DNA of 64,000 nt from Clostridiales bacterium. Lineage in GTDB: Bacteria; Bacillota; Clostridia; Oscillospirales; Oscillospiraceae. Position numbers and translations under genes: made by a program. The notes beneath the pieces were generated by a model. The model was not told the DNA's origin and ran no database searches. It worked only from the letters and a program-made list of their open reading frames with translations. The stretch lies in contig JALFRA010000014.1 in assembly GCA_022785125.1 (NCBI GenBank), forward strand, positions 1 to 64,000, read 5' to 3'. This document shows positions 1-64,000 of the stretch, in pieces; the stretch's first letter is position 1; each line of letters starts with the position of its first letter.

Positions 1-78
1 TTTATATCCTATACACCCTTCCAGATAATCCCTTACAATCTCTATTTTCTTCTCGTATGCCACCTTACTTCTGGACAT
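1..78 (-). CDS. IS3-family transposase OrfA, N-terminal fragment (continues past left edge)
   Basis: Reading the minus strand from an ATG at 78 gives 26 residues beginning MSRSKVAYEKK and running off the window. A basic N-terminus followed by EIVRDYLEG resembles the first helix of the helix-turn-helix domain in OrfA proteins of the IS3/IS150 group, which bind the ends of the insertion sequence. Only this short piece is visible, so the family call rests on resemblance. The dyad at 86-132 just upstream would be near the end of the element. It lies directly against the truncated FprA-rubredoxin copy, which suggests that this insertion helped form the debris region. Confidence 0.5.
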   Translation of the reverse strand, partial: MSRSKVAYEKKIEIVRDYLEGCIGYK

Positions 79-85
79 AAATATC

Positions 86-132
86 TCCCCCTATAGAAGC
101 AGTGTTTTATTTCACTGTCTCCTATAGGGGGA
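86..132. repeat. long imperfect inverted repeat next to the transposase start
   Basis: CTCCCCCTATAG is matched by CTATAGGGGGAG about 24 bases later, and an inner CAGTG/CACTG pair lies between them. The dyad stands just upstream of the partial transposase and probably belongs to the end or promoter of the insertion sequence. As RNA it would form a strong hairpin that could shield the transposase start from outside transcription. That role is an inference. Confidence 0.5.
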
Positions 133-171
133 GCATATCACAATGCGCAGCCTGCGTTCTTTGTGTGTAAG

Positions 172-512
172 TTAGTCAGCCTTCTTGAACATCTCCTTGT
201 CCACGCCGCACAGGGGGCAGGACCAGGAGGAGGGCACCCGCTCCCAAGGGGTGCCGGGAGCCACGCCGTGGGCGGGATCGCCCTCGGCGGGATCGCCCTC
301 GGCGGGATCATAGATGTAGCCGCACAGGGCGCACACCCACTTGCCGCCCTCGGTCTTGGGGGCATCCACCGGCACGGTGCACAGGGCGGCCACAGCCTTG
401 GCGTAGTCGGCCATGGCGTCCAGGTCAGCCTGAGTGGGGGTGAAGAGAATGCGGAAGGGTTCGGCATAGCGCAGGCCCTTCAGAAAGGTGTGGAGCATGG
501 GGGCGGCCTTGC
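172..512 (-). pseudogene. truncated second copy of the FprA flavoprotein-rubredoxin gene (C-terminal part)
   Basis: The frame matches the last part of the intact fusion gene at 57472-58842 almost residue for residue: the end of the flavodoxin domain, then a whole rubredoxin domain with both cysteine pairs (CALCGY and CPLCGV). The diiron domain and most of the flavodoxin domain are absent. Near 495-512 the match reads GKAA straight into PML, so a short [11 protein letters not shown]-like segment has been deleted. Residues AE in the AAPEEPF stretch differ, and a 15-bp unit at about 274-303 is tandemly duplicated, giving [10 protein letters not shown]. An ATG at 498 could still allow a 108-residue rubredoxin-bearing protein, but there is no clear ribosome site. 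It is most simply a decayed duplicate lying between an insertion sequence and another pseudogene. Confidence 0.8.
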
Positions 513-650
513 CCTGAGGGCACTGGTGGGCGGAATGCTAGGAAATGCGTCGTCTATCCCTCTGCTTCCCTATGCGCCGCTGCTTCTGGCGCGGTTCGTC
601 CCGCGCCTCGGGGCGTTGCGGCGGCGGTCGGCATTCCAGTTGACCAGCCC

Positions 651-1141
651 GTGTCCCACAATACAACTCAGGGCGGTAACTGGCGTCACCTATTGAGCAA
701 GCGAAACCTGCTGATATTACTGGCAGGAAATATGATAGCAGGCGCGGTACTTGGCAATCTGGAAATCTATTGGCCGCCCTACCTGCAGCAGCTTGCAGGA
801 GACTACACACCACTGATGGGTGTTATGAACTGCATCAGTATATTTGCGTGACGGCAGGAATGGCTCTCACAGGGCATCTGGCGGCCCATCTCCCATTGCA
901 AAGAGTCTATATACTCTGTCTTGGCGATGCCGGGTTTGCTGGCATTGCTAGGTATGACAGACCGTATATAGGGATATACAGCCTGATCCTCCGCCTGGGG
1001 GCCATGCTGGGCAGCTGTATAGCGGCTGTGGTGCTGGTATATTGGGGCGTGCCTCAGCTATGGGCCTGGATGAGCCTTTTATTGGCCGCAGGGATCGTAT
1101 TGCAGACATTATTCGGCATAACAAGGAAATCTGCGTTTTGA
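651..1141 (+). pseudogene. MFS transporter remnant, frameshifted
   Basis: Two reading frames hold consecutive parts of one hydrophobic protein. The first (651-851) reads LSKRNLLILLAGN...GNLEIYWPPYLQQL and stops at 851. The second continues from about 848 with VTAGMALTGHLAAHLPLQR and ends at 1141 after three likely membrane helices. The sequence resembles the C-terminal half of major facilitator transporters. The change of frame near 848, the missing N-terminal half and an apparently shortened middle (LCLGDAGFAGIARYDRPYIG) all point to a dead gene. The substrate cannot be guessed. Confidence 0.6.
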
Positions 1142-1192
1142 CCTCTTTTTGTTGTTTAAGTGTCCCTCACCTGAAATGCGGCATACAGACAG

Positions 1193-1222
1193 AACAAGGC
1201 GCGCCCTGCGGCGCGCCTTGTT
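1193..1222. terminator. 13-bp perfect hairpin downstream of the amidohydrolase
   Basis: AACAAGGCGCGCC pairs perfectly with GGCGCGCCTTGTT around a four-base loop. It stands six bases past the minus-strand amidohydrolase stop, where its terminator is expected. The T-rich tail on the minus strand is weak (TCTGTCTGT), so termination may be partial. Confidence 0.6.
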
Positions 1223-1227
1223 GCTGC

Positions 1228-2382
1228 TTATTTAACCTGCTTTCCCCCCAGGAACACGGCCTGGACCTTGCCGTTCCAGTCAAAGGGGTGGCCCTGGGTG
1301 ACTACGATATCGGCATCCTTCCCCGGGGTCAGGGTGCCCACCCGGTGACCGATACCTGCGATCTCAGCCGGGTTGCGGGTGATGGCCGCCAGGGCCTCCT
1401 CCTCCTCCATGCCGCCCCGCACCGCCATGGCCGCGCACAGGGGCAGGTACTGGATGGGGATCTCCGGGTGGTCGGTACAGATGGCCACCTGTACCCCCGC
1501 CTTGGCCAGCAGAGCCGGATTTTCCAGGGTCTGGCCCACCAGCTCCGGCTTGGAGCGGCCAGTGAGGCAGGGGCCGGTAATGACCGCAGCCCCCTCAGCG
1601 GCCAGCAGCTCAGAGATCTTGTAGCCCTCGGTGCCGTGGACGATCACATACTTCAGACCGAACTCCTTGCTGAGCCGTACCGCCGTGGCAATGTCGTCCG
1701 CCCGGTGGGCGTGGAAGTGGGCGGGCACCTCCCCCTTCAGAACCGGCACCAGGGCCTCCAGCTTGGCATCATAGTCAGGCATATCGGTATCCGGGTCCTG
1801 CTCGGCTTTGTCCTGCTTGTCCTGATACTCCAGGGTTTTGGACAGTTCCTCCCGGATAATGGAAGCAATAGCCATACGAGTCACGGGAGTCTCCTTGCGG
1901 TCATTATAGGAGGTCTTTGGATTCTCACCCATAGCGAACTTCATGGCCGCCGGGGCCTTTACCACCATCTCGTCCACCCAGCGCCCGTCGGTTTTCAGGG
2001 CCAGGAACTGTCCGGCGATTGGGTTAGCGGAACCGGGACCGGTAAGCACTGTGGTGACGCCTCCCTCCCGGGCCTCCTGAAAGCCACGGTCCAGAGGATT
2101 CACGCCATCCAGGGCCCGCAGCTGGGGTGTACAGGGATCAGTCTCCTCATTACCGTCATCCGCCTCAAACCCCAGGGAATCTCCAAACAGGCCCAGGTGG
2201 CAGTGGGCGTCAATGAAGCCGGGCAGGATATGTCCCCCCTGGGCATCCAGAGCGCCCTCCGCAACGGCGGTCAGCTCTTCCATGGACCCTACCGCCGTAA
2301 TCTTCCCGTCCTCAAAGGCCACATAACCCCGCTGGATCACCGGCCCATCCATGGGGTGGACCACCCCGTTGACAATCATCAT
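1228..2382 (-). CDS. amidohydrolase family protein (imidazolonepropionase-like)
   Basis: A protein of about 384 residues with the fold of metal-dependent amidohydrolases, which cut C-N bonds in rings or amides. Visible signs are the N-terminal beta-sandwich strand ending GHILPGFIDAHCH, with the HxH metal motif near residue 60; an HFHAHR motif in the middle; VIVHGTEGYK; the TDHPE metal aspartate; and the closing LTPGKDADIVV turn typical of the family. The substrate cannot be read from the sequence. Of the family, imidazolonepropionase and related cytosolic enzymes are closest in layout. I chose the ATG at 2382 because the frame upstream has only a TTG; the ribosome site there (GGAAAG) is mediocre, so the start is uncertain. 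It is a single-gene unit with a hairpin after it. Confidence 0.8.
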   Translation of the reverse strand: MMIVNGVVHPMDGPVIQRGYVAFEDGKITAVGSMEELTAVAEGALDAQGGHILPGFIDAHCHLGLFGDSLGFEADDGNEETDPCTPQLRALDGVNPLDRGFQEAREGGVTTVLTGPGSANPIAGQFLALKTDGRWVDEMVVKAPAAMKFAMGENPKTSYNDRKETPVTRMAIASIIREELSKTLEYQDKQDKAEQDPDTDMPDYDAKLEALVPVLKGEVPAHFHAHRADDIATAVRLSKEFGLKYVIVHGTEGYKISELLAAEGAAVITGPCLTGRSKPELVGQTLENPALLAKAGVQVAICTDHPEIPIQYLPLCAAMAVRGGMEEEEALAAITRNPAEIAGIGHRVGTLTPGKDADIVVTQGHPFDWNGKVQAVFLGGKQVK

Positions 2383-2415
2383 CTTCTTTCCGACCCCTTT
2401 CGGCAAATCTTTTGT

Positions 2416-2444
2416 TTGACATATTCAGTAATTTATGGTATATT
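2416..2444 (+). promoter_or_regulatory. sigma-A promoter facing away from any known gene
   Basis: TTGACA at 2416-2421, a 17-base spacer, then TATATT at 2439-2444. This is close to consensus and fires to the right into a stretch without a conventional gene. See the candidate small RNA that follows. Confidence 0.6.
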
Positions 2445-2450
2445 TTAGAC

Positions 2451-2546
2451 ACAGCTCACAAGAAGGACAAGTGCGATCCACATCACCATTCATTCCATTC
2501 TTCTGTGTAACATTGGGCGTCTCCTGACGGAGACGCCCGTTTTTTC
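2451..2546 (+). ncRNA. candidate small RNA (about 95 nt) with its own terminator
   Basis: Transcription from the promoter at 2416-2444 should begin near 2451 and end at the intrinsic terminator at 2515-2546, both on the plus strand. The flanking genes are on the minus strand, so this unit belongs to neither of them. An alternative is a tiny peptide of 18 residues: a GTG at 2471 follows AGAAGGA and the frame ends inside the hairpin loop region at about 2527. I see no match to a known RNA class by eye. Confidence 0.4.
2515..2546 (+). terminator. intrinsic terminator (plus strand)
   Basis: GGGCGTCTCC pairs with GGAGACGCCC around TGAC, followed by GTTTTTT. The T-tract is on the plus strand only, so it ends plus-strand transcription. 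On the minus strand the hairpin lies just past the protease gene but lacks a T-tract. Confidence 0.75.
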
Positions 2547-2555
2547 TGCCTTTGT

Positions 2556-3800
2556 TCAGGGAACATACTGTTCGATCAAGGTCACATCCCGCTCCAGGTA
2601 GCCGCCGCCCCGCCACAGGCGGAAGTGGATCACATCGCCCGCTTCCATGCCCTTCTTCAGCGCCAGCAGTTCCTCAATGGTGGTGATGCTCTGGCCGTTG
2701 GCCTCCACGATCACATCACCGGGAAAGACACCCTGTTTTTTGGCGTTGGAATCCTGCTGCACACTGTCTACATAGACGCCCAGCGGCAGGTCATATTCCT
2801 CCGCCATCTCCTGGGTGATGGTATGACAGGTAATACCGATGGTTGGTTCTCCGCTGACGTAGCCCTGGCGGACAAGATCCTCCACCACCCGCTTGACGGT
2901 GGTGGTGGGAATGGCAAATCCCAGCCCCTCCACCGTATCGTCATAGGCGGACATCTTCATGTTGGTGATGCCCACCACCTGACCGTAGGCGTTGATGAGG
3001 GCGCCGCCGGAGTTGCCTGAGTTGAGGGCGGCAGTGGTCTGGATGAGTACCATACTGTACCCGTCCACATCCACATCCCGGTTGATGGCAGAGATGATGC
3101 CGTCGGTCATGGTACCCCGCAGCTCCTGGCCCAGGGGATTGCCGATAGCGACCGCCGCATCTCCCACACGCAGCTCATCGGAATTGCCGAACACCGCAGG
3201 ATGCAGATTCTGAGCGTCGATCTTGAGCACCGCCAAGTCGGTGGGTACGTCCATACCCACCAGCAACGCCTCATACCTGCTGTCGTCCTGAAGGATCACC
3301 TCCACCGAACTGCAGCCCTCAATCACGTGGGTATTGGTAATGATGTAGCCGTTGGCGGACATCACCACGCCGGTGCCAAAGGAATAGGAGGTCCCCGCGT
3401 CTCCCCAGATGGATACGATGGACTGGATGTTTTCCTGATAGATGCTCTGGAGGGTATGGGCCCCTGTCTGAGGCTGTGGCGTCAGAGGCAAGGTCACATC
3501 ATCCCCCAGAGGGGCGCGCTCTACGGTGGTCTCTCCCGTCTCCTCGTCCTCCCAATCCCAGGTACCCCCCCAGTCATAAGGGGTATTTTGAGGGGACTTA
3601 TCACCAGAGTGGAATAAATTCTCCCTGGATGACAGGGTATGGCCCACCCAGCGCAGCACTACCGCGGCCGCCAGCAGCAGCGCCAGGACACAGCAGAAAA
3701 GCACCACAGCCTTTCCCGGCCCTCGCCGGCCCGGACGCCAGCGGCGGCCCTGGTCCTCCGGCGGATAGACCCGGTTCTGGTCGTAATAGTAGCCGTGCAT
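2556..3800 (-). CDS. HtrA/DegP-like membrane-anchored serine protease
   Basis: 414 residues. A short basic cytoplasmic tail is followed by one membrane helix at about 31-51, then an acidic linker to about 110, a trypsin-like protease domain, and a C-terminal PDZ domain (about 320-410). The catalytic triad is visible as H158 (TNTHVI), D188 (TDLAVL) and S264 (GNSGG). Family knowledge: such proteins sit outside the membrane and cut or refold damaged exported proteins. It starts 15 bases after the stop of the histidine kinase upstream, so kinase, regulator and protease form one operon. That is a common arrangement in which the two-component system senses envelope stress and HtrA answers it; the sensing role is an inference. 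The single PDZ domain is usual for Gram-positive HtrA. Confidence 0.9.
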   Translation of the reverse strand: MHGYYYDQNRVYPPEDQGRRWRPGRRGPGKAVVLFCCVLALLLAAAVVLRWVGHTLSSRENLFHSGDKSPQNTPYDWGGTWDWEDEETGETTVERAPLGDDVTLPLTPQPQTGAHTLQSIYQENIQSIVSIWGDAGTSYSFGTGVVMSANGYIITNTHVIEGCSSVEVILQDDSRYEALLVGMDVPTDLAVLKIDAQNLHPAVFGNSDELRVGDAAVAIGNPLGQELRGTMTDGIISAINRDVDVDGYSMVLIQTTAALNSGNSGGALINAYGQVVGITNMKMSAYDDTVEGLGFAIPTTTVKRVVEDLVRQGYVSGEPTIGITCHTITQEMAEEYDLPLGVYVDSVQQDSNAKKQGVFPGDVIVEANGQSITTIEELLALKKGMEAGDVIHFRLWRGGGYLERDVTLIEQYVP

Positions 3801-3815
3801 GGCTCCCTCCTGTCC

Positions 3816-5273
3816 TTAAGCCAGGGTCAACGTAAAGTTAAACTCGGTCACACCGTCCTGGCTGGTCACTGTAATATTTTCCTTGTGGTTGTTCAGAATG
3901 GTCTTCACAATATACAGGCCCAGGCCCACGCCTTCCCGGTCCACACTGCGGGATTTATCACTCTTGTGGAATCGGTCGAAGATCATGGCCAATTCATCCG
4001 GTGGGATGGTCTGCCCGGTATTGCGTACCGCCACATGGGCCTTTCCTCCTTTGGCCGCAATGGAAATGCCCATGGTGCTCCCGTCGTTTGAAAACTTGAT
4101 AGCGTTGTCCAGCAGATTATAGCACACCTGGGTGATGGCGTCCGGGTCCCCCCATACCATCACTGCCCCGTCGGGCAGCTGGGTGTCCACATCCAGATGC
4201 CGGGCGTTGATTTTGGTCTCCAGGCTCACCAGCACCCGCAGCATGATCTCGGAGACGTCAAACTGCTCCTGTGCGGTGACATTTTCCGCCGACTGGAGCC
4301 GGGACAGGTCCAGCATCCGACGCACCAGCCGGGACAGACGCCGGGTCTCGGAGGAGATAGTCTGGAGGGCGGCCCGCTCCCGCTCCGGCGGAATGGTGCC
4401 GTCCAGAATACCGTCAGAGAAGCCGGCAATGGTGGTCATGGGGGTCTTTAACTCATGGGAGATGTTGGCCACAAACTCTGACCGCCGCTCCTCGCTCTTG
4501 GAGATGGAGTCGGCCATGGCATTGAAGGCCTCGGCCAGTTCGCCCACCTCGTCCCGCCGGTCCTCATAGCCTCTGACCCGCAGCTCATACTCGCCGTGGC
4601 CAAACTTTCTGGCGATCTCGGCAATTTCTTTCAGTGGCTTGGTCTGCTTTAGAGAGGTCACGGAGCTGGTAAGAAAGGCGATACACAGCACCACCACCGC
4701 GGTAAAGATAAAGATGGTGGTAAATGCCCTCCACAGTTCAGTCAGGCTGGAGGCCTCCGCCGCCACATAGGCCACGCCCACCATGGTCTTGACCAGCTGA
4801 CCGCTGTTACGGTCCAGAGCCTCCACTATAATGGGTGTGCCGGCCACATAGCGCTTTTCAGAAAAGAACCCGCCCAGGGTACTCATGCCGGTATAGCCTC
4901 CGGACTGGGCCACCTGCTCCACCACGGTACGGGGCAGATAGCGCCCCCCCAGGATATTGTAGCCCTGAACAGTCATGCCGTCGGTGGATACCACCATCTC
5001 TCCGTCAGCCTCAGTAATGAGCACCACAGCGTCGGAGATCTGGGCTATGGTGGCGATCATGGTAATATAAACGTCGTCCTCCACGCTGACGCCCAAGGCC
5101 CTGGATTTTCCGGTAAAGCTGGCCACATAATCGGCGTTGCGCTCCATGGATTCTTTGGTCTGACGGATGGTATACTGATAAGACAGGGCAAAAAAGGCGG
5201 CGCCCAGCAGAGCAAAGGACACCAGGATCATGCCTGCCGTCAGCATAAACTGCCGCTTATACAGGCTTCTCAT
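3816..5273 (-). CDS. sensor histidine kinase of a two-component system
   Basis: 485 residues. The first membrane helix is at about 10-32, an external sensing region runs to about 180, and the second helix lies at about 185-203. Then come a HAMP linker (about 205-260), the dimerization domain with the phosphorylated histidine at H273 (SHELKTPM), and a HATPase domain with the N-box (NLLDNAIKF) and G-boxes (GVGLGLYIV). It phosphorylates the regulator encoded just upstream. The ATG at 5273 overlaps the regulator stop by four bases, showing translational coupling. The size and domain order are those of PhoR/ResE-type kinases. The signal is unknown; linkage to an HtrA-like protease suggests cell-envelope stress. 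Confidence 0.92.
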   Translation of the reverse strand: MRSLYKRQFMLTAGMILVSFALLGAAFFALSYQYTIRQTKESMERNADYVASFTGKSRALGVSVEDDVYITMIATIAQISDAVVLITEADGEMVVSTDGMTVQGYNILGGRYLPRTVVEQVAQSGGYTGMSTLGGFFSEKRYVAGTPIIVEALDRNSGQLVKTMVGVAYVAAEASSLTELWRAFTTIFIFTAVVVLCIAFLTSSVTSLKQTKPLKEIAEIARKFGHGEYELRVRGYEDRRDEVGELAEAFNAMADSISKSEERRSEFVANISHELKTPMTTIAGFSDGILDGTIPPERERAALQTISSETRRLSRLVRRMLDLSRLQSAENVTAQEQFDVSEIMLRVLVSLETKINARHLDVDTQLPDGAVMVWGDPDAITQVCYNLLDNAIKFSNDGSTMGISIAAKGGKAHVAVRNTGQTIPPDELAMIFDRFHKSDKSRSVDREGVGLGLYIVKTILNNHKENITVTSQDGVTEFNFTLTLA

Positions 5274-5965
5274 GAGGCCGTCACAACCTCAAATTTATAT
5301 CCTACGCCCCACACGGTCTTCAGGCTCCATTGACTGCTGACGCCCTCCAGCTTTTCCCGCAGGCGCTTGATGTGTACGTCCACGGTACGGGAATCACCGA
5401 AATAATCAAAGCCCCACACTTCATCCAGCAGCTGGTTGCGGGTAAATACCCGGTTGGGGGAAGCGGCCAGATGGTACAGAAGCTCCAGCTCCTTGGGGGG
5501 CGTGTCCACCCGCTTTCCATCCACCAACAGCTCGTAGGAGTCCAGGTTGATGACCAGCTTTTCAAAGGAGAGTTTCTTCTCTCCCCCTCCGTTTTCGTCC
5601 CCGCCGAACCGGCGCATCACCGCATGAATCCGAGCCAGCACTTCCTTCATCTCAAAGGGCTTGACGATATAGTCGTCAGCGCCCCCCTCCAGGCCCGCCA
5701 CCTTATCCTGAGTCTCGCCCTTGGCGGTAAGCATGATCACGGGGGTCTTGTCATTTTCCCGAATCTTTTTCAGCACCGACCAGCCGTCCATAACGGGCAG
5801 CATGATGTCCAGCAGCACCAGGTCGGGCCGGAAGGAGCGGAACAGTTCCACGCCCTTGCCGCCGTCGCCGGCCACCGCCGTTTCAAACCCCTCCTTCTCC
5901 AGATAGAGGTGGAGCAGTTCGGCAATATTGGAGTCGTCTTCCACGATGAGGACTTTCTTGGCCAT
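5270..5965 (-). CDS. OmpR/PhoB-family response regulator
   Basis: 231 residues. The receiver domain (1-118) has the acidic pair near residues 9-11 (VEDD), the phosphorylated aspartate D53 (LLDIMLP) and the conserved lysine K102 (VKPF). A winged-helix DNA-binding domain fills the C-terminal half (RTVDVHIKRLREKL, then the VGYKF wing). It is the first gene of the operon with the kinase and protease. Its upstream region contains the hairpin array at 6052-6301, which could affect its expression. The targets are unknown; control of its own operon is likely by analogy. Confidence 0.93.
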   Translation of the reverse strand: MAKKVLIVEDDSNIAELLHLYLEKEGFETAVAGDGGKGVELFRSFRPDLVLLDIMLPVMDGWSVLKKIRENDKTPVIMLTAKGETQDKVAGLEGGADDYIVKPFEMKEVLARIHAVMRRFGGDENGGGEKKLSFEKLVINLDSYELLVDGKRVDTPPKELELLYHLAASPNRVFTRNQLLDEVWGFDYFGDSRTVDVHIKRLREKLEGVSSQWSLKTVWGVGYKFEVVTAS

Positions 5966-6051
5966 AGTACACCGTCCTTTTCAGACTAATCAAATGGTAT
6001 TCTTCCGGTATGTCCGTTTATACCTGGGAACCTGTATCATACTTATCCTTA

Positions 6052-6209
6052 TTATAATGCGTAATGAACAAAGCCGGAAGGCTTGAAAGCCAAATCTTTC
6101 AAGGCCAAATAGCTTTGTTCAGGTGCAAGGTTTTTGGACAAAGTTATCCAAAAAACCTTGCACCTTCCATTGGTGCGTCTCAACGCACCAATGGAAATAC
6201 GCATTATAA
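6052..6209. repeat. four-way-junction inverted-repeat element
   Basis: An outer 12-bp perfect stem (6052-6063 with 6198-6209) encloses three adjacent hairpins with almost no unpaired bases between them. Arm 1 is 6065-6074 with 6112-6121, plus an inner stem 6082-6089 with 6096-6103. Arm 2 is 6122-6138 with 6147-6164, with one bulge. Arm 3 is 6165-6178 with 6183-6196, a perfect 14-bp stem. The whole 158 bases therefore fold as a cross, as RNA or as extruded DNA. It lies between two minus-strand genes and codes for nothing visible. I know of no named element that fits. Confidence 0.8.
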
Positions 6210-6218
6210 CAATGGCTG

Positions 6219-6301
6219 AATTCCATAAAATCGGCTCCCTTGAGCCGTTTTATGGAATTACGCGGCTACAGCCGCGGGAATAAACCGATTTTCGGTTTAT
6301 T
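6219..6301. repeat. three further tandem hairpins
   Basis: Directly after the cross-shaped element stand three more stems. The first is 6219-6230 with 6248-6259, with an inner 6232-6237 with 6242-6247. The second is 6261-6267 with 6270-6276. The third is 6279-6288 with 6292-6301. They fill the remaining gap before the cation transporter stop. Any one could end transcription weakly, but none has a long T-tract. Confidence 0.7.
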
Positions 6302-6359
6302 CATCAGACATTATTATACACGTTTCCCCACAGCGGGGGTGAACAATTTGTAAATCGCC

Positions 6360-7535
6360 TTATCTCGCCCCCACATAGGACCGGTCCAGCTGAAGCACCA
6401 CATAACAGCCGGGCAATACCTGCTCTGCCGCCTCGGCAATGCGTCTGCGGATCTCCTCATCGCTGAGACGACAGCGGTGGGGCACCATCACGTCAAAAAT
6501 CAAGTTGGAGTGGCGGGGTCCCCGGGTCAGGCGGAAGTCGTGGATGCTCATATCCGGGTCTATCTTCCGGACCAGCTCGCTCACCTGCTCCCGCAGGCGG
6601 GCAACCTCACTGTCTCCGGTTGCGATGGGGTCCATGTGGGCGGTGGTCTCAATGCCGAATTTCTCCTGGATCTCCCGCTCAATGTGGTCAATGGCATCAT
6701 GGGCCTCCATAATATCGTTTCCCTCCGGTACCTCGGCGTGGAAGGAGCACATCCGGCGGCCCGGTCCGTAGTCATGGATCACCAGATCGTGCATCCCCAC
6801 CACCTGCTCATGGGACAGGACCAGCTGCTGGATGGCCTTCACCAGCTCCGGGTCGGGGGCAGTACCCAGCAGGGGGTTCAGGGTATCCTTGGCCGCGCCC
6901 CAGCCAGCCCGCAGAATAAAGACCGCCACCACCACGCCGATCCAGCCGTCAATGCTTACATGGGCAAAGTGGCCGATGAGGGTGCCTGCCAGCACGGCGG
7001 AGGTGGCCACCACATCGGACAGGGAGTCGGTGGCGGTGGCCTGCATGGCCGCCGACCGGATACGCTTGCCCAGCTTCCGGTTGAAAAGACTCATCCACAA
7101 TTTGATCAGGATGGAGCAGATGAGAATACCCACCGACATGATGGAAAAGGCTACTTCCTGCGGTCGGATGATCTTCTCAACAGAGGTCTTTCCCAGCTCC
7201 ACACCCACCATTAAAATCAGCAGGGACACCAGCAGGCCCGCCAGATACTCGATGCGCCCGTGGCCGAAGGGATGGCCGTCGTCAGCCTTCTGCCCCGCCA
7301 GCTTGAAGCCCACCAGGGTCACCACTGAGGAACCAGCATCGGACAGGTTGTTGAAGGCGTCGGCGGTAACGGCGATGGACCCGGTCACCACGCCGGCAAA
7401 AAACTTGCCAAGCGACAGCAGCAGGTTAAGGAAAATACCCACTCCACCGGACAGCACGCCATAGCGCTCCCGCACCGCCGGGTCCTGTACCTGCTGATAA
7501 TCACGCACAAAATGCCGGACCAAAAACTCCGTCAT
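6360..7535 (-). CDS. cation diffusion facilitator (CDF) family transporter
   Basis: 391 residues. The first two thirds hold about six membrane helices with the family's transport-site motifs (TADAFNNLSDAGSS in helix 2 and HPFGHGR after helix 3). The last third is a cytoplasmic ferredoxin-like domain with several histidines (HDLVIHDYGPG, CSFHAEVP), longer than in minimal CDF proteins. Family knowledge: these are proton-driven exporters of Zn, Fe, Mn or similar divalent ions. The helix-2 metal position reads N..D rather than the zinc-specific H..D, which favours manganese or iron over zinc, as in MamM/MntE-like groups. The gene stands alone, with a hairpin array downstream. Confidence 0.9.
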   Translation of the reverse strand: MTEFLVRHFVRDYQQVQDPAVRERYGVLSGGVGIFLNLLLSLGKFFAGVVTGSIAVTADAFNNLSDAGSSVVTLVGFKLAGQKADDGHPFGHGRIEYLAGLLVSLLILMVGVELGKTSVEKIIRPQEVAFSIMSVGILICSILIKLWMSLFNRKLGKRIRSAAMQATATDSLSDVVATSAVLAGTLIGHFAHVSIDGWIGVVVAVFILRAGWGAAKDTLNPLLGTAPDPELVKAIQQLVLSHEQVVGMHDLVIHDYGPGRRMCSFHAEVPEGNDIMEAHDAIDHIEREIQEKFGIETTAHMDPIATGDSEVARLREQVSELVRKIDPDMSIHDFRLTRGPRHSNLIFDVMVPHRCRLSDEEIRRRIAEAAEQVLPGCYVVLQLDRSYVGAR

Positions 7536-7626
7536 ATACGTTCACTCCAAACCAAAAAACAGGATTCTTATTATTATCCCACGGAAGGGCTGCAACGTCA
7601 AGTTCCATGCCGTTTCCCCGGGAACA

Positions 7627-7663
7627 GAAAAAGAGCGCCGCGCCAAGCGCCGCGCTCTTTTTC
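7627..7663. terminator. bidirectional terminator hairpin
   Basis: GAAAAAGAGCG pairs with CGCTCTTTTTC around a GC-rich inner hairpin. It lies just past the stop of the kinase-like gene on the minus strand, and the A/T tracts serve both strands. Confidence 0.7.
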
Positions 7664-7672
7664 ATTTGTGTC

Positions 7673-8464
7673 TCACTCCAGATCGGCGGGCAAAAAAGCT
7701 TCGTAGGGCAGTACGGCGGACAACTCCACCATCAGATCGGAGAAGCCCCCCGACCGGTCCCAATCTGTCCGCGGGGTACGCAGCACCGCGCCCCCCTCCG
7801 GCGGCCGGATGGGCAGGGAGACCACCGCCCGGGACCCCCGGTCCTCCCGCTGCTCAAATACGATAGCCCCGCCGTGGAGGGCGGCGATCCGCCGTGCCAC
7901 CCGCAGGCCCAGGCCCAGACCGTCAGGCCGGTGAAGCAGTTCCCGCTCCTCCCCTTCCTCCGGCGGCAGCAACCCGGGCCCGTCGTCCCACACGGTAAGC
8001 ACCGCCCGGTCCTGGCGCACCGCCAGGCGCAGCCCGGTGTGGCCATCCTTCCCGGCAGCCCGGAAGGCATTGGAGATCAATCCAAGCAGCATCCGCCGCA
8101 GCTGGGGGCCATCCCCGGTGGTGATGAGACTGCCCTGCTCCTCTTCATAGGAAAAGCTCAGGCCCGCCTGTCCCGCCAGGGAGGCCACCTGCTCTCCAAG
8201 GCCACGGCACAGCCCCGCCAGGTCCAGACTGGTCCGTTCCACCGTCAGTTCGTCCTCCGGCAGCTGGAGGTATTCCAGATTGCCCAGCATCCGCATCATG
8301 CGGTACATACTCTGGTGAAGGATGGCCAGGTAGGGCTCATACTGCTGCCCGCCCTTCTCCTGTACCACCGGCGTCAGCAGCTGCACCGCCGCCGCCAGAT
8401 TGTTCATCTGCTCCCGGAACTGCTCCACCAACAGCAGTCCCAGGTCCTCGGAAACAGGCTCCAT
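7673..8464 (-). CDS. histidine-kinase-like ATPase (soluble)
   Basis: About 263 residues from the ATG at 8464, which follows GGAGGAGAG; a longer frame upstream has no such site. The N-terminal half is helical (EQFREQMNNLAAAVQLL), resembling a dimerization helix pair but without an obvious phospho-acceptor HE motif: the usual position reads FREQMNNL. The C-terminal half is a HATPase domain with GLISNAFRAA (N-box), WDDGPGLL (G1) and GLGLGLRVARRIAALHGG (G2). No membrane helix or sensor domain is visible. It could be an orphan soluble kinase, or a regulator that binds ATP without autophosphorylation. No response regulator lies next to it. Confidence 0.75.
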   Translation of the reverse strand: MEPVSEDLGLLLVEQFREQMNNLAAAVQLLTPVVQEKGGQQYEPYLAILHQSMYRMMRMLGNLEYLQLPEDELTVERTSLDLAGLCRGLGEQVASLAGQAGLSFSYEEEQGSLITTGDGPQLRRMLLGLISNAFRAAGKDGHTGLRLAVRQDRAVLTVWDDGPGLLPPEEGEERELLHRPDGLGLGLRVARRIAALHGGAIVFEQREDRGSRAVVSLPIRPPEGGAVLRTPRTDWDRSGGFSDLMVELSAVLPYEAFLPADLE

Positions 8465-8635
8465 GGGCCTCTCTCCTCCTCTCAGCTCCCAAAACACGGT
8501 AAAGTCAAAGTCAGTATAGCAAATATTTTGTCGAATCTCAAGGAATACGGTCGTATTACATCGAAACCGCCACGTTTACCGATAACCGCCATATAAATTT
8601 ATACAGTTTCCCCAGTAAGTTTTGCATTTTTCCTC

Positions 8636-9737
<1,102 letters not shown>

Positions 9738-9750
9738 GTTACTTGAATCC

Positions 9751-9786
9751 AAAAAAGGGACGCTGCATCGGCAGCGTCCCTTTTTT
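9751..9786. terminator. strong intrinsic terminator after gap
   Basis: AAAAAAGGGACGCTGC pairs with GCAGCGTCCCTTTTTT around ATCG. It has A- and T-tracts on both sides, so it also serves the minus-strand kinase gene that ends at 9816. Confidence 0.9.
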
Positions 9787-9815
9787 CTGTTTGTCTCTTT
9801 GATACTGGGCAGCGC

Positions 9816-10655
9816 TTACACCAGTTCCTTCAGCAGGGGCTCAAACTGGACCCCTTCCAGAGGCGGAGTGCCGATCTGCATAGACTGCGCCACACACCGC
9901 TGGACAAAATCCACCGCCTGCTCCACCGATCCGGGCAGCTCATCCCCCCGCATAAGGGCACCCAGCAGCACGCTGGCGAAGAGATCGCCGGTACCGGGGA
10001 AGTGGGCGGGCTCCTGGTGGGCCATGGCAAAGCCGGTGGTGCCAGTGATGCGGTTAAAATAGCCCGCTCCGATCTGGCCTTCCGTCAGGCTGACGCCGGT
10101 GAGCACCACCGACCGCTTTCCTTTCAGGCTCAGCCGCTCCAGCCAGTTCCGGATGCCGCCTTCCTCAGTAGGACAAGCGTCATAGTCCTCATCCAGCAGC
10201 AGGGCGGCCTCCGTCCAGTTGGGCGTGATGCAGTCGGCCTGGTCCGCCAGCTGACGCATTTGCGCGCACAGCTCCGGGGTGTAGGTGCGGTAGGGCTTGC
10301 CGTGGTCCCCCATCACCGGGTCCACCAGCACCCGGGTATGTTCTCCCCGAAACTGCTGATAGAACCTCTCAATGATCCGGATCTGGTCTGCCGAGCCCAG
10401 GAAACCGCTGTAGATGGCGTCAAAGGTCACGCCCAGCTCGGCCCAATGGGCTGTGGTCCGCTCCATCTGACCGGTCAGATCCAGAAAAGTGGCCTTGTCA
10501 CTGGGCGGGAAGGCGGTGTGGGCAGAGAGGCTGGCAGTGAGCAGGGGGCAGCACTGGCTGCCCATGGCGGACAGCACCGGCAGCACCACCGTCATGGAAC
10601 AGCGGCCAAAGCCTGAAATATCCTGTATGGCAGCAATCCGGGGCGCAACGTTCAT
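9816..10655 (-). CDS. pyridoxal/pyridoxamine kinase
   Basis: 279 residues of the ribokinase-fold pyridoxal kinase group, which phosphorylates vitamin B6 forms to supply PLP. Signs are the N-terminal AIQDISGFGRCS (substrate end), VDPVMGDHGKPY (a family hallmark), TPNWTEA, and the C-terminal FPGTGDLFASVL, which holds the anion hole and the catalytic aspartate of GTGD. AAAGGAGGAACC precedes the ATG. It is monocistronic. The closest named enzymes are PdxK/PdxY; which ring form it prefers cannot be read. Confidence 0.9.
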   Translation of the reverse strand: MNVAPRIAAIQDISGFGRCSMTVVLPVLSAMGSQCCPLLTASLSAHTAFPPSDKATFLDLTGQMERTTAHWAELGVTFDAIYSGFLGSADQIRIIERFYQQFRGEHTRVLVDPVMGDHGKPYRTYTPELCAQMRQLADQADCITPNWTEAALLLDEDYDACPTEEGGIRNWLERLSLKGKRSVVLTGVSLTEGQIGAGYFNRITGTTGFAMAHQEPAHFPGTGDLFASVLLGALMRGDELPGSVEQAVDFVQRCVAQSMQIGTPPLEGVQFEPLLKELV

Positions 10656-10733
10656 GGTCTGGTTCCTCCTTTGGGCTGCATATGCTATTTCATTATAATG
10701 CCTTCCTGTCCCTGCCGCAACCCCCTGTCGGAA

Positions 10734-10762
10734 TTGACATTTTCCCTTACCGATGCTAAACT
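10734..10762 (+). promoter_or_regulatory. promoter of the interrupted tRNA-Leu gene
   Basis: TTGACA (10734-10739), 17-base spacer, TAAACT (10757-10762), ending 17 bases before the tRNA 5' half. It now reads into the inserted element: through the broken tRNA half, then the intact tRNA-Leu at 10949, and possibly the large STAND gene. Confidence 0.7.
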
Positions 10763-10778
10763 AGTGGATACACCACAG

Positions 10779-10817
10779 GCGGGTATGACGGAATTGGCAG
10801 ACGTGCAGGATTTAGGT
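10779..10817 (+). pseudogene. 5' half of tRNA-Leu(UAG), split by element insertion
   Basis: The sequence follows the intact tRNA-Leu at 10949 from its first base through the D-arm, the anticodon stem 5' strand CAGGA and the loop TTTAGGT, with two differences (GTATGACGG, GACGTGCAGG). It then leaves tRNA sequence altogether. The missing 3' half is at 29633-29678; joined, the two give a normal 85-nt tRNA-Leu with CCA. Confidence 0.9.
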
Positions 10818-10833
10818 GCTGTCACCTCAGTGA
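10811..10833. other. left attachment junction (attL)
   Basis: Core TTTAGGT, then the inner arm GTGCTGTCACCTCAGTGA. The inner arm is a near mirror image of the arm at the right end (18 of 21 positions when the core is included). Confidence 0.8.
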
Positions 10834-10948
10834 AGAATTCATCAACCAGATAAAAGCGGGCATGTCCTGTTTTTATAGACGCGGCTCAAGCGCAACGCGC
10901 CGCCTCGGGTATCCCCTCCCCGAGTAAAAATAGAGGGAAACTGAATAT

Positions 10949-11033
10949 GCGGGTATGGCGGAATTGGCAGACGCGCAGGATTTAGGTTCCTGTGAAGTGA
11001 TTCGTGTGGGTTCGACCCCCACTACCCGTACCA
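10949..11033 (+). tRNA. tRNA-Leu (anticodon UAG), intact, inside the element
   Basis: 85 nt with encoded CCA. The acceptor stem GCGGGTA/TACCCGT, anticodon stem CAGGA/TCCTG with loop TTTAGGT (anticodon TAG), a long variable arm as in leucine tRNAs, and the T-arm GTGGG-TTCGACC-CCCAC are all sound. It differs from the split chromosomal copy in the D-arm and variable arm. It lies inside the element by the boundaries proposed here, so it would replace the tRNA that insertion destroyed. No clear promoter stands directly before it; the host promoter at 10734 probably serves it. Confidence 0.95.
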
Positions 11034-11042
11034 ACGTAAGTT

Positions 11043-11076
11043 GACGAGCTGCCAGAAACGGCGGCTCGTCGTTTTT
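11043..11076 (+). terminator. terminator after the intact tRNA-Leu
   Basis: GACGAGC pairs with GCTCGTC, with an inner GCC/GGC, followed by GTTTTTG. It lies ten bases past the tRNA and 40 bases before the STAND gene. Confidence 0.65.
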
Positions 11077-11115
11077 GTTAATCATTCAACTAATAATAAG
11101 TTTGGAGGTGTTAAA

Positions 11116-14100
11116 ATGTTAGATACGATAGGTGCTTTCGGGAGTGGTATTGGAACCAACCTTTTATCTGATTCTTTGAGCAAGAAACTTGAGGCTTTCA
11201 AAGACAAAAAAGCAATTGCCTCTTTCACCCAAAGTCTGCGAGATTGGGAAATTGAATTTGAAAAACAGAATGACGGCACTATCATCACAAACGGCGCATT
11301 TTATTCACATGTGAAGTATCATAATGTAATTGAAAATATTGTGGCTTATGTCCTTGAGCCGAGTATGAATGCCGTGACTGAGGATGAATTTCTAAATTGT
11401 CTCCATGAAAAAATGGTAAGCAGGATCGAAGAAACGACCGAAAAGAAATTATCTTGGAACGACTCAAGACTTATTCGGAATTTCCTTACACACTTACTTA
11501 CAACAACAAGAGCCTTTCTTTTTCAAAAAATATCTTTGGAAGATCGCGGCCTATTCTATTTGGTTTGCCAAAATAATGCCAAACTTGAGCACTTAGAACG
11601 GATTGTAAAAGAGAAATTCCAAATGCAGGATCAGAATGTCCAGCAAATTGTAGAACAACTCTCGATGGCTATTCAGAAGTCCGAAACAGAGGAACGCATC
11701 AAAGCAAAAATGGCTTCATGGAATTCCAGACAAATAAAGAACCTTGGTAACCGGTATACGCCAGATTTGAACATCCCTGTTGAAATAATGGACTCTCTCC
11801 ACGGAGCATCTGTCGATCAACAATTTCAGAATATATTCTATGACAAAGTAGATAAATTTTTGATTGCGATGAGACACACAGAGCTTAGTGAAATCAACGC
11901 ATTGTGTGATGCCATAGAGAAATATGCAATAGAATTGAATTTCTTCAATATTACATCAAGCGACATCGATGTAATAATTTCAACAGTTAACGCTATCAAA
12001 GATTTTCTAACCAGCAAAATAGAAGAATATTATGAAAACCCCGAAGGGAAGAAAAGTTTTGACAGTAAAGCATACCAGTTATACGAGAAACTGGGTATTG
12101 CCAACGAATTTAACGACTATCTAACTAATACAACTGTTAGGGTAGCCGTTTCCCCGTACATTATTTTGGCCGGAGATGGTGGTGTTGGAAAATCACATCT
12201 TATTGCCGATTACATTGATAACTGTGATTCTTTGGGGCAGACATCTTTACTTCTGTTAGGCCAGCAGTTTTCTGCGGGAATGGATGTTTTGGCTATTCTC
12301 CCAACTCTACTCGGTTGTGATATTACTTATCACGAACTTTTTGATATATTCGAAGCGATTGCCTGTGCTCAGAAAAGTCGTGTCCTGATCTGTATTGATG
12401 CTCTTAATGAAGGTGCTGGGGTAACTTTTTGGAACAGTGTTCTTGGTGGACTCGTTGATTTCCTGAAAGAGTTTCCTCACATTGGCCTCCTCGTGTCTGT
12501 GCGTACACAATATGAGGATCCTCTTTTCGACGGACAAGATACGCTTAGAGCACAAATGCAACGAATTGAACACTTCGGTTTCACTACAGTTGAACACGAT
12601 GCCATGCATCAGTACTTCTCTTTCTATGGAATAACCATTGACTCTGTAGTATTCCCAATTTCAGAATTCAGAAATCCGCTGTTTTTGCGGCTGTTTTGCA
12701 CCGCAAATAGAAATACGCACATTAGTCTGGGCGATATTTCATTGCCGTTTGTTTATTCGCAGTACATTAGTGTGATGGAGCAGAAAGTCGCTGAAAGATG
12801 TAACTATAACAAATCTTATAAATTAATTTCAAAAATTATTGACGAAATGGTTTCCAAACGTATCAATGAACATAGTGGAACCGTTTCACTTTCGCTTGAT
12901 GATACCCTTGCACTAATAGTTGATATCTGTAAGAAATGGAATGTTAACACCGATGTGTATAGTGCACTTCTTGCGGAAGGAGTTCTTACACAAGGCATTA
13001 CATATAACGGTGATGAGTATGTTTATATTACCTACGAACGACTGGAAGACTACTTTTTAGCACAGAAAATAGTTTCAGCGTATGCACAGTTAAGTGAGGA
13101 GCAGTTTTTTGAGAAGTATTCTTGGATGTTAAACAAGCCGGACCTCCTTCAATTCTTTGGTATTGTCCTTGCTGAAGACTGGGAATATGAACTGAGTGAT
13201 GTATTTTCCTCTGAAAACGCGAAGAATACATATCGTGTTCGCAATGCATTTCTTTATGGCTTATTATGGCGAAAAACAACCAGTATTACGGAGCATACTA
13301 TAGATTACATTAACTCGGAAATCCTGCAATATGAGTATAGTTTCAACCAGTTTGTAGATGTTCTCTTCGCATTATCAGCACGCCCAAACCATCCTTTGAA
13401 TGCCAAAAATGCATTTAACTTTTTTCATGGGGTAAAAATGTCAGACAGAGATGCTACATTTATTCCGATATTTGACGAATTATATAGTAATCACGATTCA
13501 GCGCTTTATCGACTCGTTGAGTGGGGACTTGTTCACGCCTCAAAGCAAGCTATTACCGACGATATTGCGGAAAGTTGTGCAATCATCCTTTCTTGGCTCC
13601 TAATTTCGCCTAACAACGAACTTCGGGATAAGGCAACAAAAGCTATCATTTGCATCCTGAACTCACACATGCCGGCATTATTATTCTTGATGCGGATATT
13701 TGAAGAAATTGACGACCCATACATTTCTGAAAGAATATATGCTGTCGCATTTGGCTGTGTGGTAAATGAAGATTCACCGCAACAGGTCAGGGCACTGGCA
13801 GAGCATGTTTACAAAAACATATTTGATAAGGATGTTGTATATCCAAATATACTGTTGAGAACCTACGCCAAAAACATTATCGATTATGCACGCCACATAG
13901 GCTGTGTTGAGGACGGGTATTTCGACGCAGAAAAAATCACACCTCCATATAACAGCAGATTCCCAGAAATTCCTTCGGATGAAGAGATTAAAACATATAA
14001 GTTGGACTATAACAGCGAATCATTTAGAGATTATCATTGGTCACAATTAGCTATTTTGAATTCAATGAAGGTTGAATACAGTCGAAGCGGTCAACCTGGT

Positions 14101-15357
14101 GGCTATGGTGATTTTGGAAGGTATACCTTTCAATCGTATTTTTACGCTTGGAAACAACTACATCCTATAGATTTAAAAAACATAGCCATTAAGCGTATCT
14201 TTGAACTGGGTTATGATGTCGAAAAGCACGGAAAATATGATCGAAATTGTACTGATCGTGTTGGTTTAGGGTTTCAGTTTGGAAGGAAGGAGCGTATTGG
14301 GAAAAAGTATCAATGGATAGCACTTTATGAATTGGCGGCTCAAGTCTGTGACAATTATCAGATTACGGTATACGACAATGACATAGGGGAACCACATCAG
14401 GAATACTGCAAGGGTTCTTTTGAGCCGGATATTCGGAACATCGATCCAACGGTACTTGTTACTCCTGTTTTTGATAATTTGCATATCGATATCGCAGCAT
14501 TTTCATATGACATCCCAAACAATACTTATGAGGAATGGCTTGCTGATTTTTCTGACACACCTACTTTTGTGCAATGCGTAAAGCTACAGTCCGGAGCACA
14601 TCAATATCTCTTACTTACGGGTGAATATGATTGGAAAGAAGCTAAGCGTTTAGGTTTCCGTTCATATGACCTTCCTCGCAAAGATATGTGGCATCAAATC
14701 AGAGGATATGTTGTAAAGAATGAATATGCTGAATCACTCATTTGCGCTCTTTCTGGTGTTGACTTTATGGGGCGTTGGATGCCTGAAGCTCAAAGTAACT
14801 CAGCAATGTACAACAAAGAATATTACTGGTCTGATGCGCATACTTTCTTTAATAACCCATATTATTGTGGTTTAGAATGGGTAAATATCGATTCTGACCG
14901 CCTTAATTATGTCTTCCCAGGAAAAGTATTAATTCCTGTTAAACAGTATTATAGCGAACGAAAAGGCGAACTGAATTGTTTGAATTCAGAAATAGCGTCT
15001 ATCTACTGGCACAAACCATGCGAGGAAATATATACAAAATTGCAATTAAAGTATTTAAAAGGCAGTAATAGCGCGTTTGTTGATGGTGCTGGGGAATTAG
15101 TATGTTTTGACGGTTCAGAGCTAATAGGTAATGATACAGGTTTCTATATCAGGTACGACAAGCTCCTTGAGTTTTTGAAAAGCAGCAGTTATACATTAGT
15201 GTGGACATCTTTGTGCGAGAAGCGCATATTGACTCCTCCGTTTGGAAGGTGGGATTTACCACCCAAGGCAATACACATGTCTTCTGTTTATTATCTGAAA
15301 GACGGTAAAATAACGAAAGCCAGTGAAACATTATTCGAAGACAGACTATATTATTAA
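11116..15357 (+). CDS. large STAND-type P-loop NTPase, Avs-like candidate anti-phage protein
   Basis: 1413 residues from the ATG at 11116, which follows GGAGGTG. Residues 1-330 form a helical N-terminal region of unknown function containing IKNLGNRYTPDLN, a motif I recall from large STAND proteins. The NTPase core has Walker A GDGGVGKS at 353-360 and Walker B VLICIDALNE at about 423-432, then SVRTQYE (sensor-like arginine). A long alpha-helical repeat region follows, and a C-terminal part (about 970-1413) includes ERIGKKYQWIALYELA, again recalled from Avs-like and related proteins. This layout (effector or adaptor, ATPase, repeat sensor) is that of STAND immune proteins, which recognize phage proteins and trigger cell arrest. 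The effector type is not evident. Base composition is far more AT-rich than the host. No promoter is visible in the 40 bases after the tRNA terminator. Confidence 0.7.
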   Translation: MLDTIGAFGSGIGTNLLSDSLSKKLEAFKDKKAIASFTQSLRDWEIEFEKQNDGTIITNGAFYSHVKYHNVIENIVAYVLEPSMNAVTEDEFLNCLHEKMVSRIEETTEKKLSWNDSRLIRNFLTHLLTTTRAFLFQKISLEDRGLFYLVCQNNAKLEHLERIVKEKFQMQDQNVQQIVEQLSMAIQKSETEERIKAKMASWNSRQIKNLGNRYTPDLNIPVEIMDSLHGASVDQQFQNIFYDKVDKFLIAMRHTELSEINALCDAIEKYAIELNFFNITSSDIDVIISTVNAIKDFLTSKIEEYYENPEGKKSFDSKAYQLYEKLGIANEFNDYLTNTTVRVAVSPYIILAGDGGVGKSHLIADYIDNCDSLGQTSLLLLGQQFSAGMDVLAILPTLLGCDITYHELFDIFEAIACAQKSRVLICIDALNEGAGVTFWNSVLGGLVDFLKEFPHIGLLVSVRTQYEDPLFDGQDTLRAQMQRIEHFGFTTVEHDAMHQYFSFYGITIDSVVFPISEFRNPLFLRLFCTANRNTHISLGDISLPFVYSQYISVMEQKVAERCNYNKSYKLISKIIDEMVSKRINEHSGTVSLSLDDTLALIVDICKKWNVNTDVYSALLAEGVLTQGITYNGDEYVYITYERLEDYFLAQKIVSAYAQLSEEQFFEKYSWMLNKPDLLQFFGIVLAEDWEYELSDVFSSENAKNTYRVRNAFLYGLLWRKTTSITEHTIDYINSEILQYEYSFNQFVDVLFALSARPNHPLNAKNAFNFFHGVKMSDRDATFIPIFDELYSNHDSALYRLVEWGLVHASKQAITDDIAESCAIILSWLLISPNNELRDKATKAIICILNSHMPALLFLMRIFEEIDDPYISERIYAVAFGCVVNEDSPQQVRALAEHVYKNIFDKDVVYPNILLRTYAKNIIDYARHIGCVEDGYFDAEKITPPYNSRFPEIPSDEEIKTYKLDYNSESFRDYHWSQLAILNSMKVEYSRSGQPGGYGDFGRYTFQSYFYAWKQLHPIDLKNIAIKRIFELGYDVEKHGKYDRNCTDRVGLGFQFGRKERIGKKYQWIALYELAAQVCDNYQITVYDNDIGEPHQEYCKGSFEPDIRNIDPTVLVTPVFDNLHIDIAAFSYDIPNNTYEEWLADFSDTPTFVQCVKLQSGAHQYLLLTGEYDWKEAKRLGFRSYDLPRKDMWHQIRGYVVKNEYAESLICALSGVDFMGRWMPEAQSNSAMYNKEYYWSDAHTFFNNPYYCGLEWVNIDSDRLNYVFPGKVLIPVKQYYSERKGELNCLNSEIASIYWHKPCEEIYTKLQLKYLKGSNSAFVDGAGELVCFDGSELIGNDTGFYIRYDKLLEFLKSSSYTLVWTSLCEKRILTPPFGRWDLPPKAIHMSSVYYLKDGKITKASETLFEDRLYY

Positions 15358-16649
15358 CGAGGTCTTGGATTGGAAACGCTTCCTTTCAATTTCTCTATTA
15401 CAATCTCATCTATCTCCCGCTCCAGTTCCTGCACTTTTTTCTGTAACGCAGAAATGTGGGCGTCGAGGATTGGTTTCCTCAACGCCCACATTTTTTGCAT
15501 CTGCGCCAGTTTCTTCAGTTCCTCCGCGCGGCTCTCACAAGCTGTGGAAACGAGCTCCCATACCCTCGCATCCAGCGTTTCCTCGTGGATTCGGTGGGAG
15601 GCACAATAGGTTTTGCCGTTCCTCTGATAGCCTTTGCAGACATACTCCACACGGCTGTTGCCCCTCCAATATCGGATCATCGGAACGAATGGGTTGCCGC
15701 ACTCGGCGCAGGCCAAAAGACCTGCATAACGGTGCCTGGCTTTATTGCCAGGTGCCGGGTGTTTCCTGGCGTTTTGGTTCAGCAACTCTTGTACCCGCCC
15801 CCAATCCTCCCGCTGGATGATGACCGGATAGACGCCCTCGTGCCGAAACTGTTCTGCTTCTGGTACAGCATAGGTTTTTCCTTCGCGCATTTGCTTGCGG
15901 TGATTTGTCAGCACACCGACATAGCTCTCATCGGTCAGAATGTTTTTTACACTGGTATAGGTCCAAACATAACTGCCGTCTTTGGCTTTGTGGATGTCCT
16001 GACGCCGTTTTCCGTACCGTTCATACTGGAGCTGCGCCGGAGTTTTTCGTTCCCGTTCATTCAAGCGCCGGGCGATTTCCTTCAGTCTGACACCACCCAA
16101 GTACAGAGAGTAGACCATTCGCACGGTTTCAGCGGCTTCTTCTATGACCTTGATTTCACCAGTGTTCTTATCTTTCCAGTACCCGAAGGACGGGATAATG
16201 ACGATACCCTCTTTTTGTTTTTGATGGTATCCAGCCCGAATCTTCCTGCCAATGTCTTTGGCATAGTAGTCATTCATCAGGCCGCGGACGCCGATTATCA
16301 AATCATCCTCATCGCGGAAGGTATCGACCCCTTCCGTTGCGGAGATCACCCGCACCTGATGTTCCCGCAGATAGTCAATAAATAATGCGGTCTGGGTCCT
16401 GTGGCGGCCAAGACGGGACAAGTCCTTTACGATGACAGCGTCGATTTTATCTGCGTCCACAGCCGCCGTGAGCTCGTCCAGCCCACGGCGGTTGAACTTC
16501 ATGCCGCTTACATTGTCATCGAAGGACTGTCCCACAATGATGTATCCGTGCTGCTCGGCAAACCCATGGCAGGTCTCCTGCTGGTTCAGGAGAGAGTTCA
16601 TCTCCTCGTCATCATCGTTTGACAGTCGCGCATAGATCCATACCCGCAT
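15354..16649 (-). CDS. serine recombinase 1, C-terminally truncated
   Basis: 431 residues. The catalytic resolvase domain has S10 in IYARLS, and DLSRLGRHRTQT carries the conserved arginines. It is followed by the recombinase domain (about 160-300), a zinc ribbon (CAECGNPF ... YVCKGY ... CASH) and the start of a coiled coil. Compared with its neighbour of 552 residues, it aligns to about EIVIEKLKG and then ends in an unrelated tail, SVSNPRPR. About 110 residues are missing. Its stop shares bases with the stop of the STAND gene reading the other way, so the lost end was probably replaced when the cargo entered. Whether it still works is unknown. It starts 10 bases after the end of recombinase 2, forming a tandem pair. 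Confidence 0.88.
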   Translation of the reverse strand: MRVWIYARLSNDDDEEMNSLLNQQETCHGFAEQHGYIIVGQSFDDNVSGMKFNRRGLDELTAAVDADKIDAVIVKDLSRLGRHRTQTALFIDYLREHQVRVISATEGVDTFRDEDDLIIGVRGLMNDYYAKDIGRKIRAGYHQKQKEGIVIIPSFGYWKDKNTGEIKVIEEAAETVRMVYSLYLGGVRLKEIARRLNERERKTPAQLQYERYGKRRQDIHKAKDGSYVWTYTSVKNILTDESYVGVLTNHRKQMREGKTYAVPEAEQFRHEGVYPVIIQREDWGRVQELLNQNARKHPAPGNKARHRYAGLLACAECGNPFVPMIRYWRGNSRVEYVCKGYQRNGKTYCASHRIHEETLDARVWELVSTACESRAEELKKLAQMQKMWALRKPILDAHISALQKKVQELEREIDEIVIEKLKGSVSNPRPR

Positions 16650-16659
16650 CTGTTATCAC

Positions 16660-18318
16660 CTATCCCGCATAGTAGTCGCCATAGATGATCGCACCCAATC
16701 GGTCATAATCGAAATCCGCAGAAAGGATGGAGTCCGTTTGCTCCCCATTTTCGAAGATGTCCAGATGATCCCGGAAAGGCGCTTTCAGCCGAATCTCTAA
16801 ATCCAGCTTACCATCCTCCTCGTGAACAAGGATCTTTTCCACCAGCATTTTCAGATGTGCCTCCGACATTTCGCCGTCTTGAAGAATATCGTCGATCAGT
16901 CTGATGTCTCGCTTTAGCTTGGCCTGGCGGCTGCGAAGCATTTCTGAGATGTTCTGCAGTTCTTCGATCTGCTTTTTGGCCTCCGCGATCTGCTCTTCAC
17001 GCTTTGCGATCATTCGGTCATAACGTTCCGCGTTGACCTTATCCCGGATGCGTTCCATCAAGATCACCTCCACTTCCTCCTCCAGCAGGAGAATGTGTTC
17101 TTGCAGTTTGCTTATTTTGGCACTGGCCACGGAAGCTTTGGGTGTCCACTTTTCAATGAGCCACTCCAGCCTCGACCAGTTTTCCTGATACAGTTTCTTG
17201 GTCCGGAGAAGCTCCGCGCTGATCAGGCGGTCCAGTGTTTCCTCATCCACCATGTGAGAGGAGCAATGCTCCTTGCCGTACCGATGGTAGGTATCACAGA
17301 CATAGACCACCCGTTCGCCGTCCTTCAGTTTGATCCGCTTGCCGATGAAAGTCCGGCCGCAGTCCTGGCAGCGCAGCAGGCCTCCGTACCGGAGGATACC
17401 CTTGTTGGTACCGGCTCGGGTATTTTTTGCCTTGCGCTCCACAAGAAGTGTCTGCGCCAGTTCCCATGTCTCACGGGTCACGATCACCGGCAGATAGTTT
17501 TCATGGCGGAACTGTTCCTCCGGGTCGGTGAAGCGGAAGGTCTTATTGATTTTATTGCGCTCGCTCTTGTGGCAGATCAGCGTGCCAATGTAGCTCTCAT
17601 CCTTAAGGATTCGGCCAACCATCGTCGCGTCCCACAGATATTTCTTGAGAATCCCATCCTGCGTATTGGGCAATCGCTTGTTTAACAGCTCCATCTGCAT
17701 GAGCGCGGGCGTTTTTCTTCTCTGCTCGTTCAATGTACGGGCAATGGCTTTCATCCCGCTGCCGTCGGTATAGGCGGAGAAAATCATGCGGACAGTTTCG
17801 GCGGCTTCCTCAACAACAACGACCTTCTTGGTGTTCTTGTCCTTAAAATATCCGAAGGGCGGAATGGTCACGATGCCCTCCTTTTGTTTCTGCCGGTAAC
17901 CGGTCCGCACACGCCGGCTGCCATCACGGGCGTAGAAGTCGTTGACCAGTCCCTTGAAGCCAATGATGAGATCACCGTTCTCGTTAAAGGTATCGATGTT
18001 TTCCGTCGCGGACAGGACCCGCACATTGTGTTCACGGAGGTAGTCAATGAAGAGTGCGGTCTGTGTCCGGTGCCGGCCAAGGCGGGACAGATCTTTGACG
18101 ATGATGGCTTCAATTTTCCCTGCCTCGACCACTTCATAGATTTTGTCGATACCCTCACGGTTGAAGTGCATGCCGCTGACATTGTCATCGAAGGATTCGC
18201 CAACCACTTGGTGGCCGTTGCTAATCGCAAAGTTATATATGATTTTTCTCTGGTTATTCAGAGAATTGAGTTCTTCATCCTCATCTCTGGACAAGCGGTA
18301 ATAGAGCCAGACTTTCAT
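16660..18318 (-). CDS. serine recombinase 2 (large, full length)
   Basis: 552 residues. The resolvase catalytic domain has S10 (LYYRLSRDEDEE) and DLSRLGRHRTQT near 76-87. A recombinase domain spans about 165-310, a zinc ribbon follows (CQDCGRTF ... YVCDTY ... CSSH), then a long coiled coil (about 400-490) and a C-terminal tail. Family knowledge: large serine recombinases of this build insert and excise clostridial elements (the TndX/TnpX group) without needing long homology. It is the best candidate for the enzyme that put this element into tRNA-Leu, although it lies about 6 kb from the left end because the STAND gene separates them. Confidence 0.93.
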   Translation of the reverse strand: MKVWLYYRLSRDEDEELNSLNNQRKIIYNFAISNGHQVVGESFDDNVSGMHFNREGIDKIYEVVEAGKIEAIIVKDLSRLGRHRTQTALFIDYLREHNVRVLSATENIDTFNENGDLIIGFKGLVNDFYARDGSRRVRTGYRQKQKEGIVTIPPFGYFKDKNTKKVVVVEEAAETVRMIFSAYTDGSGMKAIARTLNEQRRKTPALMQMELLNKRLPNTQDGILKKYLWDATMVGRILKDESYIGTLICHKSERNKINKTFRFTDPEEQFRHENYLPVIVTRETWELAQTLLVERKAKNTRAGTNKGILRYGGLLRCQDCGRTFIGKRIKLKDGERVVYVCDTYHRYGKEHCSSHMVDEETLDRLISAELLRTKKLYQENWSRLEWLIEKWTPKASVASAKISKLQEHILLLEEEVEVILMERIRDKVNAERYDRMIAKREEQIAEAKKQIEELQNISEMLRSRQAKLKRDIRLIDDILQDGEMSEAHLKMLVEKILVHEEDGKLDLEIRLKAPFRDHLDIFENGEQTDSILSADFDYDRLGAIIYGDYYAG

Positions 18319-18399
18319 AATCGTTCCTTTCCGCTATGGTGTGCCGATTATTCACGACACACCATAGCACACAAGTTTTTGAATAGCTATCAAAACCAA

Positions 18400-18576
18400 T
18401 CAGGCCACTTCATTTTCTACCTTACCAACAGAATCAGCAGGCTGATTTGTGTACGGATCATCCACAGATAGATAGTCGTGGATCATCATTTTCAAGAAGT
18501 GATCGAACTGGGCATCTGTCCCCACATAGGAATACATGACACTTTTGATGTTGGATTCTTTTTTCTTTCTACCCAT
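18400..18576 (-). CDS. small conserved mobile-element protein
   Basis: 58 residues starting MGRKKKESNIKSVMYSY, from the ATG at 18576 with AAAGGA in front. A longer frame upstream begins inside the relaxase gene and has no ribosome site. The basic start and the middle FDHFLKMMIHDYL are reminiscent of small proteins encoded just before recombinases in clostridial elements. No function is known to me; it could be a DNA-binding accessory factor for excision. It sits between the relaxase and recombinase 2 on the same strand. Confidence 0.6.
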   Translation of the reverse strand: MGRKKKESNIKSVMYSYVGTDAQFDHFLKMMIHDYLSVDDPYTNQPADSVGKVENEVA

Positions 18577-18625
18577 AGCGTTCCTTTCCCCCGAAACCAG
18601 TTCGGGCAACAAAAATAGCAGACCG

Positions 18626-19981
18626 TCACATGGTCTGCTGCCAGATTTGCTCTTCTTCGTGATCGTCCTCGGCATGGCCTTGGGCGATTTTCTTTTGCTG
18701 CTTCTTACGGAGCGTCTTCCTGTCTGTGTGGGGATGCATGGTGGTGCTGTCCATCACGGGAGCAGCAGACTGAGACTGCTCCAGACGGTATCCAAGCCCC
18801 ACCACAGCAGAAGCAACGCCGCCGCTCCCATCAGCAGGACTGTCCATGTGGGAGCATCCAGGTGCGGCAGTCGCAGTCTGGGCAGTCTGATGCTGGGCAG
18901 AGAAAAACGCTTCTCGTTCCGCTTCCCAGCCTGTTCGCTCATCTGCTCCAGGTGCTTCACCGCTTTCAGAAGCTCGTCCATCTGCGTCCGAGTCGGGAGC
19001 TGCGCCAGCAGTTCGCTGATCCTCTTCAGATAGCCAATCTGTCTCTCGGTGTGGTACCCCAGCGTGTAGAGGTCGTTCTGCAAATCCTCCCACTCCGCTC
19101 TCGTGGGATGCACTTCGGGAGGCGGCGTCTGCTCCTGCGCCAGAGGCTGCGGTGTGGCCTGTGCCATCTGCGCAGGTCGGTTCTTCTCCAACAGCTCGTC
19201 CATGGATAATTTCTGCTCTGATCCTGAATTCATATTCCATCTTCTCCTTCAGATATTTGTCCCCGAACAGCAGGCGGTCACGGCACTGCCAGCCGCTGGG
19301 TGTGGTGTAGGTGATGTTCCGCCGGGAGGTTTCCCAGCGGACCTTGCAGCCCTCGCTCTCCATCAGTACAATGAATTCCTCACGGGTGGAGGCGTGGCGC
19401 ATACAGTCGTTGATGAGATTCATGAGCTGCAGCTTCTTGCTCTGGCCATGGGCCGCGGTGTGATACTCACCGACTGTCATGGTCTTGGTTTTCTGCTTCC
19501 TGTCTTTAGGCTTGAACACAGGGAGAGAAAACTCCATGCAGACCTGATCGTTGCGCTGCCGCAGTTCCTGGAGCTGTTCCTTTGCGATGTGCAGTTTCTT
19601 TCCGGTATCGAAGTTGACCGAGTTGATGAGGAAGTGCGAATGGATGTGTTCCCGATCTGTGTGGGTGCAGACCAGAACTTCATATCCCTCATAGTACTCA
19701 GCCAGCTTCAGCGCCGCTGCGTGAACGGTGACTGGGTCGACCGCTTCGCCTTTCGGGAAGCTCTGCACCATGTGGTAGAACAGTACGCCATCGGTCTTGT
19801 GATGCAATCGTTTGGTGGTCATGAAGTCTGCGTAGACAGATTCCAGCTGGCAGTTGATACCTGTAATCAACTTCCGCCCATCGAACTCAGTTTTCTTATC
19901 CTGCATGGTGTACCGCATCACGGCTCCCATGCACCCGGTGGTCTGGCCCCGCTTATAATTGGTGAAGCTGATGATCGCCAT
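18626..19981 (-). CDS. relaxase / mobilization nuclease (MobA-like)
   Basis: 451 residues. The N-terminal relaxase domain nicks the transfer origin and stays bound to the DNA strand. Its metal-binding histidine cluster is at about 107-116 (HTDREHIHSHF), and a candidate nucleophile tyrosine, Y24, lies in VMRYTMQ. From about 250 on the protein is low-complexity (rich in A, G, E and S), because this stretch is also read in another frame as a second gene (18754-19233). MobC lies just upstream, its stop three bases from this ATG. With no secretion genes present, mobilization would depend on a helper. Confidence 0.9.
   Translation of the reverse strand: MAIISFTNYKRGQTTGCMGAVMRYTMQDKKTEFDGRKLITGINCQLESVYADFMTTKRLHHKTDGVLFYHMVQSFPKGEAVDPVTVHAAALKLAEYYEGYEVLVCTHTDREHIHSHFLINSVNFDTGKKLHIAKEQLQELRQRNDQVCMEFSLPVFKPKDRKQKTKTMTVGEYHTAAHGQSKKLQLMNLINDCMRHASTREEFIVLMESEGCKVRWETSRRNITYTTPSGWQCRDRLLFGDKYLKEKMEYEFRIRAEIIHGRAVGEEPTCADGTGHTAASGAGADAASRSASHESGVGGFAERPLHAGVPHRETDWLSEEDQRTAGAAPDSDADGRASESGEAPGADERTGWEAEREAFFSAQHQTAQTATAAPGCSHMDSPADGSGGVASAVVGLGYRLEQSQSAAPVMDSTTMHPHTDRKTLRKKQQKKIAQGHAEDDHEEEQIWQQTM
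18754..19233 (-). CDS. nested mobilization protein with coiled coil and membrane helix
   Basis: 159 residues read from the same strand but another frame, entirely inside the 3' third of the relaxase gene. The ATG at 19233 has AAGGAG ten bases upstream, a better signal than most random frames show. The protein looks real: a Pro/Gln-rich start, a helical stretch (about 45-95: LQNDLYTLGYHTERQIGYLKRISELL), a basic segment, then a hydrophobic helix (about 130-150: LLMGAAALLLLWWG). ColE1-type plasmids carry mobB/mobD genes nested in mobA in the same way, and MobB there is a membrane-associated helper. That parallel is an inference. Confidence 0.65.
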   Translation of the reverse strand: MNSGSEQKLSMDELLEKNRPAQMAQATPQPLAQEQTPPPEVHPTRAEWEDLQNDLYTLGYHTERQIGYLKRISELLAQLPTRTQMDELLKAVKHLEQMSEQAGKRNEKRFSLPSIRLPRLRLPHLDAPTWTVLLMGAAALLLLWWGLDTVWSSLSLLLP

Positions 19982-19984
19982 TTC

Positions 19985-20296
19985 TCACCACCGCTTTCGT
20001 TCAAGGATCAACCGGACAGCAGCACAGAGTTCAAAGAACGCCTGGCGCACACCGTCCAGATTGATCACCGTGACGCGCCCCATGTGCGCCAGGGTGACAA
20101 GCTGATTCAGATTTCTGCCGATGGACTTCAGCTCCTTGAGCACTTCTTTCAGTCCATCGACGACCACCACCTGCTTTCCCAGACAGCAGGCCGTCACATA
20201 ATCGCTCATGGACATCCCGGAGCGTTTCGCCAATTCCTTGATAGCCTCCCGGTCTTCGGATGCCATCCGGGTACTGAACTTGATATCTTTTTTCAT
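19985..20296 (-). CDS. MobC-like relaxosome accessory protein
   Basis: 103 residues from the ATG at 20296, preceded by GGAGGAAACGAC. The frame extends further upstream, but that part overlaps the GC-rich repeat region and has no start signal. A ribbon-helix-helix-like N-terminus (FSTRMASEDREAIKELAKRSGMSMSDYV) is followed by the family's KELKSIGRNLNQL stretch typical of MobC/MbeC. It would bind the transfer origin and help the relaxase nick it. It is first in a mob operon, with the relaxase three bases downstream. Confidence 0.85.
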   Translation of the reverse strand: MKKDIKFSTRMASEDREAIKELAKRSGMSMSDYVTACCLGKQVVVVDGLKEVLKELKSIGRNLNQLVTLAHMGRVTVINLDGVRQAFFELCAAVRLILERKRW

Positions 20297-20319
20297 GTCG
20301 TTTCCTCCAGCCTTTCGTA

Positions 20320-20470
20320 AAAATGGGGTGTGGGGCAGCGCCCCGCAAACAAGCGGAAGGCGGGCGACGGCTGTGCCGTTGACCAGACAAACGCGATGCT
20401 GGCCGTCGTCCAAGCGGACGACGAATCCCTCGCTTCGCCGCCAGCGGCGAAGCTCGCTCTCTCTGTCGCT
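20320..20470. other. possible transfer origin region (oriT)
   Basis: Upstream of MobC lie several inverted repeats within 150 bases: GGGGCAGCGCCCC (about 20334-20346), CGTCGTCC/GGACGACG (about 20405-20424) and GCTTCGCCG/GCGGCGAAGC (about 20432-20453). Transfer origins usually sit beside mobC and consist of such dyads. No nick-site consensus can be assigned by eye. Confidence 0.35.
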
Positions 20471-20551
20471 TGTCCTCCTCCCGCCGAACACCCGCACTCC
20501 TCCTTCGGCCACAAACGGCCCAACACGGCGTTTCTTTTGCCTTGCGGGAGT

Positions 20552-21622
20552 TTACTCGCTGCCCCCGGAAACCGCCCGCAAATCGCCGCACAGCGCTCCG
20601 GCAGGGTCAACAGGGTCGACCGCCGGGACACCCTTGGTATCGTCACTTTCGGCACGCTGCAGCTCAATGAGCCGCCTTCCGTTGCTGCGGCGCACCCCAG
20701 CGGAAATGCCGATTTTCCTTAGTGCGTCAAGGTTTTGCAGGATCTGTCTGGACACTTTCTTGGGCGAGATACGCTCCACGCCTACAGGGTCGATTCGTTC
20801 AGACAGCTCTGTGGGAGTGCCGATAAATTCGGTTCGGTCACGCATCAGTTCAGAGAGGAGATAAACGATGCGGTCGCCCAGCAGCTCCGGCCGTGTCCGG
20901 CTGTCCGATACCAACTCCCACACATTTTCACCGTTGCGCTCCAGCGTCAGCTCCCGGTATTCAATGTCACGGCCAATACAAGAGAGCTTCGCTCTGCCGC
21001 TGCCCCGCCGTTCTTCCACCAGGGTGAAGCTGGAATCCACCGCACCGCTGATAGCAGTCGTACCAGAGATGCGATTGAACACATCGTCAGCGGTTTCCTT
21101 GCGCAGATGATGGATCAGCAGGATGGCGGTGCCGTGGGTATCTGCGATCCGTTTTAACACAGACAGATCCCGGTAGTCGTTTGCGTAGGTTGCGTCGCGA
21201 GCCGGACGAACCATCTGCAGCGTGTCGATGATAACCAGTACCGTATCCGGGTGGGCAGTGAGGAATGTTTCCACCTGCTCCTCCAACCCCTGTCCAATGA
21301 GGGCGCACTCCGTGCAGAAGTGGACGCTGCTTGGTGCCTCCTCGGTGATCTCGAAGAGCCGGTTCTGGATGCGGAGGACGGAATCCTCCAAGCAGAGATA
21401 GAGGGTAGTGCCTTGCTTCACGGACATCCCCCAGACAGGTTCGCCCTTGGCCACCATGACGGACAGCCACAGAGCCAGCCAGGACTTTCCCACCTTGGGA
21501 GAGCCGGCAAGGATGTGCAGCCCCTGAGACAGCAGCGTGTCCACCACGAAGTTGAGTGGTGTCAGCGGCAGGCTCATCAGGCTCTCACCGTCGACGGTTT
21601 GCAGTCGTTTTGTTTTACTCAT
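20552..21622 (-). CDS. RepA-like AAA ATPase (RecA/DnaB fold)
   Basis: 356 residues from the ATG at 21622 (AAGGGG ten bases before). The Walker A is GSPKVGKSW near residue 43, Walker B is VLVIIDTLQM near 135, and LIHHLRK is the sensor strand. This is the single-domain RepA/KaiC-type ATPase family seen on plasmids and integrative elements as a replicative helicase or initiator. The C-terminal part (about 255-330) looks like a winged helix (PKKVSRQILQNLDALRKIGI). A low-complexity tail follows. It may let the excised circle replicate or help relaxase-driven transfer. It diverges from the gene at 21773. Confidence 0.8.
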   Translation of the reverse strand: MSKTKRLQTVDGESLMSLPLTPLNFVVDTLLSQGLHILAGSPKVGKSWLALWLSVMVAKGEPVWGMSVKQGTTLYLCLEDSVLRIQNRLFEITEEAPSSVHFCTECALIGQGLEEQVETFLTAHPDTVLVIIDTLQMVRPARDATYANDYRDLSVLKRIADTHGTAILLIHHLRKETADDVFNRISGTTAISGAVDSSFTLVEERRGSGRAKLSCIGRDIEYRELTLERNGENVWELVSDSRTRPELLGDRIVYLLSELMRDRTEFIGTPTELSERIDPVGVERISPKKVSRQILQNLDALRKIGISAGVRRSNGRRLIELQRAESDDTKGVPAVDPVDPAGALCGDLRAVSGGSE

Positions 21623-21691
21623 CAGGATCATCCCCTTGTAAAAAAGATAAGGACAGAGACCACGCGGCCTCCGTGGCTCTTGTCCTTTCAC

Positions 21692-21719
21692 TTGATTATT
21701 GGGGGGATTTTGATAAAAT
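21692..21719 (+). promoter_or_regulatory. promoter for the accessory operon at 21773
   Basis: TTGATT (21692-21697), 16-base spacer, TAAAAT (21714-21719). An AGGAGGTGG ribosome site stands just before the ATG at 21773. Confidence 0.5.
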
Positions 21720-21772
21720 GAGAATATCGCAAGACAGGCAGAAAACGGATATAGGACAGAGGAGGTGGCCCT

Positions 21773-22897
21773 ATGCCATTGGGAATCAGGCAAAACAACA
21801 ATCTCCTGCATCTGACAATGGATGTCTGGCAGGATCAGATCTTTTTTAACGAGACCGTCTACCCGGCCGGCCACTTTGCCTCCGAACTGTTGAATGTTCC
21901 CGAGGAGACCATACGGGAACTGGTCGCCCACGGCGGTGCCATCAGCCATCATGTGGAGGCCCTGGCCAAGGCTGGGCGGGGTGAATTTATCAACCTGCTG
22001 GACGGGACCCACACCTCTCTGGAGAAGCTGTTGGACGCCCTGTGGCACTGTCCGCCGTACAGCCTGATGGACAAAGGGCAGGAGTTACACACTTTGGAGG
22101 TGCTGTTTTCCCCGGCGTCCCACAACGACCTGCTGAAGCCGGCTTCGCCTGCTCGGGAATTTTTCTTCCGCTATCTGGTGGCTGCCTTCAGCATCCCCCT
22201 GGGCATCCAGCACTTCGCCGTGGCGGCACGATATTTTGAGGAGGGCTATCTGCGACGGCTGAAGAAACGGACAGAGACCTTCTTTGCCATGGCCGCCCAC
22301 GACTGCTTCAACAGCGAATGGTTCTGGAATATGATGCGTGATTTGCCGGTACCGGATGTTGAGCCATTCACCATCACACCGAACCTGAGATCCTCCTATG
22401 TCTTTGCCCGACACCCAAAACAGGAAAAGGAAACCGTATTTGTGAACCGGTACTTCTTTGACCATGCCATCAGCTTCTACATCTTTGACCTGATGAACGG
22501 ACTGCAGCACGGCCATGCGCCCAGCCGGTGCTGTGGCTGTGGAACATACTTTCTCACCACCAACGGCCATATGCCGAAATACTGCGATGGCATTGCTCCC
22601 CAGGACCCCCGCATGACCTGCCGGCAGTACGGCGCCATGATGCGGCAGAAGGAGCAAAACAAGCAGCACCCGGTCTACCGCCTGTTCACCACCCGCACCA
22701 ACACCATCCGCAAGCATCACCAGAGAGGAAAGATCTCCGACGAGCTGCGCAATGAAGCGCTGTATGTAGCGGAGAACCTTCGGGACAAGGCGCTCATGGA
22801 TAACGACTATGCCGCCAACGGCTATGCCTGCGATATGGAGCAGGAATCGATCTACGCCCAGGCGAGAGCGCGCCTTGCCCGGGAGGACCGGCCATGA
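21773..22897 (+). CDS. element-borne protein with C-terminal zinc-ribbon-like motif (DUF6076-like)
   Basis: 374 residues, no signal peptide or membrane helix. A cysteine cluster at about 252-273 (RCCGCGTYFLTT ... MPKYCDG ... CRQYG) resembles the zinc ribbon of CGNR/abortive-infection-like proteins, where it closes a mainly helical domain. I recall such proteins from clostridial mobile elements under a DUF6076-type name, but the number is from memory. Its stop overlaps the next gene by four bases, so the two are translated together. Function unknown; a nucleic-acid-binding regulator is possible. Confidence 0.6.
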   Translation: MPLGIRQNNNLLHLTMDVWQDQIFFNETVYPAGHFASELLNVPEETIRELVAHGGAISHHVEALAKAGRGEFINLLDGTHTSLEKLLDALWHCPPYSLMDKGQELHTLEVLFSPASHNDLLKPASPAREFFFRYLVAAFSIPLGIQHFAVAARYFEEGYLRRLKKRTETFFAMAAHDCFNSEWFWNMMRDLPVPDVEPFTITPNLRSSYVFARHPKQEKETVFVNRYFFDHAISFYIFDLMNGLQHGHAPSRCCGCGTYFLTTNGHMPKYCDGIAPQDPRMTCRQYGAMMRQKEQNKQHPVYRLFTTRTNTIRKHHQRGKISDELRNEALYVAENLRDKALMDNDYAANGYACDMEQESIYAQARARLAREDRP

Positions 22898-23859
22898 GCA
22901 TGTATTGCTGTGATGATCTCTGCCTGAGTAACGAGGAGCTTGCACTGCGGATACAGGACGGCGATCCGCAGGCCGCTCCGCTCCTGCTTTCCCAGAATGA
23001 GGGATATCTGACCATGCTGGCCGCAAGCTACTGCGAGCAGTTTTCTCAGGAGTTTCTGGTGGACGACCTCAAGCAGGAGGGGGCGCTGGCACTGCTGGAC
23101 GCAGCGACGCGGTTTGATCCCTCCTATGGAACAAAGCTGCTGACCTATGCGACCCCCGCCATTGAGACAGCCATGCGGGACTGCGCTGCCCAAGGCTCTT
23201 TTTCTCTGTCGCTCCCACTGGACCGTTACCACCAGCTGCGCCAGGTAGCGTTTCTCTATGCTACACATGAGGGGGACACCGAAACAGATCTTCTACCAGC
23301 CATTCAAGAGAAGCTGACGGTCTCTGCCAAAGTAGCCAAGCGTCTGTTGGAGGAACACCGCACCGTGTTTCAGATCGAGTCTCTGGGCGAGCGTGTCTTT
23401 GACCTTGGGTGTGGTGGTGACCCCGCCAGGGCCTATGACCGCTTCATGCGCCGGACGCTGCTCCTCCAGCGCATGGAGGAGGTTCTGAGCCCCAGAGAGC
23501 TGAATCTGGTGCGCTGTTATCTGGGGATCGGCCAGCCCAACGAGCAGGGCATGACCTTTCAGGAACTGGCCATCCGGCTCAACTACAACGGACCCAGTGG
23601 TGCGGAGAAAGCATATAAGGCTGCCATCCGGAAACTGAGAAAGCAGTTGAACGGCGGCACTTACGGCCAGTGGCTCTTCATCCAGAAAGCCATTCGCAAG
23701 GCCAGAGCGGAGGCAGAAGCTGATTCCGGTTACTATGTGCCGCCGCAGACCACCTGGCTGGACGAAAAAGAACTGGCGGAGCGGTTTCTCTGTGAAGTTG
23801 TTTCTCTGATCCATGTCCATGAGATCTTCAGCGACGCATTGGAGCAGGACGCAGAATAA
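22894..23859 (+). CDS. sigma-70-like factor encoded by the element
   Basis: 321 residues. Residues 45-95 look like sigma region 2 (DDLKQEGALALLDAATRFDPSYGTKLLTYA), with the conserved aromatic run at the end. A region-4-like helix-turn-helix follows at about 195-245 (LSPRELNLVRCYLG ... MTFQELAIRLNYN). The C-terminal 70 residues are not recognizable. The overlap with the gene before it suggests a two-gene unit. It probably redirects RNA polymerase to element promoters or controls excision; this is an inference from the fold alone. Confidence 0.7.
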   Translation: MSMYCCDDLCLSNEELALRIQDGDPQAAPLLLSQNEGYLTMLAASYCEQFSQEFLVDDLKQEGALALLDAATRFDPSYGTKLLTYATPAIETAMRDCAAQGSFSLSLPLDRYHQLRQVAFLYATHEGDTETDLLPAIQEKLTVSAKVAKRLLEEHRTVFQIESLGERVFDLGCGGDPARAYDRFMRRTLLLQRMEEVLSPRELNLVRCYLGIGQPNEQGMTFQELAIRLNYNGPSGAEKAYKAAIRKLRKQLNGGTYGQWLFIQKAIRKARAEAEADSGYYVPPQTTWLDEKELAERFLCEVVSLIHVHEIFSDALEQDAE

Positions 23860-23904
23860 GCAGTGCGGCACCAGGCTTTGTCCTGATACCGCACTGCTTT
23901 TAAT

Positions 23905-24354
23905 TTATCCCATGCTTCCAATTTTATTACCGTTCTCGTACATATCCTCGGCGTATTCCACATGGTTGGGGCCTTGACTTTCTATCCAGCCGAAGCCCGG
24001 CACATAGACCATGTTGTCCAGTGCCGGGGCAGGCTCTGGTTCTTGCTGTGGAGTGGCATTCTGTTCAGGTGGGACTGGTACTTCACTCGCTGGGGGCGTT
24101 TGAGCAGGCGATGGCTCCGGGACAATGTCAGCTTCCTCGACCAGTTCCGGCAGTGTTGCTTTCGCCTTTTCTTCCTCTGGCGATATGACTTCTTCTATTT
24201 CTGGTATCTCCGGAACTTCGGGCTGTGTGGTGATTACAGCGGCTGGCGTGGGCAGTGCGGGTGTTTCCCCGGCTGGCTCTTCCTGCGGCCACACAGCAGC
24301 ACACAGGGCCAGACAGGCGGCGAATGCTGCGGCAGTGATGATTCGTTTCTTCAT
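23905..24354 (-). CDS. small exported or membrane-anchored protein, Pro/Glu-rich
   Basis: 149 residues. A signal-like N-terminus (MKKRIITAAAFAACLALCAAV) is followed by about 90 residues very rich in Pro and Glu and a conserved-looking end (NMVYVPGFGWIESQGPN). I recall similar C-termini in small proteins of clostridial conjugative elements (DUF6550-like, from memory). It may span the thick cell wall. Its start overlaps the stop of the gene upstream by four bases. Confidence 0.6.
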   Translation of the reverse strand: MKKRIITAAAFAACLALCAAVWPQEEPAGETPALPTPAAVITTQPEVPEIPEIEEVISPEEEKAKATLPELVEEADIVPEPSPAQTPPASEVPVPPEQNATPQQEPEPAPALDNMVYVPGFGWIESQGPNHVEYAEDMYENGNKIGSMG

Positions 24355-24671
24355 GTTGCTTCCTCCCTTCCGGACATGGAAAGAGCGCCCGATCTCTTCG
24401 CTGTACGGCGAGAGACTGAGCGCTCTTTTTCATATTGATTCAGTTCCATGGAGAGCCGCCACGCCAGCTCAAATCCAGAGATAAAGCTGTCCATGGAGCG
24501 TTCTTCTGCCATCAGACTCTGGGCATCCATGATTCGCAGTACCAGCCGCCGTTCCGGTTTCTCCAGCACTTTGATCAGTGCCTGGTGGCATTCTTCCACT
24601 TCCTGCTTCTGCTCCGAAAACTCAGGCGGGGTGTAGAAACAGTCGTACAGGTCCTTGAGTCGTGTTTTCAT
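24351..24671 (-). CDS. small helical protein of clostridial elements
   Basis: 106 residues from the ATG at 24671, preceded by GGAGGTGCAACGC; a frame ten codons longer lacks a ribosome site. It is all helical, with FYTPPEFSEQKQEVEECHQAL near the start and FISGFELAWRLSMEL near the middle. The latter resembles the small DUF6809-type proteins of Clostridia (name from memory). It is coupled by overlap to the Pro-rich exported protein. No function is known to me. Confidence 0.55.
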   Translation of the reverse strand: MKTRLKDLYDCFYTPPEFSEQKQEVEECHQALIKVLEKPERRLVLRIMDAQSLMAEERSMDSFISGFELAWRLSMELNQYEKERSVSRRTAKRSGALSMSGREEAT

Positions 24672-24701
24672 GCGTTGCACCTCCTGGTAGCAACACACCA
24701 T

Positions 24702-24977
24702 ACCACAGGACGAGGAAAATAGCTATACGGTATGTTTGAATAGATTTATTATGGGTTGTACATTTTTACAGTCCGTTTTTTAGCACATATTTTGATGCAT
24801 AATTATTATGTTTAACATTAGACTGCATTTTGTCACCGTAGATTGCAGCGCAGGTGGTGGTAAAAGCGCATATTTCGTGATACAATAATTTAATTCACAC
24901 TGACGAGACATCGACTGACGGAAATCTCTAAAATTTTCAATATAAAAGGCACAGCAACATGTAGAGGGGGTTGCACT
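24702..24977. other. AT-rich intergenic stretch before the helicase-nuclease gene
   Basis: This stretch is distinctly AT-rich compared with the backbone genes to its left, marking the start of the right-hand cargo. I see TACAAT near 24880 but no good -35 partner, so the promoter is not assigned. AGGGGG at 24965-24970 is the ribosome site for the TTG start at 24978. Confidence 0.4.
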
Positions 24978-27900
24978 TTGGATACAAAAAAGTTAGACAA
25001 ATGGGCAGACTTGCTGTTAGACACAGGCAAGCGTAATAGCCTCATTAATTTTAAGGACACAAGGGCGTCCACCGTAGAAGTGCTGTTGCCATCTGCCGAG
25101 ACACTTTTCGAAAAAGTTGATGGGAGTGCCGCATTTGAGGTGTATGATCCAAAGATCATTGAGGACGATGATGATCTGAATGAGGATGATATAGCAGAAC
25201 AGTTACAGCTTGAGGTGCCGGAAAATTCGAAGGAATCAGATGGACGAGATGCTTATCTTGCTCAATATTCCGGAAAAATCAAACGGCAAAATCAAGTCTT
25301 GCTGTATAATGCGGCTGGAAATCCGCTGACTGCAATCAAAAACATCAATAAGAAGGCACGGGAGTTTATTGAAGAGACTGGCGTCAATGTCGCATATATG
25401 GCATTTGGTTTTATCCACTGGAAAGAAAGTGATTCTTCGAATTATATTTTCCGTGCCCCGATCTTACTTGTGCCTATCCAATTGGAGCAAGTGTCAGCAG
25501 TAGACCCTTATTTCATCAAATCGACGGAGGATGATGTTATCGTCAATCCGACCTTCGCCTATAAGATGGATGCAGAATATGGAGTAAAACTTCCTGATTA
25601 TAGTGATGAGGGTCTATCTGTTTATCTTGAAAAAGTTAAGCGTCTGGTTGCAAAGCTCCAGTGGACGGTATCTTCTGAATGCAAGCTCGGTATTTTTTCG
25701 TTTCTGAAAATCAATATGTATCGCGATTTGAAGGACAATGCCGCTGCGATCCTTGCAAATCAGAATGTCCGCAAACTTTTGGGTGAGCCTGTTAACTTGC
25801 AAGGAGCGGACACAGAAATCGGAGCTGCAGCTTCTGTTTCCAATCCTCTGATCGAACTGCATAGTGTGGTGGATGCGGACTCCAGCCAAATAGAGGCTAT
25901 CGAAATGGCAAAGTCAGGCAAGAGCTTCGTCTTGCAGGGCCCTCCTGGAACAGGTAAGAGTCAGACGATCACCAATATCATTGCAGAGTGCCTGGGCGAT
26001 GGAAAAAAGGTTCTGTTCGTTTCTGAAAAGTTAGCAGCATTGAGTGTGGTCTATGACAAGTTGAAGCAAGCGGGCCTTTCAGAATTTTGTTTAGAGCTTC
26101 ACAGTCACAAAGCCAACAAAAAAGATGTAATCACGGATATCTGCCATACACTTCGAGCTGACAAGAGCGCGGTTTCTTCGAAAGCGGACAGCGAAATTGC
26201 GCTCAAAGAGAAGGCCCAGCAACAGTTGGACGCTTATGCGGTAGAGCTGCATAAGCCTCATCCGATTATAGGGAAAAGCCTGTATCAGCTTTACGAGGCC
26301 TATGCGGCACTCAGATCCACGCCAGATGTAGAATGGAATGTTCCGCAACTCACTGCGAAAGGTGAATCGTACTTAACAGAAGCTGCCGCCCTCTTAGAGC
26401 AGTATGTTGATTATATTCCTACGGTTGGATATGACTATAGAAAGAATCCATGGTACGGCTATATTAACCAGGACACATCCTATCAGGCTAAGAGCAGTGT
26501 CAAAAACAGTATTGCGACAGGGATACAATTTCTGCAATCCTTGATTCCCTTGATTCAGGAAATTTCCGATAGATATGGCATCAACTGCACCACAATAGAT
26601 GATGCACGAACCTGGAAGGGCTTTTTCAGCACCGCCGCAACATCTCAAATTATCACTCCATCTCTGCTGAACAAAGAGCATTTTCAAGCAGTAAATTCTG
26701 CCTTAACCAAGCTGAGCGCACAGAGCGCTGAGATTCTCTCGTCCCGTTCAGTATTGGAATCCACTTTCGATGATGATCTTTACAAATTAAACGGCGCACA
26801 ATATCACAAACAACTGACAAAACAGTTCACCAGTGCCTTTGCAAGGTTGTTTAATTCCGAGTACAAAAAAATCATAGCGGACTTACGGCTATGCAAGAAA
26901 GATGGAAAAAAGCTATCTTACACCGAGGCCACCGCAGCAACAGAACGTCTCGCCTATTACCAGCAAAAGACGCAGGAATACTGTGAGGTCGAGGAGCCAA
27001 TCAGAGATTTTCTGGGCGCTGCTTACAAAGGTGTAGAAACAGACTGGAATTATGTAGCAGAGCAAATGGGTGCCCTGCAAGCATTATTCTGTGCTGGGGT
27101 ATCCTTTGGTTTGCTGGAGGAGTATTCCGATTTTGTTACTGAACGCACTACCTTTGCGGATTATGCCCAGCGTCTGGATGCTGTATTTGAGATTTGTGAC
27201 AACGATGTTTTTGAGTATATCTCAAACTGCTTTGATCGGTCACTCTTAGATATCGGCATTGCAAACTGTTCTTTGCTGTTGGCACGGTTCACTGACTGTT
27301 CGGATTCGATGGATAAGTTGGATAACTGGTGTCATTTCAGAACATTGCTTTCCAAGTTGGATGATGTACAAACCGTGTCTTATATCAACAGTGCCATCAG
27401 CCGAAATATAGAGCCAAAATTTATTGTTGGTGCTTTCAAAAAGCAGTTTTACTATCAGTGGATCGACTCGATTTTGTCGGGAACACCAGTCTTATCTGGG
27501 TTCAATCGAATCTCTCAGGACAACACAATCCGTACTTTTTCGGAAAAAGACACAGAACAATTTGAGATCAACAAAGCGAAGATCCGTGCAGAGATTTCCA
27601 GCAAACGTCCCTCTTTGGAGTTAATCGCTCCCGGAAGCGCTTTGGCAATCCTGCTCCGTGAAGGTGAAAAGAAACGAAAGCAGAAGAGCATTCGCTCCCT
27701 GCTTTCTGAAACGGGTGAACTTATTCAGCGTATCAAGCCGTGCTTTTTGATGTCGCCCCTAAGCGTCAGCACATTCCTTGCTCCGGATGCTGTCCATTTT
27801 GATGTTGTGGTATTTGATGAGGCATCGCAAATTTTCCCGCAAGACGCAATCGGCGCGATATATCGCGCTCAGCAACTGATCGTTGTGGGCGACTCCAAGC

Positions 27901-29618
27901 AGATGCCGCCCAGCAATTTTTTCAATGCCACCATTGAGGCCGAGGATACCGATGAAGAAAGCGGAGATGTCACAGATTTTGAATCCATCTTGGATCTGTG
28001 TTCTACTTCTATGCAGCAGCTTCGCCTGCGTTGGCATTATCGGAGCCGCTATGAGCAACTTATCACCTTCTCCAACAAGAATTTTTATGACAGCGATCTT
28101 GTTACATTCCCATCTGCCAAAGCAGACACCTCCGGCATTGGTGTAGACTATTATCATGTGGACGGGGTCTTTGACCGAAAGAGCCACTCCAACAGAAAAG
28201 AAGCAGAGTTTATCGTCGATCTGATTTATCAAAACATCGAACGATACCCTGATCGAAGCCTGGGTGTCGTTGCATTCAGCGTTGCGCAGCAGGATCTGAT
28301 CGACAAACTGCTATCCAAGCAGCGGCAGAATACACCAGGAAAAGAATGGTTCTTTAAAAACGACGCAAAAGAGCCATTCTTTATCAAGAACCTTGAGACC
28401 GTGCAGGGTGATGAACGAGATACCATTATTTTCAGCATCGCATATGGCGCTGATGCCCAGGGACGTCTGCTGCATAATTTCGGCCCCCTGAACCGTGTTG
28501 GCGGCGAACGACGGTTGAATGTTGCTGTCACTCGTGCCAAATGCAATGTTCAGCTGGTTTCCTCGATGCACTATACAGATATTGATTTGAAGCGTACATC
28601 TTCAGAGGGCGCGAAACTGTTGCGGGAATATCTTGACTTTGCGGAAAACGGAAATATCGCCCTGGAGCGCGCCGTGAGTATCAATTCCTTTGAACAGTTC
28701 GATTCTGACTTCGAACTTGAGGTATGTGAATTTTTGCGCGCTAACGGTTTTTCTGTTGACACACAGGTTGGATGTTCTGGGTTCAGAATTGATCTTGGGT
28801 TGAAGATTCCGAACAGTTCTGATTATGTACTTGCAATCGAGTGTGATGGGGCGACCTACCATTCTTCCAGGAACGCTCGGGACCGTGATCGTTTGCGGCA
28901 GGAAATTCTGGAGCGCATGGGTTGGAAGTTCTATCGCATCTGGTCGACTGATTGGTTCAGAAACAGAAGTGTGGAGCAAAGCCGACTTTTGGAAGCTGCT
29001 ACGGATGCAATCAAGCACCCTACACAAGTCTTAGCAAAGCCAGAAAAGGCACCTTCCGCAGAAACCTTTGAAAATTTTGAAGAAGTTGCGGAAGAGAAAC
29101 CCTTTGAGTTTTCACCTTACAAAGCCGCCGACATTCAATCTCTATGCCAGCAGTATCTGCCGCGCGATTTCAAAGGGATGGTGAAGGCCGTTTTGGAAGT
29201 GGAGGCCCCACTTTCTGAGGAACTGTTTCTGCGGCGTATCGTATGGTTATTCGGCCGGGAAAAAGTCACAAAGATTGTTTGGCAAGACTACGAGCAAAAA
29301 ATGTATGGATGTCAACGCTGTGGCATTATTCGACGGAATGGCTTTTTGTATTTGGAGAATGGCCAAGAAATTCAATTCCGAGGGCCGGGCGATATCGAAC
29401 GGGACATCAAGCAAATCGCCCCGGAAGAATTGGCCGCAGGAATGCTGGAGATTCTGAAGCAAAATGTAACGGCTGACAAAAATGGGTTGTACCGCTCTCT
29501 CGTCTCACAATGTGGTATAAACCGCGTGGGCAAAACAATCAATGAAATATTGGATTCCGCACTGCGCCTTCTTGAAGACACCATTGACATAGACGGCGAC
29601 CAGCTTTCACTAAGGTGA
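24978..29618 (+). CDS. DUF4011 - superfamily 1 helicase - Vsr-like nuclease, candidate defence protein
   Basis: 1546 residues, starting at a TTG seven bases after AGGGGG. Domains in order: DUF4011 (about 1-200, KLDKWADLLLDTGKRN); SF1 helicase Walker A GPPGTGKS at 321-328, motif II FDEASQ around 947, GDSKQMPP after it, and motif VI LNVAVTRAK at about 1180; a PD-(D/E)XK or Vsr-like nuclease with D1272 and ECD at 1288-1290 (YHSS follows); and a DUF3320-like C-terminus (about 1390-1520). I recall this fused layout as the Hhe-type anti-phage protein from defence-island screens. A defence role fits its place as cargo at the element end. It is AT-rich like the STAND gene. Its stop codon lies inside the right attachment arm. 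Confidence 0.8.
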   Translation: MDTKKLDKWADLLLDTGKRNSLINFKDTRASTVEVLLPSAETLFEKVDGSAAFEVYDPKIIEDDDDLNEDDIAEQLQLEVPENSKESDGRDAYLAQYSGKIKRQNQVLLYNAAGNPLTAIKNINKKAREFIEETGVNVAYMAFGFIHWKESDSSNYIFRAPILLVPIQLEQVSAVDPYFIKSTEDDVIVNPTFAYKMDAEYGVKLPDYSDEGLSVYLEKVKRLVAKLQWTVSSECKLGIFSFLKINMYRDLKDNAAAILANQNVRKLLGEPVNLQGADTEIGAAASVSNPLIELHSVVDADSSQIEAIEMAKSGKSFVLQGPPGTGKSQTITNIIAECLGDGKKVLFVSEKLAALSVVYDKLKQAGLSEFCLELHSHKANKKDVITDICHTLRADKSAVSSKADSEIALKEKAQQQLDAYAVELHKPHPIIGKSLYQLYEAYAALRSTPDVEWNVPQLTAKGESYLTEAAALLEQYVDYIPTVGYDYRKNPWYGYINQDTSYQAKSSVKNSIATGIQFLQSLIPLIQEISDRYGINCTTIDDARTWKGFFSTAATSQIITPSLLNKEHFQAVNSALTKLSAQSAEILSSRSVLESTFDDDLYKLNGAQYHKQLTKQFTSAFARLFNSEYKKIIADLRLCKKDGKKLSYTEATAATERLAYYQQKTQEYCEVEEPIRDFLGAAYKGVETDWNYVAEQMGALQALFCAGVSFGLLEEYSDFVTERTTFADYAQRLDAVFEICDNDVFEYISNCFDRSLLDIGIANCSLLLARFTDCSDSMDKLDNWCHFRTLLSKLDDVQTVSYINSAISRNIEPKFIVGAFKKQFYYQWIDSILSGTPVLSGFNRISQDNTIRTFSEKDTEQFEINKAKIRAEISSKRPSLELIAPGSALAILLREGEKKRKQKSIRSLLSETGELIQRIKPCFLMSPLSVSTFLAPDAVHFDVVVFDEASQIFPQDAIGAIYRAQQLIVVGDSKQMPPSNFFNATIEAEDTDEESGDVTDFESILDLCSTSMQQLRLRWHYRSRYEQLITFSNKNFYDSDLVTFPSAKADTSGIGVDYYHVDGVFDRKSHSNRKEAEFIVDLIYQNIERYPDRSLGVVAFSVAQQDLIDKLLSKQRQNTPGKEWFFKNDAKEPFFIKNLETVQGDERDTIIFSIAYGADAQGRLLHNFGPLNRVGGERRLNVAVTRAKCNVQLVSSMHYTDIDLKRTSSEGAKLLREYLDFAENGNIALERAVSINSFEQFDSDFELEVCEFLRANGFSVDTQVGCSGFRIDLGLKIPNSSDYVLAIECDGATYHSSRNARDRDRLRQEILERMGWKFYRIWSTDWFRNRSVEQSRLLEAATDAIKHPTQVLAKPEKAPSAETFENFEEVAEEKPFEFSPYKAADIQSLCQQYLPRDFKGMVKAVLEVEAPLSEELFLRRIVWLFGREKVTKIVWQDYEQKMYGCQRCGIIRRNGFLYLENGQEIQFRGPGDIERDIKQIAPEELAAGMLEILKQNVTADKNGLYRSLVSQCGINRVGKTINEILDSALRLLEDTIDIDGDQLSLR

Positions 29619-29632
29619 CATCACCTTTAGGT
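29607..29632. other. right attachment junction (attR)
   Basis: The inner arm TCACTAAGGTGACATCACC is followed by the core TTTAGGT at 29626-29632. Reading from this arm into the left inner arm (10813-10833) gives the proposed palindromic attP. The TGA stop of the helicase gene (29616-29618) lies within the arm. Confidence 0.8.
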
Positions 29633-29678
29633 TCCTGTGCCGCAAGGCGTGTGGGTTCGACCCCCACTACCCGTACCA
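29626..29678 (+). pseudogene. 3' half of tRNA-Leu(UAG), displaced by the element
   Basis: Anticodon loop, 3' anticodon strand TCCTG, variable arm, T-arm and acceptor 3' strand with CCA. It lacks the 5' half and any promoter. It belongs with 10779-10817. The original tRNA terminator still follows it. Confidence 0.9.
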
Positions 29679-29682
29679 TACC

Positions 29683-29713
29683 GCCGCGGACGTTGCAGCG
29701 TTCGCGGCTTTTT
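29683..29713 (+). terminator. original terminator of the interrupted tRNA-Leu
   Basis: GCCGCG pairs with CGCGGC around a GACG/CGTT-type inner stem, then TTTTT. It stands directly past the tRNA 3' half, as expected for the native locus. Confidence 0.65.
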
Positions 29714-29751
29714 ATCATATCTTCGGATTTTCACCCAGGAGGTTACCAAAT

Positions 29752-31053
29752 ATGGATACCCTGCATCAACTGATGAACTTCATCTCCCGCAGCCCCAGCC
29801 CCTACCACGCCGTAGGCAGCGCCGCCGCCCTGCTGGAGGAGGCAGGCTTCACCCGGCTGGAGGAGTGCGCGTCCTGGACTCTGGAGTGGGGCAAGGGCTA
29901 TTATACCACCCGCAACCAGAGCAGTCTTATCGCTTTCCGGCTGCCTAAAAATGCTCTCGCCGGCTGGCGGATGACCGCCGCCCACAGCGACTCCCCCACC
30001 TTTTATATCAAGGGCGACGTGCTGGAGGGGGACAAGCGCTACCTCCGTCTTTCCACGGAGGGCTACGGCGGCATGAACTGCGCCTCCTGGCTGGACCGGC
30101 CCCTGACTGTGGCAGGCCGGGCCATTGTCAAAACCGTCCATGGCGTGGAGAGCCGCCTGGTCTACCTGGACCGGGACCTGCTCACCATCCCCAGCCTTGC
30201 CATCCATCAGCAGCGGGATGTGAACCGGGGCCATGATTACAACGCTCAGAAGGATATGCAGCCCCTGTACGGCCTGGCAGGCAGCCCCTCCCTCAGCCAG
30301 CTGGTGGCTCAGGAGCTGAACGTGAACCCTGAGGACATTCTGTCCACCGATCTCACCCTCTGTCCCCGGCAGCATCCGGTGGTGCTGGGCCCCGCCGGAG
30401 AGCTGTTCCAGGCCCCCCGCATCGACGATCTGGGCTGCGCCTACGCCACCCTGGAGGGCCTGCTCACCGCCGCCCCTCAGGACAAGCTGGGCCAGGTCTA
30501 CTGTCTCTTTGACAACGAGGAGGTGGGCAGCGGCACCCGGCAGGGCGCCCTCAGCTCCTTCCTGCCCGATGTGCTCTCCCGCGTTGCCCATGTCCTGAAG
30601 CTGGACGACCAGCAGGTCCGGCAGGCTCTGACCGGCAGTATGCTCCTCAGTGCAGACAACGGCCACGCCGTCCACCCCAACTTCACCGAAAAGGCCGACC
30701 CCGCCAACAAGGTCTACCCCAACGGCGGCGTTGTCATCAAGCTGTCCGCCAACCAGAAGTACACCACCACCGGCCTCACCGCCGGTCTGTTCAAAGCCGT
30801 CTGCCAGCAGGCCGGAGTGCCGGTGCAGATCTTTGCCAACCGGGCCGACGAGCCCGGCGGCTCCACCCTGGGCAATCTGCTCAGCCAGGCCGTCAGCATC
30901 CCTATGGTGGACATCGGCATGGCCCAGCTGGCCATGCACTCTGCCGTGGAGACCGCCGGCAGTCAGGACCCGGCCTACATAGCCAAAGCCTGCGCCGTCT
31001 TCTTCCAGGCCAGCTTTGCGCCCATCGCCGACAGCATCTATCAATTCTCATAA
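29752..31053 (+). CDS. M18 family aminopeptidase (aspartyl aminopeptidase-like)
   Basis: 433 residues, the normal length. M18 enzymes are cytoplasmic dodecameric zinc peptidases that remove N-terminal, often acidic, residues. Signs are SPSPYHAV at the start, the metal histidine in AAHSDSPTF, DDLGCAYATLEG, the catalytic glutamates in DNEEVGSGTRQG, SADNGHAVHPN and the final metal histidine near LAMHSAVET. An AGGAGGTTACC ribosome site precedes the ATG. It is the first host gene right of the element and is monocistronic with a clear terminator. Confidence 0.95.
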   Translation: MDTLHQLMNFISRSPSPYHAVGSAAALLEEAGFTRLEECASWTLEWGKGYYTTRNQSSLIAFRLPKNALAGWRMTAAHSDSPTFYIKGDVLEGDKRYLRLSTEGYGGMNCASWLDRPLTVAGRAIVKTVHGVESRLVYLDRDLLTIPSLAIHQQRDVNRGHDYNAQKDMQPLYGLAGSPSLSQLVAQELNVNPEDILSTDLTLCPRQHPVVLGPAGELFQAPRIDDLGCAYATLEGLLTAAPQDKLGQVYCLFDNEEVGSGTRQGALSSFLPDVLSRVAHVLKLDDQQVRQALTGSMLLSADNGHAVHPNFTEKADPANKVYPNGGVVIKLSANQKYTTTGLTAGLFKAVCQQAGVPVQIFANRADEPGGSTLGNLLSQAVSIPMVDIGMAQLAMHSAVETAGSQDPAYIAKACAVFFQASFAPIADSIYQFS

Positions 31054-31059
31054 CATCAG

Positions 31060-31099
31060 ATCATCTGCGGTTATTTCGGAAACCGCAGATGATTTTTTA
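31060..31099 (+). terminator. terminator after the aminopeptidase
   Basis: ATCATCTGCGGTT pairs with AACCGCAGATGAT, followed by TTTTTTAT. Confidence 0.9.
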
Positions 31100-31119
31100 T
31101 CCCGTCTTTCCCCCAGGGA

Positions 31120-31148
31120 TTGAGAAAGCAAATATGCGGTGTTATAAT
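31120..31148 (+). promoter_or_regulatory. promoter of the ABC exporter operon
   Basis: TTGAGA (31120-31125), 17-base spacer, TATAAT (31143-31148). It leaves a leader of about 70 bases before the ATG at 31229. Confidence 0.7.
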
Positions 31149-31228
31149 ATAGCATAATAGCACAAATAATTTCTGTAATTCCATCGATATCCGTATCTTT
31201 TAACCAATTTTAGGGAGGTGTCATCCCT

Positions 31229-31930
31229 ATGGCGGGCGTTCGACTGGAGCACGTGTCCCGGGAATACATCATGGGCAAAACGGTGATCAAAGCGGTGGAC
31301 GACATCAGCTTTGCCATCCCCGAGGGCAAATACACCATCATTCTGGGGGCCAGCGGCGCCGGCAAATCCACGGTCCTCAACATTTTGGGCGGCATGGACT
31401 CCCCCACCGGCGGCAAGGTCTTTGTCAACGAGAAAGAGATCTCCGGTTTTAACAAACGCCAGCTCACCCAATACCGCCGGGAGAGCATTGGCTTTGTGTT
31501 CCAGTTCTACAACCTGATGCCCAACCTGACGGTGGAGGAAAATGTGGAACTGGCCAGCCAGATCTGCCCCAACCCTCTGGACACCCGGGAGGTGCTGCGC
31601 ATGGTGGGGCTGGACGAGCGGCGGCGGAACTTTCCCGCCCAGTGCTCCGGCGGCGAGCAGCAGCGGGGCGCCATTGCCCGCGCCCTGGCCAAAAACCCCG
31701 ACGTGCTGCTGTGCGACGAGCCCACCGGCGCCCTGGATTATGTGACAGGCAAATCCATCCTGGCCCTGCTGTACGATCTGTGCAAGCAGAGCAAAAAGAC
31801 GGTGGTGGTGGTCACCCACAACGGCGCTCTGGCCCCTACCGCCGATGTGCTGATCCGCATGAAGAGTGGCAAGATCGAATCCTTTGAGGAGAATCCCAAC
31901 CCGGTGCCGGTACAGGAACTGGAGTGGTAG
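31229..31930 (+). CDS. ABC transporter ATP-binding protein (MacB/LolD type)
   Basis: 233 residues. The Walker A is GASGAGKST, the Q-loop is in [13 protein letters not shown], the signature is [15 protein letters not shown] (CSGGE instead of LSGGQ), Walker B is [12 protein letters not shown], and the H-loop is VVTHNGAL. It belongs to the MacB/LolD/FtsE group that powers FtsX-like permeases without moving the substrate through a channel of its own. GGGAGGTGTCATCCCT precedes the ATG. It is first in a three-gene operon with permease and adaptor, so it likely serves export of a peptide or lipid-linked compound. Confidence 0.95.
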
Positions 31931-31931
31931 C

Positions 31932-34241
31932 ATGATCTGGAAAAACTTTTTCCGCGACCTGCGGCGCACCGCCTCCCGGCTGATCTCGGTGAGTATCATC
32001 ACTATGATCGCCGTGGTGGTGTATACCGGCCTCAGCGGCATCATTTATAACGTAGACCGGCTGATGGGCGACTATTACGACACTCAAAATGTGGCCGACT
32101 ACTGGATCTCCGGCGTCGGCCTGGATCAGAGGGACTGCCGGGATCTGTCGGCCATTGGGGGGATCTCCGGCGTACAGCCTCGGGTGGTGCTGGACGCTGA
32201 GGACCGCTATGACAGCGATCTGACCCTCACCCTCTACGGCGTGGCCGACTTTTCCATCAACACCCCTTATATTGTGGAAGGCTCCCTGCCCCAAAACAGT
32301 CGGGAAATCTTCCTCAGCGACCAGTACGCCGCCGCCCACGGTCTGGAGGTGGGCGACTGGTACGAGATCACCCTAACCGGCCTGGGTGTCCACCTGCGGC
32401 TCCAGATCTGCGGCGTGGGCAAGGACCCGGAGTGTCTCTATAATATCAACGCCACCAATCCCTCCCCCAACCTGTCCCGCTTCGCCTTTGCCTATGTGGA
32501 CGAGGAAGTCCTCAGTGGGGTGATGGGGGCCAATCAATATACCCAGGTCTGCATCACCACAGCCAATGACATTCCCGCCTCTGTCGTTCGGGAGGCCATT
32601 GACGACGTACTGGGCAACAAAGTGGTCAACATCCTGGCTCTCAAGGACAACCAGCCCGCCTATGCTCTCATGGAGAGCAAAGACAACCTGGCACCCATCC
32701 TCACCTTCTTCCCCACCCTGTTCTTCCTGTGCGCGGTGCTGATGATGGTGAGCACCATGAACCGGCTCATTGAAAATGCCCGTATGGACATCGGTACCTT
32801 CAAGGCGCTGGGCTATGACGACCGCACCATTATGATCTACTACCTGCTCCACGCGCTGCTGGTGGTCATCGTGGGCTTTCCCACCGGCGCACTGCTGGGC
32901 AAATACATCTCCCAGCTTATCGTGTGGACCATCGCCACTGGCTGCGACCTGCCTTCCTATACCATCTACCACGATTTCTCCGCCTGGGGCCAGGCGGCCG
33001 GTCTTACCGCCCTGTGCTGCCTGGGCAGCGCCTGGCTGGTGGCCCGTTCTCTGCTGAAGGAAAGTCCCGCCCAGTGTATGCGCCCCAAGCCCCCCAAAAA
33101 CGCCAAGACGGTTCTGTTGGAACAGATCGGCCCTCTGTGGCGGCGGCTGGGCTTCAACAGCAAGTACATCATCCGCAACACTTTCCGCAACAAGGTGCGG
33201 ATGCTTACCTGCGTGGTAGGCATCGCCTTCTGTATGGCCCTGGTATTTATGGCCTTTGCCATCAGAGACTCCATGGACGCCTACTCCGACGCTCTGGCCA
33301 AAAACCAGAACAAGTATGACATGATGGCCAGTCTGAACAGCTCAGTCACCGAAGCCCAGTACAGCCGGCTGACCAATGCCCCCGGCATCACCGGGGCGGA
33401 ACTGGAGATGACCACCGCCTGTTGGATGTACACAGGCGACCAGCGGACCACCTCTATGCTGACGGTGACTGAGGATACCGTCTCTCTCCACCTGTATGAT
33501 CCCTATGCCGCCGGGCCCCTTATCCCGCCGGAGGACGGGGTGGTGCTGGAGAAGCTGCTGGCCGACGATCTGGGCGTAAAGGAGGGCGATATCATTACCC
33601 TCCGATTTACCGGCGACAACCATTACTACAGGTTAAGGGTAGCCGAGGTCAACCGGTGTGTCAGCGGCGCCTATATCAGCCGCAGTCTGTGGCGGGATCT
33701 GGGCAAGGCCTATACTCCCACCACAGCCTACCTCACCACCCAGGATGCTGACGCACTGGAAACGGAACTGGACCGGTACGACTTTGTGGACGGCTGGCAG
33801 AGCCGGGCGGCTGTTACCCACGCCTTGGTAGAGAGAATCACCAATATGACAATGGTGGTCTACATCCTCATCCTCTTTGGCGGCGGGCTGGCCTGCATCG
33901 TCATCTATAACCTGGGCATCATGAGCTTCTATGAACAGATCCGCAGCCTGGCCACCCTGATGGTCCTGGGGTTTTACGAAAAAGAGATCAAAAAATTGCA
34001 GCTGAGCGAAAACCTGATTTTCGCCGGAGCCGGTATTCTGTGCGGCATTCCTTTGGGCATCGCTCTGGACCGGTTCCTGATCCTCTCCGTCACCGCCATG
34101 CCTCTGGAGGTGATCATCACCCCCATGGCCATCAGCCTGTCATGCGCGGTCACCATGATCTTTGCCCTGGGCGTCAATGTGATCATCGGGCGGAAAATGC
34201 GGGAGATCGATATGCTGGGTGCGCTGAAAAGCGTGGAATAG
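31932..34241 (+). CDS. ABC transporter permease, FtsX-like (two FtsX domains)
   Basis: 769 residues from the ATG at 31932, one base after the ATPase stop, with GGAGTGG in front. One helix near the N-terminus is followed by an external domain (about 45-265), three helices (about 265-390), a second copy starting near 430 with its own external domain, and three closing helices to the end (LSENLIFAGAG...). This 4+4 layout is that of the large FtsX/MacB-like exporters of Gram-positives (BceB or YxdM-related families are smaller or differ). The substrate is not evident. Confidence 0.9.
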   Translation: MIWKNFFRDLRRTASRLISVSIITMIAVVVYTGLSGIIYNVDRLMGDYYDTQNVADYWISGVGLDQRDCRDLSAIGGISGVQPRVVLDAEDRYDSDLTLTLYGVADFSINTPYIVEGSLPQNSREIFLSDQYAAAHGLEVGDWYEITLTGLGVHLRLQICGVGKDPECLYNINATNPSPNLSRFAFAYVDEEVLSGVMGANQYTQVCITTANDIPASVVREAIDDVLGNKVVNILALKDNQPAYALMESKDNLAPILTFFPTLFFLCAVLMMVSTMNRLIENARMDIGTFKALGYDDRTIMIYYLLHALLVVIVGFPTGALLGKYISQLIVWTIATGCDLPSYTIYHDFSAWGQAAGLTALCCLGSAWLVARSLLKESPAQCMRPKPPKNAKTVLLEQIGPLWRRLGFNSKYIIRNTFRNKVRMLTCVVGIAFCMALVFMAFAIRDSMDAYSDALAKNQNKYDMMASLNSSVTEAQYSRLTNAPGITGAELEMTTACWMYTGDQRTTSMLTVTEDTVSLHLYDPYAAGPLIPPEDGVVLEKLLADDLGVKEGDIITLRFTGDNHYYRLRVAEVNRCVSGAYISRSLWRDLGKAYTPTTAYLTTQDADALETELDRYDFVDGWQSRAAVTHALVERITNMTMVVYILILFGGGLACIVIYNLGIMSFYEQIRSLATLMVLGFYEKEIKKLQLSENLIFAGAGILCGIPLGIALDRFLILSVTAMPLEVIITPMAISLSCAVTMIFALGVNVIIGRKMREIDMLGALKSVE

Positions 34242-34259
34242 CACACGGGGGTGTTTCTT

Positions 34260-35792
34260 ATGAAAGTTGTGTATTGGCGGCGGGGCACGGCGCTTTTGTC
34301 TGTGCTGAGCCTGCTTCTGCTGGGCGGCTGCTCCGGCTCCGATCAGGACGGGTACCGCACGGTCCAGCCTGATACCGGCCCGGTGGAGTACCGGGTGGAG
34401 GATACCGGCACCGTGACCTACGCCGACAACTATGCCATCGTCCCCACCGTCAGCGGCACGGTGACGGAGTGTACCTTTCAGGAGGGTGACACCGTAACGG
34501 CGGGTCAGGTTCTGTACACCATCGACTCCGACGCTCTGGAGGACCAGATCGTCCAGGCCCAGCTGTCGGTGGACAGCGCCCAGGTGGCCCTGGAGCAGAC
34601 GGTGGCCGCGCTGAATCAGGCCAAGGTGGGTCTGTCCCAGGCCCAGGCCGCCTGCGCCGACCTGACAGTGGTCTCTCACGCTTCCGGCTCGATAACAACA
34701 GTCAACGTCCATGTGGGAGACTTCATCTCCGCCGGCACACCGGTGGCCCAGGTGGTGGACAGCGTGAATCTGAAACTCACCGTCCCCTTCGCCCTGGAGG
34801 ACGCCAAGGCCCTGACGCCGGGCTCTGCCGCCATCATCTCCTTCCCCGGCAAGGCGGACACCCTCACCGGCACGGTGGTGCGGGTCTATGACACGCCCGT
34901 GGCCCTCAGCGGCAGCCGCACCGGCGTCAATGTGGAGTTCTCCTTCCGCAATCCCGGCACCCTGGCCAGCGGTTCCACCGCCATGGCGTCGGTGAATGGG
35001 GTGATGTGCATGGAAGCCGGTACCATCTCCTACACCACCGAACAGTCCATCTACGCCGGTCAGTCAGGACAGGTACTCACCCTCTCCATAAAGGAGGGCC
35101 AGACGGTCACCGCCGGGCAGACGGTGCTTACCCTGAAAAATGACAGCCTGACCAACGCCGTGGACAACGCCCAGCTCCAGGTCAATAACGCCAAGCTTCA
35201 GGTGGACGCCGCCCAGGTCCAGGTGAATTCGGCTCAGGCCAGCCTGGACCAACTCATCGATCAGCGGGAGGATTACACCATCACCGCTCCGGCGGACGGG
35301 ATCATCCTCTCCCGCACGTCCAAGAAAGGGGATCTGGCCTCCGCCGGCAATCCCATGGCGGTGCTGGCCCAGCCTGAAGCCCTGTGCGTCCACGCCAGCA
35401 TCGACGAGCAGTACATCGACCGAGTGGGTACCGGCCAGAGCGTATCCATCACCTTTACCACCGACACTGGGGAGCAGCGCACCTACACCGGCTCGGTGCG
35501 GCGGGTGGAGGACACCGGCGTTACCTCCGGCGGCGTCACCGACTACACTGTGGAGATCGCCCTGGATAACACCGACGGCTTGCGGGACGGCATGAACGTG
35601 TCGGTATCCATTCTCACGGAGGGGAAAGAGAATTGCCTCCGTGTGCCTGTGAAGGCGGTGGACGGAGATACCGTTCAGGTGCTGCGAAACGACAAGGCCG
35701 AGACGGTCACCGTGGAGACCGGCCTCTGGGGCAGCGACTATGTGGAGATCCTGTCCGGGGTCACGGAGGAGGACGAAGTGATCCTGCCTTAA
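34260..35792 (+). CDS. HlyD-family efflux adaptor lipoprotein
   Basis: 510 residues from the ATG at 34260; GGGGGTG lies just upstream, and a GTG nine bases earlier is the alternative. A lipobox LGGC puts the acylated cysteine at C24, anchoring the protein outside the membrane. The barrel-sandwich lipoyl halves (VTECTFQEGDTVTAGQVLY and ITAPADGIILSRTSKKGD) flank coiled-coil segments rich in alternating Q, A and V (QAQLSVDSAQVALEQ). A second lipoyl-like repeat begins near 275. It completes the ABC exporter by linking the permease to the cell wall side. A bidirectional terminator follows. Confidence 0.9.
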   Translation: MKVVYWRRGTALLSVLSLLLLGGCSGSDQDGYRTVQPDTGPVEYRVEDTGTVTYADNYAIVPTVSGTVTECTFQEGDTVTAGQVLYTIDSDALEDQIVQAQLSVDSAQVALEQTVAALNQAKVGLSQAQAACADLTVVSHASGSITTVNVHVGDFISAGTPVAQVVDSVNLKLTVPFALEDAKALTPGSAAIISFPGKADTLTGTVVRVYDTPVALSGSRTGVNVEFSFRNPGTLASGSTAMASVNGVMCMEAGTISYTTEQSIYAGQSGQVLTLSIKEGQTVTAGQTVLTLKNDSLTNAVDNAQLQVNNAKLQVDAAQVQVNSAQASLDQLIDQREDYTITAPADGIILSRTSKKGDLASAGNPMAVLAQPEALCVHASIDEQYIDRVGTGQSVSITFTTDTGEQRTYTGSVRRVEDTGVTSGGVTDYTVEIALDNTDGLRDGMNVSVSILTEGKENCLRVPVKAVDGDTVQVLRNDKAETVTVETGLWGSDYVEILSGVTEEDEVILP

Positions 35793-35804
35793 ATCCATAT
35801 AATA

Positions 35805-35836
35805 AAAAGCGCGGAACCGGACGGTTCCGCGCTTTT
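35805..35836. terminator. bidirectional terminator between convergent genes
   Basis: AAAAGCGCGGAACC pairs perfectly with GGTTCCGCGCTTTT. It serves the adaptor gene on the plus strand and the gene ending at 35840 on the minus strand. Confidence 0.9.
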
Positions 35837-35839
35837 GTT

Positions 35840-37183
35840 TCAATCAACGGCTCCAGTGACGGGGTGGACACGGGATTGGCTGGCCGGGCTGCTGTTTACA
35901 AAGGCGGCCGTCTCCTCCAGGTTCAAGCCCCTGATCGAATAACTGACGGCCACCGTCACTCCGTCTGCCTCAGTATAATGGACGGTGAAGGGTCTGTACC
36001 GCCAGCCCGGGGTATCCCCATGGTCATCGTCTTCATAGTAACCGATCCACTCCAGAGCCTGAGGGGTGACTACCTCATCCGGCTGGAAGTCGGGGGCCAG
36101 CAGGGAAGTACCATCGGGAAAGCGGCCCACAGAGACGCTGATATAGTCATCGCCCCGGCACCACAGGATACTCATGCTATCTTCCAAATCGTCAAAATGC
36201 CACTGGGCGCTCTCAAAGGCAAAGCCGTCGGGCAGGGCCGACTGGTCGGGCAGATAGGGCGCCAGCTCCTGCTGATAGGCCTCGCCCAGGGTCAGTTCCC
36301 CGCTGCCGTAGAGCCGGGCGGTACCCAGACCTACCGTATGGTTCCCGCCCTTCGGGGCGTCCAGGCCCTCGGCGGTAAAGCCCTTGTGACCCACCACCAG
36401 ATTGGTCAGCCAGGCAGCGATCCCCTCGTCTTTGCTGGTACAGGTGAAGTTTATCCCCATGTTCCCATCAAAATAATCGGCATGGTAGGTGTACTCCTTG
36501 GTATCGTCTCCGTCCTGATCGTAGTAGAGGGAGTAAGTGGTGACCTCCACCCCGTCCACCTCCTGGACGGCGGCATCTGCATAGAGCAGATCAATGAGGG
36601 GCTCCCGGCCCGGCCACAGTTCCAAACGCAGGGTATCCTCTCCCCGCTGGCCCATAATATCGATTCGCCAGGGATTTCCCTCCCCGTCGTAGATCACCGT
36701 GCCGTCCAGGCCAAAGCCGGTCCAGTCCAGCGTCCAGGGCACCGCATCAGTACCGCCCAGCACGGCGATGATCTCCTGGGCGGACAGCAGCTCCATAAAC
36801 CACCCCTCGGGATAAGCGTAGTCTCCTGCCAGGGCCTCCGAGCCGGTACAGTCGGGGTAATGGTAATCATAACCGGGCACATTGGGGAAGCTGTGAGGCT
36901 GTCCCCCAAAGGCGTCCTCCACCACCAGGGTGTGATCTCCCTCCTGGGTCACTTGCTGGCTCATCTGAGGCGTGGCCGCCACCCCCGCCGTGGGATTGGG
37001 TCCAGCCAGACTTCTCCCCCGCCACAGCTGCCAGCCACCTGCCGCCGCCACCAGACAGCAGGCCGCCAGAACGCCCGCCGCCAAAGCAGGACGGGCCCGC
37101 CGGGGCCGCTTTCCCTCCAACACCCGGTCCGCCAGGGATGCCGGGGCGGCAATGCGGTCCATATAGTCACGATATCGGTTCAT
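35840..37183 (-). CDS. anti-sigma-factor-like membrane protein
   Basis: 447 residues. A short cytoplasmic N-terminus (about 1-32, RYRDYMDRIAAPASLADRVLEGK) is followed by one membrane helix (about 33-50), then a large extracytoplasmic part rich in Trp, Asp and Gly without a motif I can name. The start overlaps the stop of the ECF sigma gene by four bases. Such coupling and topology are typical of anti-sigma factors that hold their sigma at the membrane until a signal arrives outside. The N-terminal segment is shorter than a classic zinc anti-sigma domain and has no HxxxCxxC. The regulatory role is inferred from position. Confidence 0.65.
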   Translation of the reverse strand: MNRYRDYMDRIAAPASLADRVLEGKRPRRARPALAAGVLAACCLVAAAGGWQLWRGRSLAGPNPTAGVAATPQMSQQVTQEGDHTLVVEDAFGGQPHSFPNVPGYDYHYPDCTGSEALAGDYAYPEGWFMELLSAQEIIAVLGGTDAVPWTLDWTGFGLDGTVIYDGEGNPWRIDIMGQRGEDTLRLELWPGREPLIDLLYADAAVQEVDGVEVTTYSLYYDQDGDDTKEYTYHADYFDGNMGINFTCTSKDEGIAAWLTNLVVGHKGFTAEGLDAPKGGNHTVGLGTARLYGSGELTLGEAYQQELAPYLPDQSALPDGFAFESAQWHFDDLEDSMSILWCRGDDYISVSVGRFPDGTSLLAPDFQPDEVVTPQALEWIGYYEDDDHGDTPGWRYRPFTVHYTEADGVTVAVSYSIRGLNLEETAAFVNSSPASQSRVHPVTGAVD

Positions 37184-37647
37184 TCCTGTTCTCCTTTCAG
37201 CAGCGCCCCCAGTTTTGCCCTGGCCCGGGTGAGCCGGGAGCGGACGGTACCCTCCCGCCAGCCGGTCATTTCGGCGATCTCGGCGGTCTGGTACCCCTCA
37301 TAATAGTAGAGATGAAGCACCGTCCGGTCCCTGGCGGGCAGGGCCATAATGGCGTCCAGCAAGCCCTGCTCCTCCGGGTCCGCGGCAGGGTAGGTATCCA
37401 GCAGCGGGTCGGTGCGCCGCCGCCAGGGTGAGCGCAGGCGGCTCTTGCAGCCATTGACGGTGACCCGCAGCAGCCAGGCCTTCTCATGGGCGGGGCTTTC
37501 AAATTCCGGCCCCTTCTCCAGGCAGCGCAGGAAGGCGTCCTGCACCGCATCCTCCGCCTCATGGGCATCCCCAAGAATGGCCAGGGCAGCCCGGTACAGG
37601 GTATTTTGATGAATCTGAATCAGTGTTTCCAACCGGTTGGGGTCCAT
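37180..37647 (-). CDS. ECF RNA polymerase sigma factor
   Basis: 155 residues. Region 2 spans about 8-72 (ALAILGDAHEAEDAVQDAFLRC), and region 4 spans about 98-150 (LPARDRTVLHLYYYEGYQTAEIAEMTGWREGTVRSRLTRAR), a clear helix-turn-helix. Sigma-70 family members of this short type direct polymerase to stress or envelope regulons. It is first in a two-gene unit with the membrane protein that probably restrains it. No target promoter can be picked by eye. Confidence 0.93.
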   Translation of the reverse strand: MDPNRLETLIQIHQNTLYRAALAILGDAHEAEDAVQDAFLRCLEKGPEFESPAHEKAWLLRVTVNGCKSRLRSPWRRRTDPLLDTYPAADPEEQGLLDAIMALPARDRTVLHLYYYEGYQTAEIAEMTGWREGTVRSRLTRARAKLGALLKGEQE

Positions 37648-37730
37648 TTCCTCTCTCCCCCTTTCACCCTATATACGCTTTTAGACGGCAAATTGCTGCA
37701 ATGGCTGCGTAAAATAGCAGCTCCACCAAG

Positions 37731-37760
37731 TTGCCTCAAGCCAAAAAACTATGATATACT
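37731..37760 (+). promoter_or_regulatory. promoter of the D-aminopeptidase gene
   Basis: TTGCCT (37731-37736), 18-base spacer, TATACT (37755-37760), with GGGAGG before the ATG at 37788. Confidence 0.55.
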
Positions 37761-37787
37761 GAAAAAAACGCTTGGGAGGCCTGTCCT

Positions 37788-38591
37788 ATGCAATTTTATC
37801 TCAGCGCCGACATCGAAGGAACTTGCGGCATTGCCGACTGGAAAGAGACCGAGCGGGGCTCCACGTTCGATTATGAGCCCTTCCGAAAACAGATGACCGC
37901 CGAAGTGGCCGCCGCCTGTCACGGCGCTCTGGCCGGCGGGGCGGATGGCCTGCTGGTGAAGGACGCCCATGACTCCGCCCGTAACCTGGATGCCGCCGCC
38001 CTCCCCCGTGAGACCCGCATCTTCCGGGGCTGGACCGGCGACCCTCTGTGTATGATGGCTGGGCTGGACCGGGAAAAATTCGGCGGTGTGCTGTTTACCG
38101 GCTACCACGCCTGGAGTTCCTGCGGCGGCAATCCCCTGTCCCATACCATGACCACCGACTGCGCCCAGGTGCTGCTCAACGGAAGGCCCGCCAGCGAGTT
38201 TCTCATCAACGCCTACATCGCCGGTTATTTCGGCGTGCCTGTCTGCTTCCTGTCCGGAGACAAGGACCTGTGCGACAGCGCCCGGCAGCTCATCCCCGCC
38301 ATCGTCACCGTTCCGGTGAATGAGGGCGTAGGGGGCGGCGTACTGTCCATGCACCCCGCCGCCGCAGCGGATGCCATCCGTAAGGGGGCGGAGGAGGCGG
38401 TAAAGCGGGCGGCAAACTGCGTGGTACCCATGCCGGAGCAGTTTGAGACCGCCGTTACCTTCCACGATCATAAACTGGCTTACCGCCGCAGCTTCTATCC
38501 CGGCGCCTGTCTGAAGGACAGCCGTACCCTCTCCTTTGCAACGAAGGATTGGTATGAGATGCTGCGCTTTTATCACTTCGTACTGGCTTAA
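37788..38591 (+). CDS. M55 family D-aminopeptidase (DppA-like)
   Basis: 267 residues, full length. M55 enzymes are zinc peptidases, a decameric family that cuts D-amino-acid peptides, perhaps from cell-wall turnover. The hallmark SADIEGTCG near the N-terminus, DAHDSARN (about 64), GYHAWS (about 104), and SHTMTTDC carry the metal ligands. FLSGDKDLC follows. No dpp transporter genes flank it; instead the next gene encodes an NYN protein, 11 bases downstream. Confidence 0.92.
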   Translation: MQFYLSADIEGTCGIADWKETERGSTFDYEPFRKQMTAEVAAACHGALAGGADGLLVKDAHDSARNLDAAALPRETRIFRGWTGDPLCMMAGLDREKFGGVLFTGYHAWSSCGGNPLSHTMTTDCAQVLLNGRPASEFLINAYIAGYFGVPVCFLSGDKDLCDSARQLIPAIVTVPVNEGVGGGVLSMHPAAAADAIRKGAEEAVKRAANCVVPMPEQFETAVTFHDHKLAYRRSFYPGACLKDSRTLSFATKDWYEMLRFYHFVLA

Positions 38592-38602
38592 GGAGGACCG
38601 CC

Positions 38603-39391
38603 ATGTCAGAACAGACCGATCTGCGTCTGGCCGTGCTCATCGACGCGGACAACGCCCCCCGCTCGGCCCTTGGGGATATCATGGCCGAGGTGGCGGTATA
38701 CGGCACCCCCACCATCAAGCGGATCTACGGGGACTGGACCACCCCCAACCTGGCCTCCTGGAAGGGCCCTCTGCTGGAAAACGCCATTACCCCCATCCAG
38801 CAGTACAGCTATACCACCGGCAAGAATGCCACCGACTCGGCCATGATCATCGACGCCATGGACATCCTCTACACCGGCCAGGTGGACGGTTTCGTGCTGG
38901 TGAGCAGCGACAGCGATTTCACCCGTCTGGCCGTGCGGCTGCGGGAGGCAGGCAAAAAGGTCTACGGTATGGGCGAGCGCAAGACCCCCAATCCCTTTAT
39001 CGTAGCCTGCGACAAATTTGTTTACATTGAGGTCATCCGGGCAGCCGCGGAGCAAGCCAGGGCCGAGGAGGAAAAGCCCAAGGCCCAGAAGCCCCAGAAA
39101 AAGAAGGAGACCCCGGCCCAGCCTCAGGATACGGAGCACAAGGTGCCCCAGGCAGTGGTCAAGCTCATTGCCGAATCGGTGGATACCATTGCTGACGAGG
39201 ATGGCTATGCCGCTCTGGGGGAGTTGGGCAATCTGCTGGTGAAAAAGCAGCCCGACTTCGACCCCCGAAATTTTGGTTTTTCCAAACTGTCCAAGCTGGT
39301 CAAATCCCTCTCCCGCTTTGAGGTGGATGTGCGCCCCACCAGCCAGCCCAACGTGACCCACATTCTGGTGCGGGATAAACAAAGCAAATAA
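38603..39391 (+). CDS. NYN-domain RNase-like protein with OST-HTH/LOTUS domain
   Basis: 262 residues. The NYN (PIN-like) domain occupies about 1-150: LIDADNAP carries the first acidic pair, TDSAMIIDAMD the second, and VSSDSDFTRL the third, together forming the metal site. A Glu/Lys/Gln-rich linker (about 160-185) leads to a C-terminal OST-HTH/LOTUS winged helix (about 188-260, VPQAVVKLIAESVDTI...). Such proteins are thought to cut or bind RNA; the exact target is unknown. It probably shares the transcript of the D-aminopeptidase gene. Confidence 0.9.
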   Translation: MSEQTDLRLAVLIDADNAPRSALGDIMAEVAVYGTPTIKRIYGDWTTPNLASWKGPLLENAITPIQQYSYTTGKNATDSAMIIDAMDILYTGQVDGFVLVSSDSDFTRLAVRLREAGKKVYGMGERKTPNPFIVACDKFVYIEVIRAAAEQARAEEEKPKAQKPQKKKETPAQPQDTEHKVPQAVVKLIAESVDTIADEDGYAALGELGNLLVKKQPDFDPRNFGFSKLSKLVKSLSRFEVDVRPTSQPNVTHILVRDKQSK

Positions 39392-39410
39392 AGAATAGCA
39401 TCCACATCCT

Positions 39411-39454
39411 GCCATGGGAAGCTGCGAAATTCACAGCTTCCCATGGCTTTTTTT
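39411..39454 (+). terminator. terminator after the NYN gene
   Basis: GCCATGGGAAGCTG pairs with CAGCTTCCCATGGC, followed by TTTTTTT. Confidence 0.92.
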
Positions 39455-39638
39455 GTGCATTTTTCAGAAAGACAGAAGCACTTCCATAGGGTATAATATT
39501 TCGGACCCAGTGCAGCGAACAAGCAGAGTCTTTTCCCAGATTATGTGTCCATTTTGTCCTACTCAGCGGTATATTTTCCGTATAGCAGGGTAAATTATGA
39601 TCAAAACAGTCCTACCTCAAAGGCACTGAAGAAATGTC

Positions 39639-39667
39639 TTTGATTTTATGATATGTTATGTTATAAT
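39639..39667 (+). promoter_or_regulatory. promoter of murA
   Basis: TTTGAT (39639-39644), 17-base spacer, TATAAT (39662-39667). Transcription would begin near 39674, after the upstream ATG at 39670, which supports the later TTG start. The rest of the gap 39455-39638 shows nothing recognizable. Confidence 0.65.
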
Positions 39668-39792
39668 GTATGCGTATTGGAGCGCTCTGCCGCAGGCAGT
39701 CGTTTGAAGATGTTTTATGGCGCCGGTTTGCCCCGGCCTTGGATACCGCCGGTGCGGTGTGTTCCCCGGCGGAAGGAATAGAGGGTTGCATT

Positions 39793-41085
39793 TTGACAAA
39801 GTATGTGATTCACGGCGGGAAACCGCTTTATGGAGAGATCGACATCAGCGGCGCAAAAAACGCCGCTGTTGCTATCATCCCCGCCGCTCTTCTGGTGGAC
39901 GGGGTATGCCGCATTGAAAATCTGCCCCAGATCAGCGATGTAACGCTGCTGCTCAACATTTTGCAGGAACTGGGCGCTGACGTGCGTACCGTCAACCGTA
40001 CCACCGTGGATGTGGACTGCTCCCACATCCGCAATGCCCGGGTACCCGAGGAGCTTGCCCGCAAGATCCGGGCCTCCTACTACCTGATCGGCGCTCTGCT
40101 GGGCCGCTTTGGCTCTGCTGAGGTTCCTCCGCCCGGCGGCTGTGACTTTGGCGGCCGGCCCATTGACCAGCATATCAAGGGCTTTGTAGCCATGGGGGCC
40201 AACGTGGACGTCCGGGGCGGCTACATCCATGCCAAGGCCGCCAACGGCCGGATGAGCGGCACCCAGATCTATCTGGATATCGTCTCCGTGGGCGCCACCA
40301 TGAACATCATGCTGGCCGCCGCTCTGGCCGACGGCATGACCATCATTGAAAACGCCGCCAAGGAGCCCCACATCGTGGACCTGGCCAACTTCCTCAACTC
40401 CATGGGCGCTGAGATCATGGGCGCCGGCACCGATGTCATTAAGATCCGGGGCGTGGAGCGGCTGACCGGCGGCACCTACTCCATCATTCCCGACCAGATC
40501 GAGGCGGGCACCTATATGACCGCCGTGGCTGCCACCGGCGGCGAGGTACTCATCAAGAACGTGATCCCCAAGCATCTGGAGTGCATCACCGCCAAGCTGC
40601 TGGAAATGGGCGTGGATGTGGAGGAGCAGGACGACGCCGTGCTGGTGCGCCGCACGGGCAAGCTGACCCGCACCAACGTCAAGACCCTGCCTTACCCCGG
40701 CTTCCCCACCGATATGCAGCCCCAGATCGCCGCTGTTCTCTGCCTGGCGGAGGGCACCAGCGTAGTCACCGAGGGCGTGTGGGACAACCGTTTCCGCTAT
40801 GCGGATGAGTTCCGCCGCATGGGCGCTCAGATCCAGGTGGACGGTAAGATCGCCGTCATCGAGGGCGTGGAGAAGTTTACCGGCGCCCGCATCCAGGCCT
40901 GTGACCTGCGGGCAGGCGCGGCCATGGTCATTGCCGGACTGGCCGCCCAGGGCACCACGGAGATCGGCTGTATCCACCATATCGAGCGCGGCTATGAGGA
41001 CATTGTCCGCAAGCTGTCCGGTGTGGGGGCTGATATCCGTGTGGTGGTCACCCCCGACGAGGACAAACAGGCCCAGGTTGGATGA
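39793..41085 (+). CDS. murA: UDP-N-acetylglucosamine 1-carboxyvinyltransferase
   Basis: 430 residues from the TTG at 39793 (AGAGGG seven bases before), which gives the usual family start TKYVIHGGKPL. It catalyses the first step of peptidoglycan synthesis, adding enolpyruvate to UDP-GlcNAc. ISGAKNAA (substrate-binding K/N), PPPGGCDFGGRPID with the fosfomycin-sensitive catalytic cysteine, and FPTDMQPQ are all present. The cysteine suggests normal fosfomycin sensitivity. A terminator-like hairpin separates it from the hydrolase gene downstream, so read-through is partial. Confidence 0.95.
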   Translation: MTKYVIHGGKPLYGEIDISGAKNAAVAIIPAALLVDGVCRIENLPQISDVTLLLNILQELGADVRTVNRTTVDVDCSHIRNARVPEELARKIRASYYLIGALLGRFGSAEVPPPGGCDFGGRPIDQHIKGFVAMGANVDVRGGYIHAKAANGRMSGTQIYLDIVSVGATMNIMLAAALADGMTIIENAAKEPHIVDLANFLNSMGAEIMGAGTDVIKIRGVERLTGGTYSIIPDQIEAGTYMTAVAATGGEVLIKNVIPKHLECITAKLLEMGVDVEEQDDAVLVRRTGKLTRTNVKTLPYPGFPTDMQPQIAAVLCLAEGTSVVTEGVWDNRFRYADEFRRMGAQIQVDGKIAVIEGVEKFTGARIQACDLRAGAAMVIAGLAAQGTTEIGCIHHIERGYEDIVRKLSGVGADIRVVVTPDEDKQAQVG

Positions 41086-41102
41086 TCAACATAGATCTTA
41101 TG

Positions 41103-41132
41103 CAGGCGGGGGAACTCCTCCGCCTGTTTTTT
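41103..41132 (+). terminator. terminator-like hairpin between murA and the MBL gene
   Basis: CAGGCGG pairs with CCGCCTG, followed by TTTTTT. It stands 18 bases after the murA stop and just before the ribosome site of the next gene. Confidence 0.65.
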
Positions 41133-41150
41133 CTGGAAAGGAGCGATTTT

Positions 41151-41939
41151 GTGCTTCAACTGTGTACCCTGGCCAGCGGCTCCAGCGGCAACAGCCTGCT
41201 GGTCAGCGATGGCGACACCCACATTCTGGTGGACGCCGGCATCTCCTGCCGCCGTATTACCACCGCACTGAAGGGGCTGGGAGTGGATCCCGCCAGCCTG
41301 TCCGCCGTACTCATCACCCATGAGCACACCGACCATATCTCCGGCCTCACCACCCTGACCAAGCAGCGGAAGGTGCCGGTGTACGCCAGCCGGGGCACCG
41401 GACGTCAGCTGTGCTACCGCATTGCCTTTCTGGAGGAGGTGTTCCATCCCTTTACGCCGGGGGAACACTTCTCCATCGGCTCCATTGACGTGGAAACCTT
41501 CCCCACCCCCCATGACGCCGCTGAAAGCACCGGCTACGCCCTCTCCGCCGGTGGCAGAAAGGCGGCGGTGGTCACCGACCTGGGCCATGTGACCCCCGAG
41601 GTGGAGGCGGGCATCCGAGGGGCCAGTCTGCTGGTGGCTGAGGCCAACCACGACGTGGAGTGGCTCCGCTCCGGTCCCTACCCCTACTTCCTCAAGGACC
41701 GCATCCTGGGGGACCGGGGCCACCTGTCCAACGAGGCCGGGGCTGCCCTGGTGTGCTCCGCTGTGGCGGCGGGAACCTCCACCGTGGTGCTGGCCCACCT
41801 GTCTCACGAGAACAACACCCCGGAGCGGGCCCGACAGGTGGTGGGGGCTTCCCTCACCCGTATGGGAGCCGTTCCCGGCCGGGACGTACTGCTGGACGTG
41901 GCGCCCCGCAGTGAACCGGGACGGAGGTACAGCGTATGA
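41151..41939 (+). CDS. MBL-fold metallohydrolase, YycJ/WalJ type
   Basis: 262 residues from the GTG at 41151, six bases after AAAGGAG; a longer frame overlaps murA without a ribosome site. The metallo-beta-lactamase fold is shown by LASGSSGNS, ILVDAGISCRR, the metal motif THEHTDHISGL, TPHDAAES and VTDLGHVT. Family knowledge: YycJ/WalJ is a 5'-exonuclease-like enzyme linked to the WalRK regulon and DNA repair in Bacillus; its order beside rlmH is common in Firmicutes. Its stop overlaps the rlmH start by four bases. Confidence 0.88.
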   Translation: MLQLCTLASGSSGNSLLVSDGDTHILVDAGISCRRITTALKGLGVDPASLSAVLITHEHTDHISGLTTLTKQRKVPVYASRGTGRQLCYRIAFLEEVFHPFTPGEHFSIGSIDVETFPTPHDAAESTGYALSAGGRKAAVVTDLGHVTPEVEAGIRGASLLVAEANHDVEWLRSGPYPYFLKDRILGDRGHLSNEAGAALVCSAVAAGTSTVVLAHLSHENNTPERARQVVGASLTRMGAVPGRDVLLDVAPRSEPGRRYSV

Positions 41940-42424
41940 AAGGAATTCCCATCCATATCATCTGCGTGGGCAAGCTGAAGGAAAAGTTCTACATAGACGG
42001 GGCGGCGGAATATGTCAAGCGGCTGGGGGGCTACTGCAAGCTCCAGATTACCGAACTGCCCGAGGAGCGGCTGCCTCAGAACCCCTCCCGGGCCCAGATC
42101 GACGCCGCGCTGGAAAAGGAGGCCGCGGCGGTAACCGCCAAGATCCCCAAGGGCGGGGCGCTGGTGGCCCTGTGCGTGGAGGGCCAGCTCCTCTCCAGCG
42201 AGAAGCTGGCTGCCCGACTGGAGGGATGGACGGGTCAGGGCAAAAATACCTTGACCTTCCTCATCGGCTCCTCCTACGGCATGCACCCTTCCCTGAAGGA
42301 GAAGGCCGACCTGCGCCTGTCCATGTCTCCCATGACCTTCCCCCACCACCTGGCCCGGGTCATGCTGCTGGAGCAGATCTACCGCTGCTTCAAGATCGTG
42401 GAGGGTTCCGGGTACCATAAGTGA
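41936..42424 (+). CDS. rlmH: 23S rRNA pseudouridine-1915 N3-methyltransferase
   Basis: 162 residues, the usual size. A SPOUT-fold enzyme that methylates pseudouridine 1915 in helix 69 of 23S rRNA using SAM. The N-terminal IICVGKLKEKFY, the knot region LVALCVEG and FLIGSSYGMHPS, and the closing HHLARVMLLEQIYRCFKI are all characteristic. Its start overlaps the yycJ-like gene by four bases, so the two are coupled. Confidence 0.96.
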   Translation: MKGIPIHIICVGKLKEKFYIDGAAEYVKRLGGYCKLQITELPEERLPQNPSRAQIDAALEKEAAAVTAKIPKGGALVALCVEGQLLSSEKLAARLEGWTGQGKNTLTFLIGSSYGMHPSLKEKADLRLSMSPMTFPHHLARVMLLEQIYRCFKIVEGSGYHK

Positions 42425-42497
42425 AGGGCAGGAAAATTTTTGCACCTCACGGCGTAAACTCCCAAAAAACAGGGTAGATATACCGGTTAGTTTGTGC

Positions 42498-42503
42498 TAT
42501 AAT
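42498..42503 (+). promoter_or_regulatory. extended -10 promoter of the phosphohexomutase gene
   Basis: TGCTATAAT gives an extended -10 (TATAAT at 42498-42503) without a good -35. GGAGGT stands just before the ATG at 42557. Confidence 0.5.
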
Positions 42504-42556
42504 CACAAGCGCAGAGATGTGCTTTTGCTGAATTTGAGGTATTGGAGGTAATTCCC

Positions 42557-44284
42557 ATGGCTTATCGTGATGTATATGAGAAGTGGCTCAACAGTCCCGC
42601 CCTCAGCGAGGCTGAAAAGGAGGAACTGCGTTCCATCTCCGGCGACGAGAAGGAAATCGAGAGCCGCTTTTTTGCTCCTCTGGAGTTTGGTACCGCCGGT
42701 CTGCGCGGCACTATGTGCGTGGGCCTGCATCAGATGAATATCCACGTCATCCGCCACGCCACTCAGGCTTTTGCCGAGGTCATTAAGGCGGAGGGCCCCG
42801 AGGCGGTGGAGCGGGGCGTTGCCATCTGCTACGACTGCCGCAACCACTCCGACGACTTTGCCCGTGAGACCGCCTGCGTTATGGCGGGCAACGGCATCAA
42901 GGTCCGTCTGTTCGACGCCATGCGTCCCACCCCTGAGGTGTCCTTTGCCGTCCGGGAGTATCGCTGCATTGCCGGCGTCAACGTGACCGCCAGCCACAAT
43001 CCCAAGGAGTACAACGGCTACAAGGTCTACTGGCAGGACGGCGCTCAGCTGCCCCCCCACCACGCCTCCGCCATTGCCGCCAAGATGGAGGAGCTGGACC
43101 TGTTTGACTCCATCCAGCGCATGGACTATGACGAGGCGGTTAAGGCCGGCCTCATCACCCTCATGGGCGAGGAGACCGACGAGAAGTTCCTGGCCAATGT
43201 GATGGGCCAGGTCAACGACAAGGCCGCTGTGGAGAAGGTGGCCGATACCTTTAAGATGGTGTACACCCCCTTCCACGGCACCGGCTATAAGCTGATCCCC
43301 GAGGCGCTGAAGCGTCTGGGCATGAAGCACGTCATCTGCGTCCCTGAGCAAATGGTCATTGACGGCAACTTCCCCACCGTGGTCTCCCCCAACCCGGAGA
43401 ATCCCGAGGGCTTCTACCTGGCTGTGGATCTGGCCAAGAAGGAAGGGGCCGACTTCATTCTGGGCTCCGACCCCGACGCCGACCGTGTGGGTATCATGGT
43501 GCGCAACGATCAGGGCGAGTACATCACCATCTCCGGCAACCAGACTGGTGTGCTGCTGCTGGACTACCTGATCGGCGCCAAGCAGCGCACCGGCAAGATG
43601 CCGGACAAGCCGGTGGCCCTCAAGACCATCGTCACCACCGAGATGGCCCGCAAGGTGGCCGAGACCAACGGCGTCACCTGCTGCGATACCTTTACCGGCT
43701 TTAAGTTTATGGCCGAGAAGAAGAATGCGCTGGAGGCCGCCGGAGAGGGTAAGGTGATCTTTGCCTATGAGGAGAGTTACGGCTATATGCTGGGCGACTA
43801 CGTCCGGGATAAGGACGCCGTCACCGCCGCCCTCTCCCTTACCGAGATGGCCGCCTGGTACGCCGGACAGGGCATGACCCTGTACGACGCCCTCCAGCAG
43901 TGCTATGAGAAGTACGGCTTCTACGGCGAGAAGACCCTGAACCTGGTGATGCCCGGTCTGGACGGCCTGAAGAAGATGGCCGACCTGATGGCGGGTCTGC
44001 GGGAGCACCCCCCGGTGGAGATTGCCGGCGTAGCAGTGAAGCAGCAGAAGGACTACAGGGACGGCTCTGTGGTCAGCGTGGCTGACGGCAGTAAGAGCAC
44101 CATGGAACTTTCCGGCTCCAACGTGCTGCGCTACGAGATGGCCGACGGCACCAGCCTCATCGTCCGTCCCTCCGGCACCGAGCCCAAGGTCAAGGTGTAT
44201 GTCCTGGCCAACGGCGCTACCAAGGCGGAGGCCGATGAGAAGGTGGCCAAGTATGCTGCCTGGGCGGAAAGCCTGAAGGGCTGA
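42557..44284 (+). CDS. phosphoglucomutase/phosphomannomutase
   Basis: 575 residues from the ATG at 42557 (GGAGGTAATTCCC before it). Alpha-D-phosphohexomutase family: moves phosphate between C1 and C6 of glucose or mannose. The phosphorylated serine is S146 in TASHNPKEYNGYK, the metal loop is SDPDADRVG (about 311), the sugar loop is YEESYGYM (about 413), and the phosphate loop is RPSGTEPK near the C-terminus. The length and KEYNGYKVYW fit PgcA-type phosphoglucomutases of Firmicutes. It is monocistronic with a very strong terminator. Confidence 0.94.
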   Translation: MAYRDVYEKWLNSPALSEAEKEELRSISGDEKEIESRFFAPLEFGTAGLRGTMCVGLHQMNIHVIRHATQAFAEVIKAEGPEAVERGVAICYDCRNHSDDFARETACVMAGNGIKVRLFDAMRPTPEVSFAVREYRCIAGVNVTASHNPKEYNGYKVYWQDGAQLPPHHASAIAAKMEELDLFDSIQRMDYDEAVKAGLITLMGEETDEKFLANVMGQVNDKAAVEKVADTFKMVYTPFHGTGYKLIPEALKRLGMKHVICVPEQMVIDGNFPTVVSPNPENPEGFYLAVDLAKKEGADFILGSDPDADRVGIMVRNDQGEYITISGNQTGVLLLDYLIGAKQRTGKMPDKPVALKTIVTTEMARKVAETNGVTCCDTFTGFKFMAEKKNALEAAGEGKVIFAYEESYGYMLGDYVRDKDAVTAALSLTEMAAWYAGQGMTLYDALQQCYEKYGFYGEKTLNLVMPGLDGLKKMADLMAGLREHPPVEIAGVAVKQQKDYRDGSVVSVADGSKSTMELSGSNVLRYEMADGTSLIVRPSGTEPKVKVYVLANGATKAEADEKVAKYAAWAESLKG

Positions 44285-44330
44285 TTCCTGTGTAAAAGGC
44301 CGTTCCGTTTCAAGGGACGCCTGTAAAAGG

Positions 44331-44369
44331 AAAGTAGACACTCACAAAAATGTGAGTGTCTACTTTTTT
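44331..44369 (+). terminator. strong terminator, arm shared with a second locus
   Basis: AAAGTAGACACTCACA pairs perfectly with TGTGAGTGTCTACTTT, then TTT. Nearly the same hairpin follows the FprA gene at 58893-58930. Confidence 0.92.
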
Positions 44370-44370
44370 C

Positions 44371-44668
44371 ATAATAAGATAAAGAAAACGGCAACTCATA
44401 CACCGGGCTGTATAGCAGCAAATCGCCGACGCCAGATGGAACAGCTACGCCGCTTCAAGCGACCCCGGTGCAGAAGCATGGGAGGTCAAATCAAGCTGAC
44501 GGGGCTGTGTCGGGGACCACCTACAAAAAGTATCCCGCTCAAGGGCATCACCGCCTGATATCGGATGCCCTTTTGGAAACCGGCTGGTTGCTTTCTCACA
44601 ACCTGGTACACGTCTCAGCATTCCCAGTCACTTGATACGCCTATCATATTTGCAAAAGAAATAGAGTC
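44371..44668. other. 298-base gap with no recognizable gene
   Basis: No frame here looks coding. A hairpin with T's on the plus strand lies at 44541-44574 (AAGGGCATC with GATGCCCTT), suggesting the tail of an old or cryptic plus-strand transcript. The rest is unremarkable. Confidence 0.5.
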
Positions 44669-45094
44669 TCAGCCCTCCAGCTTGTCCACCCTGCGCTGGT
44701 GGCGGCCGCCTTCAAACTCTGTATTGAGGAAGGCGTCCAGGATCTTGTCAGCCATGTTGTTGCCGATGAGACCGCCGCCCATAGCCAGCATATTGGCGTT
44801 GTTGTGCCGACGAGTCATCTCGGCGGACAGGGGCTCGCTGCACAGGGCGCAGCGGATACCCTTCACCTTGTTGGCGGCAATGGAGATGCCGATGCCGGTG
44901 GTGCAGATGACGATGCCCCGGTCACATTCGCCAGAGGCCACCGCCTCAGCCGCCGCCCGGCCGAAGTCGGGATAGTCGCAGCTGTCAGATGTGTAGCAGC
45001 CGTAATCCTTGTAGGCCAGCTGATGCTGGTCCAGATAGTCCATGACGTGGCGCTTGAGGGCCAGTCCTCCGTGGTCAGAACCCAGTGCGATCAT
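44669..45094 (-). CDS. rpiB: ribose-5-phosphate isomerase B
   Basis: 141 residues. It interconverts ribose-5-phosphate and ribulose-5-phosphate in the pentose pathway. IALGSDHGGLALK at the start, GIVICTTGIGISIAANK with the catalytic cysteine, and RRHNNANMLAMGG are all conserved RpiB features. AAGGAGGAGT precedes the ATG, 14 bases after the PHP gene upstream, so the two form an operon. RpiB/LacAB proteins are similar; RpiB is favoured by the single-gene form. Confidence 0.94.
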   Translation of the reverse strand: MIALGSDHGGLALKRHVMDYLDQHQLAYKDYGCYTSDSCDYPDFGRAAAEAVASGECDRGIVICTTGIGISIAANKVKGIRCALCSEPLSAEMTRRHNNANMLAMGGGLIGNNMADKILDAFLNTEFEGGRHQRRVDKLEG

Positions 45095-45108
45095 GATATG
45101 ACTCCTCC

Positions 45109-45900
45109 TTACAATGTGTGGAATACTGGTTTGCGCTTTTCATAGGTCGCCAGATAGCGGAACCCCGCCTCTGCCAACAGGCCGCAGGCCTCCAAACAGC
45201 CCTTGCCCACCCCGTCGGTGGTGTGGGCGTCTGAGCCGATGGTGACAATCTCACCGCCGCAGGCCTTGAACCGTCGGAGCACCGGCAGCCACTCCTTCAG
45301 TGTGCGGCCCCGCCAGGTGTTGATCTCGATGCCCCGGCCCCGTTCCGCCGCTGCCCGGAAGATGCCGTCCAGGTCGTCGTGGTAGCGGTCCAGGGAGATG
45401 GGGTGATCCATATAGCGCAGGGGGTAGATGATATGGCTGAGCACATCGTAGAAATCAGTGACTGCCAGCTGTGCCATGGAAGCAAAATAATCATCCAGCG
45501 CAGCATAGCAGGCTGCGGGATCAGGGTACTCCACGTAGTAGAAGTCGGTCCCCCCCTTTTCGGGGCGCAGGTTGTGGATCGATCCCAGTACAAAATCCAG
45601 CTCCGGCTGGTCCAGAATGGTGCGGCTCAGTTCCGGATTCAGGTGGGCCATGCCGAACTCCAGGCCCAGGCGGATGGTCAGCTTGCCGGCATAGCGGGGG
45701 GCGGTCTGGGCGTACTGCTTCAGAGCGGGGGGCCAGTCGTAGTGGTCCACCGGCTCGCCATAGAGTTCCAGCAGGTCGCAGTGGTCAGTGATGCACAGTT
45801 CGTTTAGCCCCGCGGCCACAGCGGCGTCAGCCATTTCAGACAGCGGCACGCTGCCGTCGGGAGAGAGCATGGTGTGGGTATGATAGTCGGTCAGGTACAT
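45109..45900 (-). CDS. PHP-domain phosphatase (histidinol-phosphatase type)
   Basis: 263 residues from the ATG at 45900, nine bases after GGAGG; a longer frame runs through the hairpin cluster and is rejected. DYHTHTMLSPDG (metal HxH), ITDHCD, the central GSIHNL and SDAHT at the end are PHP metal motifs. The size and LGLEFGM fit HisK/HisJ-type histidinol-phosphatase, but no histidine genes lie nearby, so another sugar or nucleotide phosphate is possible. It shares a transcript with rpiB. Confidence 0.88.
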   Translation of the reverse strand: MYLTDYHTHTMLSPDGSVPLSEMADAAVAAGLNELCITDHCDLLELYGEPVDHYDWPPALKQYAQTAPRYAGKLTIRLGLEFGMAHLNPELSRTILDQPELDFVLGSIHNLRPEKGGTDFYYVEYPDPAACYAALDDYFASMAQLAVTDFYDVLSHIIYPLRYMDHPISLDRYHDDLDGIFRAAAERGRGIEINTWRGRTLKEWLPVLRRFKACGGEIVTIGSDAHTTDGVGKGCLEACGLLAEAGFRYLATYEKRKPVFHTL

Positions 45901-45936
45901 AATCGAATTGCCTCCAGAGCAGCAATGTGAAAATCC

Positions 45937-46078
45937 ATGTTTGGGGGAATTCATTTCTCCCAAACATACCACGACCCGCGCCACGGGGCGCGAAACCAGG
46001 GGCATCAAATCCGCTGTGCCGCTTGCGGCGCGGCGGATTTGCATCTAGGGGTTCGGAGACGCCGGGGGTGTTTCCGAT
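45937..46078. repeat. cluster of four hairpins in a 220-base gap
   Basis: Stems are ATGTTTGGG/CCCAAACAT (about 45937-45967), GCGCC/GGCGC (about 45979-45991), AAATCCGC/GCGGATTT with an inner stem (46007-46040), and CGGAGACGCC/GGTGTTTCCG with G-U pairs (about 46054-46077). They fill the space between the PMT gene and the PHP gene, both on the minus strand. No gene is visible. The arrangement recalls the array at 6052-6301 but the sequences differ. Confidence 0.6.
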
Positions 46079-46124
46079 CAGAATTCCGCAAAGCCACATC
46101 TATAGAGTTGGATCCCTCTGGATA

Positions 46125-48245
46125 TTAAAACGGCCAGGCGGGGAACCACTTTAAGATGCAGGTTCCATACCAGCTGGGATAGGTGAGGCCCACCAGCACC
46201 GGATAGAACAGAGCGTACAATGCCGCCGCGCCGCCGGTGACAGCATACATGGCCGGTTTCCAACGGACCATTTCTTCCTTCTTGGACAGGGTGTAGAATA
46301 CATAGCACAGAGCCAGGATGAGGAAGAGCACCGAGGGGAAGTAGTGGTAGGCGAAGGTGATACGACCGATGAAGAACCAGGGCACCAGCTGGGCCAGATA
46401 GCCGATGAGAATGAACAATGCAATGGGGGAGGACTGCTGGAAGGCGCGGCTGACAAACCAGCCCAGAGCCAGATAGAGCACCAGCAGGGCCACGATGAGT
46501 ACCAGGCAGAGCAGTCGGGTCTGGGTATCGGTCTCCGGGTCAAACACGCCGGTGACCCAGGCGGCGGAGACGGCCCCGCCCAGTCCGGAGAGGCCAAAGA
46601 AGGTCAGCTTGGCCCACAGGGGACGGAAGGCCTGGGCGGCGCACACCAGCATGGCCACCAGACCGCCCCAACAAACCACAGGATTGAGGAAGGCAGCAAA
46701 GCGGGTGGTGACCCCGGACACGGAATTGTCCATATAGTACAGGATGGGCCGGGCATTGACCAGCCACTCGTACCACCGGGAGGAGTAGGGGTGGGCAGAA
46801 GTGACGCCGTTGTGGTAGGAGAGCATATATTTCTGGTTCTCCCACATCTCGCTGAACAGGTTCCCCAGAGACAGATCCCCGGAAGCCGTGGCGTAGGGCA
46901 GATAGGACAGTATGTAGATGATAACGGGGATGATGGCAAAGGCCAGCACAGAGAAGGCCAGGATTTTTACCGTCCAGCCTGCCCGCTCATGGCGCTCCTC
47001 CTCCGGCCAGCGGCGCAGCTTGACCACCAGACCGATGAAATAGAGGGCCACCAGTCCGGTGCAGCCGTAGATCACCGTCCACTTGGAGGCGGCGCCGATG
47101 CCCCAGAACAGCCCCGACAGGAAGAGGGGCAGGGCACACTGCTGGAAGGAGGCGCCGTCGGGCAGGGTCAGATACCGGTACAGGAAATAGTACATCAGAA
47201 GAATAAAGAGGAACGCGTAGGTGTCGATGGTAGCCAGCCTGGTCTGGGTCAGGTGCATGAAATCCACCGCCAGCAGAATGGTGCCGCAGGTGGCAATGGA
47301 GGTACGGCCAAAGAGGTTTTTCAAAAACAGGTAGAGCAGAGGCACCATAACCACGCCGAGGAGGGTGCCCATGAAACGCCAGCCGAAGGGAGTCATGCCG
47401 AACAGGGAGATACCCACGCTCATAATCAGCTTGCCCAGAGGGGGGTGGGAGATCTCATAGGGTTCGACATTTCGAAGGTGCTCGTAGGCGGTGCGGGGAT
47501 GATAGATCTCGTCAAAGTAGGCGGAGTTCTCAAAGGAGATGGTTTCAGGCACCGTGTCCGCCTCGTCAAAGAGGGGATTGGTGCTGTCGCTGACCTGGAT
47601 GCGGGCTCCGTTTTCATCAAACAGGGCCAGTTCGTTCAGCTCCAGCAGTCCCTTGTTGGCCTGTCCTGTAATCCGGATATAGCGGATATACTGTGGGTTA
47701 TCAAACGTAATCTCATTCCATTTGAACAACTGGTTGTAATTCTGAGTCATGGCATAGCTGGAGCCGTAGCCGGCGCCGTCGGCCCAGTAGTAACCGGTGA
47801 TCTCGTCAGGATCGTCGGCATTGTCCTTCCGCTGCCACAGAGACAGCCAGTTCATACCGTCAGCAGAGATCTCCACCTGGTATTTACCGGTACCCAGACC
47901 GGAAAAATACCACAGCTTGGAAACCAACAGCTCCTCCTCCTGGATGAGGAAGGTTTCCGATTTACCGCTGCCAAAGTCCCACGGATTCTGAGGTGCAGTG
48001 GCAGAGCCCAGGTTGAAGAAGGCGGTAAAAGCATAGAGAATGGTGATGAGCACCATGGGGATGGCATCCTTTTTCACCAGGGGATGCCGCCGCCCCGCAA
48101 AGGTAAAGGGTCTCTTTTCCGGGAGCGGAGCCAACTGCTGTGCCAGAGGGGCCCGCATGGTCTGAGCATACCACAGGAAAAAGCTCAGCAGCGCCGCAAT
48201 GGTCAGGATGGGAAAGAGATAGACGATGTATCGAATAGGTCCCAT
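46125..48245 (-). CDS. PMT-family glycosyltransferase (GT39-like) with discoidin-like external domain
   Basis: 706 residues. The first helix is at about 6-28, a second at about 62-80, then an external beta-rich region of about 150 residues (WYFSGLGTGKYQVEISADGMNWL ... QYIRYIRITG) that looks like an F5/8-type (discoidin) carbohydrate-binding fold. After it come the PMT catalytic loop (YFDEIYHPRTAYEHL ... SHPPLGKLIM, with the acidic pair DE) and about ten more helices. Family enzymes move a sugar from a polyprenyl carrier to exported proteins or wall polymers. It is transcribed after dnaJ, but a strong terminator separates the two. Confidence 0.85.
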   Translation of the reverse strand: MGPIRYIVYLFPILTIAALLSFFLWYAQTMRAPLAQQLAPLPEKRPFTFAGRRHPLVKKDAIPMVLITILYAFTAFFNLGSATAPQNPWDFGSGKSETFLIQEEELLVSKLWYFSGLGTGKYQVEISADGMNWLSLWQRKDNADDPDEITGYYWADGAGYGSSYAMTQNYNQLFKWNEITFDNPQYIRYIRITGQANKGLLELNELALFDENGARIQVSDSTNPLFDEADTVPETISFENSAYFDEIYHPRTAYEHLRNVEPYEISHPPLGKLIMSVGISLFGMTPFGWRFMGTLLGVVMVPLLYLFLKNLFGRTSIATCGTILLAVDFMHLTQTRLATIDTYAFLFILLMYYFLYRYLTLPDGASFQQCALPLFLSGLFWGIGAASKWTVIYGCTGLVALYFIGLVVKLRRWPEEERHERAGWTVKILAFSVLAFAIIPVIIYILSYLPYATASGDLSLGNLFSEMWENQKYMLSYHNGVTSAHPYSSRWYEWLVNARPILYYMDNSVSGVTTRFAAFLNPVVCWGGLVAMLVCAAQAFRPLWAKLTFFGLSGLGGAVSAAWVTGVFDPETDTQTRLLCLVLIVALLVLYLALGWFVSRAFQQSSPIALFILIGYLAQLVPWFFIGRITFAYHYFPSVLFLILALCYVFYTLSKKEEMVRWKPAMYAVTGGAAALYALFYPVLVGLTYPSWYGTCILKWFPAWPF

Positions 48246-48262
48246 AGGAGCACCTCACAGAC

Positions 48263-48304
48263 AAAATAAGAGGACGAGTTACCGTGTACTCGTCCTCTTA
48301 TTTT
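48263..48304. terminator. 17-bp terminator after dnaJ
   Basis: AAAATAAGAGGACGAGT pairs with ACTCGTCCTCTTATTTT. The dnaJ stop codon lies inside its 3' arm, and T-tracts occur on both strands. Confidence 0.88.
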
Positions 48305-49460
48305 ATTTCTTCTTCTTGCGTTTGTCAAAGAAAGATTTTACGCTGTCCGCCGAACTGGCTGGAATCTCGCCCATGGCTTCGCCATAGGCACGCAGCGCCT
48401 CCTTCTGCTCCTTCGTCAGGTCGGTGGGGACCTGTACCTTGACGGTGACATACTGATCGCCCCGGCCCCGTCCGTTGACGGAGGGGATGCCCTTGCCCCG
48501 CAGGCGGAAGGTAGTGCCCGGCTGGGTACCGGCAGGCAGGTTCCACTTCACCTTGCCGTCAATGGTGGGGATCTCCAGCTCGGCGCCCAGGGTTGCCTGA
48601 AGGAATGTGACCGGGTGCTCCAGGAACACCGATGTACCGTCCCGCTTGAAGAACTCATGGGGGCGGACGGTGACGCTGATGAGCAGGTCGCCGGCGGGAC
48701 CGCCGTTGCGGCCCGCGCCGCCCTGCCCCCGGAGGGAGACGGCCTGGCCGTTGTCGATACCGGCGGGGATGCTGACGGTGATCTTGCGCTGCTTGCGCAC
48801 ATTGCCGGTGCCGCCGCAGTCCTTACAGGGCTGGTGAATGATCTTGCCCTTGCCGCCGCACTTGGGGCAGGTGGTGGTGGTGGCGAAGGTAAAGGCTCCG
48901 CCGCCCCGCTGGATGCGGATGGTGCCGCTGCCGTGGCAGTCGGGACAGACCTCCGCCGTGGTACCAGGGGCACAGCCGGTGCCCTTACAGGAATCACAGC
49001 TCTCGGTGCGGTTGAGGGTGATCTCCTTCTCGCAGCCGAAGGCGGCCTCCTCAAAACTGATGGTCACCGAGGCCCGCAGGGTCTCGCCCTTCATGGGGCC
49101 GTTGGCCCGGCGGCTGCCGCCGCCGCCGAAGCCGCCGCCAAAGAAGGAGCCGAAAATATCGCCCAGGTCGATATCGCCCATATCGAAGCCGCCGAAGCCG
49201 CCGCCGAAGCCGCCGGCCCCGAAGTTGGGGTCCACGCCGGCATGGCCGAACTGGTCGTACTTGGCACGCTTTTCCTTGTCGGAGAGGACCTCATAGGCCT
49301 CGTTGACCTCTTTAAACTTGGCCTCGGCCTCTTTGTCGCCGGGGTTCAGGTCGGGGTGGTATTTCTTGGCCAGCTTGCGGTAGGCCTTTTTCAGCTCGTC
49401 CTCGCTGGCGGTTTTGGCAACGCCCAGGACTTCGTAATAATCTCGTTTCTGTTCAGGCAT
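48303..49460 (-). CDS. dnaJ: chaperone DnaJ
   Basis: 385 residues. The J-domain (1-70) has the HPD motif in [11 protein letters not shown], followed by a Gly/Phe-rich stretch ([10 protein letters not shown]), four CxxCxGxG zinc repeats ([32 protein letters not shown]) and the C-terminal substrate-binding domains. It stimulates DnaK ATP hydrolysis and delivers unfolded proteins. It is the last gene of the hrcA operon. Confidence 0.97.
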
Positions 49461-49597
49461 AGGTGTTCACCTCTGTTTCAAAGTGGAGCGTGGAAAGTGA
49501 AGTGTAAGAGCAGTCCTCCACGATCCACCGTTTGGAAGAAAACGGAACGCCACACAGGCGGGGGACAAGCCCCCGCCCGCGGCGTTTTCCTATTTGA
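49461..49597. other. dnaK-dnaJ spacer with a GC hairpin
   Basis: 137 bases between the dnaK stop and the dnaJ start. GGCGGGGG/CCCCCGCC forms a hairpin at about 49557-49577 but lacks a T-tract, so it may trim or attenuate rather than end transcription. Confidence 0.4.
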
Positions 49598-51454
<1,857 letters not shown>

Positions 51455-51656
51455 AATCAATTCCTCCAATATATCGTAAATTGTTTTTTAACGTAGGGAG
51501 ATGGGCGCACACTGTGCGCCCTGATGTCACGCTTCTCACGCCGCGCGGCCGGGTCGCCTTCCCTGCGTCTCGGGCTGGTCTGTGGGCCGCCTCGCGGCCC
51601 TTCGCTCGCCCTCGCTCCGGTCCAGGCTCCCCTGCTCAGCGGTTCAGCGCTTCCTT

Positions 51657-52199
51657 TTAATTCGCTACCTTGACCATAGAGAACCGGATCACCTTTTCTT
51701 CGGTGCGGAAGCCGGCCTGGAATACCTCTACAATGGTGTTCTCCCCGGCGTTCTCGTCCTCCACGTGCATGACGGCATTGTGCAGGTTGGGGTCAAAGGC
51801 CTCGCCCAGAGCGGGGATCTCCTGGATGCCCAGCTTGGAGAGGACCTCCTTCAGCTGGGTCATGGTCATCTCCACGCCCTTCTTATAGGCCTCGTCAGCG
51901 GTGTCCTGCTTGAGGGCCCGCTCCAGGTTATCGTATACCGGCAGGAAGGCGGCGGCAGTCTCCGCCTTGGAATCGGCCCAGGCAGACTCCTTTTCCTTCT
52001 GGCTGCGGCGGCGGTAGTTGTCGTACTCGGCGGCCAGGCGGAGGAATTTATCCTCCTGGTCGGTGAGATTCTGCTTCAGAGCCTCCAGCTCCTCCAACAG
52101 AGGATTGGGGGTTTCCTCCGCAGTCTCGGCGGCCTGCACGGTCTGCTCCTCGGGGATGACCTCTTCGGGCTGTTTCTCTTTCTTACTCATGGGATGCAC
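51657..52199 (-). CDS. grpE: nucleotide exchange factor GrpE
   Basis: 180 residues from the ATG at 52199, eight bases after AGGAG. A charged, disordered N-terminus is followed by a long coiled coil (about 40-100, LEELEALKQNLTDQEDKFLRLAAEYDNYRRR) and a C-terminal beta domain (DPNLHNAVMHVED). It releases ADP from DnaK. The 202-base gap to dnaK is GC-rich and contains only a weak dyad (GGGCCGC/GCGGCCC near 51584-51600). Confidence 0.95.
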   Translation of the reverse strand: MHPMSKKEKQPEEVIPEEQTVQAAETAEETPNPLLEELEALKQNLTDQEDKFLRLAAEYDNYRRRSQKEKESAWADSKAETAAAFLPVYDNLERALKQDTADEAYKKGVEMTMTQLKEVLSKLGIQEIPALGEAFDPNLHNAVMHVEDENAGENTIVEVFQAGFRTEEKVIRFSMVKVAN

Positions 52200-52206
52200 T
52201 CATCTC

Positions 52207-53259
52207 CTATTTATGATCGTCGCTGCCGCCCGGCAGCTCGCCCTGCCCGAACAGCCGGGTCAGTCCCTCGGCCAGATAGGAAAGGCGGGCGGTTATTTTG
52301 GCATAATCCATACGGGTGGGTCCCACCACACCGATGACACCCCGCATTCCGTCGCCAATGTCGTAGCTGGCTACCACCACGCTGGTATCCTTCAATGCGT
52401 CGGCCACGTTTTCCGGGCCGATGAGGATCTTCATGGAGGCGTCCTTGGGTACAGGGAAGCGGGCGGGATCGGCATCCTCGGAGAGGTAGCTCAGCAGAGG
52501 CTGGGCCCGCTCCAAAGAGCGGTACTCAGGCAGCTCCAGCAGATGGGCGATGCCCGAGGTGTGGACGGTGCGCTGCTCCAGACTCTCCAGCACCTCCATC
52601 GCGAAGGAAACCACCAGGGAGATGAGCCCGTAGGCCTCTCCTGCGGCGTGCTGGGCCACCCGCATCAGCTCCGGCGTGATCTCATCCAGAGGCAGGCCGG
52701 TAAAAGTGGCGTTGAGCAAGGTGTTGAGCATTTGCAGCTGAGCCTCCGTCAAATCGGAGGGCAGGCGGATCAATCGGTTTCGCACGACATTGGTGTCGGT
52801 CATCACTACGATGATAAAGGCGTTGCGTTCCACCATCAGAAGGTCAAACCGGCGGATGGTTACCCGGCTCATGCCGGAGGACAGAGCAAAGGCGGGGTAG
52901 TTGGTCAGCTGGGATACCACCCGGCCGGCCTGATCCAGTACCCGGTCCAGCTCCTGCATCTTCAGGCGCAGGGCCTGATTGATGCGTTGGGTCTCCTGAA
53001 GGGAGAGCTTGTGCTCCTCCATCAGTTCGTTGACGTAGAACCGATATCCCTTGGGAGAGGGGATGCGTCCGGCGGAGGTATGGGGCTTTTCCAGCAGCCC
53101 CAGAGTCTCCAGATCCGCCATCTCGTTGCGGATGGTGGCCGAGGAGATCTCCATGCCGATGGAAGAGGCAATGGCCTTGGACCCCACCGGCTCCGCGGAC
53201 TGAATGTAACTTTCGATGATGGCGCGCAGGATTCGTTTTTTGCGTTCCGTCAAATCCAT
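52207..53259 (-). CDS. hrcA: heat-inducible transcription repressor HrcA
   Basis: 350 residues from the ATG at 53259, with GAGGTGG in front; a GTG nine bases earlier is unlikely. The N-terminal winged helix (LTERKKRILRAIIESYI ... SSATIRNEMADLETLGLL) binds CIRCE, the GAF-like middle senses folding state through GroEL, and IGPTRMDYAKITARL is near the end. It represses its own operon through the perfect operator at 53281-53307. Confidence 0.97.
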   Translation of the reverse strand: MDLTERKKRILRAIIESYIQSAEPVGSKAIASSIGMEISSATIRNEMADLETLGLLEKPHTSAGRIPSPKGYRFYVNELMEEHKLSLQETQRINQALRLKMQELDRVLDQAGRVVSQLTNYPAFALSSGMSRVTIRRFDLLMVERNAFIIVVMTDTNVVRNRLIRLPSDLTEAQLQMLNTLLNATFTGLPLDEITPELMRVAQHAAGEAYGLISLVVSFAMEVLESLEQRTVHTSGIAHLLELPEYRSLERAQPLLSYLSEDADPARFPVPKDASMKILIGPENVADALKDTSVVVASYDIGDGMRGVIGVVGPTRMDYAKITARLSYLAEGLTRLFGQGELPGGSDDHK

Positions 53260-53280
53260 GGCAGCCACCTCACTTTCGTT

Positions 53281-53307
53281 TTAGCACTCATACTACCTGA
53301 GTGCTAA
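53281..53307. promoter_or_regulatory. CIRCE operator (HrcA binding site)
   Basis: TTAGCACTC, nine bases, GAGTGCTAA: an exact match to the CIRCE consensus. It lies between the promoter and the hrcA start, where bound HrcA blocks transcription of the whole chaperone operon. Confidence 0.98.
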
Positions 53308-53311
53308 AGAT

Positions 53312-53340
53312 AATGTAGCACCGTCCGGGAAAAAAGTCAA
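53312..53340 (-). promoter_or_regulatory. promoter of the hrcA operon
   Basis: On the minus strand TTGACT (53335-53340) and TACATT (53312-53317) are 17 bases apart, just upstream of CIRCE. Confidence 0.75.
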
Positions 53341-53485
53341 TAGGCAGGGTTGTAAATTAAATGTGAACGGGAAAAAGATAGCAGAGGAGGGGGCAGATTG
53401 CAAACGGACGGCGGTTGACGTGGGGACCGTTCAATGGTATTCTATCCAATAAGGAGAAAGACTTGCAAACAGGAGGGAGTACCCC

Positions 53486-53953
53486 ATGGACAAAACGGTG
53501 CCCGTGGAGATCATTGACTACGAAGAGCGCTACAAACAGGACCTGGAGGATATCTCTCTGCCCTGGCTGCTGGAGTATGACCTGCTGGAGCCGGTGGATC
53601 TGGAGATGCTGGCTGATCCACACCGGTTTATTGCTGGAGGCGGCCGGGTGTTGTTGGCCCGCTGCGGCCGAGAGATCGTGGGCATGGTGATGCTGGAGCT
53701 CCAGGGCGACGGTGTGTGCGAGGCCTTGAAATTCGGCGTCAAAGAGGAGTATCGGGAGCGGGGTATCGGTACCGCACTGATGGAGGCGGTGATCCAGGCC
53801 GCCCGGGACGCGGGACAAAAGACCATCGTGATCACCTCCAACCACAAGCTGAAAGCCGCCCTGCGGATCTATGAGAAGCTGGGATTTGAATACGTCACGT
53901 ATTCTGACAAATGGTTTCAACTGTCTGATATTAGAATGGAACGGGAATTATAA
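53486..53953 (+). CDS. GNAT family N-acetyltransferase
   Basis: 155 residues. The acetyl-CoA-binding signature is KEEYRERGIGTALMEAVI (about 92-109), preceded by the strand IVGMVMLEL and followed by ALRIYEKLGFEYV. It transfers an acetyl group from acetyl-CoA to an amine; the substrate is not evident. GGAGGGAGTACCCC precedes the ATG. It is divergent from hrcA with about 145 bases between the CIRCE region and the gene. Confidence 0.88.
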   Translation: MDKTVPVEIIDYEERYKQDLEDISLPWLLEYDLLEPVDLEMLADPHRFIAGGGRVLLARCGREIVGMVMLELQGDGVCEALKFGVKEEYRERGIGTALMEAVIQAARDAGQKTIVITSNHKLKAALRIYEKLGFEYVTYSDKWFQLSDIRMEREL

Positions 53954-53954
53954 G

Positions 53955-53984
53955 AAAAGGACGCGCCTGCGGCGCGTCCTTTTT
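53955..53984. terminator. terminator between convergent genes
   Basis: AAAAGGACGCGCC pairs with GGCGCGTCCTTTT around TGC. It serves the acetyltransferase and, on the other strand, the MBL gene. Confidence 0.88.
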
Positions 53985-53987
53985 GAT

Positions 53988-54749
53988 TCAGTCAGCAAAT
54001 TCATAGACCGCCCCGGTGGTAAAACGGTGGAGCCTGTCTCCCAGCTCCTCCTCCAGCAGGGCGTAAGCGGGATCTCCGGTGCAGTGGCCGGTGTAGATAT
54101 CCTGTACCTTTAAATCATCCCGCAGGGCGGCGGCGATGGAGCGTACCTTTTCCGGTGAGGGGCCCAGGGTGGATACCCCCTCCTTGCCCATCAGGTGGAA
54201 GCCTCCCAATACCGCACGGATCGGGGTGCCGGGGAACTGTTCGGAGAGCTGGGTGAGGATTTTCACCACTCCGGCGTGGCAGCAGGAGTTGAGGACCACC
54301 AGCCCTTCCGAGGTCTCAGCCACCAGGGACTGCTCGTGCTTCACCCGGTCAGGGATCAGGTGGAGGCCCTCCGCCAGATCCCGGGGCCCCTCCGCCAGAT
54401 CAATGCGCTTCTCATGCCGGCGGAACATCCCCATGTTGATGCCGATGTACTCCTTCTCCGCCCAGATCTCCGGGTCAATAATCCGGGGCCGGGCGTAAAC
54501 GGAGGCAGAGGGATTGATGGCGAAGAAGGCATTGAAGCCGTCGGCGTGGTCATAGTGTCCATGGGACAGAGCGGCCTTATCTACCTTTGAAAGGTCTACC
54601 CCCAGCTTGGCGGCGTTGTATACCACCGCGCCGCACTCCCCGGCGTCCAGCAGGTAGCGGCCACCTCGGTATTCTATGTAAAAGGACAGCCCGTGTTCGG
54701 AGATCAGCCCATCCCCGGCGGAGTTTTCCATCAGAACGGTGATCTTCAT
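53988..54749 (-). CDS. MBL-fold metallohydrolase
   Basis: 253 residues. The metal motif LSHGHYDHADGF (about 79-90) and VVLNSCCHAGVV place it in the metallo-beta-lactamase superfamily branch annotated as 7,8-dihydropterin-6-methyl-4-(beta-D-ribofuranosyl)-aminobenzene-5'-phosphate synthase-like, where the true substrate is unknown. It is the last of three genes; its ATG overlaps the MATE stop by four bases. Confidence 0.85.
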   Translation of the reverse strand: MKITVLMENSAGDGLISEHGLSFYIEYRGGRYLLDAGECGAVVYNAAKLGVDLSKVDKAALSHGHYDHADGFNAFFAINPSASVYARPRIIDPEIWAEKEYIGINMGMFRRHEKRIDLAEGPRDLAEGLHLIPDRVKHEQSLVAETSEGLVVLNSCCHAGVVKILTQLSEQFPGTPIRAVLGGFHLMGKEGVSTLGPSPEKVRSIAAALRDDLKVQDIYTGHCTGDPAYALLEEELGDRLHRFTTGAVYEFAD

Positions 54750-56143
54750 GAGGAGACCTCCTCTTTCACATATTGGGTCACGTCATTGATCCAGGCCCGG
54801 GAGCGGAACCGGGGCACACCTACAATAAATTTGGTGATCTGCTCCATAATGACGCCCACATATACCCAGAAGATGCCCCACTTCAGCACCAGACCGAAGA
54901 GGGCGGACAGGGGAAGCGCCACCAGCCACAGGGGACACACGTCAATAAGGGAGGCCGCCCGCACGTCGCCGCCGCCCCTGAGCACGCCTACAGTGTTCAC
55001 CGAGTTGAAGGCCCTCAGGGGGAGACAGACGCCGATCATAGTAAGCATCATGGTGGCGATCTCTCCCGCCATGGGGGACAAATGGAAGAAGGGGTAGACC
55101 AGGGTGGGGAAGAAGCTGTGGGTAAAGGTGACCAGCAGTCCGCCGATCACCAGGCCGCAGCACATGGCAAGGGTATTGAGGGTGGCTCCGATCTCGTAGA
55201 TGTGCTCCCGCCGCCCGGCTCCGATCTCCCGCCCAATGATGATGGCGGTGGTGCCGCCCACGGCGAAGATGGCCACGGTACACAGATCTTCCAGATTGCC
55301 CGCCAGAGCCCGGGCGGCCAGGATCTCGGTGGAGTTTTCCATATGGCCCATGACTACCTTGTGCATGGAGGTGCCCAGACCCCACAGAGTCTCGTTGAGG
55401 ACCACCGGGCCGGAGTAGCGGAAGAATTTTTGGATCAGGGGCCGTCCCGGCCGGAACATGAGGGTGGGTTTGAGCCGGAACCGCTTGTTGATGAGGGCAT
55501 AGGTCATGGTGATGCCAAACTCCAGGATGCGGGAGAGCAGAGTGGCAAAGGCCGCGCCCTCCACCCCCAGAGCGGGGGCGCCCAGATTACCGAAAATGAA
55601 CACCCAGTTCAGGAAGGTGTTGGTGGCCATGGAGGTGGCAAAGATGATCATGCCAAGCTTGGGGTTCTCCATGGAGCGGTGGGCGCCCACATACACGCCA
55701 GTGAGGCTGTTGAACAGGTAGGAGGGCCCCACAATACGGGCATAGCTGGCGGCCAGCGGGATCAGTTCTTCGTTGTCGGTGAGCAGGCCCATAAGCTGAG
55801 TGGGGAAGAAGCACATGACGGCGGCGAACAGAGCGGCAATGGCACCAGCCACATAGCATCCGATGCCAATGACTCGGTTGATGGTATCGGTGTCTTTCTT
55901 ACCCCAGAACTGGCTGATGAGCACTGAGGAGCCGCTTTGCAGGCCGAAGATCACCAGCTGAATGACAAACACCGGCAGGTTGGCCTGAGCAACGGCGGCC
56001 AGCGGGGCTTCTCCTAGACTGCCTACCATAAACGTATCCACCAGACCCAGCAGGGTGGTACACAGATTTTGCAGCAGGATGGGCAGGGCCAACGCAATCA
56101 CATTGCGATAAAAGGCCCTGCCTCGGTTCATGTAGGAAAACAA
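54746..56143 (-). CDS. MATE family efflux transporter
   Basis: 465 residues and twelve hydrophobic helices. The N-terminal ALPILLQNLCTTLLGLVDTFMVGSLGEAPLAAV is typical of MATE helices 1-2, with a second related half starting near 235 (YSGPVVLNETLWGLG). These carriers export cationic drugs or metabolites using Na+ or H+. It sits four bases after the cysteine desulfurase gene and overlaps the MBL gene, forming an operon. The substrate is unknown. Confidence 0.92.
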   Translation of the reverse strand: MFSYMNRGRAFYRNVIALALPILLQNLCTTLLGLVDTFMVGSLGEAPLAAVAQANLPVFVIQLVIFGLQSGSSVLISQFWGKKDTDTINRVIGIGCYVAGAIAALFAAVMCFFPTQLMGLLTDNEELIPLAASYARIVGPSYLFNSLTGVYVGAHRSMENPKLGMIIFATSMATNTFLNWVFIFGNLGAPALGVEGAAFATLLSRILEFGITMTYALINKRFRLKPTLMFRPGRPLIQKFFRYSGPVVLNETLWGLGTSMHKVVMGHMENSTEILAARALAGNLEDLCTVAIFAVGGTTAIIIGREIGAGRREHIYEIGATLNTLAMCCGLVIGGLLVTFTHSFFPTLVYPFFHLSPMAGEIATMMLTMIGVCLPLRAFNSVNTVGVLRGGGDVRAASLIDVCPLWLVALPLSALFGLVLKWGIFWVYVGVIMEQITKFIVGVPRFRSRAWINDVTQYVKEEVSS

Positions 56144-56147
56144 ATCC

Positions 56148-57272
56148 TCACCTCATTGCGATCCGAGTCTGTGTGATCTCCGTGAGGGCGTCGGCCAGAG
56201 CGTCGGCCTCCTCACAGGTGCTGTCGGGGGAAAAGGAAATACGCAGCACCCCCATCAGGGTGCGTTTGGGCAGGCCCAGGGCGGCAAAGACGTGGCTGGG
56301 TTTGCCCTTGTGGCAGGCCGAGCCGGAAGAGACGTAGATACCCCGGTCAGACAGGTCCCGCACCAGCATCTCACTGGGATAGCCGGGCAGAGAAATGGCG
56401 CAGATGTGGGGAGCGTCGCCGGGGTTAATGACCTCCAGCCCGGGGACGGCGGAAAATACCTCCAGGGCATGGGCCTTCACTGCCGCCATACGAGCGGGCG
56501 CGCCAGAGTCCCAGGCCTCACAGGCGGCGGCCAGAGCGGCCAGCTGGGCGGTGGGCTCGGTGCCGGAGCGCAGACCATTTTCCTGTCCGCCTCCCAGCAG
56601 CAGGGGGTTCAGGTCCAGGCCCTTACGGATGTACTGGGCGCCGATACCCTTGGGCGCCCGGATCTTGTGGCCGCTGATGGTGAGCAGGTCTACCCCCAGC
56701 TCTTTGGGGGTAAAGGGGACCTTCAAAAAGGCCTGTACCGCGTCGCAGTGGAGCAGGGCGGGGCAGTTGGCGGCCTTAATGGCCTGGGCGGCTTCCGCCA
56801 CCGGCAGGAGGGTACCCAGTTCATTGTTTACCAGCATCATGGATACCAGTACCGTATCGGGCCGCAGGGCGTCGGCCAGCGCCTGGGTGGATATATGGCC
56901 GGACTTGTCCGGCTTTAAGTAGGTGACCTCATAGCCCTGGGTGGCCAGAGCACGCATGGGCTCCAGCACAGCGGAGTGCTCAATGGCGGTGGTGATGATA
57001 TGCTTCCCAATCCGCTTCCCATGCTCCACGGCAGCCCGGATGGCCCAGTTGTCTCCCTCGGTACCGCAGGAGGTAAAGGTAAGCTCCTCCGGCAGGCAAC
57101 CCAGCCTGCCCGCTACCACGGCGCGGTACTCCTTTACTTTGGCGGCGGCGGCCTGACCGATGGCATAGCCGGAGGAGGGATTGCCGTAGCCCTCCGTCAT
57201 GGCCTCATAGGCCGCTTTGACCGCCTGGGGACACACCGGCGTGGTGGCGGCGTTATCGAGATAGATGGACAT
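56148..57272 (-). CDS. cysteine desulfurase (NifS/IscS-like)
   Basis: 374 residues. A PLP enzyme that removes sulfur from cysteine for Fe-S clusters or thio-modified tRNA. The start MSIYLDNAATTPV, the PLP lysine in TISGHKIRAPKGIG (about 204), and the catalytic cysteine in SSGSACHKG (about 320) are present. The short active-site loop is closer to the NifS-like group I enzymes than to SufS. No iscU or thiI gene follows; the MATE transporter is next. Confidence 0.93.
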   Translation of the reverse strand: MSIYLDNAATTPVCPQAVKAAYEAMTEGYGNPSSGYAIGQAAAAKVKEYRAVVAGRLGCLPEELTFTSCGTEGDNWAIRAAVEHGKRIGKHIITTAIEHSAVLEPMRALATQGYEVTYLKPDKSGHISTQALADALRPDTVLVSMMLVNNELGTLLPVAEAAQAIKAANCPALLHCDAVQAFLKVPFTPKELGVDLLTISGHKIRAPKGIGAQYIRKGLDLNPLLLGGGQENGLRSGTEPTAQLAALAAACEAWDSGAPARMAAVKAHALEVFSAVPGLEVINPGDAPHICAISLPGYPSEMLVRDLSDRGIYVSSGSACHKGKPSHVFAALGLPKRTLMGVLRISFSPDSTCEEADALADALTEITQTRIAMR

Positions 57273-57393
57273 GAACAGTCACCTCAGACAAAAAAAGTAC
57301 AGTTTCGCAATTTTTCATTGTAGCCTCCTACAGAGGGAAAGTCAAGGTGGCAGAACCGCTGGAAAACAGACGTGACAGTTTATCCCATAGCGC

Positions 57394-57422
57394 TTGACAA
57401 GCGGAAGAGAGGATAATATACT
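57394..57422 (+). promoter_or_regulatory. promoter of the FprA-rubredoxin gene
   Basis: TTGACA (57394-57399), 17-base spacer, TATACT (57417-57422). AAAGGAAGG precedes the ATG at 57472. Confidence 0.75.
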
Positions 57423-57471
57423 GTGACCTGCTAGGAAATAATTTTTGACAATATGAAAGGAAGGAACCACC

Positions 57472-58842
57472 ATGAGCGCCATCAAGCTGCGTGAAAATCT
57501 CTGGTCCGTGGGCGTCCTCAATCCGACGCTGCGGGTCTTTGACATCGTAATGGAATCCAAATACGGTACCTCCTACAATGCCTATCTGCTGACGGGAGAG
57601 AAGAATGTTCTGATCGAAACGGTCCATACCGATTATTTTGATGAATATCTGGATAACATCCGCCAGGTCATTCCCCTGGAGGATGTGGATTACCTGATCA
57701 TGAATCACAATGAACCTGACCATTCCGGCAGCGTGGCCAAGTTGATGGCAGTTTGCCCCAAGCTGGAGATCATCGCCACCAAGGCGGGCAAAAAGCACCT
57801 ACAGGATATCACCAACCTGGATCTGCCCTGCCGTGCCGTGGCCGCAGGTGATACCCTGGACCTGGGCAACCGGGTGCTGGAGTTCATTCCCTCTCCCATG
57901 CTCCACTGGGCCGACTCTATGTTTACCTGGGACAAGGAGGGCAAGACCCTCTTTACCTGCGACTTCCTGGGCTGCCATTTCTGTGAGCCTACCATGCTGG
58001 ACAAGAACATCCACGTCAAGGAGGCCTATGAGGGCGAGTTTGCCTACTACTATGCCGGCATCTTTGGCCCCTTCAAGCCCAGCGTGCTCTCTGGTCTGAA
58101 CAAGATGCCCGCCGACGTAGAGCTGGTGTGCCCCAGCCACGGCCCCTGCCTGACCGAGACCATTGCCAAGGCCAAGGAGCTCTACCGTACCTGGAGCACT
58201 CCCGCGCCCAAGACCCAGCGTACCGCCTTTGTGGTGTATGCTTCCGCTTACGGCTGCACCCGTACCCTGGCAGAGACCGCTGCCAGAGCCCTGGAGGACG
58301 AGGGCTATGCCGTCACTGTGGCGGACGTCACTGTGGAGTCCTATGAAAACTGTGTGAAGCTGGCCCATGAGGCCGACGTACTGCTGGTGGGCTCTCCCAC
58401 CATCAACCGCGCCGCCCCCAAGGCTGTGTGGGACGTGCTCACCTCCATCGACCCCATCAACCTGAAGGGTAAGGCCGCCGGCGCCTTCGGCGCCTATGGC
58501 TGGAGCGGCGAGGCTGCCCCCATGCTCCACACCTTCCTGAAGGGCCTGCGCTATGCCGCTCCTGAGGAGCCCTTCCGCATTCTCTTCACTCCCACTCAGG
58601 CTGACCTGGACGCTATGGCTGACTACGCCCGCAGTGTAGCCGCCCTGTGCACCGTGCCGGTGGACGCCCCCAAGACCGAGGGCGGCAAGTGGGTGTGCGC
58701 GCTGTGCGGTTACATTTATGATCCTGCCGAGGGTGATCCTGCTCACGGTGTGGCTCCCGGCACCCCCTGGGAGCAGGTGCCCTCCTCCTGGTCCTGCCCC
58801 CTGTGCGGCGTGGACAAGGAGATGTTTAAAAAAGCGGAGTAA
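57472..58842 (+). CDS. FprA-type diiron flavoprotein fused to rubredoxin
   Basis: 456 residues with three domains: a metallo-beta-lactamase-like diiron domain (about 1-245, ligands in [11 protein letters not shown] and further histidines), a flavodoxin domain (about 255-395, [16 protein letters not shown]), and a C-terminal rubredoxin (about 405-456, CALCGY and CPLCGV). Family knowledge: A-type flavoproteins reduce O2 to water or NO to N2O, protecting anaerobes. The fused rubredoxin would feed electrons directly, as in E. coli NorV, which also carries a rubredoxin. It has its own promoter and a double terminator. A truncated copy lies at 172-512. Confidence 0.95.
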
Positions 58843-58892
58843 ATCTTCCAAAATAGAGCCGTTTGCGTGTTGCGTCGATACGGCTGCAAAAT

Positions 58893-58930
58893 AAAAGTAG
58901 ACACTCACAAGTGTGGGTGTCTACTTTTTT
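58893..58930 (+). terminator. terminator after the FprA gene
   Basis: AAAAGTAGACACTCACA pairs with TGTGGGTGTCTACTTTT, then TT. It is nearly identical to the hairpin at 44331-44369. Confidence 0.9.
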
Positions 58931-58993
58931 GTGGTAAGTCAACCTATGTATAGTTCTTCCACAGCTCCTGTCCCGCCGCTGCATTGAGATACA

Positions 58994-59028
58994 AAAACCC
59001 TGTTCAGTACAGGACTGAACAGGGTTTT
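58994..59028. terminator. second terminator facing the SLH gene
   Basis: AAAACCCTGTTCAGT pairs with ACTGAACAGGGTTTT. It lies 45 bases past the minus-strand SLH gene stop and probably ends that operon. Confidence 0.8.
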
Positions 59029-59072
59029 CGATAAATTTGCTTTTTCTGGGCCTGTTTTCTCTTAACCGGCGC

Positions 59073-61445
59073 CTACTGCACCACTACCACGCGGACCTTG
59101 CCGCCGTCCTCCGGCGTGCGGTCGTAGTAGATGGTGATGTTGTCGGAGAAGGCACGGGCCTGATTGAGGGCATCCATGGGGTCCTCCGCCGTAAACCACT
59201 GCTTGGTGGTCTTGTTGTAGCACACCACATTGTCCGAGATGGGCAGCACCATATCAGTGGTGGTCACCGTCTTGGCCTTCATATCAAAGGCGCTGCGGCG
59301 TACGCCGTCCTGCTCCTTCAGGAACACATAGCCGGCAATCTTGGCAGGACCATCCTTTAATGTGTTCAGAGAGGCTACCACGCCGCCAACTGCGTTGCGG
59401 GGCACTTCCACACCTCCCACCAGTTCCAGCTTGCTCTCGCCGCTTTTGTCCGAGGTGGTCACGATCACGGTGGAGTTAATGATGGGACCCATGCTGGAGG
59501 AGGTCTCCATTGTCCCCTTGCTCATAAAGCCGTAGGTATACAGATCGCCGGTCACGTCATCCAGCACCAGCACATTGTACCGGCCGGCATAGTCCTTGCC
59601 GGCATACAAGATCTTGGAGGCGGGCACGCTGGAAGCGGTGATCTGGCTGTACTTGACAGGCTGGAGCTTGCTGCTGCCCACCTTCTCGTACACCGCCGCA
59701 TTGTCGGCCAGAGCCACGCCGCCCAGGGTGCGGGCAGCCACCTCCAGCTTGCCGGTGACCCCGCTGGAGGAGCCGCCGGTGAGGCGGGTCAGGCTGATCT
59801 GGCCCAGCTTATAGGAGGAGACGGTGACCAGCTCGCCCAGCATTTTGGTCGCGCTATCGTTCCGGTAGGCGGTTTTGCCCTTCACCTCACCCAGCACACT
59901 GTCCAGCAGCTGTACAGTTGCTTCACCGTTCTCTGCATTGATCTCCTTCACATAACCCACCGCATTGCCCTTGGCGGCGGCGGTGGTGACCGCACCGGCC
60001 ACCTTTCCGTCATTGGTGAGCAGCAGAGTCAGGGTATCGCCGATCTTGAAGTTGCGCAGATCCTCCACCGCACAGGGCAGCACCGGCAGCTCCACACCCA
60101 TGACCCAGATCTTGGCCGGGGTATCAGTATTGGGGTAGACGTTCTCATACATACCGGTGAGCCGCAGGTCGGAGATGTTCATGACCTTGGCGCCGCTGTC
60201 ATAGGTGGCCACGTCGTACTGACGGATGTCATTGACGGTGGCAGGCATCCTGTTCTTATAGATCTGGTAATTGCTCTCCCCCTTGGCCAGGGCGGTGAAA
60301 GGATTTCCGGAGGGCACGCTCCGGGCCACCATGGCGGTGTCGGAGGCGGAGGCGGAGCGCAGGAACACATAGTCCACCTTGCCCTCTGCCGTGTAGTAGA
60401 AAGTGGCGGGGGTGCCCGGCTTCAGGTCCTGCCACAGCTCCTCATATACCTTCTTCTCGCCGTCCTGGTACACGGTGGTCTGAGGCGGCAGCTCCAGGGT
60501 CTCGCCGCCGGTGAGCCGCGCTTCATTGTAGGCCCACTCAGCCACGTTGACTGCCCGGCTGGTGATATTCTCCTTGGGCTGGAAGGCCAGCAGCTTGTCG
60601 TTCTTATCCAGCACCACGTCGCCCTGCATACCTTCCAGGCGCTCGTCCAGGCCCGCCCGGTCGGTCTTGTAGGTGCCGGTGGTGGTCTTGACCGCGGTGT
60701 TGGAGCCGGCCAGGGTGGCGTTCACATCCAGCAGGATGCCGCCGTCCTCCACTTTGCAGCCCAGACCGGTGAGGTAGAGGCTGTCGCTGCCCTTGGTCTT
60801 GGCAAAGAGCAGGTTGTAGAACAGGATGGCAGCCTGGCCGCGGGAGATGGTGGAGGCGCCGGTCAGGTTCAGCTTATCCAGCAGTCCGGCGGAGCCGGCC
60901 AGCCCCATATAGCCGTCGTACCAGTTGAGACCGCCTGCCACATCGCCGTCGCTGTAACCCAGCACCCGCATGAGGATGGTGACGGCCTCGCCGCAGGTGA
61001 TGACCCGGTCGGGCTGGAATGTGCCGTCGCCCACGCCCATAATCAGGCGGGTACCCGCTGTGGCGCTCTCCCCGTCACCGCCGGAGGAGCCGCCCACAGT
61101 GATGGAGGCAGCCAGATTGATGTAGCCTCTGGCCCAGTGGGTGGAGCTGACGTCGGTAAAGATGGTGCGGCTGCGCTGGGCGGGCTCCTCGTCGCCCCGG
61201 CCCATGATCTCCACCGTCATCTTGCAGAATTCGCTCCGGGTCAGGGTGCCCTGGGGCCGGAACGCGCCGCCGCCGGTGCCGTTCACCACGCCCAGCAGGC
61301 GCAGCATCTCGGCGGCATTGGCCTGGTCGGGATCGGTGATGTCGGTAAAGGCTGAATTGCCTGCCGCGGAGGCGGAGGGCACCACCAGCATACTCACCAG
61401 CAGCGCCACCGCCAGCAGGGCGGAAAGCCATTTTCTCACTTTCAT
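59073..61445 (-). CDS. exported S-layer homology (SLH) domain protein
   Basis: 790 residues. A signal peptide (about 1-27, LLAVALLVSMLVVPSASA) is followed by SLH repeats between about 30 and 215 (FTDITDPDQANAAEML..., FTDVSSTHWARGYINLA, and a third near 195) that bind wall polymers. The remaining 570 residues are a beta-rich region with no catalytic motif I recognise. The gene begins 14 bases after the ABC permease gene, so it is likely cotranscribed with the exporter. A wall-bound structural or binding role is the best guess. Confidence 0.9.
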   Translation of the reverse strand: MKVRKWLSALLAVALLVSMLVVPSASAAGNSAFTDITDPDQANAAEMLRLLGVVNGTGGGAFRPQGTLTRSEFCKMTVEIMGRGDEEPAQRSRTIFTDVSSTHWARGYINLAASITVGGSSGGDGESATAGTRLIMGVGDGTFQPDRVITCGEAVTILMRVLGYSDGDVAGGLNWYDGYMGLAGSAGLLDKLNLTGASTISRGQAAILFYNLLFAKTKGSDSLYLTGLGCKVEDGGILLDVNATLAGSNTAVKTTTGTYKTDRAGLDERLEGMQGDVVLDKNDKLLAFQPKENITSRAVNVAEWAYNEARLTGGETLELPPQTTVYQDGEKKVYEELWQDLKPGTPATFYYTAEGKVDYVFLRSASASDTAMVARSVPSGNPFTALAKGESNYQIYKNRMPATVNDIRQYDVATYDSGAKVMNISDLRLTGMYENVYPNTDTPAKIWVMGVELPVLPCAVEDLRNFKIGDTLTLLLTNDGKVAGAVTTAAAKGNAVGYVKEINAENGEATVQLLDSVLGEVKGKTAYRNDSATKMLGELVTVSSYKLGQISLTRLTGGSSSGVTGKLEVAARTLGGVALADNAAVYEKVGSSKLQPVKYSQITASSVPASKILYAGKDYAGRYNVLVLDDVTGDLYTYGFMSKGTMETSSSMGPIINSTVIVTTSDKSGESKLELVGGVEVPRNAVGGVVASLNTLKDGPAKIAGYVFLKEQDGVRRSAFDMKAKTVTTTDMVLPISDNVVCYNKTTKQWFTAEDPMDALNQARAFSDNITIYYDRTPEDGGKVRVVVVQ

Positions 61446-61459
61446 ACACTCACTCTCCT

Positions 61460-62668
61460 TTAGTCTGCCCGCAGGGCTTCCACCGGCTGGAGGCCGGAGG
61501 CCTTAATGGCAGGATAGAGGCCAAAGGCCACGCCAAGGGCAACGGAAATGAAGAAAGCGCCTACCGTTATCCCGGCGTTGGGTATCAATATGGTATGGAA
61601 AGACAGTTTTCCCACGATCAAGGTACCGATATAGCCCACGATGATACCGAAGATGCCGCCGATGCCGCAGATCATGCAGGCTTCGATGAGGAACTGGGCA
61701 ATGATGCTCTTGCGCTCGGCGCCGATGGCCTTGCGGATACCGATCTCACGGGTACGCTCGGTCACGGTGACCAGCATAATGTTCATGATGCCGATACCGC
61801 CCACCGCCAGAGAGATGGCGGCGATACCGCCCAAAAAGCGCTGCTGCATCTGATCCTGCTCCTTACCCTCCTCCTGCATCTGGTTGGGGGTGGTAACATC
61901 ATAATATCCGCTGTTAGGATCAATGACGCCCTGGAGAAAACCCTTGAGCAGCGTGATGGCCCGGGTGGTGGATTCCGAATCCTTGGCCTTGGCCACGAAG
62001 GTATCCATGCTGGTCCGGCTGTTCAGCACCCGGTTCATAGAGTAGGGCAGCACGATATAGCGGTCCATACCGGTCATATTATTGGGATCTTTTTCCTTGT
62101 AAACGCCAATAACCTCAAACGGGATATTGTTGATGGTGATACTCTGGCCCACCGGGTCCATGTAATTAAACAGGGCGTCGGCCATCTTGGAGCCCAGCAC
62201 ACAAACCTGGTTGTAGTTTTTCACATCCAGGTAGGCGATGTCTCTCCCCTTTGCCAGGGTAAAGTTGTTGCACAGGGAGAACTGCTGGTTGCCCATCACC
62301 ACCTGGGGAGATTCCTCCCAAGAGGTATTATAGTTGTCCAGGGTTTTGGCGCCGTATTTGATGACGGTTTGATTGTACATCTGCACCACCGGGGTAACGC
62401 CCAGTACATATTCGTCCAGCTCCATACAATAGTCATACAACTCATCGGATACCTTCTCGCTGTTCCAGCTGTTGGCCTGGATGTTGATGATGTTGGTACC
62501 CAGGCTCTCATAGAAGGCCCGCATCTGCTGGTTCTGCCCCTGGGCATAGGACACCAGGATGATGACGGCAGCCAGACCGATAATGACACCCAGCATGGTA
62601 AGGACCGAGCGGGCTTTCTTGGCTGCAATGGATTTGATGGCGATCTTGAACGCCTGCGACAGATTCAT
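61460..62668 (-). CDS. MacB-like ABC transporter permease
   Basis: 402 residues. One N-terminal helix (about 22-42) is followed by a large extracytoplasmic domain (about 45-265) and three helices at the C-terminus with the FtsX-like motif ISLAVGGIGIMNIMLVTVTERTREIGIRKAIGA. This is the MacB permease layout, single FtsX domain. It works with the ATPase encoded upstream (overlap of four bases) and the adaptor before that. Confidence 0.94.
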   Translation of the reverse strand: MNLSQAFKIAIKSIAAKKARSVLTMLGVIIGLAAVIILVSYAQGQNQQMRAFYESLGTNIINIQANSWNSEKVSDELYDYCMELDEYVLGVTPVVQMYNQTVIKYGAKTLDNYNTSWEESPQVVMGNQQFSLCNNFTLAKGRDIAYLDVKNYNQVCVLGSKMADALFNYMDPVGQSITINNIPFEVIGVYKEKDPNNMTGMDRYIVLPYSMNRVLNSRTSMDTFVAKAKDSESTTRAITLLKGFLQGVIDPNSGYYDVTTPNQMQEEGKEQDQMQQRFLGGIAAISLAVGGIGIMNIMLVTVTERTREIGIRKAIGAERKSIIAQFLIEACMICGIGGIFGIIVGYIGTLIVGKLSFHTILIPNAGITVGAFFISVALGVAFGLYPAIKASGLQPVEALRAD

Positions 62669-63360
62669 GCAAAAGCCCCCTCCCTGTTTCCGTCATAGAT
62701 GATACGTCCATCGGAAATGCGCACCACCCGCTGGGCGGTGGAGGCAATGCCGTTGTCGTGTGTAATGAGGATGATGGTGGAGCCCTCCTCATGAAGCCCG
62801 TGGAGGATCTCCAGCACATGCTTGCCGGTGCGGGAGTCCAGGGCGCCGGTGGGCTCGTCGGCCATAATGATGGGGGGCTGGGTGGCAATGGCCCGGGCGA
62901 TGGCCACCCGCTGCTGCTGACCGCCCGACATCTCGGTGGGCTTGTGGTCGGCCCGGTCAGCCAGACCTACCCGCTCCAGTGCGGCCTCCACCCTCTCCCA
63001 CCGCTTGGAGGCGGAAACCCCCTGATAGATCAGGGGAAGTTCCACATTCTCCCAGGCGTTGAGGGCGGGGATCAGATTAAAACCCTGAAAGATAAATCCG
63101 ATCTGCTTGTTGCGGATGTGGGCCAGCTGTTTGTCCGTCAGTTCGGTCACGTCCACCCCGTCCAGATGGTAGTCCCCATAGGTGGGGATATCCAGGCAGC
63201 CCAGGATATTCATCAGGGTGGACTTGCCGGAGCCGGACTGGCCGATGATGGCCACGAACTCCCCCCGGTCTACCGTGAGGCTCACCCCGTCCAGGGCCCG
63301 GACCTCGCTTTCCTCCCCCTCATGGTAGATCTTGAAGAGATTTTTCACATCGATCAGCAT
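62665..63360 (-). CDS. MacB-like ABC transporter ATP-binding protein
   Basis: 231 residues from the ATG at 63360; the longer frame upstream overlaps the adaptor. The Walker A is [10 protein letters not shown]-loop FIFQGFN, signature [16 protein letters not shown], Walker [16 protein letters not shown]-loop ILITHDNG. It pairs with the permease and adaptor as a tripartite-type exporter of a peptide, lipid or drug; the exact cargo is unknown. Confidence 0.95.
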
Positions 63361-63361
63361 A

Positions 63362-64000
63362 TCAGCCACCCCAACTGCTGGCGTTCTGGGTGGCGTAACC
63401 GATGAACACCTCGTCACCTTCATTCAGGCCCCGCTTGATCTCCACCCGGGTGGTGTCGGCCAGGCCGATCTCCACCGGCACGGCCCAGAAGCCCTCGGGG
63501 CATTCCCAGGCGGGATCAGGCTCCAGAATGGCATTCGCCGGGGCCTCCTTGGACTTGACAAAGACGATGGTGCCGGTCTCTCCATCGGTGGAGGGGCCGC
63601 CCATACCGCCGCTGGCGCCGCCGCCAGTGGAGATACCCGGGCCAGGCATGACTACTACGCCCAGCTTACGGGCGGAAACGCCGCCGGAATACCGTTGAGG
63701 TATTGCTACCGCACCGCCGCTGACAGACATATCTCCGTCTATGATCATGCCGCCGTCATCGACGTTCACATCGCCGTCGCCCACAGTTCCGCCGTCGTCC
63801 ACGGACATATCGCCGTCATCAGGAAGATCACTGCCGCCCATTTCACCGCCGTCCGTACCGTCCTCTCCGCCATCGCCGGCAGGGGGCGCATCCATGCTGT
63901 CGGGCAGCGTCACATTGCCGAAGCTGACATACTTGACAGCGGCCACCGGCACGGTAAGACAGTTGTCCGACTGGCTGGCCACAAAGGAATAGTTAACGTA
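63362..64000 (-). CDS. HlyD/RND-type efflux adaptor, C-terminal part (continues past right edge)
   Basis: 213 codons are visible. The frame continues upstream in YVNYSF to the window edge. The membrane-fusion-protein C-terminus is recognisable: LTVPVAAVKYV near the top and, at the end, VPVEIGLADTTRVEIKRGLNEGDEVFIGY, typical of the beta-barrel/membrane-proximal domain. Between them lies an unusual Asp/Gly-rich stretch (about 60 residues) made of short repeats such as DGDMSVDDGG, absent from ordinary adaptors. The ATPase gene starts one base after its stop. Confidence 0.85.
   Translation of the reverse strand, partial: YVNYSFVASQSDNCLTVPVAAVKYVSFGNVTLPDSMDAPPAGDGGEDGTDGGEMGGSDLPDDGDMSVDDGGTVGDGDVNVDDGGMIIDGDMSVSGGAVAIPQRYSGGVSARKLGVVVMPGPGISTGGGASGGMGGPSTDGETGTIVFVKSKEAPANAILEPDPAWECPEGFWAVPVEIGLADTTRVEIKRGLNEGDEVFIGYATQNASSWGG

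Follow-up and report, generated by a model that had tools for sequence, protein, structure and literature searches.

A putatively mobilizable element of Clostridia that interrupts the anticodon loop of a tRNA-Leu(UAG) gene and brings along an intact copy

In a 64,000-nucleotide stretch of DNA from a Clostridiales bacterium of the gut, probably a Flavonifractor (contig JALFRA010000014.1, hereafter the window), the anticodon loop of a tRNA-Leu(UAG) gene is the insertion point of an 18.8-kb element. From comparisons of sequences, we consider it very probable that the element inserts into this loop by means of large serine recombinases (LSRs) and replaces the broken gene with a carried copy, which would be read from the host promoter.

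The split gene, its empty sites and its recurrence

The original prediction held that the tRNA-Leu(UAG) gene is split in the anticodon loop and that its halves share TTTAGGT, and both halves were found: the 5' half at 10779..10817 (+ strand), ending in TTTAGGT, and the 3' half at 29626..29678 (+), with this heptamer as the exact sequence common to the two. The core together with the left attP arm forms attL (10811..10832, +), and the right attP arm, CACTAAGGTGACATCACC, together with the core forms attR (29608..29632, +). The host tRNA is rebuilt at neither junction. Joining 10779-10817 to 29633-29678 gives the intact tRNA of three genomes, G003, G010 and G016 (85/85 bases), the right flank being different in G003.

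Empty sites were sought in relatives. In 4 of 20 same-genus genomes, its own included (G001, G007, G010 and G016), the flanks are joined at 10817/29626 as a single tRNA-Leu(UAG), with the predicted junctions, and no second copy was seen in the 3 kb examined at these four sites. We also scanned approximately 85,000 species genomes for the attL pattern and obtained 78 matches. A tRNA-Leu 5' half is present in 71 of them, agreeing at 25-32 of 32 bases; another 6 are due to chance (8-11 of 32 bases, no tRNA), and one, with a tRNA, is intermediate (18 of 32 bases). The same split half and attL occur at 53 loci; the next tRNA inside is an intact tRNA-Leu(UAG) in 42 of these, and in the remaining 11 the sequence ends 45-356 bp past the last attL. 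Judged by these records from other species, the arrangement in the window is not due to chance, because it is repeated in the 42 loci and the other 11 are cut off.

The prediction had left room for two tandem tRNA-Leu(UAG) genes that existed beforehand, only the first being struck and nothing being replaced. Such a history is compatible with the window taken alone, but it is scarcely credible given the single tRNA at the four empty sites and the repeated association of half, attL and carried tRNA, with alleles that differ between loci. Because of the empty sites and the recurrence, tandem duplication and misassembly were both rejected. The tRNA-Leu(UAG) genes of G001 and G010 differ at 19/85 bases within flanks that are 90-94% identical to the window; replacement of the UAG tRNA by elements may explain this divergence between congeners.

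Two to four tRNA 5' halves stand in series in 15 of the 53 loci. In G002 (31.8 kb), G145 (6.4 kb) and G009 (~26 kb), the carried tRNA is flanked by halves whose type differs from its own. For the 2-3 attL halves in the series of G009, G261 and G090, the DNA examined shows just a single 3' half, an arrangement that needs putative later deletions. Within the family, attL is present in 19/300 genomes; a search of the order for the UAG attL found it in 4/394 genomes, each belonging to the same family as the window. Its presence in other records, including Gemmiger, Anaerofilum, Butyricicoccus, Angelakisella and a Lachnospiraceae MAG, suggests a spread beyond a single family. The attL pattern was absent from viral contigs, and intact attP was found neither there nor in 177 loci.

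The carried tRNA and the host promoter

A complete replacement tRNA-Leu(UAG) (ARAGORN; RF00005, 52 bits) lies at 10949..11033 (+), about 130 bp inside attL, and is the sole tRNA called by ARAGORN in the window. It had been described as differing from the host gene at a few bases, which was confirmed by 8 differences in 85 (91% identity) from the joined host halves. The tRNA is preceded by a leader predicted to be a structured RNA (10850..10941, +) and followed on its 3' side by a terminator-like hairpin (11042..11071, +). An Rfam search of six loci returned nothing beyond the tRNA and sub-threshold matches; a pseudoknot in the leader was tried and is not claimed. When the joined tRNA was compared by BLAST with all 43 contigs of the assembly (99.76% complete), 10 matches were obtained, among which the other leucine tRNAs have the anticodons TAA, GAG, CAG, CAG and CAA, and none has UAG. 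The carried copy is the sole intact tRNA-Leu(UAG) found in the assembly.

Roles in decoding or in resistance to tRNA-cutting defences have been proposed for phage tRNAs, according to the consulted parts of two reports (PMC10865867, PMC11536984), and the tRNA could be carried for such a purpose, its position being incidental. We regard this as highly improbable, given that the carried tRNA matches the broken gene in isoacceptor type and that, at every locus with enough sequence for a tRNA to be seen, it is the next one inward of attL.

The host tRNA-Leu promoter that had been predicted at 10734 was seen as the sigma-70-like TTGACA-17-TAAACT at 10734..10762 (+), outside the element and reading into it; it was the only promoter found on the + strand of 10650-11150. 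We scored promoters across loci (at least 9 of 12) and compared the counts with shuffles. Upstream of the outermost half, promoters were found in 19/51 loci versus 3.3 expected, the other 32 having none of this grade in view, and before the carried tRNA they were found in 2/39 versus 2.1 expected. The carried tRNA thus seems to lack a promoter of its own and to be transcribed from that of the host. The idea that the host promoter drives the replacement gains statistical support from these counts, expression from it being putative.

Transcription from a promoter within the leader instead is unlikely. It would resemble the phage Fionnbharth, whose tRNA, as that report describes it, is driven by a promoter of its own and shares sequence with a neighbouring gene by overlap (PMC10865867), unlike the apparently promoterless tRNA just inside attL described here. 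By eye, a TATAAT-like box precedes the carried tRNA in some other elements, and two leaders do reach 9 of 12; however, this number equals the shuffle expectation, seven leaders are just 54-65 bp long, and on the + strand of 10650-11150 in the window the host promoter stands alone.

Recombinases, attP and element class

Two LSR genes lie on the - strand, encoding LSRa (431 aa, 15354..16649) and LSRb (552 aa, 16660..18318), both with the Resolvase, Recombinase and zinc ribbon (Zn_ribbon_recom) architecture of this enzyme class. The best PDB sequence match of both is TnpX, which we take to be the Tn4451 enzyme. Large serine recombinases use a palindromic attP with a non-palindromic central dinucleotide, and the element ends form a site of this type, a 40-bp palindrome centred on TT, the tRNA bases U33-N34. 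In UAG elements, the arms pair with each other around TT at 16-18 of 19 bases (0/20,000 shuffles), the pairing of attL with attR being assumed for loci in series; in the single CAG element for which both ends are present, 16 of 19 pair around TC (0/20,000 shuffles). The attL variants TTTCGGT (3 genomes) and TTTGGGT (1 genome) would place the crossover to the left of base 35, if they are not later mutations.

LSRb matches at E<=1e-180 were found in 6/300 family genomes, all of them among the 19 attL-positive ones and on the same contig as attL. A close match thus exists in only 6 of these 19 (in G189 over just 307 residues); in the others the enzyme is more divergent or absent, or the contig is short. 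In 13/15 loci of distant LSRb relatives (40-56%) from other Clostridia, an intact tRNA-Leu (10 CAG, 3 UAG) belongs to the same element as the recombinase gene or adjoins that gene; the two exceptions are contigs that stop 446 and 110 bp beyond it. A tRNA 5' half is also present in 11/15 (none in G341 and G833), and in 11/15 a convergent LSR lies approximately 50-1,050 bp from the tRNA; in G341 and a record of S. variabile, the recombinase is encoded on the same strand as the tRNA or lies at a distance from it. The recombinase tree comprised 30 rows. A plasmid search gave one record with an LSRb relative, which points to the CAG case; phage records held no LSRb match at E<=1e-40, and viral contigs no close relative.

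In the window, cargo separates the LSR genes from attL by 4.5 kb; they occupy the middle of the element, between defence genes of lower GC. They could therefore be seen as a nested second element, with an overlooked tyrosine recombinase or transposase as the integrating enzyme, and the 6.4-kb element of G145 indeed lacks an LSR homologue, none being recognised in its ORF list. We find this very unlikely, given the constant association of LSRb with attL in the family (6/6), the proximity of convergent LSRs to the tRNA in the distant relatives and the palindromic attP with its non-palindromic centre; furthermore, 0/13 element proteins scanned is a tyrosine recombinase. The serine recombinases remain the preferred integration enzymes.

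The cargo includes an Avs2-like defence NTPase (11116..15357, +; PADLOC Avs2, E=1.3e-284; no Pfam match) and a DUF4011 helicase-nuclease, a candidate Hhe-like defence protein PDC-S37 (24978..29618, +). A MobA/VirD2-like relaxase (18626..19981, -; PF03432, E=8.6e-33) and a NikA-like mobilization protein (19985..20416, -; PF21983, E=4.9e-21) are also encoded. The remaining genes encode an AAA_25 ATPase (20552..21721, -), a DUF6076 protein (21773..22897, +), a sigma-70 region 2-like protein (22894..23859, +), a DUF6550 protein (23905..24354, -) and a DUF6809 protein (24351..24701, -). With its own site-specific recombinases, attL and attR defined by the empty sites, and relaxase and mobilization genes, the element is probably integrative and mobilizable (an IME); no transfer-apparatus families were found among the element proteins scanned.

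Proposed mechanism and comparison with known systems

We propose that LSRb, with LSRa as partner, integrates the element into the anticodon loop by crossover at the U33-N34 dinucleotide (TT), and that the tRNA gene is therefore broken throughout the residence of the element. Survival of the host would rest on the complete tRNA-Leu(UAG) that the element brings: the stranded host promoter would transcribe this copy, RNase P would free the tRNA from the chimeric transcript, and precise excision would restore the old gene. The carried tRNA would also be a fresh attB, and later elements could therefore insert into it and stack.

More broadly, but with only moderate confidence, we suggest that one Clostridia LSR clade is dedicated to tRNA-Leu anticodon loops. 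With U33-N34 as the address, the wobble base would tie each element to one isoacceptor. Its tRNA cartridges would break the gene, take the host promoter and be displaced in turn, leading to stacking and to horizontal exchange of a presumably essential tRNA gene, including by recombinase-less elements. The data point to replacement of a broken tRNA as an established strategy, outside phages, of a clade of serine recombinases in gut Clostridia. In this way, a needed tRNA gene could be exploited by enzymes whose core is minimal, a built-in addiction would make the element hard to lose, and the clade supplies att pairs for tests of isoacceptor-specific integration.

The replacement principle itself is already known from the tRNA-dependent lysogeny of actinobacteriophages (mBio 2024), as described in the consulted part of that report, which left open how frequent the replacement of broken tRNAs is outside these phages (PMC10865867). 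Both systems have a short shared core, a host tRNA that is not rebuilt and an element-supplied tRNA of the same isotype. The phages use tyrosine integrases and tRNA-Lys, Ile2 and Leu-CAA genes, whereas here we found serine recombinases acting putatively on tRNA-Leu UAG (CAG in relatives), in relaxase-bearing Clostridia elements and with halves in series. In the literature searched, we found no report of a serine-recombinase, non-phage, stacking version.

As far as the cited accounts describe them, other systems share some features with the element. Serine-recombinase IMEs of Firmicutes such as Tn4451 likewise combine an LSR, mobilization and direct repeats of very small size; those that are site-specific reportedly disrupt dispensable genes, a pattern against which the element runs, its target being the sole UAG leucine tRNA gene found, struck and replaced (PMC5704250). 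Paracoccus phage vB_PamS_Pami6 also has a serine recombinase to which a tRNA gene has been ascribed (a predicted tRNA-Met site), but it is a phage (PMC6536676). Elements with tyrosine integrases also target tRNA genes, including anticodon-loop sites, but rebuild the tRNA at the junction (PMC8371274). Islands of S. meliloti likewise bring extra tRNA genes and rebuild the tRNA at the junction; that report states that nothing indicates a conversion of the brought tRNAs into new integration sites, whereas the carried tRNAs seem to become such sites here (PMC11476347). SCC elements and the Dehalococcoides ssrA islands (CcrB-like DsiB, small DsiA) also have two serine recombinase genes and an essential RNA gene as target (PMC3146451). 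The window recombinases score 59-78 bits against the NCBIfam CcrA, CcrB and CcrC models, versus cut-offs of 700-900. The Dehalococcoides islands are bounded by a 20-bp ssrA direct repeat, and a gene situated 4.4 kb away from their attL holds a tRNA-Gly-like sequence (PMC3146451, consulted in part).

The split tRNA gene and its empty site

In the window, a tRNA-Leu(UAG) gene had been predicted to be broken into two halves sharing TTTAGGT, with a complete copy inside the element. Both halves (the 5' half at 10779-10817 and the 3' half at 29626-29678, each containing TTTAGGT) and the complete, carried tRNA at 10949-11033 are present. Upstream of the broken gene is a promoter, and downstream of the carried copy is a terminator-like hairpin. 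By BLAST of the assembly (99.76% complete, 43 contigs), this copy was the only intact UAG tRNA detected; the remaining Leu tRNAs encountered have the anticodons TAA, GAG, CAG, CAG, and CAA.

We searched for the empty site in 20 same-genus genomes, including the window's own. Five (G000, G002, G004, G008, and G009) are occupied by an element, and in four (G001, G007, G010, and G016) the window flanks, at 81-94% identity, are contiguous around a single tRNA-Leu(UAG), the joined gene expected by the original prediction. Nine further genomes have an intact tRNA-Leu(UAG) with flanks compared in part, among them G003, which matches the left flank only; the UAG tRNA was absent among the loci retrieved from G011 (75% complete) and G014 (81% complete). 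The joined window halves are identical to the tRNA of G003, G010, and G016 (85/85 bases), the G001 tRNA at the same place differs at 19 of 85 bases, and the G009 element carries, intact, the same allele that is split in the window. From this comparison, tRNA alleles at the locus vary independently of the flanks, and the elements may be the cause.

With at most 2 mismatches, the left junction (attL) pattern matched 19 of the 300 family genomes, and an intact tRNA-Leu(UAG) lies downstream in 16 of them; the contigs of G136 and G187 end too early, and G150 resembles a chance match. With at most 1 mismatch, an order-level sample of 394 genomes contained 4 that matched, all from the window's family, and a search of viral contigs gave zero matches. 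A species-level scan for the exact pattern, with one genome per species, yielded 78 matches in 60 stretches: 71 adjoin a tRNA-Leu 5' half that agrees at 25-32 of 32 bases, 6 are chance-like (8-11 of 32 bases, none with a tRNA), and one, L140, is intermediate (18 of 32 bases, tRNA present). The 53 half-bearing loci are labelled as Oscillospiraceae and other Clostridia. The next tRNA is an intact tRNA-Leu(UAG) in 42 of them, 54-1,722 bp past the core of the last attL, and in the other 11 the sequence ends 45-356 bp past the last attL.

Attachment sites and recombinases

We reconstructed attP by joining the right and left element ends. Around TT, 16-18 of 19 arm positions pair in six end pairs drawn from five UAG elements; for G009 and G261, each with several attLs, the choice of ends is an assumption. 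In the CAG element of the S. variabile plasmid record, 16 of 19 pair around TC. In each case the pairing was equalled by none of 20,000 shuffles. G000 and G002 have an identical attP. TT and TC correspond to tRNA positions 33-34 in the standard numbering, and sites of this type are those of large serine recombinases (LSRs). The attL core reads TTTCGGT in G112, G145, and G160 and TTTGGGT in G301, which suggests that base 35 derives from the element. A TT core is described for one multi-target LSR in PMC10083194.

The window element has two adjacent LSR genes, LSRa and LSRb, whose products are 49% identical; the top solved-structure match is TnpX (E=6.8e-20 for LSRb). Six of the 300 family genomes contain a close LSRb match (E<=1e-180), near full length in five and across 307 residues in G189. 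All six are among the 19 attL-positive genomes, with attL and gene on the same contig, an overlap with a chance of about 3 in 100 million by a hand calculation that ignores relatedness; the other 13 have no LSRb match at this threshold. In G002, G009, G049, and G261, the two LSR genes are likewise located behind the carried tRNA; the right element end of G049 was looked for and not located.

More distant LSRb relatives (40-56% identity) were found at 15 loci, in 5 genomes of other families in the order, in 8 genomes from the rest of the class (9 loci), and in the S. variabile record. An intact tRNA-Leu is present at 13 (10 CAG, 3 UAG), and at the other two the contigs stop 446 bp (G501) and 110 bp (G743) beyond the gene, with no tRNA in the remaining sequence. 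A 5' half is also present at eleven of the 13, measuring just 28 bases at one of the two G821 loci and 23 bases in G861; G341 and G833 yielded none. Recombinase and tRNA are convergent, at about 50-1,050 bp, in 11 of the 13, the exceptions being G341 and S. variabile; in S. variabile the recombinase lies 27 kb off, between halves separated by 39 kb. In G341 (L194 and L195), the recombinase relative is on the strand of the intact tRNA-Leu(CAG) with a 23-base 3'-end-like piece between them, unlike the other layouts. The recombinase tree places the paired UAG enzymes in two clades, a and b. Single UAG enzymes group among the CAG singles, a position of modest support (87/79), and some long branches are uncertain; given these positions, the isoacceptor may have switched more than once. 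A 109.8-kb circular Subdoligranulum record labelled plasmid (L178, OY725838.1 12676-20767) contains a split tRNA-Leu(CAG) preceded, as judged by eye, by what looks like a promoter; the record may instead represent a chromid or part of a chromosome under a wrong label.

In the literature, tRNA-dependent lysogeny is defined for tyrosine-integrase phages, a possible Lactobacillus prophage case is named, and spread beyond actinobacteriophages is said to need study (PMC10865867). Site-specific serine-recombinase IMEs are described as disrupting dispensable genes (PMC5704250), the three sites used by serine integrases in M. abscessus prophages as lying within reading frames (PMC8092301), and one serine-recombinase phage as having a predicted tRNA-Met site (PMC6536676). 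Because of the phage precedent, and because the literature searched, with most subscription papers outside it and sources partly accessible, held no replaced-tRNA case with a serine recombinase or outside phages, the principle of tRNA replacement is already known and its serine-recombinase, non-phage form is a new variant.

Expression of the carried tRNA

In the 90 bp preceding the outermost half, 19 of 51 loci have a promoter scoring at least 9/12 versus 3.3 expected from shuffles, possibly too low a count, as "outermost" means the outermost exact attL within the stretch examined; before the carried tRNA the count is 2 of 39 versus 2.1 expected. This excess at the outermost half, with none before the carried tRNA, favours transcription of the carried tRNA from the host promoter, as judged from sequence. 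Before the carried tRNA, at 10850-10941 of the window, a structured leader RNA is predicted, present in 19 of 300 family genomes and without a match in Rfam. In 19 sequences, 95% of the cells of its 20 predicted pairs are paired, and 18 cells are changed on both sides versus 5.1 in shuffles (0 of 500 shuffles; at most 5 when slid). The leader is also present in front of intact tRNA-Leu(UAG) genes, e.g. in G114, G214, and G296, where the stretch examined contains no split half, and the module may have been captured from host loci or left behind in them.

Element history and cargo

Two to four successive attLs occur at 15 of the 53 loci. In G009, two 5' halves go with a single 3' half, all of one type, and the DNA examined from G261 and from G090 contains, in each genome, three 5' halves and a single 3' half. 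Such series would arise when a later element inserts into the carried tRNA, and the surplus 5' halves by a putative deletion between 3' halves after insertion. The longest series among the 53 loci, at L139 (CAMAZB010000046.1), has four serial 5' halves, then one intact tRNA-Leu(UAG).

In G015 (L023/L175), a carried-type tRNA-Leu(UAG) stands immediately behind a promoter with no half and no attL, and the DNA downstream resembles that after the carried tRNAs of G004 and G008; this locus is likely an element remnant. G017 (L022) likewise has a tRNA-Leu(UAG) immediately behind a promoter, no half, and no attL. It is possible that in both genomes the elements are gone and their tRNA is left as the host gene.

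The G145 element (L073 2559-8970) is 6.4 kb long, has the same ends, and likewise carries a tRNA; no LSR homologue was found in it and none was recognised in its ORF list, so some elements are presumably moved in trans. Its cargo is a vanG-type glycopeptide-resistance cluster, with VanG ligase and VanT-G above the NCBIfam cut-offs. In the window element, an Avs2-like NTPase (E=1.3e-284) lies between the carried tRNA and the recombinases and a PDC-S37, Hhe-like gene at the right end; between these two are relaxase, NikA-like, AAA_25, DUF6076, sigma-like, DUF6550, and DUF6809 genes.
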